Shown: piece after piece, positions 1 to 64,000 of the stretch | Position numbering within the stretch: the first letter of the stretch is position 1 | Layout: each line of letters begins with the position of its first letter | From: Sipunculus nudus | Taxonomy: Eukaryota > Annelida > Sipuncula > Golfingiida > Sipunculidae | Length of the DNA stretch: 64,000 nucleotides | Direction of reading: 5' to 3' | Assembly: GCA_026874595.1 (NCBI GenBank) | Contig: CM049307.1 | Location: 20,313,079-20,377,078, forward strand | The notes under the pieces: model-generated | Database searches by the model: none | What the model was told of the DNA's origin: nothing | Seen by the model: the letters and a program-made list of their open reading frames with translations, nothing else | Position numbers and translations under genes: made by a program

Positions 1-1211
1 CTAGTGGCCCATGGGCCATGACGCTCAGCTGAATTCAAGGAATGTTGAACAATGAGCAAAATGACAGCAAGAAAAAAAATCATGTATTTTGTGAAGAATC
101 CTAAGAAATGGATTTCAGTGGGCTTTCGGACAGATAACCATTTCATTTGAAGGTCTCATAAATAGAAAAAATGTGAACAAATTGAAAAAATACAGGTAGT
201 GCCACCAGTATGCAGGAATATATGCATATGCATGCAAAAAAGCATGGCAATCAATGCATTAGTTATTCTTATACCGGAGGTTTTGTATCACATTTTTAAT
301 TATTAAGGGGTGGGGGGGGGGCATATGAGCCTAATTACTCGGAGGATAAGGGTAACAGAGACACTAATTTCAATTTTCCATGATGACTTTTCATAAACCT
401 CCTTAGATGTCAAGTATCAAGATTCTAGGTCAAGGGTTTACGATTTGTGCCTTGTTAACAGATGACAGCTTCTTTGAAGGTCTCAAAAAAGAGAGAAAAA
501 ATCATAAAAATTGAAAAAAATACAGGTTGCGCCACCAGTCTGCAGGAACTTATGGAACCCTCCATGATCAATATTCATGCAAAGAATCATAGTGATCAAT
601 GCATTAGTTATTCAGATACTGGAGCTTTTGTATCATATTTTTAATTATCCTGAGAGGTACTTACGAGCCCCATAGCTCATATGATATGGGTAACAGAGAC
701 CTTATTTCAGGTTTCCAAGAAGACTTTTCATGGACCTCCCTTGATGTCAATTAGAAGATTCCAGGTCCGGTGGTTGCGATTTGTGCCCTGTTAACAGGTT
801 ACGGCTTTTTCGAAGGTCTCAAAAATAGAGAAAAAAATTCGTAAAAATTGGAAAAAACACAGGTGGCGCCACCAGTTTGCAGGAACTGATGGAACACTCC
901 ATGATCAATGTTCATGCAGAGAATCATGGTGATCAATGTAGTAGTTTTTCAGCTACTTGACCTTTTGCATCAAATTTTTGATTATTCTGGGGGGGGGGGG
1001 GGGGTACTTTCGAGACCCATAGCTCGAAGAATATGGGTAACAAAGACCTAATTTCAGGTTTCCAAGGAGATTTTTCATGGACCTCCCAGGATGTCAAGTT
1101 GGAAGATTCCAGGTCCAGCGGTTACGATTTGTGCCCTGTTAACAGACGGACGGGCGGACAGACGGACGGACGACTGACAAAGAGTGATCGCTATCAGTCA
1201 TCTGAGCTAAT
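1..1211 (+). mobile_element. F3-related hairpin-ended element with ~330 bp tandem units
   Basis: The window opens with CTAG followed by the 14 bp perfect palindrome TGGCCCATGGGCCA (5-18) and the box GCTCAGCTG (23-31). Three diverged tandem units follow with a period of about 330 bp; the phrase AAGGTCTCA recurs near 150, 478 and 808, and CCACCAG followed by TGCAGG recurs near 203, 531 and 868. The third unit carries a perfect GGTGGCGCCACC (862-873). The right end is an ACGG/ACAG tetranucleotide tract (1143-1172) and then CTATCAGTCATCTGAGCTAA, whose CTGAGC complements the 5' box. The 5' palindrome plus GCTCAGCTG layout matches the ends of the 25.0 and 50.7 kb elements, so I group it with F3. 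The open frames inside are repeat-derived. The true left edge may lie before base 1. Confidence 0.7.
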
Positions 1212-2858
1212 AATTAACACACTCTAACCGACCTCACAGGTTCCACGTCTGGCACATATACACAATACAACACTTGTATAATTAACACAATCTAACCGAC
1301 CTCACAGGCTCCACGTCTGGCTCATACACACAATACAACACTTGTATATTTAACACAATCTAACTGACCTCACAGGCTCCACGTCTGCCACATATACACA
1401 ATACAACAATAGTATATTTAACACAATCTAACCGACCTCATAGGCTCTGCGTCTGGCACATATACACAATACAACACTAATATATTTAACAGAATCTAAC
1501 CGACCTCATAGGCTCCGCGTCTGGCACATATACACAATACAACACTAGTATATTTAACACATTCTAACCGACCTCACAGGCTCCACGTCTGGCAATTATA
1601 CACAATACAACACTTGTATAATTAACACAATCTAACCGACCTCACAGGCTCCACGTCTGGCTCATACACACAATACAACACTTGTATATTTAACACAATC
1701 TAACTGACCTCACAGGCTCCACGTCTGCCACATAAACACAATTCAACACTTGTATATTTAACACAATCTAACTGACCTCACAGGCTCCACGTCTGCCACA
1801 TATACACAATACAACAATAGTATATTTAACACAATCTAACCGACCTCAGAGGCTCTGCGTCTGGCACATATACACAATACAACACTAATATATTTAACAC
1901 AATCTAACCGACCTCATAGGCTCCGCGTCTGGCACATATACACAATACAACACTAGTATATTTTACACATTCTAACCGACCTCACAGGCTCCACGTCTGG
2001 CACATATACACAATACAACACTTGTATAATTAACACAATCTAACCGACCTCACAGGCTCCACGTCTGGCACATATACACAATACAACACTTGTATAATTA
2101 ACACAATCTAACCGACCTCACAGGCTCCACGTCTGGCTCATACACACAATACAACACTTGTATATTTAACACAATCTAACTGACCTCACAGGCTCCACGT
2201 CTGCCACATATACACAATACAACAATAGTATATTTAACACAATCTAACCGACCTCATAGGCTCTGCGTCTGGCACATATACACAATACAACACTAATATA
2301 TTTAACACAATCTAACCGACCTCATAGGCTCCGCGTCTGGCACATATACACAATACAACACTAGTATATTTAACACATTCTAACCGACCTCACAGGCTCC
2401 ACGTCTGGCAATTATACACAATACAACACTTGTATAATTAACACAATCTAACCGACCTCACAGGCTCCACGTCTGGCTCATACACACAATACAACACTTG
2501 TATATTTAACACAATCTAACTGACCTCACAGGCTCCACGTCTGCCACATAAACACAATTCAACACTTGTATATTTAACACAATCTAACTGACCTCACAGG
2601 CTCCACGTCTGCCACATATACACAATACAACAATAGTATATTTAACACAATCTAACCGACCTCATAGGCTCTGCGTCTGGCACATATACACAATACAACA
2701 CTAGTATATTTAACACAATCTAACCGACCTCATAGGCTCCACGTCTGGCACATATACACAATACAACACTTGTACATTTAACACATTTTAACCGACCTCA
2801 CAGGCTCAACGTCTGGCACATATACACAATATAACACTAGTATATTAACACAATCTAA
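1211..2858. repeat. 68 bp satellite array, two 12-unit higher-order copies
   Basis: Twenty-four consecutive units of exactly 68 bp, centred on TAACCGACCTCACAGGCTCC, with unit starts at 1225, 1293, 1361 and so on to 2789. Variant units (CTCATACAC, GCCACATAAACACAATTC, CTGCGTCTGG, CCGCGTCTGG, GGCAATTATA) recur in the same order 12 units apart. The array is therefore two copies of an 816 bp block, 1225-2040 and 2041-2856, the last two units being the most diverged. It begins directly at the 3' end of the preceding element. Confidence 0.95.
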
Positions 2859-2859
2859 A

Positions 2860-5800
2860 ATACCAATTTACACAAACGACCATGTTTTTTTTATGTCAAA
2901 CATTTATACAATAACATTAATAATATCACAAGAAAACATCATGACCTGATCTTAGCTCCAGATCAGTATTTTTATCATTTGTAATATATTTGGAACAGAA
3001 GAACCCAGAGATAACTCCTAAACAACCTGACCAGTGCCACCATGTGCTCAGTTATGAAACTTGTACAGTGTTTAATAGTTGTAGTGTTCAATCAGATAAG
3101 ATCTGTTAAAGTCACCATGGTAGAAATACTGTGGTTACCATCATATTTATGAGGTTAAATATCTGCGATTTTCACTTCTTCAGAATTTCAGGAGGGTATC
3201 CTTTCCATGATTTACCATACAGTATATTACACAATGTACATAACAATTATTATATTAATTACCTAATATTTGAAAACCTTAACACAGGAAGCTAAGAGAA
3301 CATCAAGCAGGTGAAAGTCATGCAATAATGGCAGACAAACAAAAGTATACATTGTACATATATTTGAAATTATCAATCATTGAATTATGGGTCACATAAA
3401 ATGTATGCTAATATTGAAATAATAAATATGAGTGGCCATAGAGGCTATAATTTAAATTTCTGCTCACCTGTGCAGATCTGGTGTCCAATTCATGAAGCTT
3501 TTATTTTTGCAATTATATCCCGTTCACAAATTTCGCAAATTTTAAACCCTAGCAAAAAAACAAAATGCCAACCACAGTAATATCTTATTCCATTAACTGA
3601 TGCAGTTATGTTAATTGACAAGACAGCATGCCATGACATGGTCTCCAGGCTAATTAGTCACTTCACATAGATTCACTTAAAAGACTTGTATTATATGTAG
3701 ACATTGCCCTCTTGTAATAACTGTAACATCTCCTTGTGATTACAAGCTCATGTCTTCTTTGAATGTGTGGAAACACTCATCAAAGGTGCCATAAGCAGGA
3801 GCTGACCTTTTGAAGATTAGGTCTTTCATGGCTTGTATATCATTGAAGTTGCAAGCTCCAAATTTCTGCTCAGGACACAATCAATAAGGTTGTGAATCTA
3901 AATCCTGTTCAGTCTCCTGCTAAATTTATTATGACTTTCCTGACTAAACATATTATCTGTTATGTGGGTGGGAGAGAACATAAAATTTTACAAGTTCACT
4001 CAACAAGCATTTATACATCTTTGAGTGTACAGTATAATATCTTACATTTGGTAACACTTGCAATCCTTATGTATAGTCACCTCACATTCAAGCTAACTCA
4101 TTCCACATACCTACTGCTTGCAGAGGCCACTTTTGCTATATATGTCCACCAGGGTGCGGGTAAAAGGCCAGTTATGTTTCCACTCAAAAGAGTAGATGTA
4201 ATTACCATTCCTTCTTATTCAAACAAAAAATGCCAGGTCTCACTAGTGTGAACAATCTTGTTCCTATGTTAGCACCCTGGCAGCTGTATATTGCAAAGGC
4301 AGCCTCTGGAAGCTATGGGTAAACAGATAGAGTTGGAATGAATGTGACATGGTCACAGCATAAGCCAACTAACTTCTGCTGTCTTCAGGTGGAGCTCAGG
4401 ACATGGAGCATAACTCTCAAACAAGAGCATCTTTAGGGGTTTCCTGGGTATACCCATCAACAGGGGTGATTATTTATTAATGAGCTGGTTAACACCACAA
4501 TATAAATGAGAAGAAGCATGCTCTACCACCAAGTCAGGTGGTCCCAATCTGAAATGGAATTCTACAGATGTACATGCTAAGATTAATGCAGACCAGGCAG
4601 CATTATGGAAATGGAGGTGGTTACCTCAACTAAAAGAAGTCAATTTCAGCTGCAGGTAAGTTACTGGAGCTGATTTATGAAGCCAATGTTTTAGGGTCCA
4701 TGCACTCAGGATCTCAAAATCACAGAACTCATAGATAATATCAGCATTTTTGGCATCCAGTTCCAATATATATAAAGGATGTACTTTAAAATATACATTA
4801 AAAAATCCATATCAAAACAAAAAACAAAAGAATTTTCTGATGAAACTTACATTAAATAATATAAATTATATTTGTTGCTTACATTTCTAAAGCATAAACA
4901 AAATTGAAAATGACTGAGGTAAACATATACTGGGTATAAAGGTTATTTTGGGACTTAATATTTTCTGGTGACATTCAGGTTTGGGAGACAAATGAGTGAA
5001 GTTATACTGTACTATCCTCTCTAGTCTGATGACTGCCTGACCTGTCCTACATGACAACCAGTCTGTTCCTGCAAATGGCCAGTTATAATGCAAGTACCCC
5101 TTTCCTTAATAAATGGCTTTGAACATATACTGTTTCTATGGTAGTTATAAATGTGAGAGTGATGTGGAATGTCTATTAGCACTCCCAGGACCCCCACCCC
5201 TTTTTCAAATATCCTGTATCTATCCCTGTGTTCATAAATTGCTTGATACACATATGATAATACTCTCCTCTGACATAAACACAATATTATATGCAATGAC
5301 CTTTTTCTAAGTAAATATATATTGTTACACATCAAAGTATATATAAAAACTAAACTGCCATAATTTTTCTCATAACAGTTCTCAGGCAATATTTTATTTT
5401 TAACATTTTTTTGTATGTTTCGATTAAAATGTCATATGATCAGGGAAAAGCATGACAATTACAGATTTTTTTTGCTAAAAAGGGTAAAGCACTACATAAC
5501 AAAATCTTATCAAAATTGAATTATTTTTTTCTTCTTGAAAGATGAAAATCAAAATAAAAATTGTTGATGTGTGGGGTAAAAATTGTCGCATGCGGAGCCT
5601 GAGAACCATACCTTTTATTTTTTTTGGCCTAATAGTTACATTTTGTGCTATTTTGGGTCGACAAAATTTCACATAAAGAGATGAAGGAGAATAAACATCA
5701 CCTTGATTGTACCTGCATTATGTGTGTGAATATCAGACCCTTTTATTAGAAAAAAATAAAACTACAAATCTTGTGCTGTTGGTGGCACAGTCTATTAAAA

Positions 5801-6900
5801 TAGGAATAACCATGATTCGAGAATGATATGTTTTTAATTATATTAATACGTTCAGGATTGCTTAGTGTGGGCATGGAGTAACTCAAAATCCACTTACTTA
5901 TGGTAAAGACACTGAAGTCAATCTCTGAAGCTCTTATGAGATTTCATATTTTGGATGTGATGGACTGGGAGGAATTAAATAAGGAACCTTCACCTACAAT
6001 GTCCACCGCCTTAACCAGCAGGGTATGGCCTACCCCTAAGGCATGCATACCTAATATATCTGAAGCCAAACTAACACTTTTATATGTACATACTTATAAG
6101 CTTACACATATAAATTCAGTGAGTGCATTCCATCATACTTGTAAAGCATTTTTTTTTATTTTTCAGCTCACCCACAATATTTTTCAAATGTTTCTGCACG
6201 ACACTTATTAAGTATAAAAAGATAATATCCCTGGGAATATTGACATTTGTAAAGACATCTGACAATCTTTTAATGGAACATTTACTTAAGCTTCACTTGT
6301 CACAAAGCCTTTGAAATCCAAAGTAATATTAAACTTAGAAGCCCATACTGCAATGTCAAAAAGAAAGATTATTATGGTCCTATTTATTGGGTTTATATAT
6401 GTTCCTCTTTGCTGTGCTTACAAAGGTCTTTGTATGCAGTCTGAAGCTGACTTCTGATGGATAGCCCGGAGTAAAACTTTGTATATTAGGTTCATCACTG
6501 AACAAAGCCCAGGGGAGTCTTAAGCATATCTGAAGTCTGACCATCATAAATAATTTTTTCCCCATTCCTTCATACAGTTGTGCCTTTCTTTCAAATATGC
6601 CTGGAGAGAGACTGACCCATGAATGTCAGATGTTTTGCCCATTTAAGTTTGAGACAGAAAGTTAAAAGAAAACTACTTATTGACTTTGTGCTGGTAATAC
6701 TTTTCAATATTATTTTTTATTTTTGGATGTTAAAATATTTGAGCTAATAATACAAGAATGTTTTATTACTAGTGGCATTTACAAGGATGAAACAGCCAAT
6801 ATGTGCGTGGTTGGAATATTGCCATCCCAAATGTCCCAGGCCAGGCATCACTTAGAACATATCCTGGGAAAGGTGGTGAGTACTGGTGAACCACACAGTG
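2860..6900. other. Unique AT-rich DNA, no supportable gene
   Basis: About 4 kb of AT-rich sequence with no tandem structure. Open frames of up to 122 codons occur (for example 5021-5389 minus and 3892-4251 plus) but lack splice-site or compositional support. A CAG|GTAAGT donor-like site is present on the plus strand near 4656, but I found no convincing exon before it. A TTTATT at 6716-6721 is a possible polyadenylation signal (AATAAA on the minus strand) for the exon at 6926-7014. Confidence 0.5.
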
Positions 6901-6925
6901 TGAATACATAGCTCAACATGGATTC

Positions 6926-7014
6926 TCAGGTCCCTGGATTCTTGTTCCTTTTACGCGTATCCATCTGACGCATGATCTGCTGCATAGTTTTGAGCTTCCT
7001 TGATCCGTGAGCGT
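6926..7014 (-). CDS. Candidate terminal exon, charged helical C-terminus, unknown protein
   Basis: Read on the minus strand, a long pyrimidine-rich tract (CTCTCTTTGGTATTTTCAG) ends at 7015, a strong splice acceptor. From the third base of the exon, one frame runs 28 codons to a TGA at 6926-6928. It includes SRKLKTMQQIMRQMDTRKRN, a basic stretch rich in K, R, Q and M that looks like an amphipathic or coiled-coil helix, ending in NPGT. The sequence is more GC-rich than its surroundings. A possible AATAAA (minus) lies about 205 bp downstream at 6716-6721. I do not recognise the protein. A second open frame across the same bases (ending in ENPC) is also uninterrupted, so the frame choice rests on residue composition. 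It could be the last exon of a long minus-strand gene whose other exons are elsewhere. Confidence 0.45.
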
Positions 7015-8490
7015 CTGAAAATACCAAAGAGAGAAATTAGGGAATAAAAAATTTGAGGACACACAACACATGATTTCACTGCAGGATCTATACTCGTCCA
7101 TCAGGAAAGCACAAACTTGGCCCAGCTGAAAGTTCTATTCTTAACAGTATTGTCGTAAAGTAGATTTTCCTCTGGAGATGCATCACTGTGTACCATGATA
7201 GACTCCCTATGGTGCGTGTTTCTTTAGGAAAGCTTGGAAGAAATAACGATGCCAGACATTTGTTGTTTAAAGTGACGCTGCAGTCTGTAAAATACAGTGC
7301 CAGGGTCATCAATGGTTACTCGGTGTGCTCTGATGGCATAACACCCTCAAGGGCCTTATGGAGTGCAGGAATCTGGCTGTGGGAGTTTTATTAACTAAAC
7401 CAGTCTATACATCAGCCCACAGATGTGGTAAAAATAAAATACACTCAATTCTCCTCTTTTGACTACATGAATGTCAATACCTGACAGGACTGTCTGATGT
7501 CAAACATATTCAGGCCTCCGGCATAATAGGTCTACAGTCAACAAAACCCTGCATTAACCAACGAAAATAAGTCTGGGCCAGTGGGGTCATTTTACATCCC
7601 TATTGTCACATTAAAAAGACCAGTTAGGAACATTGTTTATGTTCCTTCTAATAACCTTATGTAAGCTAGATGACTTCAGTTGCCATATGTAAAAGATTGA
7701 AAGAGTCAAAATAAATAGATGAAAAAAAGAAGAGAAACATGCTAAACATGAGATTAATTGAAACATAATGTAAGATAAATAGAAAGATCGATGTATACCA
7801 GAATGTTCAATATCATCAATTATGCTTATGCTACTCTAAAAAGAGAGAGAAAAGGGAGTGAGATTGAGAGAGTGAGAAAGAGAGAGATAAATAATCTGAA
7901 AAAGTACGAAATCATGAATCCTTATGTAGTATATGTGAATATTTACGGTATAGTCAGCAAAGCATGACACAGGAGGCAATTAAACTGGACTGATATACTT
8001 TGAATCACAAATGCAGTCACACCAAAAATTGAACAACAATGGCCAATTATATGCCTACTATTAGAAAAATGTTGCACATGGCCAAAAATCATGATATTAG
8101 TTTCAGTGAGGCTTAAATCCACAAAAAATAAAGATAAAAATGTGGCCATTCATTTATCTAAATCTTTGAGGTTTGTACCAAGTCCATTTTCCAGTCTGAG
8201 TCTTTCTGAAACTGAGCTCATGTCTTAGCTCATACTAAAAAGATGTATCTTCAATAAAAGGCACTTGAAATGGGATTTCAGGTACTACTGACTAGTGGGC
8301 TTGAAACTGGCAAGATTGACCACCAGATAGAGGGGTCAGGCAGGACAGAAAATATACCACACCCCAAAAGATTTCACTGGACACCACACCTTTTACTGAA
8401 GAACCTTTGAAAGCCCTGAATTTACTTTTTAAAATAAAAATTAGTGTTTTTCCTGAAACAGAATGATCTGATTCAGAATCTCTAAAAACT
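7015..8490. other. Unique DNA with short GA-rich tract
   Basis: No gene is supportable. A purine-rich stretch of GA repeats lies at about 7838-7888. The remainder is AT-rich and looks intronic or intergenic. Confidence 0.5.
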
Positions 8491-8491
8491 T

Positions 8492-10232
8492 GAATACGGG
8501 TAGTCAACAAGCGACTACGTGTATCTGCCAAAATCAGAGTAGGACGGGTGAAGTGAGGCATGGATTGAGTGGCAAGGGAAATAGAGTTAGATGTGTTACA
8601 TATTAGAATGGATCTCAGCCATATATACATGATTGTATGTGGGGCTACCTGTTATTTAGAGGAGAAACTATCCAAGATGTATACACATGCAAAATTTCAG
8701 GTGGAAAAGTCAAACCACTGCAGAGATATGAGTGATTTTATCATACAGCAGTCAAACAGATGGACGCTGTGCAAAAATTGCTGCAGGTGGCACCACCATT
8801 TTTGTGTATGTTATTAAACTATCCAAGGGCTACATTTGTGTCAATTATTTTTCCTGATTGGTCAAACGAGTCCGGAGATAAAAGCATTAATGTCTGCAGC
8901 GTGAACGTGAATGAAGCTGGCGCCACCTGTCATAAAATCAAGAAAGCTATCCAGGATGTATACGCATGCCGAATTAAAGGTAATTCGGTCAAACCACAAT
9001 AGAAATATGAGTGATTTAACCCAAGGCAGACAAACAGATGGACACTGTGTGAAAATGGCTGCAGATGGCGCCACCATTTTTGTGTAAGTTATAAAGCTAT
9101 CCAAGGGCTACATTTGTGTAAATTTTTTTTCCTAATTGGTCAAACGAGTCCGGAGATATAAGCATTAATGTCTGCAGCGTGAACGTGAATGAAGTTTGCA
9201 CCACCTGTCATAAAATCAAGAAAGCTATCCAGGATGTATACGCATGCCAAATTACAGGTAATTTGGTCAAACCACTGCAGAGATATGAGTAATTTTAACC
9301 CAAGGCAGACAAACAGATGGACGCTGTGCAAAAATGGCTATAGGTGGCGCCACCATTTTTGTGTATATGTTATAAAGCTATCCAAGAGCTACATTTGTGT
9401 AAAATTTTTTTCCTGATTGGTTGAACGAGCATGGAGATATAAGCATGGATGTCTACAGCATGAAAGTGAATGTAGGTGGCGCCACCTGTCATAAAATCAA
9501 GAAAGGTATGCGGGATGTATACGCATGCTGAATTTCAAGAAATTTTGTCAAACCACTGCAGAGATAGGAGTGATTTTAACCCAAGGCAGACAAACAGATG
9601 GACGCTGTGCAAAAATGGCTGCAGGTGGCGCCACCATTTTTGTATATGTTATACAGCTATTCAAGGGCTACATTTGTGTAAATTTTTTTCCCTGATTGGT
9701 CAAACGGTTCCTGAGATATGAGCTTGGATGTCTGCAGCATTAACAGGAATGTAGGTGGCGCCACCTGTCATAAAATCAAGAAAGCTATCTAGGATGTATA
9801 CGTGTGCCGAATTTTAGGTGAATTAGTCAAACCACTGCAGAGATATGAGTGATTTTAACCCAAGGCAGATGAACAGATAGAAACTGTGCAAACATGGTTG
9901 CAGGTGGCGCCACCTTTTTTTGTGTATGTTATAAAGCTATCCAAGGGCTACATTTGTGTAAAATTTTTTCCTGATCAGTCAAACGGTTCCTGAGATATGT
10001 GGGTTTATGTGTGGAAACAGATGCACAAACGGACGCTGGGCAGAGAGGAAAGGTCAGAGGTCAAGGCCACTTGGTTAGGCACCAGTTCACATGTGACCCG
10101 ATAATTTGTGTAAGTTTCGGAAAAATCTGTCCAGTATTCTCAGAGGAGTTCTCCGGAAACGAACGCCGCGGCGGCAGGGGAACCCGGTCAAAAACATAGT
10201 ATCTGCAAAACTTCGGTTTTGGTGGATACAAT
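8492..10232 (+). mobile_element. F1 element copy A (hairpin-ended, tandem core, full length)
   Basis: The 5' end GAATACGGGTAGTC is followed by an imperfect short hairpin (arms around an ACAAG loop) and the box GTATCTGCCAAAA. The 3' end is a CGG-rich tract, ACATAGTATCTGC, and then TTTTGGTGGATACAAT (10217-10232), the complement of the box within a terminal hairpin. The body holds tandem units of about 280 bp, each with two GGTGGCGCCACC palindromes. Perfect copies start at 9343, 9475, 9624, 9754 and 9903; decayed ones sit near 8786, 8916, 9064 and 9190. The spacing alternates between about 131 and 149 bp, so the unit is a dimer of ~140 bp monomers. Open frames of 60-80 codons inside are by-products of the repeats. 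No transposase or Rep/helicase is present, so it is non-autonomous. Confidence 0.85.
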
Positions 10233-10665
10233 AAATGCCATTTAAAGGGGGCTTCGGCTTTGTCTGACCCCCCTTTACAATGCTGGCAAAATTCAATGGT
10301 CCTGTGCTTATTTCAAGAATTGCTGAATATTTTACTATTGCGTATATTTTTAAAACTTTAACAAATAGGTTCTCTGATCACCAGAACTAGATAGATAGCT
10401 GTGAAGATAAAGCCACTTGAAACTCAGAATTTAGACATAGCAGCTCCTTCAGACATGTTCTTTCCTCTTAGATGAAATTTTTATAATTCATTTCGGTCCT
10501 TTAAATGTGAACATATAACAGAGTTTGGCATTTTCTTCTTTAACTTAAGCAATGACGGCTGTCTTGCATCATCATGTCTGCACTGAAAATATTAAAACTT
10601 CATTTATATCCACCAACTGTTTTCATAACAGCTCAACTCTCTTAACATTATTAGAATATTACCAA
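10233..10665. other. Unique spacer between two F1 copies
   Basis: About 430 bp of AT-rich sequence with no repeat or coding signal that I can see. Confidence 0.5.
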
Positions 10666-10667
10666 CT

Positions 10668-11791
10668 AGAATACAGGTAGTCAACAAGCGACTACGTGTA
10701 TCCATCAAAATCAGAGTAGGACGGGTGAAGTGAGGCATGGATTGAGTGTCAAGGGGAAAAAGAGTTAGATGTGTTACATATTAGCATGGATGGCTGCCAC
10801 GTTAACATGATTGAAGGTGGCACCACCTGTTATTTGAAGAAGACTATCCAAAATGTATACAAATGCAAAATTTTAGGTGGATAAATCAAACCACTGCCAA
10901 GATATGAGTGATTTTATCCCACAGCAGACAAACAGATGGACGCTGTGAAAAAATGGTTGCAGGTGGTGCAACTAGTTTCGTGTATAATAAAGAGCTATGC
11001 GAGATCTAAACACGTGCAAATGTTCATGAAGTTACTTCAAACCAGTCCAGAGATATTAGCATGGGTGTCTGCAGCATGAACGTGAATGTAGTGGCACCAC
11101 CTGTCATAAAATCAAGAAAGCTATCCAGGATGTATGAGCATGCCAAATTTCAGGTGAATTAGTCAAATCACTGCAGAGATATGAGTGAATTTAACCCAAG
11201 GTTGACGAACAGATTGATTCTATGTGAAAATGGTTGCACGTGGCACCACCAGTTTCATGTATGATAAAGAGCTATGCAAGATCTAAATACATACAAAATA
11301 TCAGGAAGATACTTCAAACCAGTTCAGAGATATTAGCATGGATGTCTGCGGCGTGAACATGAATGGAGGTAGCGCCACCTGTCATAAAATCTGCATGCAG
11401 ATATATGAGTGATTTTAACCAAGGCAGATGAACAGATGGACGCTGTGCAAAATGGTTGCAGGTGGAGCTACTATTTTTTGTTTATTTTATAAAGCTAGTC
11501 AAGGGCTACATTTGTACAAATTTTTTTTCCTGATTGGTCAAACGGTTCCTGAGATATGTGGGTTTTAGTGTGGAAACAGACACACAAATGGACGCTGGGC
11601 AGAGAGGAAAGGTCAGAAGTCAACACAAATTGGTTAGACACCAGTTCATATGTGACCCAATAATTGGTGTTAGTTTTGGAAAAATCAGTCCAGTAGTCTC
11701 AGAGGAGTTCTCCGGACACGAAGGCGGCGGCCGCGGCGGCGGAACCTGGTAAAAAACATAATATCACAAAACTTTGCTTTGGCGGATAAAA
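10668..11791 (+). mobile_element. F1 element copy B (shorter)
   Basis: Begins CTAGAATACAGGTAG, with the 5' hairpin arms, then GTATCCATCAAAA. Fewer and more decayed core units than copy A: palindromes appear as GGTGGCACCACC, GTGGCACCACC and GGTAGCGCCACC. Ends with the CGG-rich tract (11720-11743) and TTTGGCGGATAAAAA, so the terminal GGATAC is mutated. Same orientation as copy A, 436 bp downstream, with different flanks, so this is an independent insertion or a deletion derivative. No coding capacity. Confidence 0.8.
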
Positions 11792-11936
11792 ACATTGCAT
11801 TGAGACAAGTCAGTGCAACTTCAACCTGCTTTGACTGGGATGAATTTCCATGGGCTGACTTAGACCAATGGATACACCGGCAGAGTTTGTCATTTAGATG
11901 GCGCTGAATCAAACCCATGTGAAATTTCCCAAAATG

Positions 11937-12530
11937 TCAAAATCCCTCAGTATTTATGGGAAAATACAGAAAATCCCTCCATATGACATACCTGGCAAAC
12001 ACATGAAGACCAATAATTGGCATTTCTTTGGCTTGCAAGGCCACCATGGTGTGGTGTGACAAAGATGTAGTACCAACGTCAATTATAATATACAGGTACA
12101 TGTCGTCTCCCTGATATATATGAGTTGAACTTCTCTGGACACAGTCCTTACCTATTTTACAAAACAGCTGGTATACTTTTGTAGAAGAGCCAAAGGGTAA
12201 AGAGGTTAAAGGTGGGTCTTGGAATGTAATATATGTGGTCAAGTCAATGTGATAGGCATCTGGCACTTCAATGAACCAAATGCCAATATGAGCACGGCTT
12301 GTTAGTAACTCTAACCCAAATAAAATGAGCGTCTGCACGCTGGATAGACGTGTAATTAAGTTAAACGTAAACAACAAAAAAAAGTTTAATCTGACGTTAA
12401 AAGATTTGATTATCATGACATTTCTGGTCTGCACATCATGATCATTAAATCTAAAATAAGGCCTCGGTATTTCCTCCACAAGTTCTGACTCAGCTGAGTG
12501 TCGGCAGTTTGTACAGTTTTAAACCATACC
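11937..12530 (-). CDS. Long stop-free frame, probable exon or relic of unknown protein
   Basis: On the minus strand one frame stays open for about 198 codons, from after a TAA near 12531 to a TGA at 11937. In sequence this AT-rich a run of that length is unexpected by chance, making this the strongest coding signal in the window. It reads as ordinary protein rather than low complexity: EEIPRPYFRFNDHD near the start, a hydrophobic stretch (FFLLFTFNLITRLSSVQTLI), then IGIWFIEVPDAYHIDL and GDDMYLYIIIDVGTTSL. A good splice donor, CCAG|GTATGT, lies at about 11993, so a real exon may stop there, after GLHVFAR, rather than at the TGA. A pyrimidine-rich acceptor (CTATCCAG) is at about 12340, so the exon may be shorter at the 5' side as well. 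The apparent start is GTG, so the frame is a segment and not a complete gene. I do not recognise the family. Confidence 0.45.
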
Positions 12531-13436
12531 ATCCCTCCATTACCTCCAGAGCTCAAACTTCATTGTTTGACTGATATCTCTCCAAATGCAAATATAAAAA
12601 TATTTGTTTCTACATTAGAATTCTAAAATGCTCACATTGTTTTTAATGTGTAATCCAGGAGAGGTAAACTTTCTGAAAAAGGACAAACAATTCTAAGTTG
12701 TACAAGTTTTAATAAATGAAAAAAAAGCTTTCAAAGACCTTTACTTTAGGCTTTAGTTATACTCATTTCCAAAAAAATCATAAGTTCTTTCATCAGATTT
12801 ATGTTTTATGTGATTCTTGCCCTAAATGGACTAATTCAAGGTCAAGGTCACTTTAGAAGTAAAGGTCATTACCCCTTTTAATAGGATTCCTTCTCTCAGC
12901 CTAACCATTGCACATCTGATGTTTGATAAAGACTGTTCTAATTGTTTTGAGTTACCCTGCTTACAAGACTTGTGTATGGCAGCAGTGAAGATGGCTTGAT
13001 CTTACTGATACCACCGTATCCATCAGCCTGGAGATACAATAACAAATATAACCACATGAAATATTAGATCATTCAGGTCAGCTGTATTTTATCCTGAAAG
13101 AAAAAATATAAAACATGGTGTTTTATGTGTAAATATCAAGCTTGAAAATTTCCCCAAGCATGACAATATGTGACTGAATATTTTTGTGGAACTGTAGAAA
13201 ATCAGAAGAGGCACCTACCACAAACCTCGATCGAGTTGAGGGGGAAGGGCATTCAGCCTCATCATGAAGGTGATGGACAATGAAGCCAAAGGTTAATTAG
13301 TACATCACTGATTCTAAGAGAAATACCTTGATTTTCTTTCCACCAGCTAAAGTCAAATGTTTTCAAGTTTTCATTCCACCTTTTATCAGGTGATATCTCA
13401 CATGAAGCAATATACTAAGTGGCACTTAAATCTTTG

Positions 13437-13437
<1 letters not shown>
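12531..13437. other. Unique DNA, one AAGGTCA direct repeat
   Basis: No gene seen. TTCAAGGTCAAGGTCAC (about 12836-12852) holds two tandem AAGGTCA half-sites, a motif that recurs in several repeat families of this window. Confidence 0.4.

Positions 13438-13520
<83 letters not shown>
13438..13520. repeat. (AT)n microsatellite
   Basis: More than 80 bp of nearly pure TA dinucleotides with a single AAAT interruption near 13498. The open frame crossing it is an artefact of the repeat. Confidence 0.98.
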
Positions 13521-14018
13521 GCGCTTCTAAGGAATATCTGTCAGGGTTACTTATTCAATTTAAAATATCTGTGCATGAACACTATTGTTGCTCTATTGTT
13601 ACTTTGGGCAACCTTTGTTATTCCATCTTAATGTTATAAAAAACTAAATGATTGGCTCAGATGACAATGAAAGCTATTTAAAAGGACCTGATAAATATTT
13701 TGATGGCAGATAAAAAGGTAGATCTGATTTGTATAGCATATTTATTTCCCTGCACCAAGATTGGGGTGGTCCTCCAAAAAATTTTTGTCCAGTATCTAAT
13801 GGCTTCATTTATGACATATTAATTTGATCCTTTCATTCTGTTCTGCAGAATACACCGGCTTTACCTAATTGCTATGGCTGATAATTTGATTGTGAAGATG
13901 AAACAATTAAAAATCAATATGTAACATCATTCTACCTAAAATATGAATACACAGATGCATTTTTCTATACAATAGCTAGCACTGGATATTTATTTTATAT
14001 GTCACAGCACAGGACAAA

Positions 14019-14020
<2 letters not shown>

Positions 14021-14073
<53 letters not shown>
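14021..14073. repeat. (AT)n microsatellite, target of the TRIM insertion
   Basis: Pure AT dinucleotides running up to the LTR at 14074. AT dinucleotides resume on the other side at 14504, so the LTR element sits inside a TA-rich site. Confidence 0.97.
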
Positions 14074-14077
<4 letters not shown>

Positions 14078-14230
14078 ACGAAAACAAATTGTTCAGAGGA
14101 AAACATTGGGCCGATCAGGGATTAGAACCCATAACAGTGGTGCACAAGTTGGGCGTACCAACTACTTCACTAGAAAAGCAAGCTTCAAAAGCATGACAGT
14201 TCCGTCCGCTTTCATGTGCACCCCGTAACA
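14074..14230 (-). repeat. 3' LTR of the TRIM, with the same tRNA-like body
   Basis: Minus strand: AGTAGTTGGTACGCCC aligns with the A-box region of the other LTR, and GGTTCTAATCC is again 10 of 11 to the B-box, with a different base substituted at the same position. The two LTRs have clearly diverged, so the insertion is not recent. Confidence 0.65.
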
Positions 14231-14348
14231 CACCCCCCTTAAGAGCATTCTGCTATCAGAACAAGACTAATTATCCCAGGAGGCACATTTTGGTGAGCTC
14301 ACTCCCTGGGTCACAAAGTTCACCGTCACATTGGACAAGCCCCCATTT

Positions 14349-14503
14349 TGTTACGAAGACAAATTTTTCAGGGAAAAATACTGGGCCGATCCTGGATTGG
14401 AACCCATAACAGTGGCGCACATGTCCAGCGTACCAACCGCTTTGCTAGCAAAGCAAGCTTCACTAGGGAGACAGTTCGTCAGCTTTAATGTCACCCCGTA
14501 ACA
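14349..14503 (-). repeat. 5' LTR of the TRIM, with A-box and B-box tRNA-like body
   Basis: Minus strand: TAGCAAAGCGGTTGGTACGC resembles a tRNA D-arm/A-box, and GGTTCCAATCC matches 10 of 11 B-box bases (GGTTCGANTCC). The distance from A-box to B-box is about 43 bp, as in tRNA genes. The acceptor stem is not obvious, so this is a tRNA-like promoter region, not a tRNA gene. Confidence 0.65.
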
Positions 14504-17500
14504 ATATATATAATATTACTGAGAATCTTTCTGTTGGTATAAGTTCTTTACTTCCAGTGGTTCTCCCCTCCCCTTCCCCCTGGTAATTTTGCAAAGTCTA
14601 AGTTGTTTATTACTAACCAAATATTTTGGTCTCATTTCACTTCTAAACTTTATTTATAGATTTAATTAATTTGGTATTTTGTCTTTGCAGTAAATATATT
14701 AAAATATTTCACCTGATACTGATCAGAGTTTATATTAATTGTCCTAGATCAAACTCTGGTTGGTCTCCTTCCTAGTAGAAACTGCAGCCCTACAAGTATA
14801 AACCTCATAATAAGACAAAGAGGACAACTCAGCAGGGGAACAGTATGAGTTGAAAGTTCACACTTCTATAGCTAAGTCCTTGGCCCAGGGTCTCGGCATA
14901 GAAGTTAAAATTTGTTCTACATGTTCCAGAGTACTGAGGCCTACGAACACTTAAGCCATACTCCGTTTAAGGAGAGGGGAATTGATTGTGTGTGTGTGTG
15001 TGGGGGGGGGGGCAATTTAAAGGGAGATTAGTCCCAAAATCTGAAGTCAAAGTCTCATCTAAACATCTAATTATTAGATCATTCATCACTGTGACATGTC
15101 TTGTTTCAGATTATCTTGTATCTCTCAGTTTCTCACCATGTGTATCTTTAAGTTTTGATTACAGCCCTTTTAAAGCTCTCTCACAGCATGCACAAAGAAG
15201 CTTGTTGGCTGTGTCAATCAGCATACACAGGGTGCAGAAACAAATTTAAATGCATTTTTATTTGCAGAGGAGCATGCTCACACACAACAATCAATTTCCT
15301 TCATTCATGACAACATATGCTTTTGGATATGGGCCAAAACATTTTGGGACAGTCACACATGTAAAGTGTTTCGATTTGACTCACCGGTTAGAAAATGTTT
15401 TGATCCCTAAACTCCTTTGCAGGTTTCAGAACATATTGTCTTAACCAAGGAGTTTTAACATCTTGTTAAACCTTCTTGGCTTAACTGATTAATAAATGTT
15501 TAGATCTGCCATCTGAATGTTTTTAAACTATTTCATGCACACTCATTTGTCTGATAAAAAAAAAACATGAATGAATACCTGAGGAAACATTTATTCACTA
15601 AGATTCAAATAAAATTGGAAATTGCCAGATTTAAAAATCAGAACTGTGGGAAAACTGACATTCAGATAAATGATACATGAATAAGCTGATTCAAAATACA
15701 CCTTGGCGGATAATATACTGTGTATGGTCTGCTCGCTGAGAGTGTACGTGATGCCATGATATAAATGAGTGCGAACCTTTCTAGACCCTGAGAGCTACTT
15801 GTTCAATAACAGGCAACAAATAACTGGTTCTGTGTTCCTTGCAGGCAATACTAATTTGTAATGATGCCATTCCAGCAGGGAACTGCAGCAAAAAGAACAT
15901 TAGGATAGAATGATGGATTGCCCTATTAGCTATTCTGAATTCATTTTGATTAAACTGGGTCCTGGACATCCATTTTAATGCCTGGAGCAGCACTGTCAAC
16001 AATAGTGCAAGAATCTCACTTTTACTAATTTGATTATATAAAGATAGATAATGTGGCTTGAAGTGAGGTAAGTTCATCTTCAGAAATGTACATCACAGAA
16101 TGATAATGGAGTATGGTTAAAAAAGGCTGGAGGGATCAATTACTGCTGGATATTAGCAGTATAACAACATCCAGCACTGACTGCTGGTTATACAAAAGCA
16201 GACCTGGCAATCTTTTACTGTACATTAGCTAAACTTTGGGACTACCATGGTTTCTATACTTGTAGCAGATTACCACCAAAGTGGTATTTGAATGAAGCTG
16301 GGATAGTGGTTTTAGCTATTGATTTTACCTCAATTATAACAAATGCAAAATTGCATTTTCTGTGTGACATAAATCAAGCTCTTATTACTTGTATACTTTG
16401 AACATAAATGTATAATTTGTTTGTGCACAGACCTGTAAAGTCAGATGGAAGGGGGAAAATGGCATATGCCATTATCCTAAGTTTAATTTTCTAAACAGGA
16501 CAGTTTTTAGTATAAGCTTGCCTGCTTTTCCTCAGTGTCATCCATGGTTTAAGACAAAACTTTCAACTCTTTTTATATTCATTCATTCACAAAATGTGGA
16601 ATAGACACACACTATTTCTAAACATGTATATCAGCTGAATATCAAAACCATTACAACAATGCTAATAATGCATATTACGTGAAAGTGCTAAAATCATGAC
16701 TTCAAAGTAGAATTATGAGCTGTATAAAGAAATACACATCTGGGACTAATTCTGGCAAATTGTTAAATGGACCAAAACTTCAAAGCAATCTGCTGTGCTG
16801 GTAATCATATTCCTAATATTTCAGAAATATTTCTGAGGTCAGCATATTTTAGATATTCATGACAACTAAAAGTCTAAAAATGTATGGGATTACAACTTGA
16901 TATCATATTATCATATCTACCATAGTCTATCAGAAGTATGACATTTCTGCACAATGAGAAAGGATCCCATATACATTAACCTGTATTGGGAAATGTCTGA
17001 TACTTGAAATTACTGTAGGAGGATTAACATGCATGACATTTACATTACCATGTTTAAGTTGTTTTTAAAATCAGAAATAAGACTGTTTTAATGGCTTTGG
17101 TCTTGTTTCTTTTTCCCTATAATACAATGACAGGATTAGCTGTTTCTCAACTACAAAATTACTCCCATGTTATTTTGATTAGTAATTAACCTTGATATGA
17201 GCATGTTGTAAAGGTTTTCCCTGTAATAAGCCCCAGATGCATCCTTCCTGCATTTATTTTGCTTACTACGGCATCAGGTATCTGATTAATTAAAGCTAAT
17301 GAGAATCTCGGCTTTTACTACTTTTGAGTTCACTAGAGATTCTGCCAGCATATCATATGTCTGTCAGGGTATCTGTCAATAAATTCAATATTCTTCTCTA
17401 AGCATCTAGACTAATCATGCTCCAATAATCGAGATAATTTCAGTTTTTAGAGGTGAGTTTCCAGACCTGTTTACCTGACTGAAATAAAGCCATAGAATTA

Positions 17501-17930
17501 AAACTAAAGATAAATGTGAAGCTTGAGCAACATGTTAATAAATTAGAAATTATAATATATTTTTATTACTAAGAATATACTGGCCATAATTCTTTTAGCA
17601 AAGGAAATTTTACAAACTGTCAATAATGATATCTTAATGGACCATCCACAAAACTTTGGCCAATCTGGGCATGGAGCAAAGTACAGATAAACATACATAG
17701 ATCATATAAAAAGTAGAATACCATGAATTTTCAATATATCACAATATGAAATGTCAAACCTAGAAAATGACTTGAATAAACAAAATATTACTGAAAGAAT
17801 TCTTGGAAATAATAAAAAAGATTTAAGAACCACATGACATCAAAACCAAGCAAAAACCAGTGTTGGCTTGGGCCATATATCCACTTAAATTAAGACAAAC
17901 ATTCAAAATGAATATAAAAGAGCCACATAT
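14504..17930. other. Unique AT-rich DNA
   Basis: A short (TG)n followed by a G run lies at about 14985-15012. Otherwise no tandem structure, terminal repeats or convincing exons. Confidence 0.5.
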
Positions 17931-17931
17931 T

Positions 17932-18080
17932 TCACAAGATCCACAAATATTCACAAGATTCACAAATATTCACACAATTCACCAATATTCACAATATCCA
18001 CCAATATTCACAAGATTCACAAAAATTCACAAGATCCACAAATATTAACAAGATCCACAAATTCACAATGTGCACAAATA
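17932..18080. repeat. 19 bp minisatellite, about 8 units
   Basis: The unit TCACAAGATCCACAAATAT recurs at 17932, 17951, 17970, 17989, 18008, 18027 and 18046 with an exact 19 bp step, then degrades. Confidence 0.95.
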
Positions 18081-19800
18081 TTTACTGTATTTTTTATTTA
18101 TAATGAAATTCTTTTCCCTCCAAATTTGACAAAGACCCAAGAGTATGATTTTTAAATTTAACACTCTTGGGATGTCACAGTGCTAGATGATTCTTTCAGC
18201 TGATGATGGATTTCTAATATTCATAGTCCCATGCATCATCTCATCAACATCTGTCAAAACTTTACAATCACATACTGGTATGTATATGTAGCTGGTGTCA
18301 TTGACATCTACTGTGATATATAGTGTTGTTTCAGATATTAAATTAACTGTTTTTCTCAAAGTCTTAGCAAGCAATGGTGCTGAATCTCTTATACTTAATA
18401 AGTGCTAAAAACTCTTGCATTTGATTCATTAGACCACATTTGAATCCAATTTTGGCTGGAGTGCCTTATTCCTAAAGTGAATGTTTTTATTTTTATGAAC
18501 CGTCTCTGTATGTGAGGGATTATTTTCAATACTGATTTGTCAAAATCAAACCATTCTATGAATTCCTTGGGTGTGGAATGATGTTTCTTTAGCTTTGCAT
18601 GAAGACTAATATCTCATATGGTTTAAATTGGTTTACTTCAATTAATAAACATATAATATTAAACAATATAAAATATTAGTATTTTAATTTTTAAACTGGT
18701 GTGAAAATATGGAATTCTTTTCAGTATAGGATTCATACACCTTCAGATATCTATAAATTTTAAATGTCACTCTCTAATCAATGATATGAATTTTCCGTCA
18801 CATCATAAATTACAGGTGCCGCAGGCTGATAGCAAATTTCTTTTCAGGCTTTATATTTCAATTTTTTTGTTTCTAAGTTAATCAATTCAATAAAAACAGG
18901 TGGGCTATTTTTTTTTTTTAACTTTTTCATGAAAGTTATCTGGATTCATGTTGGCTGAAGTAATCTGTCTGGATTCTGTCTGCCTCATGAAAACATGGAA
19001 AGAGCATGAATGATCACATGACAAATCCCTGTAAAGTCATTGGCTATTGATCAAACTGCATGACAAGTGGCAGGAAAAGAGCATGTTTCTTCTTCAGTTA
19101 CAAAATGAACAAAACCATGAAAAAGCACGACACTGCCTCAGTTACTATGTGACGTGTCACGCAACATGATGCTCCCTGTAAGCTAAGCAGTGTTATACAT
19201 TAGTCAGTAGAGCAAACATCTGTATTGAGCAGTACATCACTGGCATAAAAAGTTCAAAACATTCGTTTAAAATCACAACCTTCCATCAGAGGTTGTTTCT
19301 ACTCCAAACAAATCTCTCTCAGTAAGGGATTTATGGATGGCCTAGAATACTTGACTCATCTTTCACAGTTTCAAATCAAAATGGTTACAACTCGAGTAAA
19401 GACTTTGAAGCATTCCCTTTATATGGCATATACACATGCTTATTTTTAAATAACTTATTTTATTAAGTCCTTATCACAAAAAAAATTATTATTTGTCTTG
19501 AAACAATTCTGTTCCAAAATTGTAATGGCCTTTATAAAATCTTATATACCAATATATATAACTATGCTGTAGATGTATTTAGAAGCCCCAGTGAACTGTG
19601 GTGAAACAGTTTCTTTACCCTCAATCAGCAGTCCTGTAACTATTGCTATCATGATTCTGCACAAAGTAAAAAAAAATAAGGTAAGAAAAAGGCATATAAA
19701 TTAATATTACAATTACTCTTAGAAACTGCGGCAAACATAATGCTATTCAGATCAAAATGCTATTTCAGCTATAATTGCAATACATGTGTAACATGTTTCT
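18081..19800. other. Unique AT-rich DNA
   Basis: I see no gene, element end or tandem repeat here. Confidence 0.45.
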
Positions 19801-19804
19801 ATGT

Positions 19805-19965
19805 CCTTTTCTGTTCAATACCCAATATGGCTGATTTTCCAAAACTGAAATGTGGGGATAATATTAGCCCTATAGGTCACGGATGTGTACAATATTTATT
19901 TCTGACATTGACCTTATTTCCAAGGTCATACACTCCACAGCTGATATCCCCCATTACTGCATAGT
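19805..19965 (+). repeat. ~140 bp dispersed repeat, copy 1 of 3
   Basis: CCAATATGGCTGATTTTCC, then AATATTAG, then TTGACCTTATTTCCAAGG and ATCCCCCATTA. The same series recurs at about 21225 and 22555. A G homopolymer follows at 19977-19992. Confidence 0.75.
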
Positions 19966-20470
19966 TGTGGGCATAAGGGGGGGGGGGGGGGGTTGTCGGG
20001 AGGCTCAAAGTGGTCATTTGGTGATGATAACATCCAGTTTGTCTATACCTTTGTCCATTTAATAATTTAAGTATAGGAATATATCTACAATATACTATGC
20101 ATATATCTGAAGGACCTACACTTTATTGATTATTAACAGTCATTTATTGCACCTGAATCATACAAATACACAGACAAATAGTCTGAAATGCTTTTCAAAC
20201 GATATTGAACTGTAATATTTTTTGAAAGCATTATTCATTTTCCAAGGATTTTTCGTTTATCCAGCACAGACCTAGACTTAAAGTTAAAAATAAGATAATA
20301 AACTTAATACAAATAGGTTTGTTTTAATATTGCTATACTGTTATAGCATCTCATCTAATCAGAAAATGTAAAGGCTCAAAAGACAAGGTACTTCTTTATT
20401 TACATCACAATACAGCCTGTAGCCCTACAAGCTGATGATACATGTTCTGCTCAAGTACCATACTTTGTGA

Positions 20471-20693
20471 TCACGAAATACAAAGACATGGATTTATTAC
20501 GAGATTTTCATTTGTAGCTTCATGTCTGACTGGCAGATTATTTGTGACGTGAGAGATGCTCCTAGGAAATAACTTCATCAGCTTCAGACGAGGCTGACAG
20601 CAACATAAGTGGCTGCCAGCAATGATGTACTCATCTCTGGCTTGTCTGGTCTGCTCTGACATTTTCTCCATTGACCCCTCTGACCCATCCTTT
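20471..20693 (-). CDS. Exon-like open frame, unknown protein
   Basis: On the minus strand an open frame of about 80 codons passes through KDGSEGSMEKMSEQTRQARD and then EYIIAG, before turning cysteine-rich and less protein-like (SHLCCCQPRLKLMKLFP). The first part is polar and helical in character and GC-richer than its flanks. Splice sites are weak: CAG acceptors precede it (near 20703) without a pyrimidine tract, and GA|GTACAT near 20626 is only a marginal donor. If real, the exon probably ends soon after QARDE. I cannot name the family. Confidence 0.3.
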
Positions 20694-21224
20694 AATGTGT
20701 CCTGTTTTGATGCTCATCATTGCTTGTTTTATTGCTTGTTATTCCCACCACTGTGCAGCCTTAAGAGCCTCTGCTAAAAAAACCAAGCCACAATCTCCTT
20801 AAATGCAGGAGGCTACTAATAAAAAAATACCTGTAATATACATATATTCATAAAACCTGTTTGGCAATGTATCTTATGTTTAAAAATTGCAAGATTAGTG
20901 CATATTTCCAGGATATACCAATCTATATGTAAAGAAATGTATGAAAAAATATACATCTGTGAATACTCCAGTGAGTAATAATGTGTGCCCTCAACCTGAC
21001 AGCGGCTGGTCTAAAATTAGAATTAAATGACCAACCACTGAATGTCCAAATATATATGCCCCCCTCCCGTAGCCCACTGGAGAGAGGGAGGCTTACAGGG
21101 GTTGATGAGCTTATTTCTGTATCAATATTTAATTCTAATTTTATGGTGTGAGGACTTTCTTGGTTCCAACCAAGTACAAAAACACAAATTACATTTTTTT
21201 TGTTTTTAATTCCATGTTTGTGCT
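20694..21224. other. Unique AT-rich DNA
   Basis: No gene, element end or tandem repeat seen; a CCCCCCTCCC stretch lies near 21061. Confidence 0.4.
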
Positions 21225-21360
21225 AGATCTCCAATATGGCTGATTTTCACAAACTGACTGGATACAATATTAGTAATAGGAGACTGATTTGCATCTGGTA
21301 TTCATTTTTTACCTTGACCTTATTCCAAGGACAAACACTCCATAACTAATCCCCCATTAA
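21225..21360 (+). repeat. ~140 bp dispersed repeat, copy 2 of 3
   Basis: GCTAGATCTCCAATATGGCTG through ACCTTGACCTTATTCCAAGG to TAATCCCCCATTAA. The F1 element at 21361 begins immediately at its right edge. Confidence 0.75.
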
Positions 21361-22540
21361 TTGTATCCGCCAAAATAGAGTTTTGCGGATACTATGTTTT
21401 CAGCTGCACGCCGCCGCCGCCACGTAGGTGTCCGGAGAACTCCTCCGTAACCGCTGGGCAGAATTTTACGAAACCCGGGATTATGTTCAGGTCACATGTG
21501 AACTGCTGCGCCCCGATTTTGTTTTGACCTCCGACCTTTCCTCTGCGCTCTGCGTCCGTTTGTGCGTCTGTTTCCACACATAAACCCACATATCTCGGGA
21601 ACTGTTTGACGGATCAGGAAAATTTTTTTGCACAAATGTAGCCCTTGGAGGGGCTTTATAACATACACAAAAAATGGTGGCGCCACCTGCAACCATGTTT
21701 GCACGGTGTCCATCTGTTCGTCTGCCTTGGGTTAAAATCACTCATATCTCTGCAGTGATTTGACTAATTCACCTGAAATTTGGCATGCGTATACATCCTG
21801 GATAGCTTTTCTGATTTTATGACAGGTGGCGCCACCTACATTCACGTTTACCCTGCAGACATCCAAGCTCATATCTCGGGAATGGTTTGACCGATTGGGC
21901 CAAAATTTTGCAGGTGTATAGATCTCACATAGCTCTTTATCATACGCAAAATTGGTGGCGCCACCTGCAGCCATTTTTGCACAGCTCCCACCTGTTTGTC
22001 TGCCATGGGATAAAATCATTCATATCTCGGCAGTGGTTTGACATATCTGCCTAAAATTTTGCAGGTTTATACATCCCCAACAGCTCTCTTGATTTTATGA
22101 CAGGTGGCGCCACCTGCATTCTAGTTTATGCAGCAGACATCCAAGCTCATATCTTGGGAACCGTTTGACCGATTGGGCCAAAGTTTTGCATGTGTACAGT
22201 TCTCACATAGCTCTTTTTCATACGCAAAACTGGTGGCGCCACCTTCAACCATTTTTGCACAGCGTCCATCTGTTTGTCTGCCACGGGCTAAAATCACTCA
22301 TAAACATATAGTGGTTTGACTTATCTGCCTCAAATTTTGCATATGTATACAACTTGGACGGCTTTCTGGATTTTGTGGTAGGTAGCGCAACCTACATACA
22401 CCATTTGGCTGCAGACATCCATGCTAATATGCAACACTTCACTCTATTTCCCCTTGCCACTCAATCCATGACTCACTTCACCCGTTCCACTCTGATTTAG
22501 GCTAATACACGTAGTCGCTTGTCGACTACCCGTATTCTAG
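21361..22540 (-). mobile_element. F1 element copy C (minus strand)
   Basis: The left edge is the 3' end in reverse: TTGTATCCGCCAAAATAGAG followed by TTTTGCGGATAC, which fold into the terminal hairpin; then a CGCC-rich tract. The right edge is the 5' end in reverse, GTAGTCGCTTGTCGACTAC (perfect 7 bp arms) then CCGTATTCTAG. Five perfect GGTGGCGCCACC copies start at 21676, 21825, 21954, 22103 and 22232, spaced 149, 129, 149 and 129 bp, the same alternation as in copy A. Open frames of up to 93 codons in it are repeat by-products. Confidence 0.87.
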
Positions 22541-22552
22541 TTATTAATCCCT

Positions 22553-22700
22553 TTTTGGTCTAGATCTCCAACATGGTTGATTTTCAAAGGCTACCCTTTG
22601 AGCACAATATTAGTAACAGCAAGGTGACAGATTTGCACCTGGTATTTATTTTTGACCTTGACCTTCTTTCCAAGGTACACACCATAGCCTATTACCCATT
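22553..22700 (+). repeat. ~140 bp dispersed repeat, copy 3 of 3
   Basis: GGTCTAGATCTCCAACATGG, then TTTTTGACCTTGACCTTC and TTTCCAAGG. Together with copy 2 it brackets F1 copy C, so C landed in or beside a tandem pair of this repeat. Confidence 0.7.
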
Positions 22701-25035
22701 ATCACTCAGTTCTATCCCTCTTTCTGCAATATGGCTTACAGTTGTGGGAACCTGGGATTCATTGTACCTGCATTCTACCTGTTATTGGCCCTCTTTGAAA
22801 TGCCCTTTTTGTTTAAATTGGATCTCTTAACTTTAACATGTTAAATATTACATAAATAACTAAATGCAGACAAAAGTTTTAAAGTGCTCAAACGAATGTA
22901 ACCATAAAGGTATTACTTTAATTGTTCATTTTATGGAAAAATAAGGTACTTTGAAGTTATTATACATCTGAAAATTAAAAAAAAAAACACCATTTAACTG
23001 AAAGCATATTCTGTATGAATAATAACAATAACATCACTATTATGCTTGGCACAGCTGAAAATAACTTTTAATTTGCAATTATGAGACTAAAATGATAAAA
23101 GGTCTCCACTTAAACTTCAAAATTATGCGAAAAAAGAATTTCCAGGTAGCCTAAATGATCATTTTTTTTCTCAAGGTATTCCATGTCCACTGGATGAAAT
23201 TCTCAATTAATCACATCATACAGGTAACCAAGTAATTACTTAGTGATCACTGGAAGTTATCATCTGAAAGAACAGCAGTTATGGAAGAAATGAAAACTCA
23301 GTTTTAATTAGAGATAATTATGGATTTAATTACACTTAACTCCAAACTTATTATTTTATTCTTACATTTTTAATCTTCCATCAAGGAAACATAGGACATA
23401 TTGCAAGCCACTTACGAATCTGCCTATGATTTAAGGCAGGTTTATTCAGGCTATATAATTTTTTGCCCAGGCACTGAACTGACATTACACTTTAATGAAA
23501 TCATTTAATTTTTCTAGCTGATTCAGTTATTAGTCAACAAGGATTATTATAGACGTAATAATAAAACAAACAGTTCATGATCTTACATAACCTTTTAAGA
23601 CCCATATTAAAACTTGAAAAACTTGCTTTATAAGTACTGATATCATGCTTACAGCTTCAAGGCAAAATTGGAATAGAAATATCCATGACCCATTTTATCC
23701 TAAAAAATGATTGGTTTATTTCAAATATTTACATTTCTTGATGCTGCACAATGTTTGTATATAGTCTTACAAGTCATATGTAAAGCTATTGTAGATAATA
23801 AATCATGTACAATTCTTATCTGATATCACAACAAAATTTTGTATTTGAGAATTCTTAACTGTCAAGGGTGTACAGACCTGGTCAATTGGAAGCTAATGTA
23901 TGAATATTCTTTCAATATATTAATGTAAGACTTCCTTGCCAATTCCCTATCACTGGAGATGGTACTACTATACCATATACACTTATGGTACCGGTATACC
24001 AATAGTTTTTGCAGACAGCAGACAGTTAAAGCATCTTAAGAATATCTTCTTGGGATGGACTTTTTGTAATGATCCAGGTTGTGTATTTATACAGAGTACA
24101 AATAAATGATCTAATAAGCATTTTTAGAAAAAAAATAAATGAAACCTAAGGGTGCAGAATAATTCATGTGAAATGTGGATATCAGTAACAATGTAAACAG
24201 ACATTTATTGTATCATATCATATTATCAAAATTTTGTGTTGCTGCTCATTTAAGAATTTCATTTATACTTTAAAACCACCAGCATATATCCAAGTATTAG
24301 TTCGCAAATAAATAATTGGGAACAAGCACGTGAATGTAAACGACAACAAAGCTGAAACCTATTTCCAATAAGGGAGGAACTGGAAAGAATAACTTTCCAG
24401 AGGAAAGCAGATTGAGGATTTTTTTAACATTTAAAATAATGCTGTGATACTGCATGGTTTGAAAATCAAATGACACAGAGAGTATTAAAGGGAATGCATA
24501 CTTCCATCAATGGCAGAGTTTTATCTTCAAAACTTAATAATTCCTCACCTAAAGGACCAGCTCTCCAGGTATTTCTTTGAAATCCGTTATCTATTTTTAA
24601 AATTAATCTTAAATTTTAGATATCTTATGTTAAACACACAGACAAAACTTCCATACAAATCGATTCTCCTCCCTTGCATCATTACTAGATTTTCTTCTGA
24701 GACTGTATTCTTCCCATCTTTCATAAAAGTGAGTTACATTATTGTCTTTTTTGTGCATATTCTATTCTCACATTTCTCAATTTTTCCATACAAGCTTTTT
24801 CTAAGGATGGACCTTCCTCTCTATTTGTAGCCAGATTTATATATTATTTGACTATCAAAGAATTTTCTTTGAAGGGTCTACCTATTACATCATATAAAAC
24901 AGTTGTTACATTAATATATACCTGCATCTGAAGCAAAACAAAGTTTTCAACCAAAACCAACTACTTCTCCTAATTTTCCTTTCATGTCAATCCAAAGGCT
25001 TTTCAGATATCTTGAGCACAGCATATAGGCAAAAG
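22701..25035. other. Unique AT-rich DNA
   Basis: No supportable gene. A 106-codon frame at 24510-24830 lacks splice or compositional support. Confidence 0.45.
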
Positions 25036-27684
25036 AAACAAGGGACCTATGGGTCACGGTGCTCAGCTGTTATATATGATAAAAAAATATGATTTAGATA
25101 TGATTCACGTGCTGGTTTTGTGTGGTAATGAATATAAGCTGTATTATGAGTTGTTGTTGTTTAGCTTATGTATGATTTTGATAGTATCTTTGGAGACAGG
25201 GAAGAGGATTGATTTCATTTATTTTATTAACAAATGGAGTACTACTGTCACACAGATTTTGACTTGGCCATATAACTTATAAGCAGAACATATAATATAA
25301 GAGTTTAACTATTAATTAAAAAAATTACAAATATTGTCCCAAATATAATTTTTATTAAAAATAATAAGAGAATTTTATGATTTTTTAAAATAAAATATAA
25401 CTGAAATGATTATTAAAATAATATTAAAGAATATATTCATGAATGCATTCATGAATACATTTTGAAAGTATTTGCACTGGTATTCATATACTTTCATTTT
25501 TACCTGAATTCCCGTTCTTTATGCAAGAAATTTTATAATGGAGTACATATTCATATTCGTATTTAAATACAATTGCAAATTATTTGCACCATGTCGGGTA
25601 TTTATTCAGTTTTCACCAAACAATGATGTTGAGAATCCAGAATATACAAAATTAACACATTTAAATAATGATCATAAGTACCTGGTTTTATGGCTTTTAT
25701 TTATATTTAAAAAATAAATGTAATATATTCATTTGGACTAATTTCACATCAATGTACACACTAGACACAGTAGGAATCTAGATTAATATTATCAACTGCA
25801 TCTTTGTCTATCATTAACTTCCTTCATATGATCCCCAATCATTAGTAATGAATAATATGATTTACTTTTTTATCATTAAAATTGAACTGAAAAATCCATA
25901 GGTGACTGCGTGGTTTCATTTGGAATACATGACGTTCTATCCATCGATACAAGATTCTTATATCATCAGTAACTGCAAGTTAATTTCCTGTTATTATAAA
26001 CTAACAAATTCCTTTTCTATTTTTCTTTAATTTGTTATTAAAAACCAATAAAAATTTATTAATTAATGTTTATTGTTATGTTGTTGGTAAAAACTACTAG
26101 ATGAGTTGGGGTGGACACCTGGATCAACTGTGGCTGGCCATTATATAATAAGCTGCCTGGAGCCCCAGTTTATGCCTCGCCTCAAGCATACATAATTTGC
26201 TGAAAGTTCAACAAGGTCAACATACAGGTGATTCAAGAGGGGCTGGAGAGGGCCAAGGTCTAACATGGTCTCATAGAAACATTAACAAAAGCTACAATAT
26301 TTGGCCAATTTCTTTCAACTTCTAAACTAAACAGCTGAAATCCTTATGTGTGCATGACATGAAAATTATACCAACAGTGCTCACAGGAAACAAACGTGCC
26401 ATGGTCAAAGTTGAGCAAAATTTAAGGTACAAATTTTATATTTATACTAATAACTTATAAAATTTGAAAAATTCAGAACTAATTTTGGGTATTCAATTGA
26501 ATCTTGATTAAATAATGTTACATCCCTGACAAAAAAATCTCTAGCTTCAGCAATCTCCTTGTTAAGGAAGTAAATATATTTCTTGATTTTTTACAAAGTG
26601 CATTATGTTTGGGCCCATAACTTAAAACAATTACGCAATACTGACATCATTTCTGGCATGTGCATAGAGAATGTATAGAAAAATATGTATATTATATATG
26701 ATTAAAGTCAGATCAGTTGTTTTGATATTAGGCAGTCTTGAAGTGTAACAATGGGTTTTTAATGGAAAAATTAAGTTTTTCATTAATATCCCGAAGGTAT
26801 TAAGTCCTAGTGACCAAATTCTTGGCATGGTAGGGAATTTTGGAGACATCTAATTGTATGCCAAATTTTAGGAACTGAGAGCTGAAGCTGGGGAGCTGAT
26901 CTATAGCTCTTGCAAACTGCATAACACTAGCTTGATGTAAACAATATGTTACATGGTGTTTGAAAACTTGATTAAAATCTACAGTTTTTGATCAACTGGT
27001 TTCAAATTTTTGGTGTTAACAGACAAAATGATAACAAAAACATGCTGTGAAAATTAAATCCACAGTACTTACAGGAAAAAAACATGCCATGGTCAAAGTT
27101 GGGCTAAATTTAAGGTACCAATTTTTTATTATGTTAATATTTTAAAAAATTTAAAAGATTTTGATCTAATTTTGGGTATACAATTTAATTTTGATTAATT
27201 AAAGTTATATTACTGGAAAAAAGTCCATAGCTTTAACATTTTTTGTGTTAAGTGATCAAATATCTTTCCTGATTTTTTACAAAATGAATTATGTTTGGGC
27301 CCATAACTTTTTTAAATTATATAATACAGACATAATTTCTGGCATGTACATAGGAACTATATAGAGAAATATTTATGGTAAATATGAGGAAAAACAGATG
27401 AGTCGTTTTGATATTAGGCAGTCCTGAAGTGTGAAAATAGGTTTTTAATAAAAAATTGAGGTTATTCCTTAATTTCTCAAAGGAACGAAGTCACAAAGAC
27501 CCAGTTTTCGGCTTGGTAGGAGATCTTGGGGACATCTAACATTATGCCGAATTTTGGATTCCTAGGTCTTACGGTTTCAAAACATGCCACATCTACAGAC
27601 GGACAGACGGACGGCCCGACAGACGGACGACGGACAATGGACCACGACTATAGCTCAGATGACATATAGTCAGCTGAGCTAAAA
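25036..27684 (+). mobile_element. F3 element, intact 2.65 kb copy
   Basis: The 5' end AAACAAGG leads into the short hairpin GACC-TATG-GGTC (25044-25055) and the box GCTCAGCTG (25061-25069). The 3' end is an (ACAG/ACGG)n tract near 27597-27634, then TATAGCTCAGATGAC and CAGCTGAGC (27671-27679), the exact complement of the box, followed by TAAAA. Within the right half are two diverged tandem units of about 690 bp: CCATGGTCAAAGTTG recurs at 26399 and 27088, and TTTGGGCCCATAAC at about 26608 and 27295. The short open frame at 25049-25282 has a counterpart in the other copy, but the DNA around it is equally conserved, so it is not evidence of coding. This copy supplies the empty sites for both insertions in the 50.7 kb copy. 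Confidence 0.85.
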
Positions 27685-29417
27685 AACAGACAAAGGTCTC
27701 AGTACATTGATTTATAACCTCAATCTAACCTTGTTGGCCGAGAGAATAACAGTTATGAGAACACAGGGGAATGAATACTTAACATATAATTCAATGAAAA
27801 ACCCTTGCCTAAAAATGTCAGAGACACTGCACCATGGAAAGAAAGGTTATGAACACATTGAAGTCAAGATGAAGAGGTTTAAGTGGACACAGCTAAGTCA
27901 GAAACTGTATACTAACATTGCAAGACAAACTTTTATATGGAACAGTAAGGTTGAAAATGTAATCATGTAAAACTGATGCTAATTGTTTTTATTGCTGATT
28001 GTTGCTTATTTTTTGGTTGAAATGACATGGCATTTATTAAGTCTGTCAGAAGAAGACTAGTAAGATCAGGCAAGGAGAGTCTGCCTTGCATTGTGTGTAA
28101 TTTAGATTAATATTCTTGAAATGCTGGGAGAATTATGTCTTGCAAAACCTGGGTATCTTTAGAAATTCCAATTATCAACAACTATTAACTTGACACCAAT
28201 CTAGGATATTATAAATGCATATATTTCAACTGAGTTGGACTATAACTCTGTGCTACTGAATATTATCAAGTGTGTAATACACAATATGCTTAGTCATGTA
28301 TATATATATATTTATTTATCAATAGTGTAAAGCGAATTTTGTTATTTCCGTATCTCCTCTGATACCATGAAGAGGGCTCCTTCCTGTAATCCCCCTCACA
28401 TGACCTGATCTGCCTGGGTGCACATCTACCAGATTCCACCCACTATTATTTACAATATTTGCGTATAACGTGCATAACTACTAATTTAATATTTGCCCCC
28501 CCCCCCCCACAGGTGCCCCATTTCTTGTTCATTCGGGCCTGGTAACACAATGGCCATAAAGTGTGTGATGCTCATTGGACCGCACTTTTTCAAGGAGCTC
28601 TATGTGGGGTTTTTCGTGCATTTTGCAGACACTGGCCTGAAATTTTCCCCATTGGTGATCCCTCTTCAAAAGGCAACCTATGTGTAGGGATAAGGTCTAT
28701 TGTGCGCAAGGAATACCTTCATAGACAAGATCTCCGATTAGGAAAATGCTCAAAAAGGGGATCTTTAAAAGTATCATAATTACCCGATTGGTAGTAACTG
28801 CAGTGACTGTCTCACTTGAAAACACTGGCCCAGCTTTCAAACAAGAATAGTTTTTGGGAGTGGGTGATATTTAAAAAAGTATACAGCCGTTAAATGTACC
28901 ACATACTACAATGTGCCCAACCATGTGATTGCTCAGTTTTTGTGCATGATAATGGCGGCAGGAATGCAATTTTCGAGAACATGTCTCAGTGCTACTGCCC
29001 TACCATGCAAGCTAACAGGTTCCTTTAGATAGTGATGTTCAACATAATATATTTTCATATAAAAATGATATCATTTATCACATCAACTTCTCTGAAAAAT
29101 TCTCTGTCCAATCTCATGGCTTCGATAAGGTTTTTATGCATAACACCCTACATATAATGAATTTATATATTAAGAGAGTAATGTGATTTGTATGATTTTC
29201 TGTTTCTCCTCAGATTAATCCATACGGATTGCCATGATTTTTTACATAAATATGCTCCGGGTTTATCTGAAGACATTCCATCCATTTTTATTGCCCCACA
29301 GGACAGACTGGCCATCTATTGTTTTTCAAAGCAACTTCATCATCGGTGTTAACATGCGAGTGTACGGACTTGAAGAATTATACTCCATTTTAACATTGAA
29401 AGGTAAAATCACGTCAT
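27685..29417. other. Mostly unique DNA with a C homopolymer and an old repeat-like stretch
   Basis: A C run of about 14 lies near 28495-28509. Overlapping open frames at 28493-28779 span GC-richer sequence containing GCAGACACTGGCCTGAAATTTT, faintly like the F4 core phrase, so a decayed repeat is likelier than a gene. Confidence 0.4.
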
Positions 29418-31897
29418 CAAAAAACAAGATATTTCTTGGCACCACAGGTGCCATAGTATCCCCAGACAATTAAGCCCCCCACCCTCCCCCCCAGCCTCAA
29501 AGAATAGGATCCCATCTTGAATTCAGATGCAGAGACTGACACTTGGCAAGTCACCATGGTTTCTTATAAGCATGGGCATATTTAAGGTAAAGGTCACTCT
29601 CATAGGAGAGGTCATGATCCAAAATGAAATATATCTCATTCTGTAAACCATGTCTATAAACATGATATGAAAGAAATCTGTCCATTTGTTTTCAACTTCT
29701 CATGCTTACAGTGCTGTGAAGTGGCAACGGTGGGGTATTACAAGGTGCGAAAGCAAGAAAACGACACAAGGTGGTGCCACCTGTATTCTGCAGAAGACAA
29801 AACAATCCAAGATTTTAAAAAAAAATTTATTTAAAAATTAAAATAAAAAGAATTTTTTTTAACTTAAATATATATATATGCATGATATGAAAGAAATCTG
29901 TCCTTTAGTTTTCAATTTATCATGCTCACTGTGCTGTCAAGTGGCAATGGTAGGGTATTAACAGGTGCAAAATCAGGAAAATGACACAAGGTGGCGCCAC
30001 CTGTATTATGTCAAAATTAAAATAATTTAAGATTTAAAAAGAAAACTTTTAATTTAAAAAAAAATAATTGTTTTTTAATTTAATGTTTTAAATTTAAAAT
30101 CCAAGACCTTTGTCAATTTAATTTTGGGATCAATCCATGCTTTCTTTATATGGAGACATTTCGGAGACATTTAAGGTTTTGTAAGGTTTTCCCCAAATAT
30201 GGAAATATTCAAGGTCAAGGTCACTAACATAGTCAAGGTTATGACTTTTAATTTAAATATACCTCATTCCATACTATCCAAGATTTAAAACAAAAAAATT
30301 TAATTTAATCTTAATTTAATTTTAAATTTAAATTTAAATATACCTCAAGGAGCAATAATGGAGGTTTTCAAAAGCGCAAAAAAAAAAATAAAAAACAAGA
30401 AAAGGACAACAGATGGCAGATATTTGTTGTTTTCATTTAAGAATGTGAGACAAATTTTCACAAAATATAGGAATATTCAAGGTGAAGGCAATTCTCATGG
30501 GATAGGTTATGTTAAAATAGAAATATATTCATTAAATGATGTATGATAATGTTATACATGTGTGGAGCAACTTGCCTCAGAATATTATATAGAAAAGGAG
30601 AAAGAAAGAGGAAGAGAAGGATGTGAGAGGATTTCAGAGAGATGGAGACATCTGATAATGGTTAGTGTAAGCGTGTAACAGGGTGCTGATAATTATCTGT
30701 AACAAGGAGGACAGAGCTTGTACTAATTTTTACCTTACTATCCCTCATCATTAATACTAAATACCACATTAATGATCCAATCACCAAAACTAATTTGAAA
30801 TGTATGGCCTTTCATTCCATTCCCCAAGCCTGGTTTGGTGACTGTACCTCAAATTCTTACAAAGTTATTCCATTTAAACATCATTTTAGCAAGAAAACAA
30901 CATAAGGTGGCGCCACCTGTCTTCTGCAGAAAACAATGCTATCAAAGATCTTATGTCAATTTGATTTTTGGACCAATCCATGCATCCCTCAGTGAGATAT
31001 TTAAGTTAACATCATTTCAGCGTTATCGCCTCTGTGACCTTGAAAAATGCATCAAGGTCATCCATATTCAAACTTGGCCTAGCCCTTGATAAGATGCATC
31101 AAACTATAGGTTTGGCGACTGTACCACAAATTCTTTTTGAGTTATTGCCCTAATATCATTTTAGCATAATCGCTGCTGTAACCTTGGAAAAATGCATCAA
31201 GGTCATCCATATTCTAACTTGACCTAGCCACCTGTCTTCTGCAAACAACAAAGCTATCCAAGTTCTTCAGTCAATTTGATTTTTGGATCATTCCATGTAT
31301 CCCTTACTGAGATATTAAAGATTTTGTGTGAATTTCACCAAATATGGGAATATTCAAGGTCAAGGCCACTCTCATAGGAAAAGTCATGACCCCAATTTAA
31401 ATAAACATAATCCCATAACCCATATCTATGTATATGCATAATGTAAAAGAAATCTGTTCATTAGTTTTTGACTTATAATGCTTACAGTACTGTCAAGTGG
31501 CAATTTGGGGGGTATTAAAAGGCAAGAAAACAAGTAAAGAATAATAGGTGGCGCCACCAGTTTCTGGAAGATGACAACCCTATCAATGATCTTTGATCAA
31601 CTTGATTTTGGGATCAATCCATGCAAGATTTCTTGAGATATTTAAGAATTTGTGTGATTTTCCTGAACATTGGACCTATTCAAGGTCAAGGACACTCTTC
31701 CAATAAAGGCCATGACCTCATTTCAAATAGGTGTTGTCCTCTCACCCATTTCAATACATATACCAAGTTTTGTCAAGATTAGTGAAATATGTTTTAAGTT
31801 ATCGCGCCAACAAGATTTATATGCAGCGGCAGCGGCGGCGGCGGGGGGACCGTCATGAAAACATAGTATTCCCCCCGACTTTGTCTGGGGATACAAT
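29418..31897 (+). mobile_element. F2 element, long copy
   Basis: The 5' end carries the hairpin TGGCACC-ACA-GGTGCCA (29437-29453) and, two bases later, the box GTATCCCCAGACAA (29456-29469). The 3' end has a GGCGGC-rich tract (31824-31845), CATAGTATTCCCCCC and TTGTCTGGGGATAC (31881-31894), a perfect 14 bp complement of the box, then AAT. The arrangement and the ACATAGTATCC...GGATACAAT closing are homologous to F1, but the box and core differ. The core has repeated units recognised by AAGAAATCTGTCC, CAAGTGGCAA, GGTGGCGCCACC (29990, 30906 and 31547 perfect) and TTCAAGGTCAAGG. No coding capacity seen. Confidence 0.82.
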
Positions 31898-32385
31898 GAC
31901 TTAACCTATTCAGCAACCTGAAAAAGTGCCCGGGCTTAACAGTAATCCATTTTTGCGATGGATTGAGCCAGGGGCTGGCTGTATGGCTAGCTGGTCACAT
32001 TTTACAGTGAATGCAAAATCTACTATGTCCATGAGGCCATTCATACAGCATGCACTTTGAGTATAATTTCACTATATCTGGATAAATTTTATGGATATTA
32101 CCATCAGAAAAATATTTCCTTATGAACTGATCGATTTTATGAAGAACACTGCAACCAAGACTATATATGAAAGACTATTTGACATCAGAACTGGCTGCTG
32201 GCCCATAGCACAGGTAATTACTAGTATATATATCAGGGATTGTAATACTTTAAAATGTTCACCTTTCCAAAGGAATGGCTAAACATAGGTTTGCCTTTCC
32301 GTAGAAAAATTTGCCTTTCCACTAATGATGCATCTCACCATCATATCATGGACACCAGACTTGGGTCAATTGCGTGTACAAAGCC
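31898..32385. other. Unique DNA
   Basis: No gene or repeat that I can support. Confidence 0.4.
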
Positions 32386-33020
32386 ATAACACCTGTCAGG
32401 GCAGTAAGCCATCTTAGGCATGGGTAATTACAAAGCATTCATCCTTGCTGCCTTTTTAGCTAGCTACCTGGCTAGCAAGTTGGTCAACCTCCAGCCTCTT
32501 AAACAGGAAGTTCAATGCAGCATTATATTATCAGCTTAGTATACAACAACCAACAAAGGATAAATACAGGGGGTTGTCTACATGCCCCATGTCTAAAGTT
32601 TGCTAGTATGTACACTGAACAGGGTTCTGGCCAGTTACATGTACCTGTAACTATAGGTACACAATTCACAGTTTTGTGAATTACAGGTTTACCAAGATAC
32701 TGGAAATGGACATCAGGGTTTGTCAAGTAAGGTACTGAGCTGTCATCCCTGTCAGGGCTGTTATCAAGCCACTCAGGGGTAATTATTAAGCTTTCAACCC
32801 TTTAACTTGAGTGGACTTGGGCTAGTAGCATGCTGGCCTAGCTGCCTCCAGCCTCTACACAGGAAGTTCATTGTAGCATTATCAGATATAGAGGGTACAG
32901 AGCAAAGGATATGGACAGCGTTGCTTGCCCCATGTAGATATCTGTTGTCTAGTATGTATAAAGAACATTGGTTCAGGATAAATGTAGAAGTAAAAAGGGT
33001 CTGACTGATGGAGACGTCCA
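32386..33020 (+). repeat. Diverged tandem duplication, period about 357 bp
   Basis: CCTGTCAGGGC recurs at about 32392 and 32749; GGTAATTA at about 32422 and 32778; CTCCAGCCTCT and CAGGAAGTTCA at about 32490 and 32847. Two copies of a module that I do not recognise. Confidence 0.7.
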
Positions 33021-33199
33021 TACACATGACAGAATAAACACAATAATATTAATTTAATACGAATAAAGTAAAAAAAAAGTCAAAATGTGTAAAAAAGATT
33101 GTTAGTGAGCATGTGATAAGTGGACCAAATAATTCACTACTGAAATAATGGCTCATTTTTCAAAATGGATAAAGGACAAAAGGTAAACAACATTAATGT

Positions 33200-33370
33200 A
33201 TACTGCATGTATTCATGAAAAGTATTCATGAATGTGAATACTTCTGCAATGTATTTGAATACAAAAACAACTACTTTTGTACTTTGAATACAAATGTATT
33301 CGAATATGAATACTTAAAATACCTGTATTCGAATACAATGAATACTGAATACAAATACCCCATGTCGGGT
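33200..33370. repeat. GAATAC/GTATTC-rich simple repeat
   Basis: Frequent GAATAC, GAATATGAATAC and GTATTCGAATAC, ending CCATGTCGGGT. A comparable run ending CCATGTCGGGT lies inside the F3 element near 25430-25600. Confidence 0.7.
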
Positions 33371-33393
33371 TCCAATAATCTGGGAATTCTGCT

Positions 33394-33433
33394 TCTAGAC
33401 ATTGTGTCTAGACGTCTAGACACATTGTCTAGA
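33394..33433. repeat. 40 bp palindrome made of TCTAGAC units
   Basis: Positions 33394-33433 are self-complementary except for one mismatched pair (33402/33425). The inner 22 bp are perfect, centred on TAGACGTCTA. TCTAGA occurs four times. Confidence 0.95.
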
Positions 33434-35148
33434 CACCTGCCAGAGCTAGGTCAGTTGCCATGGTGATGTCTGGATCCCACCTGGTTGTACTGAGTGACCT
33501 CTTGAATTGGCTGCTGAAACTCAGCATGTTGTCTAATCTGTTTTCAAACACAGAAAGCCTTTTTGAATTAGCTACAATGCTTTTTTAAAGCTGTATTTAC
33601 CCAATCTCTTCTTATAAAACTGGCAGAACCCTACCATAGAATAATTCTTGTAAAGTTTAAACCAATCAGCTTAACAGTTTCATCATAAATCAGTGTATAA
33701 GCTAGAAGAGTTTAAAATTACATTTTTGCTTGTAAAAAACAGATCAATGTAGGTGGCTACACCAATACCTCAATTCCAGATATGACATATGTGACAAACA
33801 TTGGTATAAAATTTGGTGATTATAGCTCTAGCCGTTTCTGAGATTTTAATTTAAGTGTGCTTTTTTGGACAGATGACTAAGTTAAACCTCCTGTAACTCA
33901 GCCAAAAATCTCCGAACTGGAACCATTCATACAAACTTGAGAGAGATTGTTTCAGGGATCATTTCTGTGAAATATTGGACAATTTGGCTGGACAGTTTCG
34001 GAGAAGAAGATTTTTAAAGCTTTTTTAGCTTTTTCCCTATAAAATCTAAGAAAATGTAGTTAGAAAAAAAAATAAACAAAATCTGATAGAGTTTTTCAGA
34101 TGACTGATTATTTGCAAAAAATTTGGTGATGCTAGCTCCTGCCGTTTTTGAGATAGCAATGGTTAACGTACAGACGACGCACGCCATACGATGGACACCA
34201 TCGCATAAGCTCACAGGTTCGCCAAAATTCATCTTTCAAAAGTCTACATGAAACCATGAGTATCAAGCTTGTTCTCAAATGTATCAGCAAATAAAGCATG
34301 TGAACACCACCAACAAGTCCCCAGGATAAGATATTAAAATCATACCAGGCATAACAGTTAATCAAGCCACACTGAAAGTGGGTAAAGGAGTAATAATATG
34401 ACCTGCATGATGGTTTCATGATAATCAAACTGAAAACACAGCACATCAGGTCTTGGAAATAATACCAATAACAGCAAAAGATGAATTATTTGCCTCTGAT
34501 TAGTTTTTTCAAAAATACTCAACTTAATGAAATATATGACTGCAGTTCACCTTGTGGCTTTACATGGAAGATAAAAAAAAAAGAAGAAATTCAATCAGTA
34601 CTCTGCAGCAATCTGCGATGCTGATCCCCCAGTTCTGTAGTTCCTATAAGTTATCGTGCCATGCTTACTGATGATAGAAGCTACCGACAAGGTACATTCG
34701 GATGTGCAAAAAATCTAAGTTATCATTAATAGGTTTCAGTCTTTACACAAGCATTGGCTTTATACATAATTCAGATTATATAAACTAATAGTCCTTTTGT
34801 TGTTTATGCATAAATAATCTGTTATGTTACCTTTGACCTCACACCTGACATGTGTTATTGCAACTAAACAACCCTCAGACAGCTCACTCCCCCTCAAAGA
34901 AGTGTTACATATATGGTATGTCTGATTGCTCAAGGAAATGTTCACTTTAAATTGTTATTATTGATTTTGGAGAGGGATAACACACTAAGCTTTTTTATGA
35001 CAAGAGATACTGCCACATTTATTTAAATAAAACCCTGCCTGGCAGCTATATAAACATGATTTTGCAGTAACAGAAGTACTGTATTGTCTTGCTGAAGGTA
35101 ACAAGAAAGGAATTATGCAGGGACTCTAAAATCTTTTTCAATATTTTT
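33434..35148. other. Unique AT-rich DNA
   Basis: No gene is supportable. The 104-codon minus-strand frame at 34132-34446 has no splice support. Phrases near 33815-34150 (GCTCTAGCCGTTTCTGAGAT and GCTCCTGCCGTTTTTGAGAT, about 315 bp apart) suggest a decayed ~315 bp tandem unit. Confidence 0.4.
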
Positions 35149-37328
35149 ATGCCCCCGCCACAAAGTGGCCGGGGCATATAGTTTTACCCATGTCCATCCT
35201 TCCGTCCTTCCGCATTCCGTCATTCCAAAATCAAACAGTTGTACGGACTTATTTTCGCAATGCCTGCAGATATTGGCCTGATTTTTGGTGTGTGGACAGA
35301 TAATGACCAGTTACAGATCGACTTCGCGTTTCGGCCCAGTTGACCTATTTTTGACTGTTTTACTGCTTCTAAACTTAGAAAATTTCATGCAAAATATAAA
35401 TTTTCATGACAAATACATATGTACGGACTTTTTTTCGCAATGCCTGCAGATTCTGGCCTGATTTTTGGTGTGTGGGCAGATAATGACCAGTTACAGATCG
35501 AGTTTGTGTTTGGGCCCCGTTGACCTACTTTTGACCATTTTACGGCTCCTAAACTTAGAAAATTTCATGAAAAATAGAAATTTTCATGACAAATACACAT
35601 GTACAGCCTTTTTTTCGCAATGCCTGCAGATATTGGCCTGATTTTTGGTGTGTACGTAGATAATGACCAGATATAGATCGAGTTCGCGTTTCGTCCCGGT
35701 TGACCTACTTTTGGCCATTTAACGTTTCCTTAACCTAGAAAATTTCATGAAAAATAGAAATTTTCATGACAAATACACATGTACAGCCTTTTTTTCGCAA
35801 TGCCTGCAGATATTGGCCTGATTTTTGGTGTGTGGGCAGATAATGACCAGTTACAGATCGAGTTTGCGTTTCGTCACAGTTGACCTACTTTTGATTGTTT
35901 TACGGCTCCTTAACATAGAAAATTTCATGAAAAATATAAATTTTCATGACAAATGTACATGTACAGCTGTTTTAGCCCTCAGCTCATAGGCTGATAGGCT
36001 ATTGTCGTCACCCAAGCTGTCCGTCTCTCCGTCCGTCCGTCTGTCTGTCTGACGTCCGTCCGTCTGCGTCTGTTAACTTTTACCTTGAAAGCAGGATTTC
36101 TCTAAAAGAATTCACCCTTGGAATTTTATTTCATCAGTGAAGATGTATATCGATAAAATCTCAGTCAAGTTCGAAGATGGGTGACCTTGACCCATTTTTC
36201 TACATTTTAGAGCTGATTATAGAAATACACTCAGAAGCTTACATCTCAGGAACCATTGTGTGGATTTTCACAAAACTTACTATGATAATTGGGACTGATG
36301 GTCTGTACTTGCTGCACAATTTTGGTGGCGCCACCTGCAATTTCTGATTTTTTAATCAATTTTATCGGATTTTTCAATTTTGGCCTTGTGAGCAGGATAT
36401 CTCGAAAGGATTCACCGTTGGAATTTTATTTCATCAGTGAAGATGTATATCAACAAAATCTTGGTCAAGTGCAAACATGGGTGACCTTGACCTATTTTTC
36501 TTTGTTTTAGAGCTGATTATACAAAAACACTCAGAAGCTTATATCTCAGGAACCATTGTGTGGATTTTCACAAAACTTACTATGATCATTTGGAATGATG
36601 GTCTTTGCGTGCTGCACAATTTTGGTGGCACTACCTACAATTTCTGATTTTTTAATGAATTTTTATCAGATTTTTCAATTTTGGCCTTTTGTGCAGGATA
36701 TCTCCAAAGGTATTCAACACAGGAACTTCATTTCTTCAGTGCTAATGCATGATATTTACAAAATTTTGGTCAAGTTCAAAGATGGGTGATCTTGACCTAC
36801 TTTTCAAGGTCACAGAGCTTAGTATAGAAAAAAACTTAGGAGCTTATTTCTCAGGAAGCATTTGGTGGATTGTTATGAAACATGGTACATACCACTCCAA
36901 TTTAAATTTATAACTGATTATCAGCTTTTGCTAATATTCTAGTTTTGCAATGCAATGCTCACAGATACTAGCTTAATGTTTGGTCTGTTGGTGCATAATG
37001 ACCACTTACAGATCAAGTTCACGTTTCGTCCCAGTTGACTTATTTTTGACCATATGACAAATCTTGAACATAGAAAATTTCATGAAAGACAGAAATTTTT
37101 ATGAAAATGCACGTATGGACTTTTTTTTCACAATGCCTGCAGATACTGGCCTGATTTTTGGTGTGTTGCTTGATAAAGACCCGTTACAGATGGAGTTTGC
37201 ATTTTGCCCTTGTTGACCTACTTTTGACCATATCACACTTCCTGAACTTAAAATTTTTTTTACAAAATTTAACAAATATTTCTAATTTGCCCCAGGCGGG
37301 GGCATTCATGTCGTTCCAACACATCCAG
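35149..37328 (-). mobile_element. F4 element on minus strand, split by a nested insertion
   Basis: The left edge (3' end of the element) is ATGCCCCCGCCAC-AAA-GTGGCCGGGGCAT (35149-35177), a long hairpin, then a CCTTCCGT-type microsatellite. Core units of exactly 180 bp follow; TGCCTGCAGA recurs at 35261, 35441, 35621 and 35801. The array breaks near 35976 where another element (F5) is inserted and resumes near 36945 with two more decayed units (to about 37255). The right edge in reverse is CTGGATGTGTTGGAACGACAT then GAATGCCCCCGCC, the 5' hairpin and box. Units near the 3' end are clean and those near the 5' end decayed. Non-coding. Confidence 0.83.
35977..36905 (-). mobile_element. F5 element with 300 bp units, nested in F4
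   Basis: At the left, reading in reverse, the closing TAGCC...GGCTAAAA hairpin is preceded by a (GGAC/AGAC)n tract (36019-36065), the same sort of 3' end as F3. The body has three units of 300 bp: GAATTTTATTTCATCAGTGA recurs at 36121 and 36421, with a decayed version near 36723. One perfect GGTGGCGCCACC (36324-36335) and one decayed copy lie at the equivalent site of the next unit. The phrase ATCTCAGGAACCATTGTGTG recalls TATCTCGGGAACCGTTTGAC in F1. I could not define the 5' end, so it may be truncated. Confidence 0.65.
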
Positions 37329-38105
37329 TTTTTATTATTTTCTGTGTAATACAGATTAATAATATAGATCAAATGTCTTCAGTTTCTTTCAAACAGTTTT
37401 TGAAGATTTTATTGAGAATTTTTAAATGATCATTGTCAGAGGAATTAATTATCAGATCCAGGTTACATCAATGTTTATACCCCAGATATATAATAGTCAT
37501 AATATACAGATTCCTTTTGTATTAAACAACTTCTGCACACTAGCACTTATAAGCTTACATTTTGCTTGTGACAAAGCTTCATTAGCATAATTAATTAGTG
37601 CATTGATTAGTATCCTTTCTACAGACCAAAGGGCATACTTCTCCAAAGCTGAATAAAAATAACCTAGTCATGGTCAGGTAAAGATTTTTACAGGTCTGAG
37701 TACTTTATGTGAAAGTGAAACTTTATGTAAATCATGTACTGAATAGAAATGTGGAGATTATCAGAGGATCATGGATTTGGTTTAATCAAGGACAAAAAAG
37801 CAGCATTAACTTTGTAAGTCAGAAGCAACACTTGCTTATGTTATAAATAAAATAAATCATGTACAGATAATGGTCCTATGTTATGGTCCTTTTTTGCAAG
37901 TGAAACTTATCTAGTGCTGTGACTCGAACTGCTGATCATTAAGGATTTACAAAATATGAAAGAACCAAATTGTTCTGATTAAAAAATCTCTGATAAATTA
38001 TGGTTCAATAATCTTAAGGAGAGTAAGCCAGTCGGCTTCAGGAGTTAAAAATCTTAAATTAAAATCCAGGTAAGATCCAATACTGAGAGAAAATCATGTG
38101 GTTCA
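37329..38105. other. Unique AT-rich DNA
   Basis: No gene or element boundaries seen. Confidence 0.4.
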
Positions 38106-38470
38106 GTGGCCTATAACGACGGGCTGATCAAAATCATCTTCGAAAGAGCACAAGCACAGAAAATAGTTCTTCCAGGTCTATTTTTGACTCTAAGACTTAT
38201 CACGCATCCTCTCATGCAGAATGAAGGATTAATTCAGAAACGGCACAGCAAAGTCTTTATTTTAGACTGTGTCAGCATGAATCAAGCTGGGACCATCTTC
38301 AGAACCCGAGAGCACAGCAGAATTAGATTCATTATGAAGATGGATTCAACATGTGTCTCCCTTTTGTTGTCGATTTTTCTGTGTTTGCTGGTTGTGTCTG
38401 AGGCTAACAAAAGAATACGTCTGTTTTTCTCATTTCTGATCATGTTTCTTCACTTTCAGGTGTTATTTTA
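38106..38470 (+). CDS. Possible first exon with signal peptide
   Basis: A 128-codon frame ends in a segment that looks like a secretion signal: MKMDSTC as the n-region, VSLLLSIFLCLLVV as the h-region and SEA|NK as a plausible cleavage site. If real, translation would start at the internal ATG near 38335 and the upstream part would be leader, since it reads less like protein. I find no good GT donor soon after the signal sequence, which weakens the case, and a hydrophobic run by chance is possible at this composition. There is no usable TATA signal. Product unknown; candidate small secreted protein. Confidence 0.25.
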
Positions 38471-41279
38471 TTTTAGCTGCATTAATAACTAGCACAGTTT
38501 TATTAATTAATAATAACAGCAAACATAAACATCTTTGGAAATTATGCAATAAGAATTCCAACAACTGGCATTTTTATTATTTGGACTATATTATATTAAT
38601 GACAGGTAAATATGATATTTAACTATTGCCATATTTTTATACTCTTATTATGAAGAAAGATATGTCATCCTGATAACTAAACCCCTTGCAAACTGGTGTC
38701 AGAAAAATTTACTTTTATTAAATGTGCTTTTAATAATTTATTGAGTTTAAGAGTTGAAATTAAAAAAAGGATAAAAACTTAGATCAACCAAGCAAGACTC
38801 AAAAACTTAAGATACATGTTCATATTCATCAGAAATGGATCTGTGTGATTTTTTTTGTATTATGAAAGGTTGCATATGAAAATCAGAAAGGCACAATCTT
38901 TAAAAAAATTGTAAAAAATGTTAGAAACTCCTTCAAGCAGAACCAAATCTTGCAGGTCAGCAGCCCATAGGATACAATTGGAATAAAAAAAAACTAAAAA
39001 CATGAAAAATCTGATATTCAGCCAAAGATGACCAAGCTCATACTGATGTGGAGAACTACAATACAATTTTTGTATCAATAAGCAGTGGATATCTGTGTAG
39101 CATAAGTGTGGGGGTGGGTTGGTAGGGGAATTAAGGGGGTGACAGAATGGTGGTCATCACATGTCATGTGAAAAGTAAGGTAAAACCAAAAATTACTACA
39201 CAAATAAAAATCACAATGCATGACCAAGATCTGAATGGGGTTAGGAAAAGCCAGTCATTTTAGTTAATACTGATGAGTGATGGTCTTTTTAGATAGTTCC
39301 ACATGTGAAAAATTTACCAATGAACACACTCCGACACAGGCAGAAACTGAGACAAACAAATAGCTGGAGCTGATGACCATGCATCCTAACCTGCAGTAGG
39401 ATGAAAAGATACAACTGTCAATTTCATTCATACCCTTATCTACATATAAAGATTAATTTCATTTCAATGAACATATATATGTATTTTTTTATGCACAAAT
39501 TACACATATGTGTTTATCAATTACAATTAATAGCATTTTTTCATCAGGATCTTATTCAATTTAGTGCTATTACTTACAAGCAGTTTTTGTCACTTGTTTT
39601 ATATAGAAGACAAGCTCTTGGAAAGAAATTGTGGCCTTAATTTAATTTGTTAATTAAGAACAAAATGTGAGCAGGACAAATCCAAGAATCACTGGTTTGA
39701 ATTACTTTTGAATATCATATATAAAAATATATATAATATATTACAAATATATATATATATACATGTATATATATATACAAAATATATATTCTTGACTGCA
39801 CTCTCCGCTTGCTATATAATATGTCAACTTATAAATAAGGAAAACTAAAGTGGATTATGTTCTAGGTTAAGGTAAAAAGGTTCTGGTGTCAACTAAATTC
39901 TAATCTTAGATTTCTTTTCTATTGCTAATTCCCTTGGATAACCATTGTGTGCACAAAAAAAGGTAAAATAATAGCTTATTCTTAAGCATTTTAGTGGATC
40001 AATGCAATTAACTGTTTTAGAATCACAAACTTATGTGAGTTAATATCACTCTGAATAAAATGAGTGAACCAATAAAACCAACAGCATTAACTATTTTCCC
40101 AAAGTGAATTAAAAACTTATACTGCCTTATGCTGGCCTGATGGTTCTGGGATACCTGGCTAAAATAAAATAATATACGACATCCTTTCTTCTGTTACAAT
40201 TCAATAAAATTATCTTTCTGTGGAAACAGCTAGCCCGGCAGACTCCTGAGCCAGGATACCTCATGTTTTAGGTATAATTGGATCTGCCGGGACCAGGAAT
40301 GACTCCTGTGATCATTAAAGCAACGTCTAGGTACTCAAAGCCGTGAACACAAAACTCAACAGGCAGAAATCCATATTAACAGTAATGCTTGGCATAATGG
40401 AACCAAGTGTGGCCATGGCATGATGGTTACTGGAGTATACAGATGAACAGGAAGGACATGGCAAACAATGGAAGCGCCCGGGTCTGTGTGCCGCTTTCTA
40501 CACAAGGCCTGACTTCTCACTCTCTACAGTACAAGCTCTGTAATGGGCTGCGGCAGCAGGAGGGCCCTGATTAGCTTCATCTTCTTTGCCAGGATGCAAA
40601 TCTGAGAAATCAGCCCCTTGTTTAAAAATAAACCCTGGAAATAAACAGGAGAAATCAAGACCAAATTCCTATCCTGATTAGTTTGTTACATGATCTCCTG
40701 CTAGTTAACGGTTCTGTTTAGTTTTTGTACAATGTGCAGAAAAGTCGACTAATTCTGATAATGATGAAAACGCTACAGTTCCCATCACATTATAGTATTT
40801 GTGACCCTTTTTCATCATTTCATTACAGCTAATTCTGGTACATTAACCTTTATCTCTAAACCAGTCTTGGTAATGCTCAGCCATTATGTAAAAGGGACTA
40901 ATTTTTCCCAGTTTTGTAAAATTATCTTGTTATAAGCTTCTTAGAATAACATGGTTAACTGATAAACAGAGGACAAAAATTGTTAAAAGTCATTAAATAC
41001 AAGATGAAATCTTAATTTAGCCACCAAGTTTCTATACAGACACATGGTTTTTAGATCATAAAAACTAACAGAAAGCAGACAAAATAACTATCAGCAATTT
41101 ATCAAAGTTATGCTAAACCAGTTCTATCTTTCTTATCATTTGATATGCAACATCCAGAAAACACTAATAGCTTTTAATTTTATAAAATACGCCCTGTTTG
41201 TAATCACATGAGGCAAGAGAATCCCTCTTTATAAGTCAGTTTTATACTAATCCACCAGCCTGTTTATAAAATATCCTAT
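38471..41279. other. Mostly unique DNA; GC-richer block at 40.2-40.6 kb
   Basis: An AT-rich simple stretch lies at 39716-39785. At 40200-40620 the sequence is less AT-rich and repeat-free; on the minus strand, TGATTTCTCAG near 40601 is an acceptor-like site followed by a short open frame (LHPGKEDEANQGPPAAAAHY). It is a possible exon or conserved non-coding block, but too weak to call. Confidence 0.35.
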
Positions 41280-41775
41280 TCCTGGTACTAGAGGGCAGTC
41301 AGTAGAGTGTAAATACCTCCATTACTAATACTAGAGGGCAGTAAGAAGAGTATAAATACAAACTGCATATTTCCATTACTGATACTAGGGGGCTGTCAGT
41401 AGTGTGTAAATACCTCCATTACTGGTCCTAGAGGACAGCAGTATCAGTAGTGTGTAAATACCTCCATTACTGGTCCTAGAGGGCTATCAGTAGTGTGTAA
41501 ATACCTCCATTACTGGTCCTAGAGTGCTATCAGTAGTGTGTAAATACCTCCATTACTGGTCCTACAGGGCTATCAGTAGACTGTAAATACCTCCATAACT
41601 GAAATTAGAAGGCAGTCTGTAGAGTGGAAATCCCTCTATTTCTGGTACTAGAGGACAGTCAGTCGAGCGTAAATACTTACATTTTTGATAATGCAGAGCA
41701 GTTATTAGAGTGTAAAAATCTTTAATACTACTGGTCCTAAAAGGTCAGTAGAGTGTAAATACCTCCATAAGAAGC
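41280..41775. repeat. 43-48 bp minisatellite, about 10 units
   Basis: TACCTCCATTACTGG and CTAGAGGGC with TCAGTAG and GTGTAAA recur. Central units begin at 41411, 41459, 41502, 41545 and 41588, mostly 43 bp apart; outer units have diverged in length and sequence. Confidence 0.93.
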
Positions 41776-44435
41776 AATACAAAATGCTGCAGAAAGTGCG
41801 GACACAGGATTCAATTCGCTGGAGAAACCAGAACTAGTTATTTCAGTTTCAAGCCAATTTGTTAATGAGTGGTTTGGTGGTTATGCAAATAATGCTTTTC
41901 TATGGGTTTCTTGTATTAAAATTCAATACAGCTTATGTGATTCCAACAGACTGTGATAATAAGATCCTGACTGACTGTATCAAGTATGGTTTTTGCCTTT
42001 TATTTTTTATTGAAATTTGAATGCCTTTTATCTGGCAACTGGTTTGTAAATTTAACTTCTACACCCACCATATGAAATTCTGTTTCATTTCCTGGAATTA
42101 CAGGAATGTACATTTCCAGCACACACTGATACATTTTGGCGATCTGAATTCAGTTCTTGAGAATGCTGTGAAATCAAAGCTGATGGTGCTGCATCAGTGA
42201 TGTGCTTTGTGAGGCATTTTATTTATAAATTCTTTGAATATGCCCATGGGCTTAATTCCACTACTGCTGGAAAGTTTAAAGCAGCAAGGAAGAATGAAAT
42301 GAATCCTTAAAAAGTGGTAAATAGGATACCATAAAAACTTGTTCTTCCCTATCAAGAACCCAGATATGATCTTAACCACATGGTGTCAAGTAAACAAACT
42401 GGGAAACCTGATATGACCTAACCGATGTCGCTATGTGTAGCATGAAATTCAGTGAGACATTTATACTGTGTTGGACTTTTATAAATGATCGCAGTGCTGT
42501 TCCAGTATCTTGCTCCATCAAACAGTGCTACCCATATTTAACGTTAATCCTATGAAACCTATACCTGGCATGTTAAGTCAGCCTCAAAATGACTGCTGCA
42601 GGTTAACATAGGCTGGACCTGATCTTCCACTTGGGTAATGAGGCATTTGTCAAAGAAGACTCAAATGGCAAGTGTTTTTCCATGACATCTATCAAGGCTA
42701 ATGCTACTGCTCCATTATGAGCCAATAGCTGCCTGTGAGTGTCAACCCATATTTTTACCCTGTGCATGCTTAATATAAAAATGTAAAGGCTTTCCTATTC
42801 ATGGATGGTTCAATACTAATCCCTTTGCTCCTTGCTGAATCAGGGGATTGGGCAGGGCGCCCATTGAGATAATCACCAGTGAACTGGAATAACTGTCACA
42901 GCTCCTGAAAATGTTACCAATATTAAGGGCTCCTATTGTCACATTGAGTGCACAGGAAAAATTTACATTGTTGGAAGTAGGCAGCCATGGCTTTGACGAA
43001 GACTTCTGGTGAAGAGGGCATGGAATGATAAAACACCAAAGTTGAAGGTTTTCCAATATCCCCTATTGGTGGCAGAAGTGGGATGGCATTCGAATGTGAC
43101 CTGACAAAATTCATGGCCAAATGCAGCAGATCATTACACTAAAAGCACCCTTGGGTACAGAACCCAGTGTGACTGAGACTTCTGTTGATTAAAATATTGT
43201 CATCTCTGGTCGCCCATGGCGCTCCAGGCAGGTTCAGCTCAGAGACTGACAACATCACAGCATGTACTGATGCCATCACACCTCTGTTACCAACTAAGTC
43301 TCAAACGAGGCAGTAAAAAAAATCCCTGAAAATATGAGGAATGCGACTGTTGGAAGAGAATGTCATCCATAAAGATAAATCAAGGTAGTGTTGTTAACTT
43401 ACATAAATATCCATGGCAGAGTAGCATGACATGATGGTATTATAGTCAACAATAATTTTAGAATATGTATCAAAAAGAATCGTTTTTTAGTTTTCCTTTT
43501 TAAATCTAAAACCTGCTGATGTTTTACTTGTGATTAATGGAAAATACCAGGGTAAAAAATATACCAATTATGTTTGGTAAAAAAGACCAACCTTTTTAGA
43601 CAGTGCATAAAGAGTGCATCCACTTAACTAATTTGGGTGATGTGATGCAGGATACCAGATTTTCAGATTTCTAATTTCAAGGAAAATGTTTTCCAAATAA
43701 ATATAACTCAGTTCATCGCAGACAAGCATTAAATGGGTATGTGCACCAGGAAACCTTAAGACAAAGTAGACCAGAAATATATCTGGCACGCAAAGACAAC
43801 ACTGATACATCTGGGCAAATATCAAAGCACTCAGATATATTAAAATAAAATATTTGAATCAAGTGTTATGCAATGATGTATAGTACCATAAGGCATCCAA
43901 CTTTAATTGAGATGCTATTGAAACAATCTATGAACAGAATAGGAGAAGCATGAATGGCTGTGGTGTCCTTGAAGCTTTGCAAAGTAATTTTTCTACTCTT
44001 TCATGACTGAAGCTATGTGAGGCAGGCTGTCTACAAGCTTTCTGGAATGCCTTTAAAGACAATTCATCATGGTGTGTAATGGTGTTTCAGTTACTAAATT
44101 AATAGACCACTCAATCAAGTGGGCATAAATTTTCAAAGAAAGTGCTGAAGTTGGTATTGCCTTAAAATCTCCTATGGAGTGATGGAAGACAACATATAGG
44201 AAGTGTTAATGAACACCAGTCACAGCAGCTGGGATGTCTCTTAGAATATCAATTTAGACTAAATTTTCACTTCCACACTCTTTGCATGTTAATATAAGGT
44301 GCATACTGGCCGGTCCTTGAAAAACTAAATTTGTGAGAGCTTAGACTGCGCTTGAAAACAGCATTTTTTTCCTTTCAGCTGTATGTTATATATCAGCAGA
44401 TTTGACTTTGAAAATGAACTTGAGAAACAATATTT
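41776..44435. other. Unique DNA
   Basis: Overlapping minus-strand frames at 42799-43120 sit in slightly GC-richer sequence, but I see no splice sites that single out an exon. Confidence 0.4.
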
Positions 44436-45519
44436 TAGACCATATATGGGGAATATGAGAGGTCATGATCCAGATTTAAATATACCTCATCCAATAACAT
44501 ATATCTATATATTTGCATAATATGAACAAAATGTGTCCATAAGATTTTTACTTATAAGGCTCAAAAAACAAGAAAAGGACAAACAGTGGTGCCACCCTGT
44601 CTCCCACTGAAGCTAAAACTATCCAAGATCTTTGGTCTATTTTTTTTTTACCAATCCATGCATCCCTATTGGGATATTTGAGAATTTTTGTTTTTCCCAA
44701 ATATAGAAATAGTCAAGGTCAAGGCCACTCCTTTAGTAATGGCCATGACCCCTATTTATATATATACTCCATTCCATAATAGGAATAAATGCATAATAGG
44801 AAAGAAATCTGTCCAATAGTTCTTGACTTATAATGCTCATAGTACTGTCAAGTGGCAATGATGGGGGTATAAATAACAGGAAAGCAAGAAAAGGACAAAA
44901 TGTGGTGCCACCTGTCTTCCACAGACAAAGCTATTCAAGATCTTCAGTCAGTTTTAGTTTGAATCAATCCATGCATCCCTTATTGAGATATTTAAGATTT
45001 TGTGTGATTTTCACCAAATATGGATATTATCAAGGTCAAGGCCACTATCATAAGAAAGGTGATGACCCAAATTTAAAATAAGTCATCCAATAACATATAT
45101 CTATGTATTTGCATAATAGAAAGAAATTTGTCATAGTTTTTTACTTATAATGCTCACAATACTGTAAAGTGGCAATGATCGGGTTATTAAAAGGCACAAA
45201 AACAAGAAAAGGATACATGTGGCACAACCCTGAGTTTCTTGGAAATGGCAATGCTAAGATCTGTGGTCAACTTGATATTTGGATTAATCAATGCAAGATT
45301 TTTTTAGATATTTAAGAATTTGTGTGATTTTTCCCCAAAAGGGACCTATTCAAGGTCAAGGTCATTCCTAGTAAAGCTCATGACCCCATTTAAAATAGAG
45401 TTTGGTAAAGTTCTGTGAATATTTTTTGAGTTAATATCACTCAAACAAGATTTACCTGCGGCGGCGGTGGGGACAGACATAAAACCATAGTATTTGTCGA
45501 CACTGTCTGGGGATACAAT
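44436..45519 (+). mobile_element. F2 element, 5'-truncated copy
   Basis: The core has about three units of roughly 320 bp recognised by AAGAAATCTGTCC, CAAGTGGCAATGAT and AAGGTCAAGGCCAC; the palindromes are decayed (GTGGTGCCACC near 44586 and 44904). The 3' end is intact: GCGGCGGCGG tract, ACCATAGTATTTGTCGAC and TGTCTGGGGATACAAT (ending 45519). The 5' hairpin and box are missing, so the copy is truncated on the left. Confidence 0.78.
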
Positions 45520-47280
45520 TATAAATACATAACTTAAGTTCAGCACATGAATCTGATATATTCACAAGTACTGAAATCAAACTCCCCTTTGCTCCATAAT
45601 GAATTACTTTTATCAACATGGTTAACCCTATACTGCTGCCCACGGAATGTTTTCACATAATCTGTCTGGAACTCAGATGCTCTGACTAGTCTGGTTGTTA
45701 TTTTTGGTCATGAGGGTCTGGTTTGATCTGCATCTCCAACAGTACAATCCTGGACAAACCCATGATTCCCTACTCATATTTAAACAGACTACTTAAGTTA
45801 GTACCAGACAATCAACTAAAAATAGACATGTTACAGAGGTCCTGTTTTCACATTTGTTTCTGTCTGTAGGTTTTTTTTTTAATTTTTATCTGCTGTTCAC
45901 ACTGATCACTGTATCTCTAATCACTAATTAATATCAGCCACGCATGTTATGTCAATAAAACCAATATTTCTTCAGTAAGGGTGGTATAGTAGGAAGTGTG
46001 TGGATGCTCACCACTACAGTGATCTGGACTTAGATTACATGCAGCTGGTCTATTTAGGAGTTTCTTTTTTCACTGTCTCACATTTGTCTGAATGTTCATT
46101 GAGATGAGAACCTTGAAGAGAAAACCAGATGAGTAAATGTTTTGAGTTGTTCAAATTAAATGTGTATGAAGTATAAATTGGGGAAGAGACTTGAGGAAGG
46201 CTGGTCAGGTGATACAGCATATGCTCAAAACAACGATAGGCTGGGTTAAAATCCCAGTGAAGCTGTTCTGTTTCCTGATTTTATCTCTTCATAGTTTCCA
46301 AGTGAACAAATTATACTGATCCAGGGATATCTAGTATTTAATCTGTTATTAAAGTTTTTTGTTCAAAGCCATTTGTGAGCATACTAATTACAAGAATTTC
46401 AAAATGGCCAACAATATGTTTTTTAAAAAGTTTGGAAAAATGATAGTTTCAATTGTACTGAAAACTTTAATTTCTCATAAAATCATGTTTAAACGATATA
46501 ACATGAAAAATAATTTGCATATATGCATGAGTTTGAGTCCAAGGATACAAAGCATTCAGCACTGAAATCTTTGCTCACCTAAACAAAAGCTGTTTGTTTG
46601 TAGAATGGAAGTTGTTGCCTGACTCTGTCATATAAAAATGAAAGAAAAATTTCTCATATCAGAGCTTTTGGATGACTGTTATCAGGAGCTTTCAGCAACA
46701 TCACTTCATAAGCCTGCTGAAGACCTGTAGGCCTATGTCACATGAACTAAACAGTTTGTTTGATCATGTGACAAGAGGCTTTGTAAATGTGTAAAGTTCA
46801 CAGTCAGGGTCACAATTAAATGTGAGGGCTGTGCCCTAGCTGATTTCTTTGATTCATGGATCTTCCTTCTCCAGGCGTTACTTTCACTTTTTAAGATACT
46901 GTCTCAGGTATTTTTGTGTCCTGTTCCTTTGACAGTGCTGGCCCTTTGCTGTGACAGCCTCATGACACGTTTGTATGTTCCATGACCCTGGTCATTAGGA
47001 CCCTTGCTGTTTGACTGTTTCATCTGTGTACATTTCACTACATTCAACACATGGCATTTGGTATACTACACCACATTTATTATCTTTTGATGTTGGGTCT
47101 TAAGGATGTTCCAACTGTGATCTTAAAGTATTGATGGGTGCATGGTACACATTTACACCATGCGTCTTGGAAATCTTGTTAATTTTCTCTGAGGTGCCCT
47201 TGATGTAGAGCAGTTTGTTCTGGTGCTTGGTTTATTTACATAACATCAAGCTCAGGTATCAGTTATTACAATAAAACCTG
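45520..47280. other. Unique DNA
   Basis: I see no supportable gene or element. Confidence 0.4.
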
Positions 47281-47520
47281 GCCTAACAATTAACCACCTT
47301 AGTTATGTGACCTACACAAATAATGACCACTTTTCATGGTCCCATTTTTTTTTTTGCTCCTTATATCAAACCTCGCTCAGATGACCATCTTGAAATGTGA
47401 CCATTTTATTGAGGTCCTGTTGGCAGTCATAATTTCGAGGTTTCACGATATCAGCTTTAAAAGTCTTACCAGTAAATGTTCATTGTTTTGGTCACGTGAC
47501 ATTAGCCCAAAGGTCTTCAA
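47281..47520 (+). repeat. Possible decayed dispersed repeat with TGACCA phrases
   Basis: ACAATTAACCACCTTAG, AATGACCACTTTTCATGGTC, GATGACCATCTTG and TGTGACCATTTTATTG occur in close succession, suggesting an old repeated module. I recall similar invertebrate dispersed repeats but cannot verify the assignment. Confidence 0.35.
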
Positions 47521-48659
47521 AAAACTTATGAATGAACCATGATTGCAGTAATCTAAAAGCTCTGATGTGAGAATAATTATTATAATTAGTTCATTCATAA
47601 GCTGATTGGATTCTTAAATTCACTGAAACTGTTTACAAAATTTTAAAAGATCTGCAACATATAGTTCAATAACATATGTTGTTTTACATACAGTTACACT
47701 GAAAAAATCTAATGAGGACGGATAATTTACATTTGAAAAGAGGCAGCATGTTTGTTAAACCACGACACCATCTGGATCACTGATAGTGTCAAGGCTAGTC
47801 TGTCTCCAGAACTGAATAACAACAGCTTGCCTGGTTAACATACAGCAGCAGAAAAACCCTTGAAGCTACATGAGTGTAACTTGTTCTGAGCAGCTGGGAA
47901 TCCTTGAAACTGTATTTAATTATACCAGAGCAGATTTAACATCTGGGTCTGACTGAATGTATATACATATGTGTACTCAAAAAGTGAAAATGCACAGCTT
48001 AAAATTATCATTTATAATAAAACCTCCTATATCTAAAATCAATCCAAAAGTGGTTTATATTCATATTAGACCTAATAAAGTATACATTAATTAGACCTCG
48101 CACAGTGATCTATCTGATGGTATACATATTTTTTAACTTTTCACTCTTTTTACATGATTTTGTAACATTAAAAAAAATAAATTTATGAAAGGTTCATAAT
48201 GAATGAAAAATTCAAAAATATATATACCAATACTGTTCCTGGTTTAAAATTATGTGTACTTTTTGGGGTCTAATATGAATTTAAAACAATTAACTTCTGG
48301 ATTTTAGATATGTTCTAGATATAAGGGTTTTTGATGATAATGATACCTTAACTCTAATATTAGTTCCCCATGATCAACTGTTGTACACGCTAATTTAATA
48401 ATTATAGTAGGGAACGTAAACAGGCTAATTGTGTACTATGTAAACAATACATGATAAGTTTTATTTATTTTCATCAGTAGCCTTTACCACGATATTCTAT
48501 CCTGTATTATTTGGTATCATTTGTGTAACTAGGATAAACTTCTTGTTCATGTGGATATGTAGTTAAATCACTTTGGCTTAAAAAAAGGTTACACACACGT
48601 CTCTGAGGACAACAGAGCTCCCAATTCTGAAGACACAAAAGAGCACCACAAGGATGTTT

Positions 48660-49520
48660 ATTATGCCCGTCATAATTCTTGTGACCACTTACCTCATTAA
48701 ATATGAATCAAACTTTGTTTAGACATTATATTGGTTACTATTTCTTTTTAGTTTCATGTAAATCTTTTATATTCCTGCTAAGTGGTAGCAGTGACACCAT
48801 AAAGTAGGCTGGTGACTTTTGACCTCATTGAATATGTATGGATTTTGCCATGAATCTAATATAGGCGAGACATTATATTGGTTAATATTTCTGTTGACTT
48901 CATCAAAATCCATATATATCACTTTCCTCCTAAGTTAATTATAATCACACTGACACCAACCCCTACATTTAACACATATATGAAATATGAAAACAATAGG
49001 GTGAGTGGTAACTGAGTTATAAAGAGTCACCCAAAACTTTAACCTGTGCTTGGTTGGGATCTGTACAAATTTTTTTCGCCAAGTGCTAATTACTGTATCA
49101 GAAATTAAAATATGAGAAAATTTTATTAATGTGCTAGGTATTGTCACTGTACATCAGTGTAATTAATTTGGTTGAAATATTGTCATTAGCAATGGAGCAA
49201 AGGGCCTCACTAAAACACTTTATTCTGACTTGTTCATGAACGAGGTGACCTTGACCTTTTACTTTTTGAGAACAAAATCATAGGGGGAGGGGGGGGGGAA
49301 TAATAACCCCCTTTACAATACATATATATGAAATATATAAGCTATATGGTAAGAGGTTGTTTAGTTATAAAGAGTTATCCCAAATCTTTAACCTGTGCTG
49401 GGTTGGTATCTGTACAAATTTTGTTCATTAAGTGATAATTACTGGTCCAGAAATTAAAATATTGAAAAATTTCTAATAGCTGTGATAGGTATAGTCACTG
49501 TTCATCAGTGTACTAATGAT
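48660..49520 (+). repeat. Two neighbouring diverged tandem duplications
   Basis: A first pair has period 147 bp (ACATTATATTGGTTA at 48723 and 48870). A second pair has period about 360 bp: ATATGAAATAT, TTAACCTGTGCT, ATCTGTACAAATTTT and CATCAGTGTA recur near 48975-49160 and 49330-49510. A G-rich run (49283-49298) and GGTGACCTTGACC lie between. Confidence 0.7.
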
Positions 49521-50676
49521 TTGTTTTTGATCTTTCTGTACATGTGTCCCTTATAAAAGTACCTGCCACTGGTGCATATGATGCAGGAATTTGGTACTTT
49601 TACTGTTAAATAATTAAGAATATGGAGCATTGAGTATATCAGCAGAGGAAGTGTACCTATCTTTACAGTTTAAATAAAGGGTACAGCTTCCTTGTCAGGT
49701 AACCCATTAACAATGTTTCGAACAGTATATTCTTACAGTAAAATATGGAGGAAAATAAGGCAAGACAGCTGATACCTGTGTGTTTCTATAAATTTACCTG
49801 ACCACCAGATGATCATCATGCAGGAACCATCAGGGCCAGGTAAGGGGAGTCAACCTGGCAAATTAATTGAAATCTTATAACTGAAACACGGCCATTCAGC
49901 TTGAACCTAATACATTTCCTAACTTAATTTATATATCACTTTTTGTTCTTTTCTTGGAACATTCTATTGTCTTTATCTCTCAAGCCTTGCAAAGGGCTTC
50001 AAATCACAATTACTGATTATGCCTGTCTTACAACAACTTTCCATGTATGTATTTCATAAAATGAAGCTATATGCCATTACTTACACATGTGCAATGGGTT
50101 ATGTTTCTGAAGTTTTTATTTTTGGCTATTATTGTACCATATTTATTATTATACCATATTTATAGCACTCCTTCCACTCAAAGAAATTAAATAAATTTTG
50201 CTTAATTTAATCTAATTTAGCTCAAATAATTGCTAAATTAATTTCTTCACATTAAGTTCACAATGTATGTTTCTTATGTAGGAATAAACATAGCCATAAT
50301 AGGTGACTGTCAAAATACAAATTACACGATGACTAAATCTTATGCATTATAAACTGATTAAACATTAAATACACCAGGATAATTAAATTTTTTTGCCTAG
50401 ACAAGATATATTAATAAAAGAATTAAGAAGACTGAGATTGAGGTTAAAAGATAAAGAACATTAAAAAAATATAAAAATTTACTTGTGTACAACTGTCATA
50501 TTGCAGCAAATGTGTAGGTTATAAGTGGAGTTTAAAAATAGGTTTGAAGTAATTTCATGAAACCATGAAAATTGTATTTTTGTTTCTGTAATGTTGTTAG
50601 AAAGTCTGTACCACAGCTGTGCTGCATCATAACTGAAACACCTTTCTCTTTAGATTTTGGTCCATATTGTTGGTTT
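49521..50676. other. Unique AT-rich DNA
   Basis: Nothing supportable seen. Confidence 0.4.
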
Positions 50677-52778
50677 AAACAAGGGACCTATGGGTCACGG
50701 CGCTCAGCTGTTATATATGATAAAAATTTTGATTTAGAAATGAGGCACATGCTGGTTTTGTGTGGTAATAAATATAAGCTGTATTATGAGTTGTTGTTGT
50801 TTAGCTTATGTATGATTTTGATAGTACCTTTGGAGACAGGGAAGAGGATTGATTTCATTTTTTTTTATTAACAAATGGAGTACTATTGTCACACAGACTT
50901 GACTTGGCCATATAACTTATAAGCAGAATATATAATATAAGAGTTTAACTATTTATTAAAAAAAAATACAAATATTGTCCCAAATATAATTTTTATTAAA
51001 AATAATAAGAGAATCGCATGATTTTTTAAAATGAAATATAACTGAAATGATTATTAAAATAATATTAAAGAATATATTCATGAATGCATTCATGAATACA
51101 TTTTGAAAGTATTTGCACTGGTATTCATATACTTTCAATTTTACCTGAATTCCCATTCTTTATGCAAGAAATTTTATAATGGAGTACATATTCATATTCG
51201 TATTTAAATACAATTGCAAAGTATTCTCACCATGTCTGGTATTTATTCAGTTTTCACCAAACAATGATGTTGAGAATCCAGAATATACAAAATTCACACG
51301 TTTAAATAATGATCATAAGTACCTGGTTTATGGCTTTTATTTATATTAAAAAAAAAATAAATGTAATATATTCATTTTGGACTAATTTCACATCAAAGTA
51401 TGCCCTAGACACAGTAGGAATCTAGATTAATATTATCAACTGCATCTTCGTCTATCATTAATTTCCTTCATATGATCCCTAATGATTAGTAATGAATAAT
51501 ATGATTTACTTTTTATCATTAATACTGAACTGAAAAATACCATAGGTGACTGCATGGTGTTATTTGGAATACGTGACATTCTATCCATCCATACAAGATT
51601 CTTATATCATCAGTAACTGCAAGTTAATTTCCTGTTATTATAAACTAACAAATTCCTTTTCTATTTTTCTTTAATTTTTTATTAAAAACCAATAAAAATT
51701 TATTAATTTATTGTTTATTGTTATGTTGTTGGTTAAAACTACTAGATGAGTTGGGTTGGACACCTGGATCAACTGTGGCTGGTCATAAGCTGCCTTGCTG
51801 CCCCAGTGTATGCCTCCCTCAAGCGTGCATAATTTGCTGAAAGTTCAACAAGGTTAACATACAGGTGACTCAAGAGGGGCTGAAGAAAGCTAAGGTCTGA
51901 CATGGTCTCATAAAAACATTAATAAAATACAATTTTTTGGCCAATTTCTTTCAGCTTTCTAAACTAAAAAGCTGAAATCCTTATGTATGCATGATATGAA
52001 AATTATATCAACAGTGCTCACAGGAAACAAATGTGCCATGGTCAAAGTTGGGCAAAATTTAAGGTACTAATTTTATATTTATACTAATTACTTATAAAAT
52101 TTGAAAAATTCACAACTAATTTTGGGTATTCAATTGAATCTTGATTAAATAATGTTACATCCCTGACAAAAAATCTCTAGCTTCAGCAATCCCCTTGTTA
52201 AGGGAGTAAATATATTTCTTGATTTTTTACAAAGTGCATTATGTTTGGGCCCATAACTTAAAACAATTACGCAGTACTGACATCACTTCAGGCATGTGCA
52301 TAGAGAATGTATAGAAAAATATGTATATTATATATGATTAAAGTCAGATCAGTGGTTTTGATTTTAGGCAGTTTTGAAGTGTATGAATGGGTTTTTAATG
52401 GAAAATGAAGTTTTTCATTAATATCCCGTAGGTATTAAGTCCTAGTGACCATATTCTTGGCATGGTAGGGGATTCTGGAGACATCTAATTGTATGCCAAA
52501 TTTTGGAACTGAGAGCTGAAGCTGGGGAGCTGAGCTCTTGCAAACTGCATAACACTAGCTTGATGTAAACAATATGTTACATGGTGCTTGAAAACTTGAA
52601 GAAAATCTACAGTTTTTGATCAACTGGTTTCAAATTTTTGTTGTTAACAGGCAAAATGCTAACAAAAACATGCTGTGAAAATTAAATCCACAGTACTTTC
52701 AGGAAAAAAAAAACGTGCCATGGTCAAAGTTGGGCAAAATTTAAGGTACCCATTTTTTATTTTTGTTAATATTTTAAA

Positions 52779-54498
52779 CTAGATGTGTCGGAACGACACG
52801 AATGCCCCCGCCTTGGGCAAATTAGAAACATTTGTAAAATTTGGAAAATTTTTTAAGTTCAGGAGGTGTCATATGGTCAAAAGTAGGTCAACAAGGGCAA
52901 AATGCAAACTCGATCTGTAACGGGTCATTATCAAGCAACACACCAAAAATCATGCCAGTATATGCAGGCATTGTGAAAAAAAGTCCATACATGTGCATTT
53001 TCCATAAAAATTTCTGTCTTTCATGAAATTTTTTTATGTTTAGGATCCATAAAACAATCAAAAGTAGGTCAACCAGGATGAAACGCAAACTCGATCTGTA
53101 ACTGTCATTAACTGCCCACACAAAAAAAATCAGGGTGGTATCTGCAGGCATTGAGGAAAAAAAGTCAGTACATATGCATTTGTTATGAAAATTTATATTT
53201 TTCATGAAACTTTCTATGTTCAGGAGCAGTCAAATGGTCAAAAGTAGGTCAACTGAGACAAAACAGGAACTCGATCTGTAACTGGTCATTATCTGCCTAC
53301 ACACCAAAAATCAGGCCCATATCTGCAGGCACTGCGAAAAAAAGTCCATACATGTGCACTTTTTTATGAAATTTTCTATGTGAGAGCACAGCCAAACGGT
53401 CAAAAATAGGTTAACTGGGGCAAAACGCGAACTCCATCTGTAACTGGTCATTATCTGCCAACACACCAAAAATCAGGCCAATATCTGCAGGCACTGAGAA
53501 AAAAAAACCGTACATGTGTTTTTGTCATGAAATTTCATATTTTTCATGAAATTTTCTATGTTCAGGAGCCATAAAACCGTCAAAAGTAGGTCAACCAGGA
53601 GGAAATGTGAACTCGATCTGTAACTGGTCTATATCTGCTCACACACAAAAAATCAGGCCAATATCTGCAGGCATTGCGAAAAAAAGTCTGTACATGTGTA
53701 TCTGTCATGAATATTTCTATTTTTCATGAAATTTTCTAAGTTAAGGAGCCGTAAAACGGTCAAAAGTAGGTCAACCAGGACGAAACGCGAACTCGATCTG
53801 TAACTGGTCTATATCAACTCACACACAAAAAATCAGGCCAATATCTGCAGGCATTGCGAAAAAAAGTCCGTACATGTGTATCTGTCATGAATATTTTTAT
53901 TTTTCATGAAATTTTCTAAGTTTAGGAGCCGTAAAAAAAGTAGGTCAACCAAGACGAAACGCGAACTCGATCTGTAACTGGTCTATATCTGCTCACACAC
54001 AAAAAATCAGGCCAATATCTGCAGGCATTGCGAAAAAAAGTCCGTACATGTGTATCTGTCATGAATATTTCTATTTTTCATGAAATTTTCTAAGTTTAGG
54101 AGCCGTAAAACGGTCAAAAGTAGGTCAACCAGGACGAAACGCGAACTCGATCTGTAACTGGTCTATATCTGCTCACACACCAAAAATCAGGCCAATATCT
54201 GCAGGCATTGCAAAAAAAAGTCCGTACATGTGTATCTGTCATGAATATTTCTATTTCATGAAATTTTCTAAGTTAAGGAGCAGTAAAACGGTCAAAAGTA
54301 GGTCAACCGGGACGAAACGCGAACTCGATCTGTAACTGGTCTATATCTGCCCACACACCAAAAATCAGGCCAATATCTGCAGGCATTGCGAAAAAAAGTC
54401 CGTACAACTGTTTCATTTCGGAATGACAGAATGACGGAATGACGGAATGACGGACATGGGTAAAACTATATGCCCCGGCCACTTTGTGGCGGGGGCAT
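52779..54498 (+). mobile_element. F4 element, plus strand, inside F3
   Basis: The 5' end CTAGAT leads into the hairpin GTGTCG-GAA-CGACAC and the box ATGCCCCCGCC. Nine core units follow: TGCAGGC recurs at about 52963, 53143, 53324, 53486, 53666, 53846, 54020, 54200 and 54378, mostly 180 bp apart. Then an ATGACGGA-type microsatellite (54421-54454) and the 3' hairpin TATGCCCCGGCCAC-TTT-GTGGCGGGGGCAT, whose GGCGGGGGCAT is the exact complement of the box. The last five units are nearly identical and the first ones decayed. Non-coding. Confidence 0.9.
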
Positions 54499-54670
54499 AA
54501 AATTTTAAAAGATTTTGATCTAATTTTGGGTATACAATTTAATTTTGATTAATTAAAGTTATATTACTGGAAAAAAAGTCCATAGCTTTAACTAGTTTTG
54601 TGTTAAGTGATCAAATATTTTTCCTGATTTTTTACGAAATGCATTATGTTTGGGCCCATAACATTTTAAA

Positions 54671-56118
54671 ACTAGAATACGGGTAGTCGACAAGCGACTA
54701 CGTGTATCCGCCAAAATCAGAGAAGGACGGTTGAAGTGAGGCATGGATTGAGTGGCAAGGGGATGTAGAGTTACATGTGTTAAATATTTGAATGGATCTC
54801 TGCCACATAAACATGATTGTAGGTGGCGCCACCTGTTATTTGAACGAGAAACTATCCAAGATATATACACATGCAAAATTTCATGTGGAAAAGTCAAACC
54901 ACTGCAGAGATATGAGTGTTTTTATCCCACAGCAGACAAACAGATGGACGCTGTGCAAAAATGGCTGCAGGTGGTGCCACCATTTTTGTTCATGTTATAA
55001 AGCTATCCAAGGGCTACATTTGTGTAAATTTTTTTTCCTGATTGGTCAAACAGTTCCCGAGATATGAGCTTGGATGTCTGCAGCGTTAACGTGAATGTAG
55101 GTGGCGCCACCTGTCATAGAATCAAGAAAGCATGCCGAATTTTAGGTGAATTAGTCAAACCACTGCAGAGATAGGAGTGATTTTAACCCCAGGCAGATGA
55201 ACAATTGGACACTGTGCAAACATGGTTGCAGGTGGCGCCATCTTTTGTTGTGTATGTTATAAAGCTATCCCAGGGCTACATTTGTGTAAAAATTTTTTCC
55301 GGATCGGTCAAACGGTTCCCGAGATATATGGGTTTATGTGTGGAGCGTTAACGCGAATGTAGGTGGCGCCACCTGTCATAAAATCAAGAAAGCTATCTAG
55401 GATGTACATGCATGTCGATTTTTAGGTGAATTAGTCAAACCACTGCAGAGATATGAGAGATTTTAACCCCAGGCAGATGAACAAATGGACACTGTGCAAA
55501 CATCGTTGCAGGTGGCACCACCTTTTGTTGTGTATGTTATAAAGCTATCCCAGGGCTAAATTTGTGTGAAAATTTTTTCCGGATCGGTCAAACGGTTCCT
55601 GAGATATATGGGTTTATGTGTGGAGCGTTACGTGAATGTAGGTGGCGCCACCTGTCATAAAATCGAGAAAGCTATCTAGGATGTATATGCATGCCGAATT
55701 TTAGGTGAATTAGTCAAACCACTGCAGAGATATGAGTGATTTTAACCCCATGCAGATGAACAGATGGACACTGTGCAAACATGGTTGCAGGTGGCGCCAC
55801 CTTTTGTTGTGTATGTTATAAAGCTATCCCAGGGCTATATTTGTGTAAAAAATTTTTACGGATCGGTCAAACGGTTCCCGAGATATATGGGTTTATGTGT
55901 GGAAACAGACGCACAAACGGACACTGGGCAGAGACAAAAGGTCAGAGGTCAAGGTCACTTGGTTAGGCACCAGTTCACATGTGACCAGATAATTTGTGTA
56001 AGTTTTGGAAAAATCTGTCCAGTAGTCTCAGAGGAGTTCTCCGGAAACGAACGCGGCGGCGGCCGCGGAACCCGGTCAAAAACATAGTATCCGCGAAACT
56101 TCGTTTTGGCGGATACAA
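54671..56118 (+). mobile_element. F1 element copy D, inside F3
   Basis: The 5' end ACTAGAATACGG leads to the perfect hairpin GTAGTCG-ACAAG-CGACTAC (54683-54701) and the box GTATCCGCCAAAA (54704-54716). Perfect GGTGGCGCCACC copies start at 54822, 55100, 55362, 55641 and 55790, with single-base variants between them. The 3' end has a GCGGCGGCGG tract, GTATCCGCGAAAC and TTTTGGCGGATAC (56104-56116), which form the terminal hairpin, then AA. It is the best preserved F1 copy. Its 100-codon open frames translate the repeats and are not genes. Confidence 0.92.
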
Positions 56119-56476
56119 TTATATAATACAGACATAATTTCTGACATGTATATAGGAACTATATAGAGGAAAAATTATGGTAAATATATATGAGGAAAAA
56201 CGGATGAGTGGTTTTGATATTAGGCAGTCCTGAAGTGTGAAAATAGGTTTTTAATAAAAAATTGAGGTTTTCCTTAATTTCTCAAAGGAACGAAGATGCA
56301 AAGACGAGGTTTTCAGCTTGGTAGGAGATCTCGGGGACATCTAACATTATGCCGAATTTTGGATTCCTAGGTCTTACGGTTTCAAAACGTGCCACATCTA
56401 CGGACGGACGGACTGACGACGGACAATGGACCACGACTATAGCTCAGATGACTAATTATAGTCAGCTGAGCTAAAA

Positions 56477-58079
56477 ATGTTAAACAGTTTTCTGACTGAA
56501 GTGATCTATTGTTTCAATTAACCAACAACAGTCAATTTGTGCTACATAAAGTTAAAATGGCTTTGCAAGGTTGCCAGCAGCCAACTCTGAAAAAATTCCC
56601 TGATCTTTTCCCTGACTTTCTGATGACTTTCAGTCAAAAATATTTAAATGGTGCTGGTAAAATTGTCATAATTATAAATGCAAGTGGCAGATGATGGCTA
56701 AAAAAGGTGACAGCTTCCGGATGCTGTGTCAGGGCTTTAGCTCACAGGAGCAGGGATTCAGCTCACAGGGGAGCATAAATTAAAGCACTGGTACTGCCCT
56801 GCACTGGACATCAGGAGGAAATAAGATCATATACATGGAAAACAAGAGTTTACAAATCCTTATTTCATGGCTATTAGGCAAAAAAAGGTTGGGTTCTCAG
56901 GCACTCTTTATCAGATATCAGTGTGTGAGGCCAATTCTTTTTATACCTTTTCTGTTTTGATAAAAATGTCAAATGTTCAGGGAAAAAAAGCATGATAATA
57001 ACAGAATTGATATGCTTAACAGGTAAAAGCATAAAATAAAGGGAATCTTAACAAACTTGTATTATTTTATCTTCTTGAAAAAAATGTCTGAGAGACTGGA
57101 GCTCAAAATTGGTGAGTTTCTATTGAAAATAAAAATAAAAATGTTTGTTGCGGTGGGTTAAAACTCACACATGCAGTGCCTGAGAACCCTACCTTTTTCC
57201 TTTTTTTTTGGCTTTAATGATTTTAATTCTAAAGTATTTTAGATTATTTATTTAATTGTACCAGTATACATACAGTCTTGAAAGATTAATTCTATATTTG
57301 GCATCATTATAAAACATTGATGCAAGCAGTCAGACTGAACTATGTACCGATGCTATATGACTTGGAAGACTGCAGGTAAAATTTCTTACTGAATTTACTA
57401 TGAAATCGGAAAAATAAAAAAAGAAAAGAATTTTGAATTGTCAAAAAAAAATTCTCAGACTTTTGTGTCCTTTTGAACACTTGCCAATGTCATGATATCT
57501 TCATAGCCAAAAAATTACCAAAAGAACTCTAACAACACTGTAAAGGATAGAACGGCTCTTCAGTACAATTAATATACAACACACTTTCTTTTCAGGTAAT
57601 TCATGCAGAAAGCAAATACTTTATAAATAAGCATGGTATTACCCACTGGTGTGAAATTTAAAGAGATTGCAAGAAAAACTCACGTTACAAGCAAGTTGGA
57701 CTTACCTGTTCATAACATAACTTTATTTTTCATGAAACTCCTTTTTTGAGGTTTACAGTACGATATATGATGTGAACTACTGATGATATTTATAACTTCT
57801 ATGATAAATCAATGATGAGTCAATATTTCTACAAACAGTTAAGTGCAGAAAGGGTGCTCTAATTAATATTCCTAAAAAAGGCATGGTCAAAGGTAAAACT
57901 ATCTCATTAAACCCAATTCAGAACGAGATGAAACAACAATATAGATTTTGACATGTGTACTGGTTCAAAGGATACACCTTTTGACATATATGGTATTGGT
58001 AGATTATGATATTTTCTCTTTTGGATCAGTGATTCTATGAACTAAGTTGAGTGCAGAAAGAGTGCTTGTTTTGACTTAC
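56477..58079. other. Unique DNA, probably intronic
   Basis: No gene or repeat supportable. It would be intron if the exon at 58080 is real. Confidence 0.4.
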
Positions 58080-58217
58080 TTGCCGGACCGACTGACAGGC
58101 CTGTCCCTGGGTGTTGCTGATGGGGTCAGTGACCCCATGCTGGCAGTCCTGGTGTTTGGTCTTTGAGCTGGCGGATGAAGTGGTAAGCTTTCCATGTTGC
58201 TGCGCAGTGACTGGAAC
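58080..58217 (-). CDS. Candidate internal exon, Ser/Pro/Arg-rich unknown protein
   Basis: Minus strand: AATTTTGACCTCAG is a good acceptor ending at 58218, and GGCAA|GTAAGT at 58080/58079 is a near-ideal donor. The 138 bp between them (46 codons' worth, symmetric phase) is clearly more GC-rich than its flanks. One frame gives FQSLRSNMESLPLHPPAQRP then NTRTASMGSLTPSATPRDRP and VSRSG, a low-complexity basic, Ser/Pro-rich segment typical of disordered linkers in signalling or cytoskeletal proteins, with RTAS and SATPR-like phosphosite motifs. A second frame is also open but less protein-like; the third has a TGA. I do not recognise the parent protein. It is the best spliced-exon candidate in the window and implies a minus-strand gene with long introns. 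Confidence 0.6.
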
Positions 58218-59084
58218 CTGAGGTCAAAATTAATTAGAGTATTGTTTGATCAAGTCTAATCATGTCAAACAAGGTTCACTTCATATCTTACATGGTTATT
58301 ATCATATGGACTTGTTTTCTGATTTGGTTGTAGCCAGTGCATACTGGTTGATATACAAAAATGGTATTCATGCAGATCTGATCAGACTCCAGATTCAGTA
58401 CTCCTGGGTCTCTGGCCTTTAAAACACCAGGATCTGATAATTTCAACATGGGAAATTATAAAAAATGCATATATCATACGCAATGGTTAACATCTCACGT
58501 CAACTTTCTTCTCCTTGAATAATTCTCTGTATCAGATATTTTGAATTCAGAAATGAGAAATGTTTTTAAGGGATAAACCCATGGCCTGTTGGTGGCACTG
58601 CCTTTTAAAAAATGAACTTTATTTATTTTACAACTAGTGATAATAGCTACTGCAACGCATTCTCAATAGTTTGGATAGTGGCACTCAGTTAGTCTATAAA
58701 GGTGGAGAAAACCAATGACCTGAAGAAAACCAGTGCCTTGGATGGGCAACTAAAAACCCACTCTCTTAGTCAAGCCATGGATCAAACTCATGTCCCAGCA
58801 GAGAGCACCGTGTGTTCTTTTAACCACTTGACTGTCCAGGTAATTTTTGTAGAAGAATAAAGGTGTACCATACAGTAAGAACATACAATAAGAATGTTTT
58901 CTTATAAATACTGTTATGCTCGCTGAATTTCAGGTTATATATGTAAGAGGGGCAAGAAGTAATTCAGAAGTCATCACTCATCTTTAAGACAACTGAGTGA
59001 ATCTCTGAAGTTCTATCAAGACTGCACTTTTTTCCCATAACTTACTGGTGGGTTTCCAATGCAGGACCTTCTGAAGTCCAATGC
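58218..59084. other. Unique DNA
   Basis: Intron-like; nothing else seen. Confidence 0.4.
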
Positions 59085-59600
59085 CTTAACTACATACAAG
59101 GCTACATCATACTTCTTAACAACCAGGCTACATCCTACCCCTCAACTACAAGGCTACATCCTACCCCTCAACTACAAGGCTACACCTTTCCCCTTAACCA
59201 CAAGGCTCAACCTATCCCTTAACCACAAGGCTACAGCCTACCCCTCAACCACAAGGCTACAGCCTACCCCTAAACCACAAGGCTACAGCCTACCCCTCAA
59301 CCACAAGGCTACAGCCTACCCCTCAACCACAAGGCTACAGCCTACCCCTCAACCACAAGGCTACAGCCTACTCCTTAACCACAAGGCTGTAGCTACAGCA
59401 TAACCCTTAACTACAAGGCTACATCCTACTCCTTAACCACCAGGCAACATCCTACCCCTATAAAACACCAGGCTACATCCTACCCCTTTTAACCACAAGG
59501 CTACATCCTACCGCTTAACTACAAGGCTACATCCTACCCCTTTAAACAACAAGGCTACATCCTACCCATTAACTACAAGGCTACATCCTACCCCTTAATT
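59085..59600. repeat. 24-27 bp minisatellite, about 20 units
   Basis: The unit AACCACAAGGCTACAGCCTA plus CCCCTC, 26 bp in the most regular part (59220-59370), varies to ACATCCTACCCCTTAA at the edges. The unit has no stop codon in any plus-strand frame, which creates a spurious 114-codon open frame. Confidence 0.95.
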
Positions 59601-62600
59601 CAGATATTTTTGTTTTGAATCTTATGAATGTTATGATTATGTATGAATGTTATGGTGTATTAATCCCAATTTACTAGATTTTACATTTTGGATGCAGATT
59701 ATGCATGTTATGTAGTATTATTTGCATTTTAGATTACATGTAAAAGTAATTTTGCTAATATGTTAAGTAATTTTAACTGTATTACATTAATATTTTATGT
59801 AATCATAATTGTAATTGTACTCATACAATTTTAAAGTAACAATAATTGTAACTGATTACATTTCTTATGTAATTGCTCCAGACCTGACAAAAAAAAAGAA
59901 TTAATAAACATCTCATCTCAAAGATATTTTGGATTCTAAAGAGTGAAAGTACTTCAGTGAACAATACCTGTCAGAGTATCTGCTTAAATATTACAGGTGC
60001 TTGTAATAAAGGACCACCTGACATGGTCAGGACCAGTGGACTGATAATGATTATAGTATACTTGTACATCAAATGTTCCAGCAGCTGTTATGGATTTTTG
60101 TTATTATATATATATATACATATATACATATCATGCCTACTTGCCAGGTGTCTAAATATTGGTGGTGGATGACCTTAAGGTCATAGACATCAAAGTTAAA
60201 GTAAATAGATATCCAGTTGGTCAGATGATGACTCGATGCTCTTCAATGGATGGACACACAAAGGGATGGAAAGAAAAATGAGGGATGTTGTTATAGCACA
60301 ATCAATATATCATCAGTTGTTATGAAACATCCTTTACTGTCTACATGAGTGCTGTAAAAGCTTTTGTTTTGTGCTACATAATATCTGGATTGGTACTGAA
60401 CTCTCAATAATGTGTTAAAGTTGTGTTGATGTGAAAAATCTCAGGAAATGTTTCTTTTCACTTTTTACACAAAACAACTGTAATGAAGCAAAACAAAAAA
60501 AACTATAGATGAATGTATGGTTGCTTATATATTTCTTCATTGTAATATTTTTATGTATTCAAACTTTCATTAAATCTAAAAGCTAACAAAAACACTAATT
60601 CAGAAAAATTTACATTGCTCTAAAAGTGGCAGACCATAAGAATTCACAGGTCTGGCAAAATTCAGTTAGCTGGTAAAAATCTTGGCAGGTATGTATTTTT
60701 ACAGGGTCTGATCCAGGTCACATTTTTGATGGAATCACACAGATATTTTATTTGCTGTACAATTAAAGAATGATCTACTTTTTAAATCCCCTTACAGAAA
60801 AAAACCAAAGTGTGTACAAAGCCTTAAAATAACAAAATTACTGTAAAAAATAGGATTATTCATTAAAGAAATTGTGGCATCAAGTAATCCTTCTGGTTCT
60901 GCCTTGCCTGACCCCAGTGTCTGGTAAAAAAATTTGTAATTATCTGATTAACCATAAGAATAGATATAGGAAATGTATAATACTCAAAAAAATTTATATA
61001 TATATATTACTTTAATCTATTTGCTTTATATAATCAGATCAAACTTCAAATATCATATTTTGCCCATTTTATTCTCTCATTGTTAAAACATGTAAAACTA
61101 TATTTTCACTTTTTCCTACTTATTCTTTCAAATGTCAAAAAAAAGAATATGTTAGTTCAAATAAATACATCAATAATCTCATAAAGTTCTAAAACTACTG
61201 ATGGGCCAGTATAAAAATATCAAAATTGTTTATTTTCAATAACTTAGAAGGGCTCATAAAATGTTAGAAAATATGTATATGAAGATTCTGCCACCAGATG
61301 GAGTTATATGTACAGCAGATATTGAACAAGACTATTTTTTATCCTTTAGGTTCACAGCAGGGCTAGCTGTCATGAGATATTCTGTGGCACAGGGTTAGGA
61401 TGATATCAGTTTTTTTATATCATGATTATCACATAAAATTTACTCATTGTATGTATATTGTGATATCTTATTATCAGTATCTATAACAGGAATTCCAGCA
61501 CTCTAGTCTTTATATCACACTTGACAATACGTTCTGTTATGTTTCTGAACTACCATCCAAGACAGTTTCCAGAAAATGTGGTTCTACCAATTTGTCAAAC
61601 ATATTCACTTTTGATGTATATCCATACATTTTTGAATATTATAATGATCAGTTCTTTATAAAATTCCATGCAATTCATTCAAACAATTTATGATATACAT
61701 TTCTTGAAATAAATGTTTTCTGAACACAGATAGAACCTGTTGATGCCATTATCTTCAGCAGATAATCATAAAAGGGCATTTTTTGTGTACCAAACCCATG
61801 GACAAAAATGCATATAATATGATACCGGTATTTTGATAATAGGGAAGTTAACGTAATTAAGTAATCACAGCCGTCAGATATTGTGATACATTTGAATAAT
61901 ATGGTAATTTTCTGTACTGGTAACCAAGTCTACTGTGGATTAATTGACATTATAAAATGTTTCAGATACTGTACTGAAGTTAATTATAAATGTAAACATG
62001 TTTAAAACAAACAGCAGTGGAGCGAAAAAAAATAACACACACACACATGGGCCCAAACATCATAGTTACCCTTCTTAAAGTAGGGATGGGAATATGGAGC
62101 ACCTGAGGGAGGTTCTAGATAAAGATAGATGCTTAACATCCTGATGACGAATGGGCTGCTGATCTGCTGCACCAGTCACACCAAGAAATATTCAGACAAT
62201 TTAATGCAAAAACCTATTAGCTAGCACTAAAGGTTTCAATCTGTGGGAAGTGATTTATGGACAGATGTTGAACAGACCAATCAGTGCTTCAGGCATGGGT
62301 TAGATGAAATGGCCTATGAATTCATTCAGCCCTCATCAACTGATCTTTGGCAAATCACAGTTCCCTTGGAGCTCTTAATGAGCAGTGGCCTTATATCAGT
62401 TATCCATTTCACAGTTAAGTTGAGCTGCAGCCTTGCTGGCCAGCACCAGCTAATGAAGGACTTGTAAAGTAATTATATGGACCATTTCAGCAGCCTTGGC
62501 TGTACTGAGTGCTGTGTGCCTGACTGACTACTTGTCAATAACCTACTATTGTGAATTTTCATGAAGCATCAATGTTTTTCTCAGCTCTAATTAAATTTAA

Positions 62601-62690
62601 GACATTACAAATTACTACTTAATATGACCACATCATAGTTAAAACATGTTGAATATGTGGCTCTTTACTGTCTTGTTCTAATGTTAAAAA
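59601..62690. other. Unique AT-rich DNA with short AT tracts
   Basis: TA-rich simple sequence lies at about 60105-60130 and 60995-61010. At 60169-60184 there is a 16 bp perfect palindrome, ATGACCTTAAGGTCAT. A 74-codon plus-strand frame at 62243-62467 has no splice support. Confidence 0.4.
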
Positions 62691-63431
62691 CTATCCCGTC
62701 ATCACCAATGGGGATGTCAGGTGACCCTCAGGTGATTTCATCGAAAAAAGGGCAAACACATTTCCAAACAACAGGTCTGACAGAATTTTAGCAATCAAGC
62801 CCTGCAAGGAATCCAACATTTTATAGATGTCCTGGTTTCCATTGCATTGGTCAAAATAAACACACTGTTCCCTTGGTAACATAGCATTAACTGTCATACA
62901 AACTTGCAGCAAGACCCCTGACCGTATATTCGAAAGTTTGATTTTCACAGTTAAGTTGAGCATATTCGAAAGTTTGATTTTCCAAACAAAAAGCTTGTCC
63001 CCCACATTTTTGGAAAAATGGCGTTCTACTCTATTTCAGCATAAGGTTTGCCATTTCAATTTTACATGGATTTCCAGGCTTTATAAGTCCATGGTTCAAG
63101 CTGCCTGATTTTGATTGAATTAATGTGAATGCTGCTGCATGACTGGCATAAACTTAAAAGGCCAAGTAATTTGTGTAAATCACATTCATTTAATTCATGA
63201 AATATGGTAAGTGACAAAACCACTGGGGATGTCCTCATTAAGTAAATCTTCAACAGTCCTTGTGAGTGAACTACCTAAGACTACGCATGATAAATGGACA
63301 TCACACAAAGCCTTCAATGTACTTTTAATGATCTGGTAAATTTCTTGCAGGTAACTGAGAGATAGATAGACTCTGGCTGTGAGAAGGACAACTTGATTCA
63401 GTATGAATGACACCCTTCTGCCAGAGGTCAT
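62691..63431 (-). CDS. Two neighbouring exon-like open frames, unknown protein
   Basis: Minus strand. The upstream frame (63431-63195, 78 codons) contains YLSLSYLQEIYQIIKSTLKA, then LCDVHLSCVVLGSS and VEDLLNEDIPSGF. The downstream frame (63005-62691, 104 codons) contains LLQVCMTVNAMLPREQ, then YFDQCNGNQDIYKMLDSLQG and LIAKILSDLLFGNVF, and ends at a TAG. Both read as helical protein rather than low complexity. Between and within them are acceptor-like sites (TTCTCACAG near 63379, TCAG|GGG near 62920), but I cannot fix exon limits. A short direct repeat, CATATTCGAAAGTTTGATTT, disrupts the region near 62930-62980. Either these are exons of a minus-strand gene or a decayed coding fragment. Not recognised. 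Confidence 0.3.
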
Positions 63432-64000
63432 TTCTACTCAACACCCAACCTCTTCCAGTCAGGCACTGTTGGACCAGTGGACTATTTGTCTCGGCTGTCA
63501 AACTTCAAAAAAATTTTTTTTACAATTCAAGGAAACATATTAACAGCTTCTGTTTACATTTCACTTGTACATGATTATAAAATATTACTTAATCTGAAGT
63601 CCATACCACAAAAGCACCTTTGTATATGTAATTAACCTTGAACAATTCTTATATCCAAAGTACTTGAACACACTACATTTCCCTTTTCACTACATTAATA
63701 ATAGTGGCGAAGTGCATGCACAGGGCTTAATATAGTGTCTAGAGCTGTTGCATAGTAGAGTGTATTCTTCTCACTCTCAGTTGCAGCTGCCATCAAGTTC
63801 CTCTGAATGAAAAGAAGGCTGCGTAAGGTCTTCCTGGTGGTACTAAAAAGCTACTGCTAAGTCAAGACTCTAACAGTGCCTCCAAGTGGCTCATCACAGA
63901 AACTGGGTACCCAGCAAACCAAGGGCTAAACTGAGAGGAATCTCAGAGCAGGTTGAGCCCCAGAGGTGCAGTGTGCAGGCACACTGGCACTTGGACATAC
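63432..64000. other. Window end, no supportable gene
   Basis: The last 250 bp are more GC-rich than average and free of repeats, and could be transcribed, but no frame or splice pattern stands out. Confidence 0.35.

Follow-up and report, generated by a model that had tools for sequence, protein, structure and literature searches.

The common end layout of the repeat families F1–F4 is best explained if they are HINEs, i.e., non-autonomous Helentrons (Helitron2-type rolling-circle transposons), a reading to which we assign a probability of about 93%. They were analyzed in a 64,000-nucleotide stretch of Sipunculus nudus DNA, here called the window. An earlier note on this DNA had described a 5′ hairpin that goes together with a family-specific box as a possibly undescribed architecture common to unrelated families. 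The common layout is real, but it is the published DINE-1/HINE/Helitron2 layout seen on the opposite strand, and published HINEs carry the subterminal inverted repeat (subTIR) and palindrome at their 3′ end (as presented in PMC4067079), which removes a false lead. The HINE/pearl-like, Helentron-dependent identity suggested in the same note holds for F3 and F4, the ends of which were found on elements bearing Rep and helicase, and F1 and F2 very likely share it.

Swapping the strand turns the 5′ hairpin and box of the earlier note into the 3′ subTIR and palindrome of a HINE, and its 3′ hairpin into the 5′ subTIR with the adjacent inverted repeat (IR). In true orientation, the left side reads TT, box (5′ subTIR), loop, IR, and GC-rich or GTCC-type tract; the right side reads tandem core, box complement (3′ subTIR), 2–5 nt, short palindrome, and 0–9 nt, with an outermost end that is mostly CTAG or CTTG, then TT. 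The elements of the window are as follows.

1–31, minus strand: F3-type right end, palindrome GGCCCATGGGCC plus box; element cut by the window edge.
8489–10229, minus strand (HINE orientation): F1a; 3′ terminus 8489–8492, 3′ palindrome 8500–8518, 3′ subTIR (box) 8521–8533, 279-bp tandem core 8663–9998, 5′ subTIR+IR hairpin 10199–10229.
21363–22540, plus strand: F1c, complete; 5′ subTIR+IR 21363–21392, 3′ palindrome 22511–22529, CTAG 22537–22540.
25039–27681, minus strand: F3a; CTTG 25039–25042, palindrome 25044–25055, box 25061–25069, ACGG-type tract 27595–27636, 5′ subTIR+IR 27651–27681.
29425–31894, minus strand: F2a, with GC-rich tract; CTTG 29425–29428, palindrome 29438–29452, box 29456–29469, 5′ subTIR+IR 31866–31894.
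35149–37328, plus strand (HINE orientation): F4a; 5′ subTIR+IR 35149–35177, 180-bp array 35240–35973, 300-bp array 36083–36871, box 37295–37305, palindrome 37308–37322, CCAG terminus 37325–37328.
45503–45516, minus strand: F2c, 5′ subTIR end of a further F2 element, one mismatch; right end not located.
50680–56473, minus strand: F3b, hosting nested F4b and F1b; CTTG 50680–50683, palindrome 50685–50696, box 50702–50710, 5′ subTIR+IR 56440–56473.
52779–54498, minus strand: F4b, nested in F3b; CTAG 52779–52782, palindrome 52785–52799, box 52802–52812, 180-bp array 52846–54406, 5′ subTIR+IR 54470–54498.
54672–56116, minus strand: F1b, nested in F3b; CTAG 54672–54675, 3′ palindrome 54683–54701, box 54704–54716, core 54892–55903, 5′ subTIR+IR 56087–56116.

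Two earlier assignments change. The F1c sequence noted at 21363 is a whole element that ends at 22540 and has a degenerate right box, and the F4 copy at 35149 is on the strand opposite to the other F4 copy, so that 35149 is its box+IR end. The F3-type end at the window edge resembles right ends downstream of Rep genes (L094, L102, L106).

The features by which HINEs are recognized recur throughout this anatomy, which was observed directly. F1–F4 possess family-specific subTIRs, a complementary IR beside the 5′ subTIR (a few left ends being eroded or lacking it; L125, L136), a palindrome beside the 3′ subTIR (a 4-bp stem in window F3), and a microsatellite or GC tract with central tandem repeats, F3a having short units and no long array. 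The elements have no coding capacity; the sole stop-to-stop frame of at least 170 amino acids in the window, at 11940–12518, lies outside them.

Each of the four boxes is found in inverted pairs within the window, where the earlier note had placed them and far above chance. Allowing one mismatch, there were 5 matches to the F1 box (0.05 expected) and 3 to the F2 box (0.09), while exact matches numbered 5 for F3 (0.08) and 4 for F4 (0.00). Copy number was counted on both strands of the 1.43-Gb genome against reversed-pattern controls, yielding 13,290 F1 boxes (control, 21), 7,835 F4 boxes (107), 6,092 F2 boxes (2), and, at three mismatches or fewer, 19,746 copies of the whole 31-nt F3 hairpin+box end (0). 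A box-blind scan of the window using layout only recovered three elements (four rows: F1b, F2a, F4b), vs. two pairs in ten shuffled windows, and missed the remaining elements.

Most sampled copies keep the box-side hairpin, the loss of which from most copies had been named beforehand as evidence against the layout. Among fetched loci and the window, it was present at 16/16 F1 ends (one or two mismatched pairs in some), 22/22 F4 ends (one stem base missing in L025, single mismatches in others), and 9/12 F2 ends, one of the remainder having a different hairpin and two having lost it. The ends listed initially numbered 17, 22, and 15 for F1, F4, and F2, from which one F1 and three F2 rows, left ends with eroded IRs, were removed by eye. 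The window F3 hairpin has only 4 bp and is by itself no better than chance (1214/5000 shuffles); the counts were 24 for F1, 40 for F2, 56 for F4, and 58 for autonomous F3, each out of 5000. The outer CTAG/CTTG-TT terminus is common to most sampled ends, and TT lies outside the left end in 19/20 F1, 22/22 F4, and 18/19 F2 sampled copies. In a separate set of 20 F4 singles, one left end, L135, is without the outer TT.

For the expected co-variation of boxes and hairpins, the outcome was mixed: F1 and F4 have a single hairpin type each in the sample, but a second hairpin accompanies the F2 box in L046, and the F3 box goes with two classes (TGACCC..GGGTCA or TGGCCC..GGGCCA). In F3, the A-T stem is paired with CTTG and the G-C stem with CTAG or CCAG (18 and 6 of 24 ends, respectively), L158 being an exception. 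Covariation within the palindromes of each family showed no clear excess over shuffles. The observed two-sided changes were reached in 413 (F1), 1055 (F4), 629 (F2), and 98 (F3) of 2000 shuffles, and the observed paired cells in 81, 1055, 629, and 98, after removal of two ends, the plus-strand one of F1 L017, which is a left end, and that of F4 L025, which has a stem deletion. Individual double changes are found in F1 (L009, L006), F4 (L044), F2 (L047), and F3 (A-T vs. G-C).

Insertion into T-runs was likewise observed directly. Forty-four joins were tested for empty sites, seven of which had paralogues across the junction; L010, which matched its own locus only, and L029, with a mis-set boundary, were left out. 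The five empty sites (three for F4, two for F1, none for F2 or F3) revealed insertion into a T-run without target duplication and a net gain of 1–2 letters, T except for one A in the F4b comparison. The same behavior is described for published HINEs (PMC4067079). TIR DNA transposons or MITEs, with the inverted boxes serving as transposase-binding terminal repeats, might be proposed for small, non-coding elements with boxes inverted at both ends, and the earlier note had named TIR transposase ends with target duplications as an outcome that would count against it. No duplication was found at the five empty sites, the ends are asymmetric, a palindrome flanking the box externally at just one of them, and the partners encode Rep/PIF1, all of which render this origin extremely improbable.

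The right ends also call to mind canonical Helitrons (Helitron1), in that a hairpin followed within 0–9 nt by CTAG or CTTG plus T is like the canonical 3′ hairpin and CTRR, as these are defined in PMC5148889 and PMC4067079. CTRR accounts for some of the right ends but not for those in CTTG, and the left ends read TT|GTATCC (F1, F2) or TT|ATGCC (F4) and not 5′-TC. Moreover, insertion is into a T-run and not between A and T, the subTIRs come as a pair, and the F3 partner has an endonuclease, so that we consider membership in Helitron1 very improbable.

Further evidence for the HINE reading comes from autonomous elements. The search proposed in the earlier note, for a Helentron with each pair of ends, succeeded for both ends of F3 and for the right end of F4, but among the 62 Rep loci examined (59 windows and 3 longer regions, out of 143 Rep match rows), none had an F1 or F2 end as the own end of its Rep element. 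The one element with both ends, H17 (C17:35625479–35639637, minus strand, 14,159 bp), is flanked by an F3 end on either side of its open frame, contains a nested F1 copy, and encodes Rep, PIF1 helicase, and endonuclease, with coding running toward the 5′ end of the earlier note. When this frame of 2342 aa was divided into two pieces, the matches were Helitron_like_N (1.2e-27) and PIF1 (4.2e-23), and HIH and Y-Y motifs are visible in it. The C-terminal 250 aa matched Exo_endo_phos over the cut-off (1.2e-5) and the longer piece under it (2.7e-4); a PDB search with the endonuclease piece yielded a single weak unrelated match (E 0.052). F3 ends lie downstream of Rep matches on the Rep strand in 17/59 windows and on the opposite strand in 3/59 (L083 has both), F4 ends in 2 and 0, respectively, and 40/59 downstream windows had neither on the Rep strand. 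The two F4 right ends beside Rep (L087, L088) match the F4 HINE end in box, palindrome, and CTAG except for the first box base. Some of these neighbors could be nested HINEs. An OTU-bearing group was also observed (H7, H13). The direction of the open frame does not fully establish which strand moves, because one Drosophila Helentron has a reversed Rep (reported in PMC4067079) and a fungal Helitron2 is printed with a short hairpin at its 5′ end (PMC5148889).

To call the families unrelated was too strong, since the F1b and F2a cores are homologous (E 2.7e-8), as are those of F2a and F4a (E 5.8e-9), and most ends share CTAG/CTTG-TT. Direct comparison of F1b with F4a gave no match and that of F1c with F4a scored 31.1 bits against 29.7 for shuffled controls; thus, the link goes through F2. 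Convergence, whereby the families would each come from a separate mobile-element class and have hairpin ends by coincidence, would suit the differing box and hairpin letters and the lack of an identified partner for F1 and F2, yet it is very unlikely given these core homologies, the mostly common terminus, the T-run target common to F1 and F4, and the pairing of both F3 and F4 with Rep elements.

On the HINE reading, the Helentron Rep (HUH, Y2) would nick at the box end, a helicase would peel away one strand, and the palindrome with CTWG may be the stop signal that ends the copy, after which the single strand would be joined into a T-run with no target duplication. The box would be a family address for the matching Rep, and F1 and F2 would have such partners as well. 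We propose that a single kind of machinery reads every family, which would explain why the layout persists even as the letters drift from lineage to lineage.

A core palindrome, GGTGGCGCCACC, is common to several cores with barely similar flanks and has 111,729 genome copies. Conservation of GGTGGCGCCACC was equaled or exceeded by 0/76 flank windows in one F1 half-unit, 22/76 in the other, 76/76 in F2, 33/76 in F4, and 28/76 in 337-bp units, a mixed picture of selection inside families. The alternative hairpin of F2 L046, the two palindromes per F3 box, and the related ancient core monomers across boxes led to a further, rather doubtful idea, that the ends comprise two exchangeable modules, a family-specific box recognized by a given Rep and a palindrome + CTWG-TT stop common to all lineages, and that the clade might evolve by swapping address, stop, and cargo, GGTGGCGCCACC being a working site. 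If so, GGTGGCGCCACC would bind a helper protein or host factor and would not be a relic.

Two candidate signs were rejected. A tandem F2 array (L055) was considered as a mark of rolling-circle replication; the ~55-bp satellite around the element is repeated too and two units are ~98% alike over nearly 3 kb, and therefore it reflects local duplication. F2 copies in this array have a right end without the palindrome. The second sign, a direction read from unpaired ends, proved not to be general. Palindrome vs. box+IR ends numbered 4 vs. 16 in 20 F1 singles (L125 without IR; the hairpin of L128, one of the four, degraded) and 1 vs. 5 in 6, a skew probably due to a subfamily with a degenerate right box. 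The counts were 1 vs. 8 in 9 for F2 and 9 vs. 9 in 20 for F4, the other two being chance matches.

One of the four box strings is present in 125 papers, of which the 15 listed look unrelated by title. Pearl-like elements of bivalves have a tandem core and an ACGG-type tetranucleotide tract, as does F3 by description. FoHeli elements (Helitron2, Fusarium) share an asymmetric terminal inverted repeat, hairpins at both termini in FoHeli1/2, and a GAA-loop terminal hairpin resembling that of F4; they differ in that the FoHeli1/2 inverted repeat lies 38–51 bp from the 3′ terminus, the target sequence is another, the short hairpin is listed at the 5′ end, and, as far as that account goes, no endonuclease was found in fungi (PMC5148889). 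DINE-1 and the mite HINEs/Helentrons likewise have subTIRs, a microsatellite, central repeats, and a 3′ stem-loop, and in DINE-1 an IR adjoins the 5′ subTIR. Their T-rich target has a minimum of two T on either side and is not modified, and they have a Rep/helicase/endonuclease partner. In the mite elements, however, the subTIRs are palindromes in their own right, situated 38–60 bp from the 3′ end (PMC4067079). The 3′ side of F1–F4 is tighter, at about 22–32 bp, and mostly ends CTAG/CTTG.

Cg_HINE elements of Crassostrea gigas, compared by layout, have on one side an 11–12 bp subTIR, a complementary IR next to it, and a short microsatellite (in several of them GTCY, GTCC, or GTCK), a subTIR and palindrome on the other, and satellite-like monomers mostly of 140–180 bp between them, together with a TT preference, no TSD, and two conserved motifs across otherwise different monomers (PMC7492417). 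In the account given there, no connection between the oyster elements and autonomous Helentrons could be made, whereas F3 and F4 ends occur here on Rep elements, which answers that question for two families. F1–F4 thus offer a copy-rich system for the spread of satellite-like monomers, and F3 with H17 a concrete enzyme-substrate pair for the role of box, palindrome, and CTWG.

The four repeat families F1–F4, each with its own box (subTIR), are most likely HINEs, non-autonomous Helentrons mobilised by Helentron Rep/helicase proteins, a reading that draws on directly observed anatomy and abundance, on the target of F1 and F4, and on partners for two families. The layout attributed to all four in the earlier note (5' hairpin, box, tandem body, tract, and 3' hairpin holding the box complement) is present. 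Inverted box pairs of each family occur in the window far more often than by chance, and tandem arrays lie between most of them (TRF, with direct inspection of the sequences). Genome-wide, on both strands, the F1, F4, and F2 boxes number 13,290, 7,835, and 6,092 vs. 21, 107, and 2 for reversed-pattern controls, and the 31-nt F3 end (≤3 mismatches) numbers 19,746 vs. 0.

The ends were examined in 20 loci each of F1, F4, and F2, all of them on contig C1 within its initial 14.1 Mb, yielding 14 box pairs and 6 singles (F1), 20 pairs and 0 singles (F4), and 10 pairs, 9 singles, and one array (F2); F3 copies came from the window and from loci chosen by criteria other than the F3 box. Every exact box was assigned either to the palindrome side (right end) or to the side with an adjacent inverted repeat (box+IR, left end), and misfiled left ends (one F1, three F2) were removed from the palindrome-side rows. 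The palindrome-side hairpin was kept in 16/16 F1 copies (some with mismatched pairs), 22/22 F4 copies (one with a stem deletion), and 9/12 F2 copies; a tenth F2 copy (L046) has a different hairpin, and two (L048, L054) have lost it. Outside it, in the orientation of the earlier note, stands AACTAG in 16/16 F1 and 20/22 F4 copies (AACCAG and AACTGG in the other two), AACTAG in seven and AACAAG in two of the nine canonical F2 copies, and AACAAG in both window F3 elements (F3a, F3b). This outer terminus, which the earlier note did not list, is therefore largely common to the families. Forty further singles (20 F1, 20 F4) showed the same end types, two F4 matches being due to chance. In many unpaired F1 left ends (C1 singles, L112–L131), CAGAGTTTTGCGGATAC follows the box; these ends represent a subfamily in which the box at the right end may have degenerated, like that of window element F1c. 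The F2 array (L055, C1:1407300-1413500) holds elements whose right end has no palindrome, inside a roughly 55-bp satellite, multiplied locally in units of about 2.6–2.8 kb.

Alignment with paralogous empty sites placed all five insertions compared (three F4, two F1) within a T-run, without target duplication and with one or two extra letters, all T except one A (F4b comparison). The section on HINE insertion in PMC4067079 (section 6) likewise describes an unmodified target with variable T numbers. At window positions 50680-56473, F4b and F1b lie inside F3b, which was therefore inserted before both.

A PF14214 profile gave at least 143 matches genome-wide (150 of 195 candidates scored), some being two pieces of one gene. 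Sixty-two Rep loci were inspected, as three longer regions and 59 windows about 3.9–6.8 kb downstream of Rep. Of the 59, 17 had F3-type ends on the same strand as Rep and 3 had them on the other strand; the corresponding numbers of windows for F4-type ends were 2 and 0, leaving out L167, whose box has one further mismatch. An F4 right end adjoins Rep at L087 and L088. The autonomous element H17 (C17:35625479-35639637, minus strand; 14,159 bp) has F3 box+IR (L091) at one side and F3 box, palindrome, and CTTG at the other, with a 2342-aa open frame running from the former toward the latter; a copy of F1 is nested within the element. When the H17 protein was searched as two pieces, it matched Helitron_like_N and PIF1; Exo_endo_phos exceeds the curated cut-off on the C-terminal 250 aa but falls below it on a longer piece. 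HIH, Y-Y, and GDFN motifs are visible in the translation. These domains are the Helentron set. Partners of F1 and F2 were not found among the 62 Rep loci.

The right end at window positions 1-31, F3-type with palindrome GGCCCATGGGCC and also seen at L071, resembles ends downstream of Rep genes, and thus the left edge of the window seems to mark the start of a minus-strand element of Helentron type. A further Rep/helicase group (L065/L066, C7:31573500-31587500; L067/L068) has an OTU domain (H7) and open frames reaching 2426 aa (H13). Tandem repeats surround its coding part, and no ends could be located for the group at these loci.

The families had been called unrelated, which fails for F1b–F2a (core alignment E 2.7e-8) and F2a–F4a (E 5.8e-9 over 199 bp), each with zero shuffled matches; F1 and F4a showed no direct link in the core alignments. 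The F3a core matched none of F1, F2, or F4 in these alignments and matched a 337-bp unit (E 1.2e-4). The 12-bp palindrome GGTGGCGCCACC occurs in the cores of several families (twice in each 279-bp unit of F1, in F2, and in the 300-bp array of F4a) as well as in the 337-bp unit, with 20 copies in the window and 111,729 in the genome vs. 14 for a reversed control, whose two CpGs against one make it expectedly rarer and overstate the contrast. Its 12 flanking nucleotides agree at 1–9 of 12 positions between cores, and within-family conservation is mixed. A literature text search for the string returned one, unrelated, paper. It may somewhat resemble the CTCF core motif.

Window positions of the core palindrome, and of tandem arrays not assigned to F1–F4
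862, 9343-9903, 21676-22232, 29990-31547, 36324, 54822-55790: GGTGGCGCCACC
1210-2858: tandem array, 68-bp unit
41278-41768: tandem array, 43-bp unit
59096-59598: tandem array, 26-bp unit

In the proposed mechanism, Rep would nick at the box, which would serve as an address, and copying would stop at the palindrome plus CTWG (CTAG or CTTG next to TT). In published HINEs (PMC4067079, PMC7492417), the 5' side carries a subTIR with an adjacent inverted repeat and a microsatellite, and the 3' side a subTIR with a palindrome; F1–F4 have the same arrangement once reversed, so that the coupling of 5' hairpin and box, which the earlier note thought might be undescribed, corresponds to this published 3' side. 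The reversed orientation agrees with the direction of the Rep genes. Within the limited literature compared, two things are new: families F1–F4 themselves, and the link of F3 and F4 to autonomous partners. The authors of the oyster HINE study report that they were unable to connect their elements with autonomous counterparts (PMC7492417).
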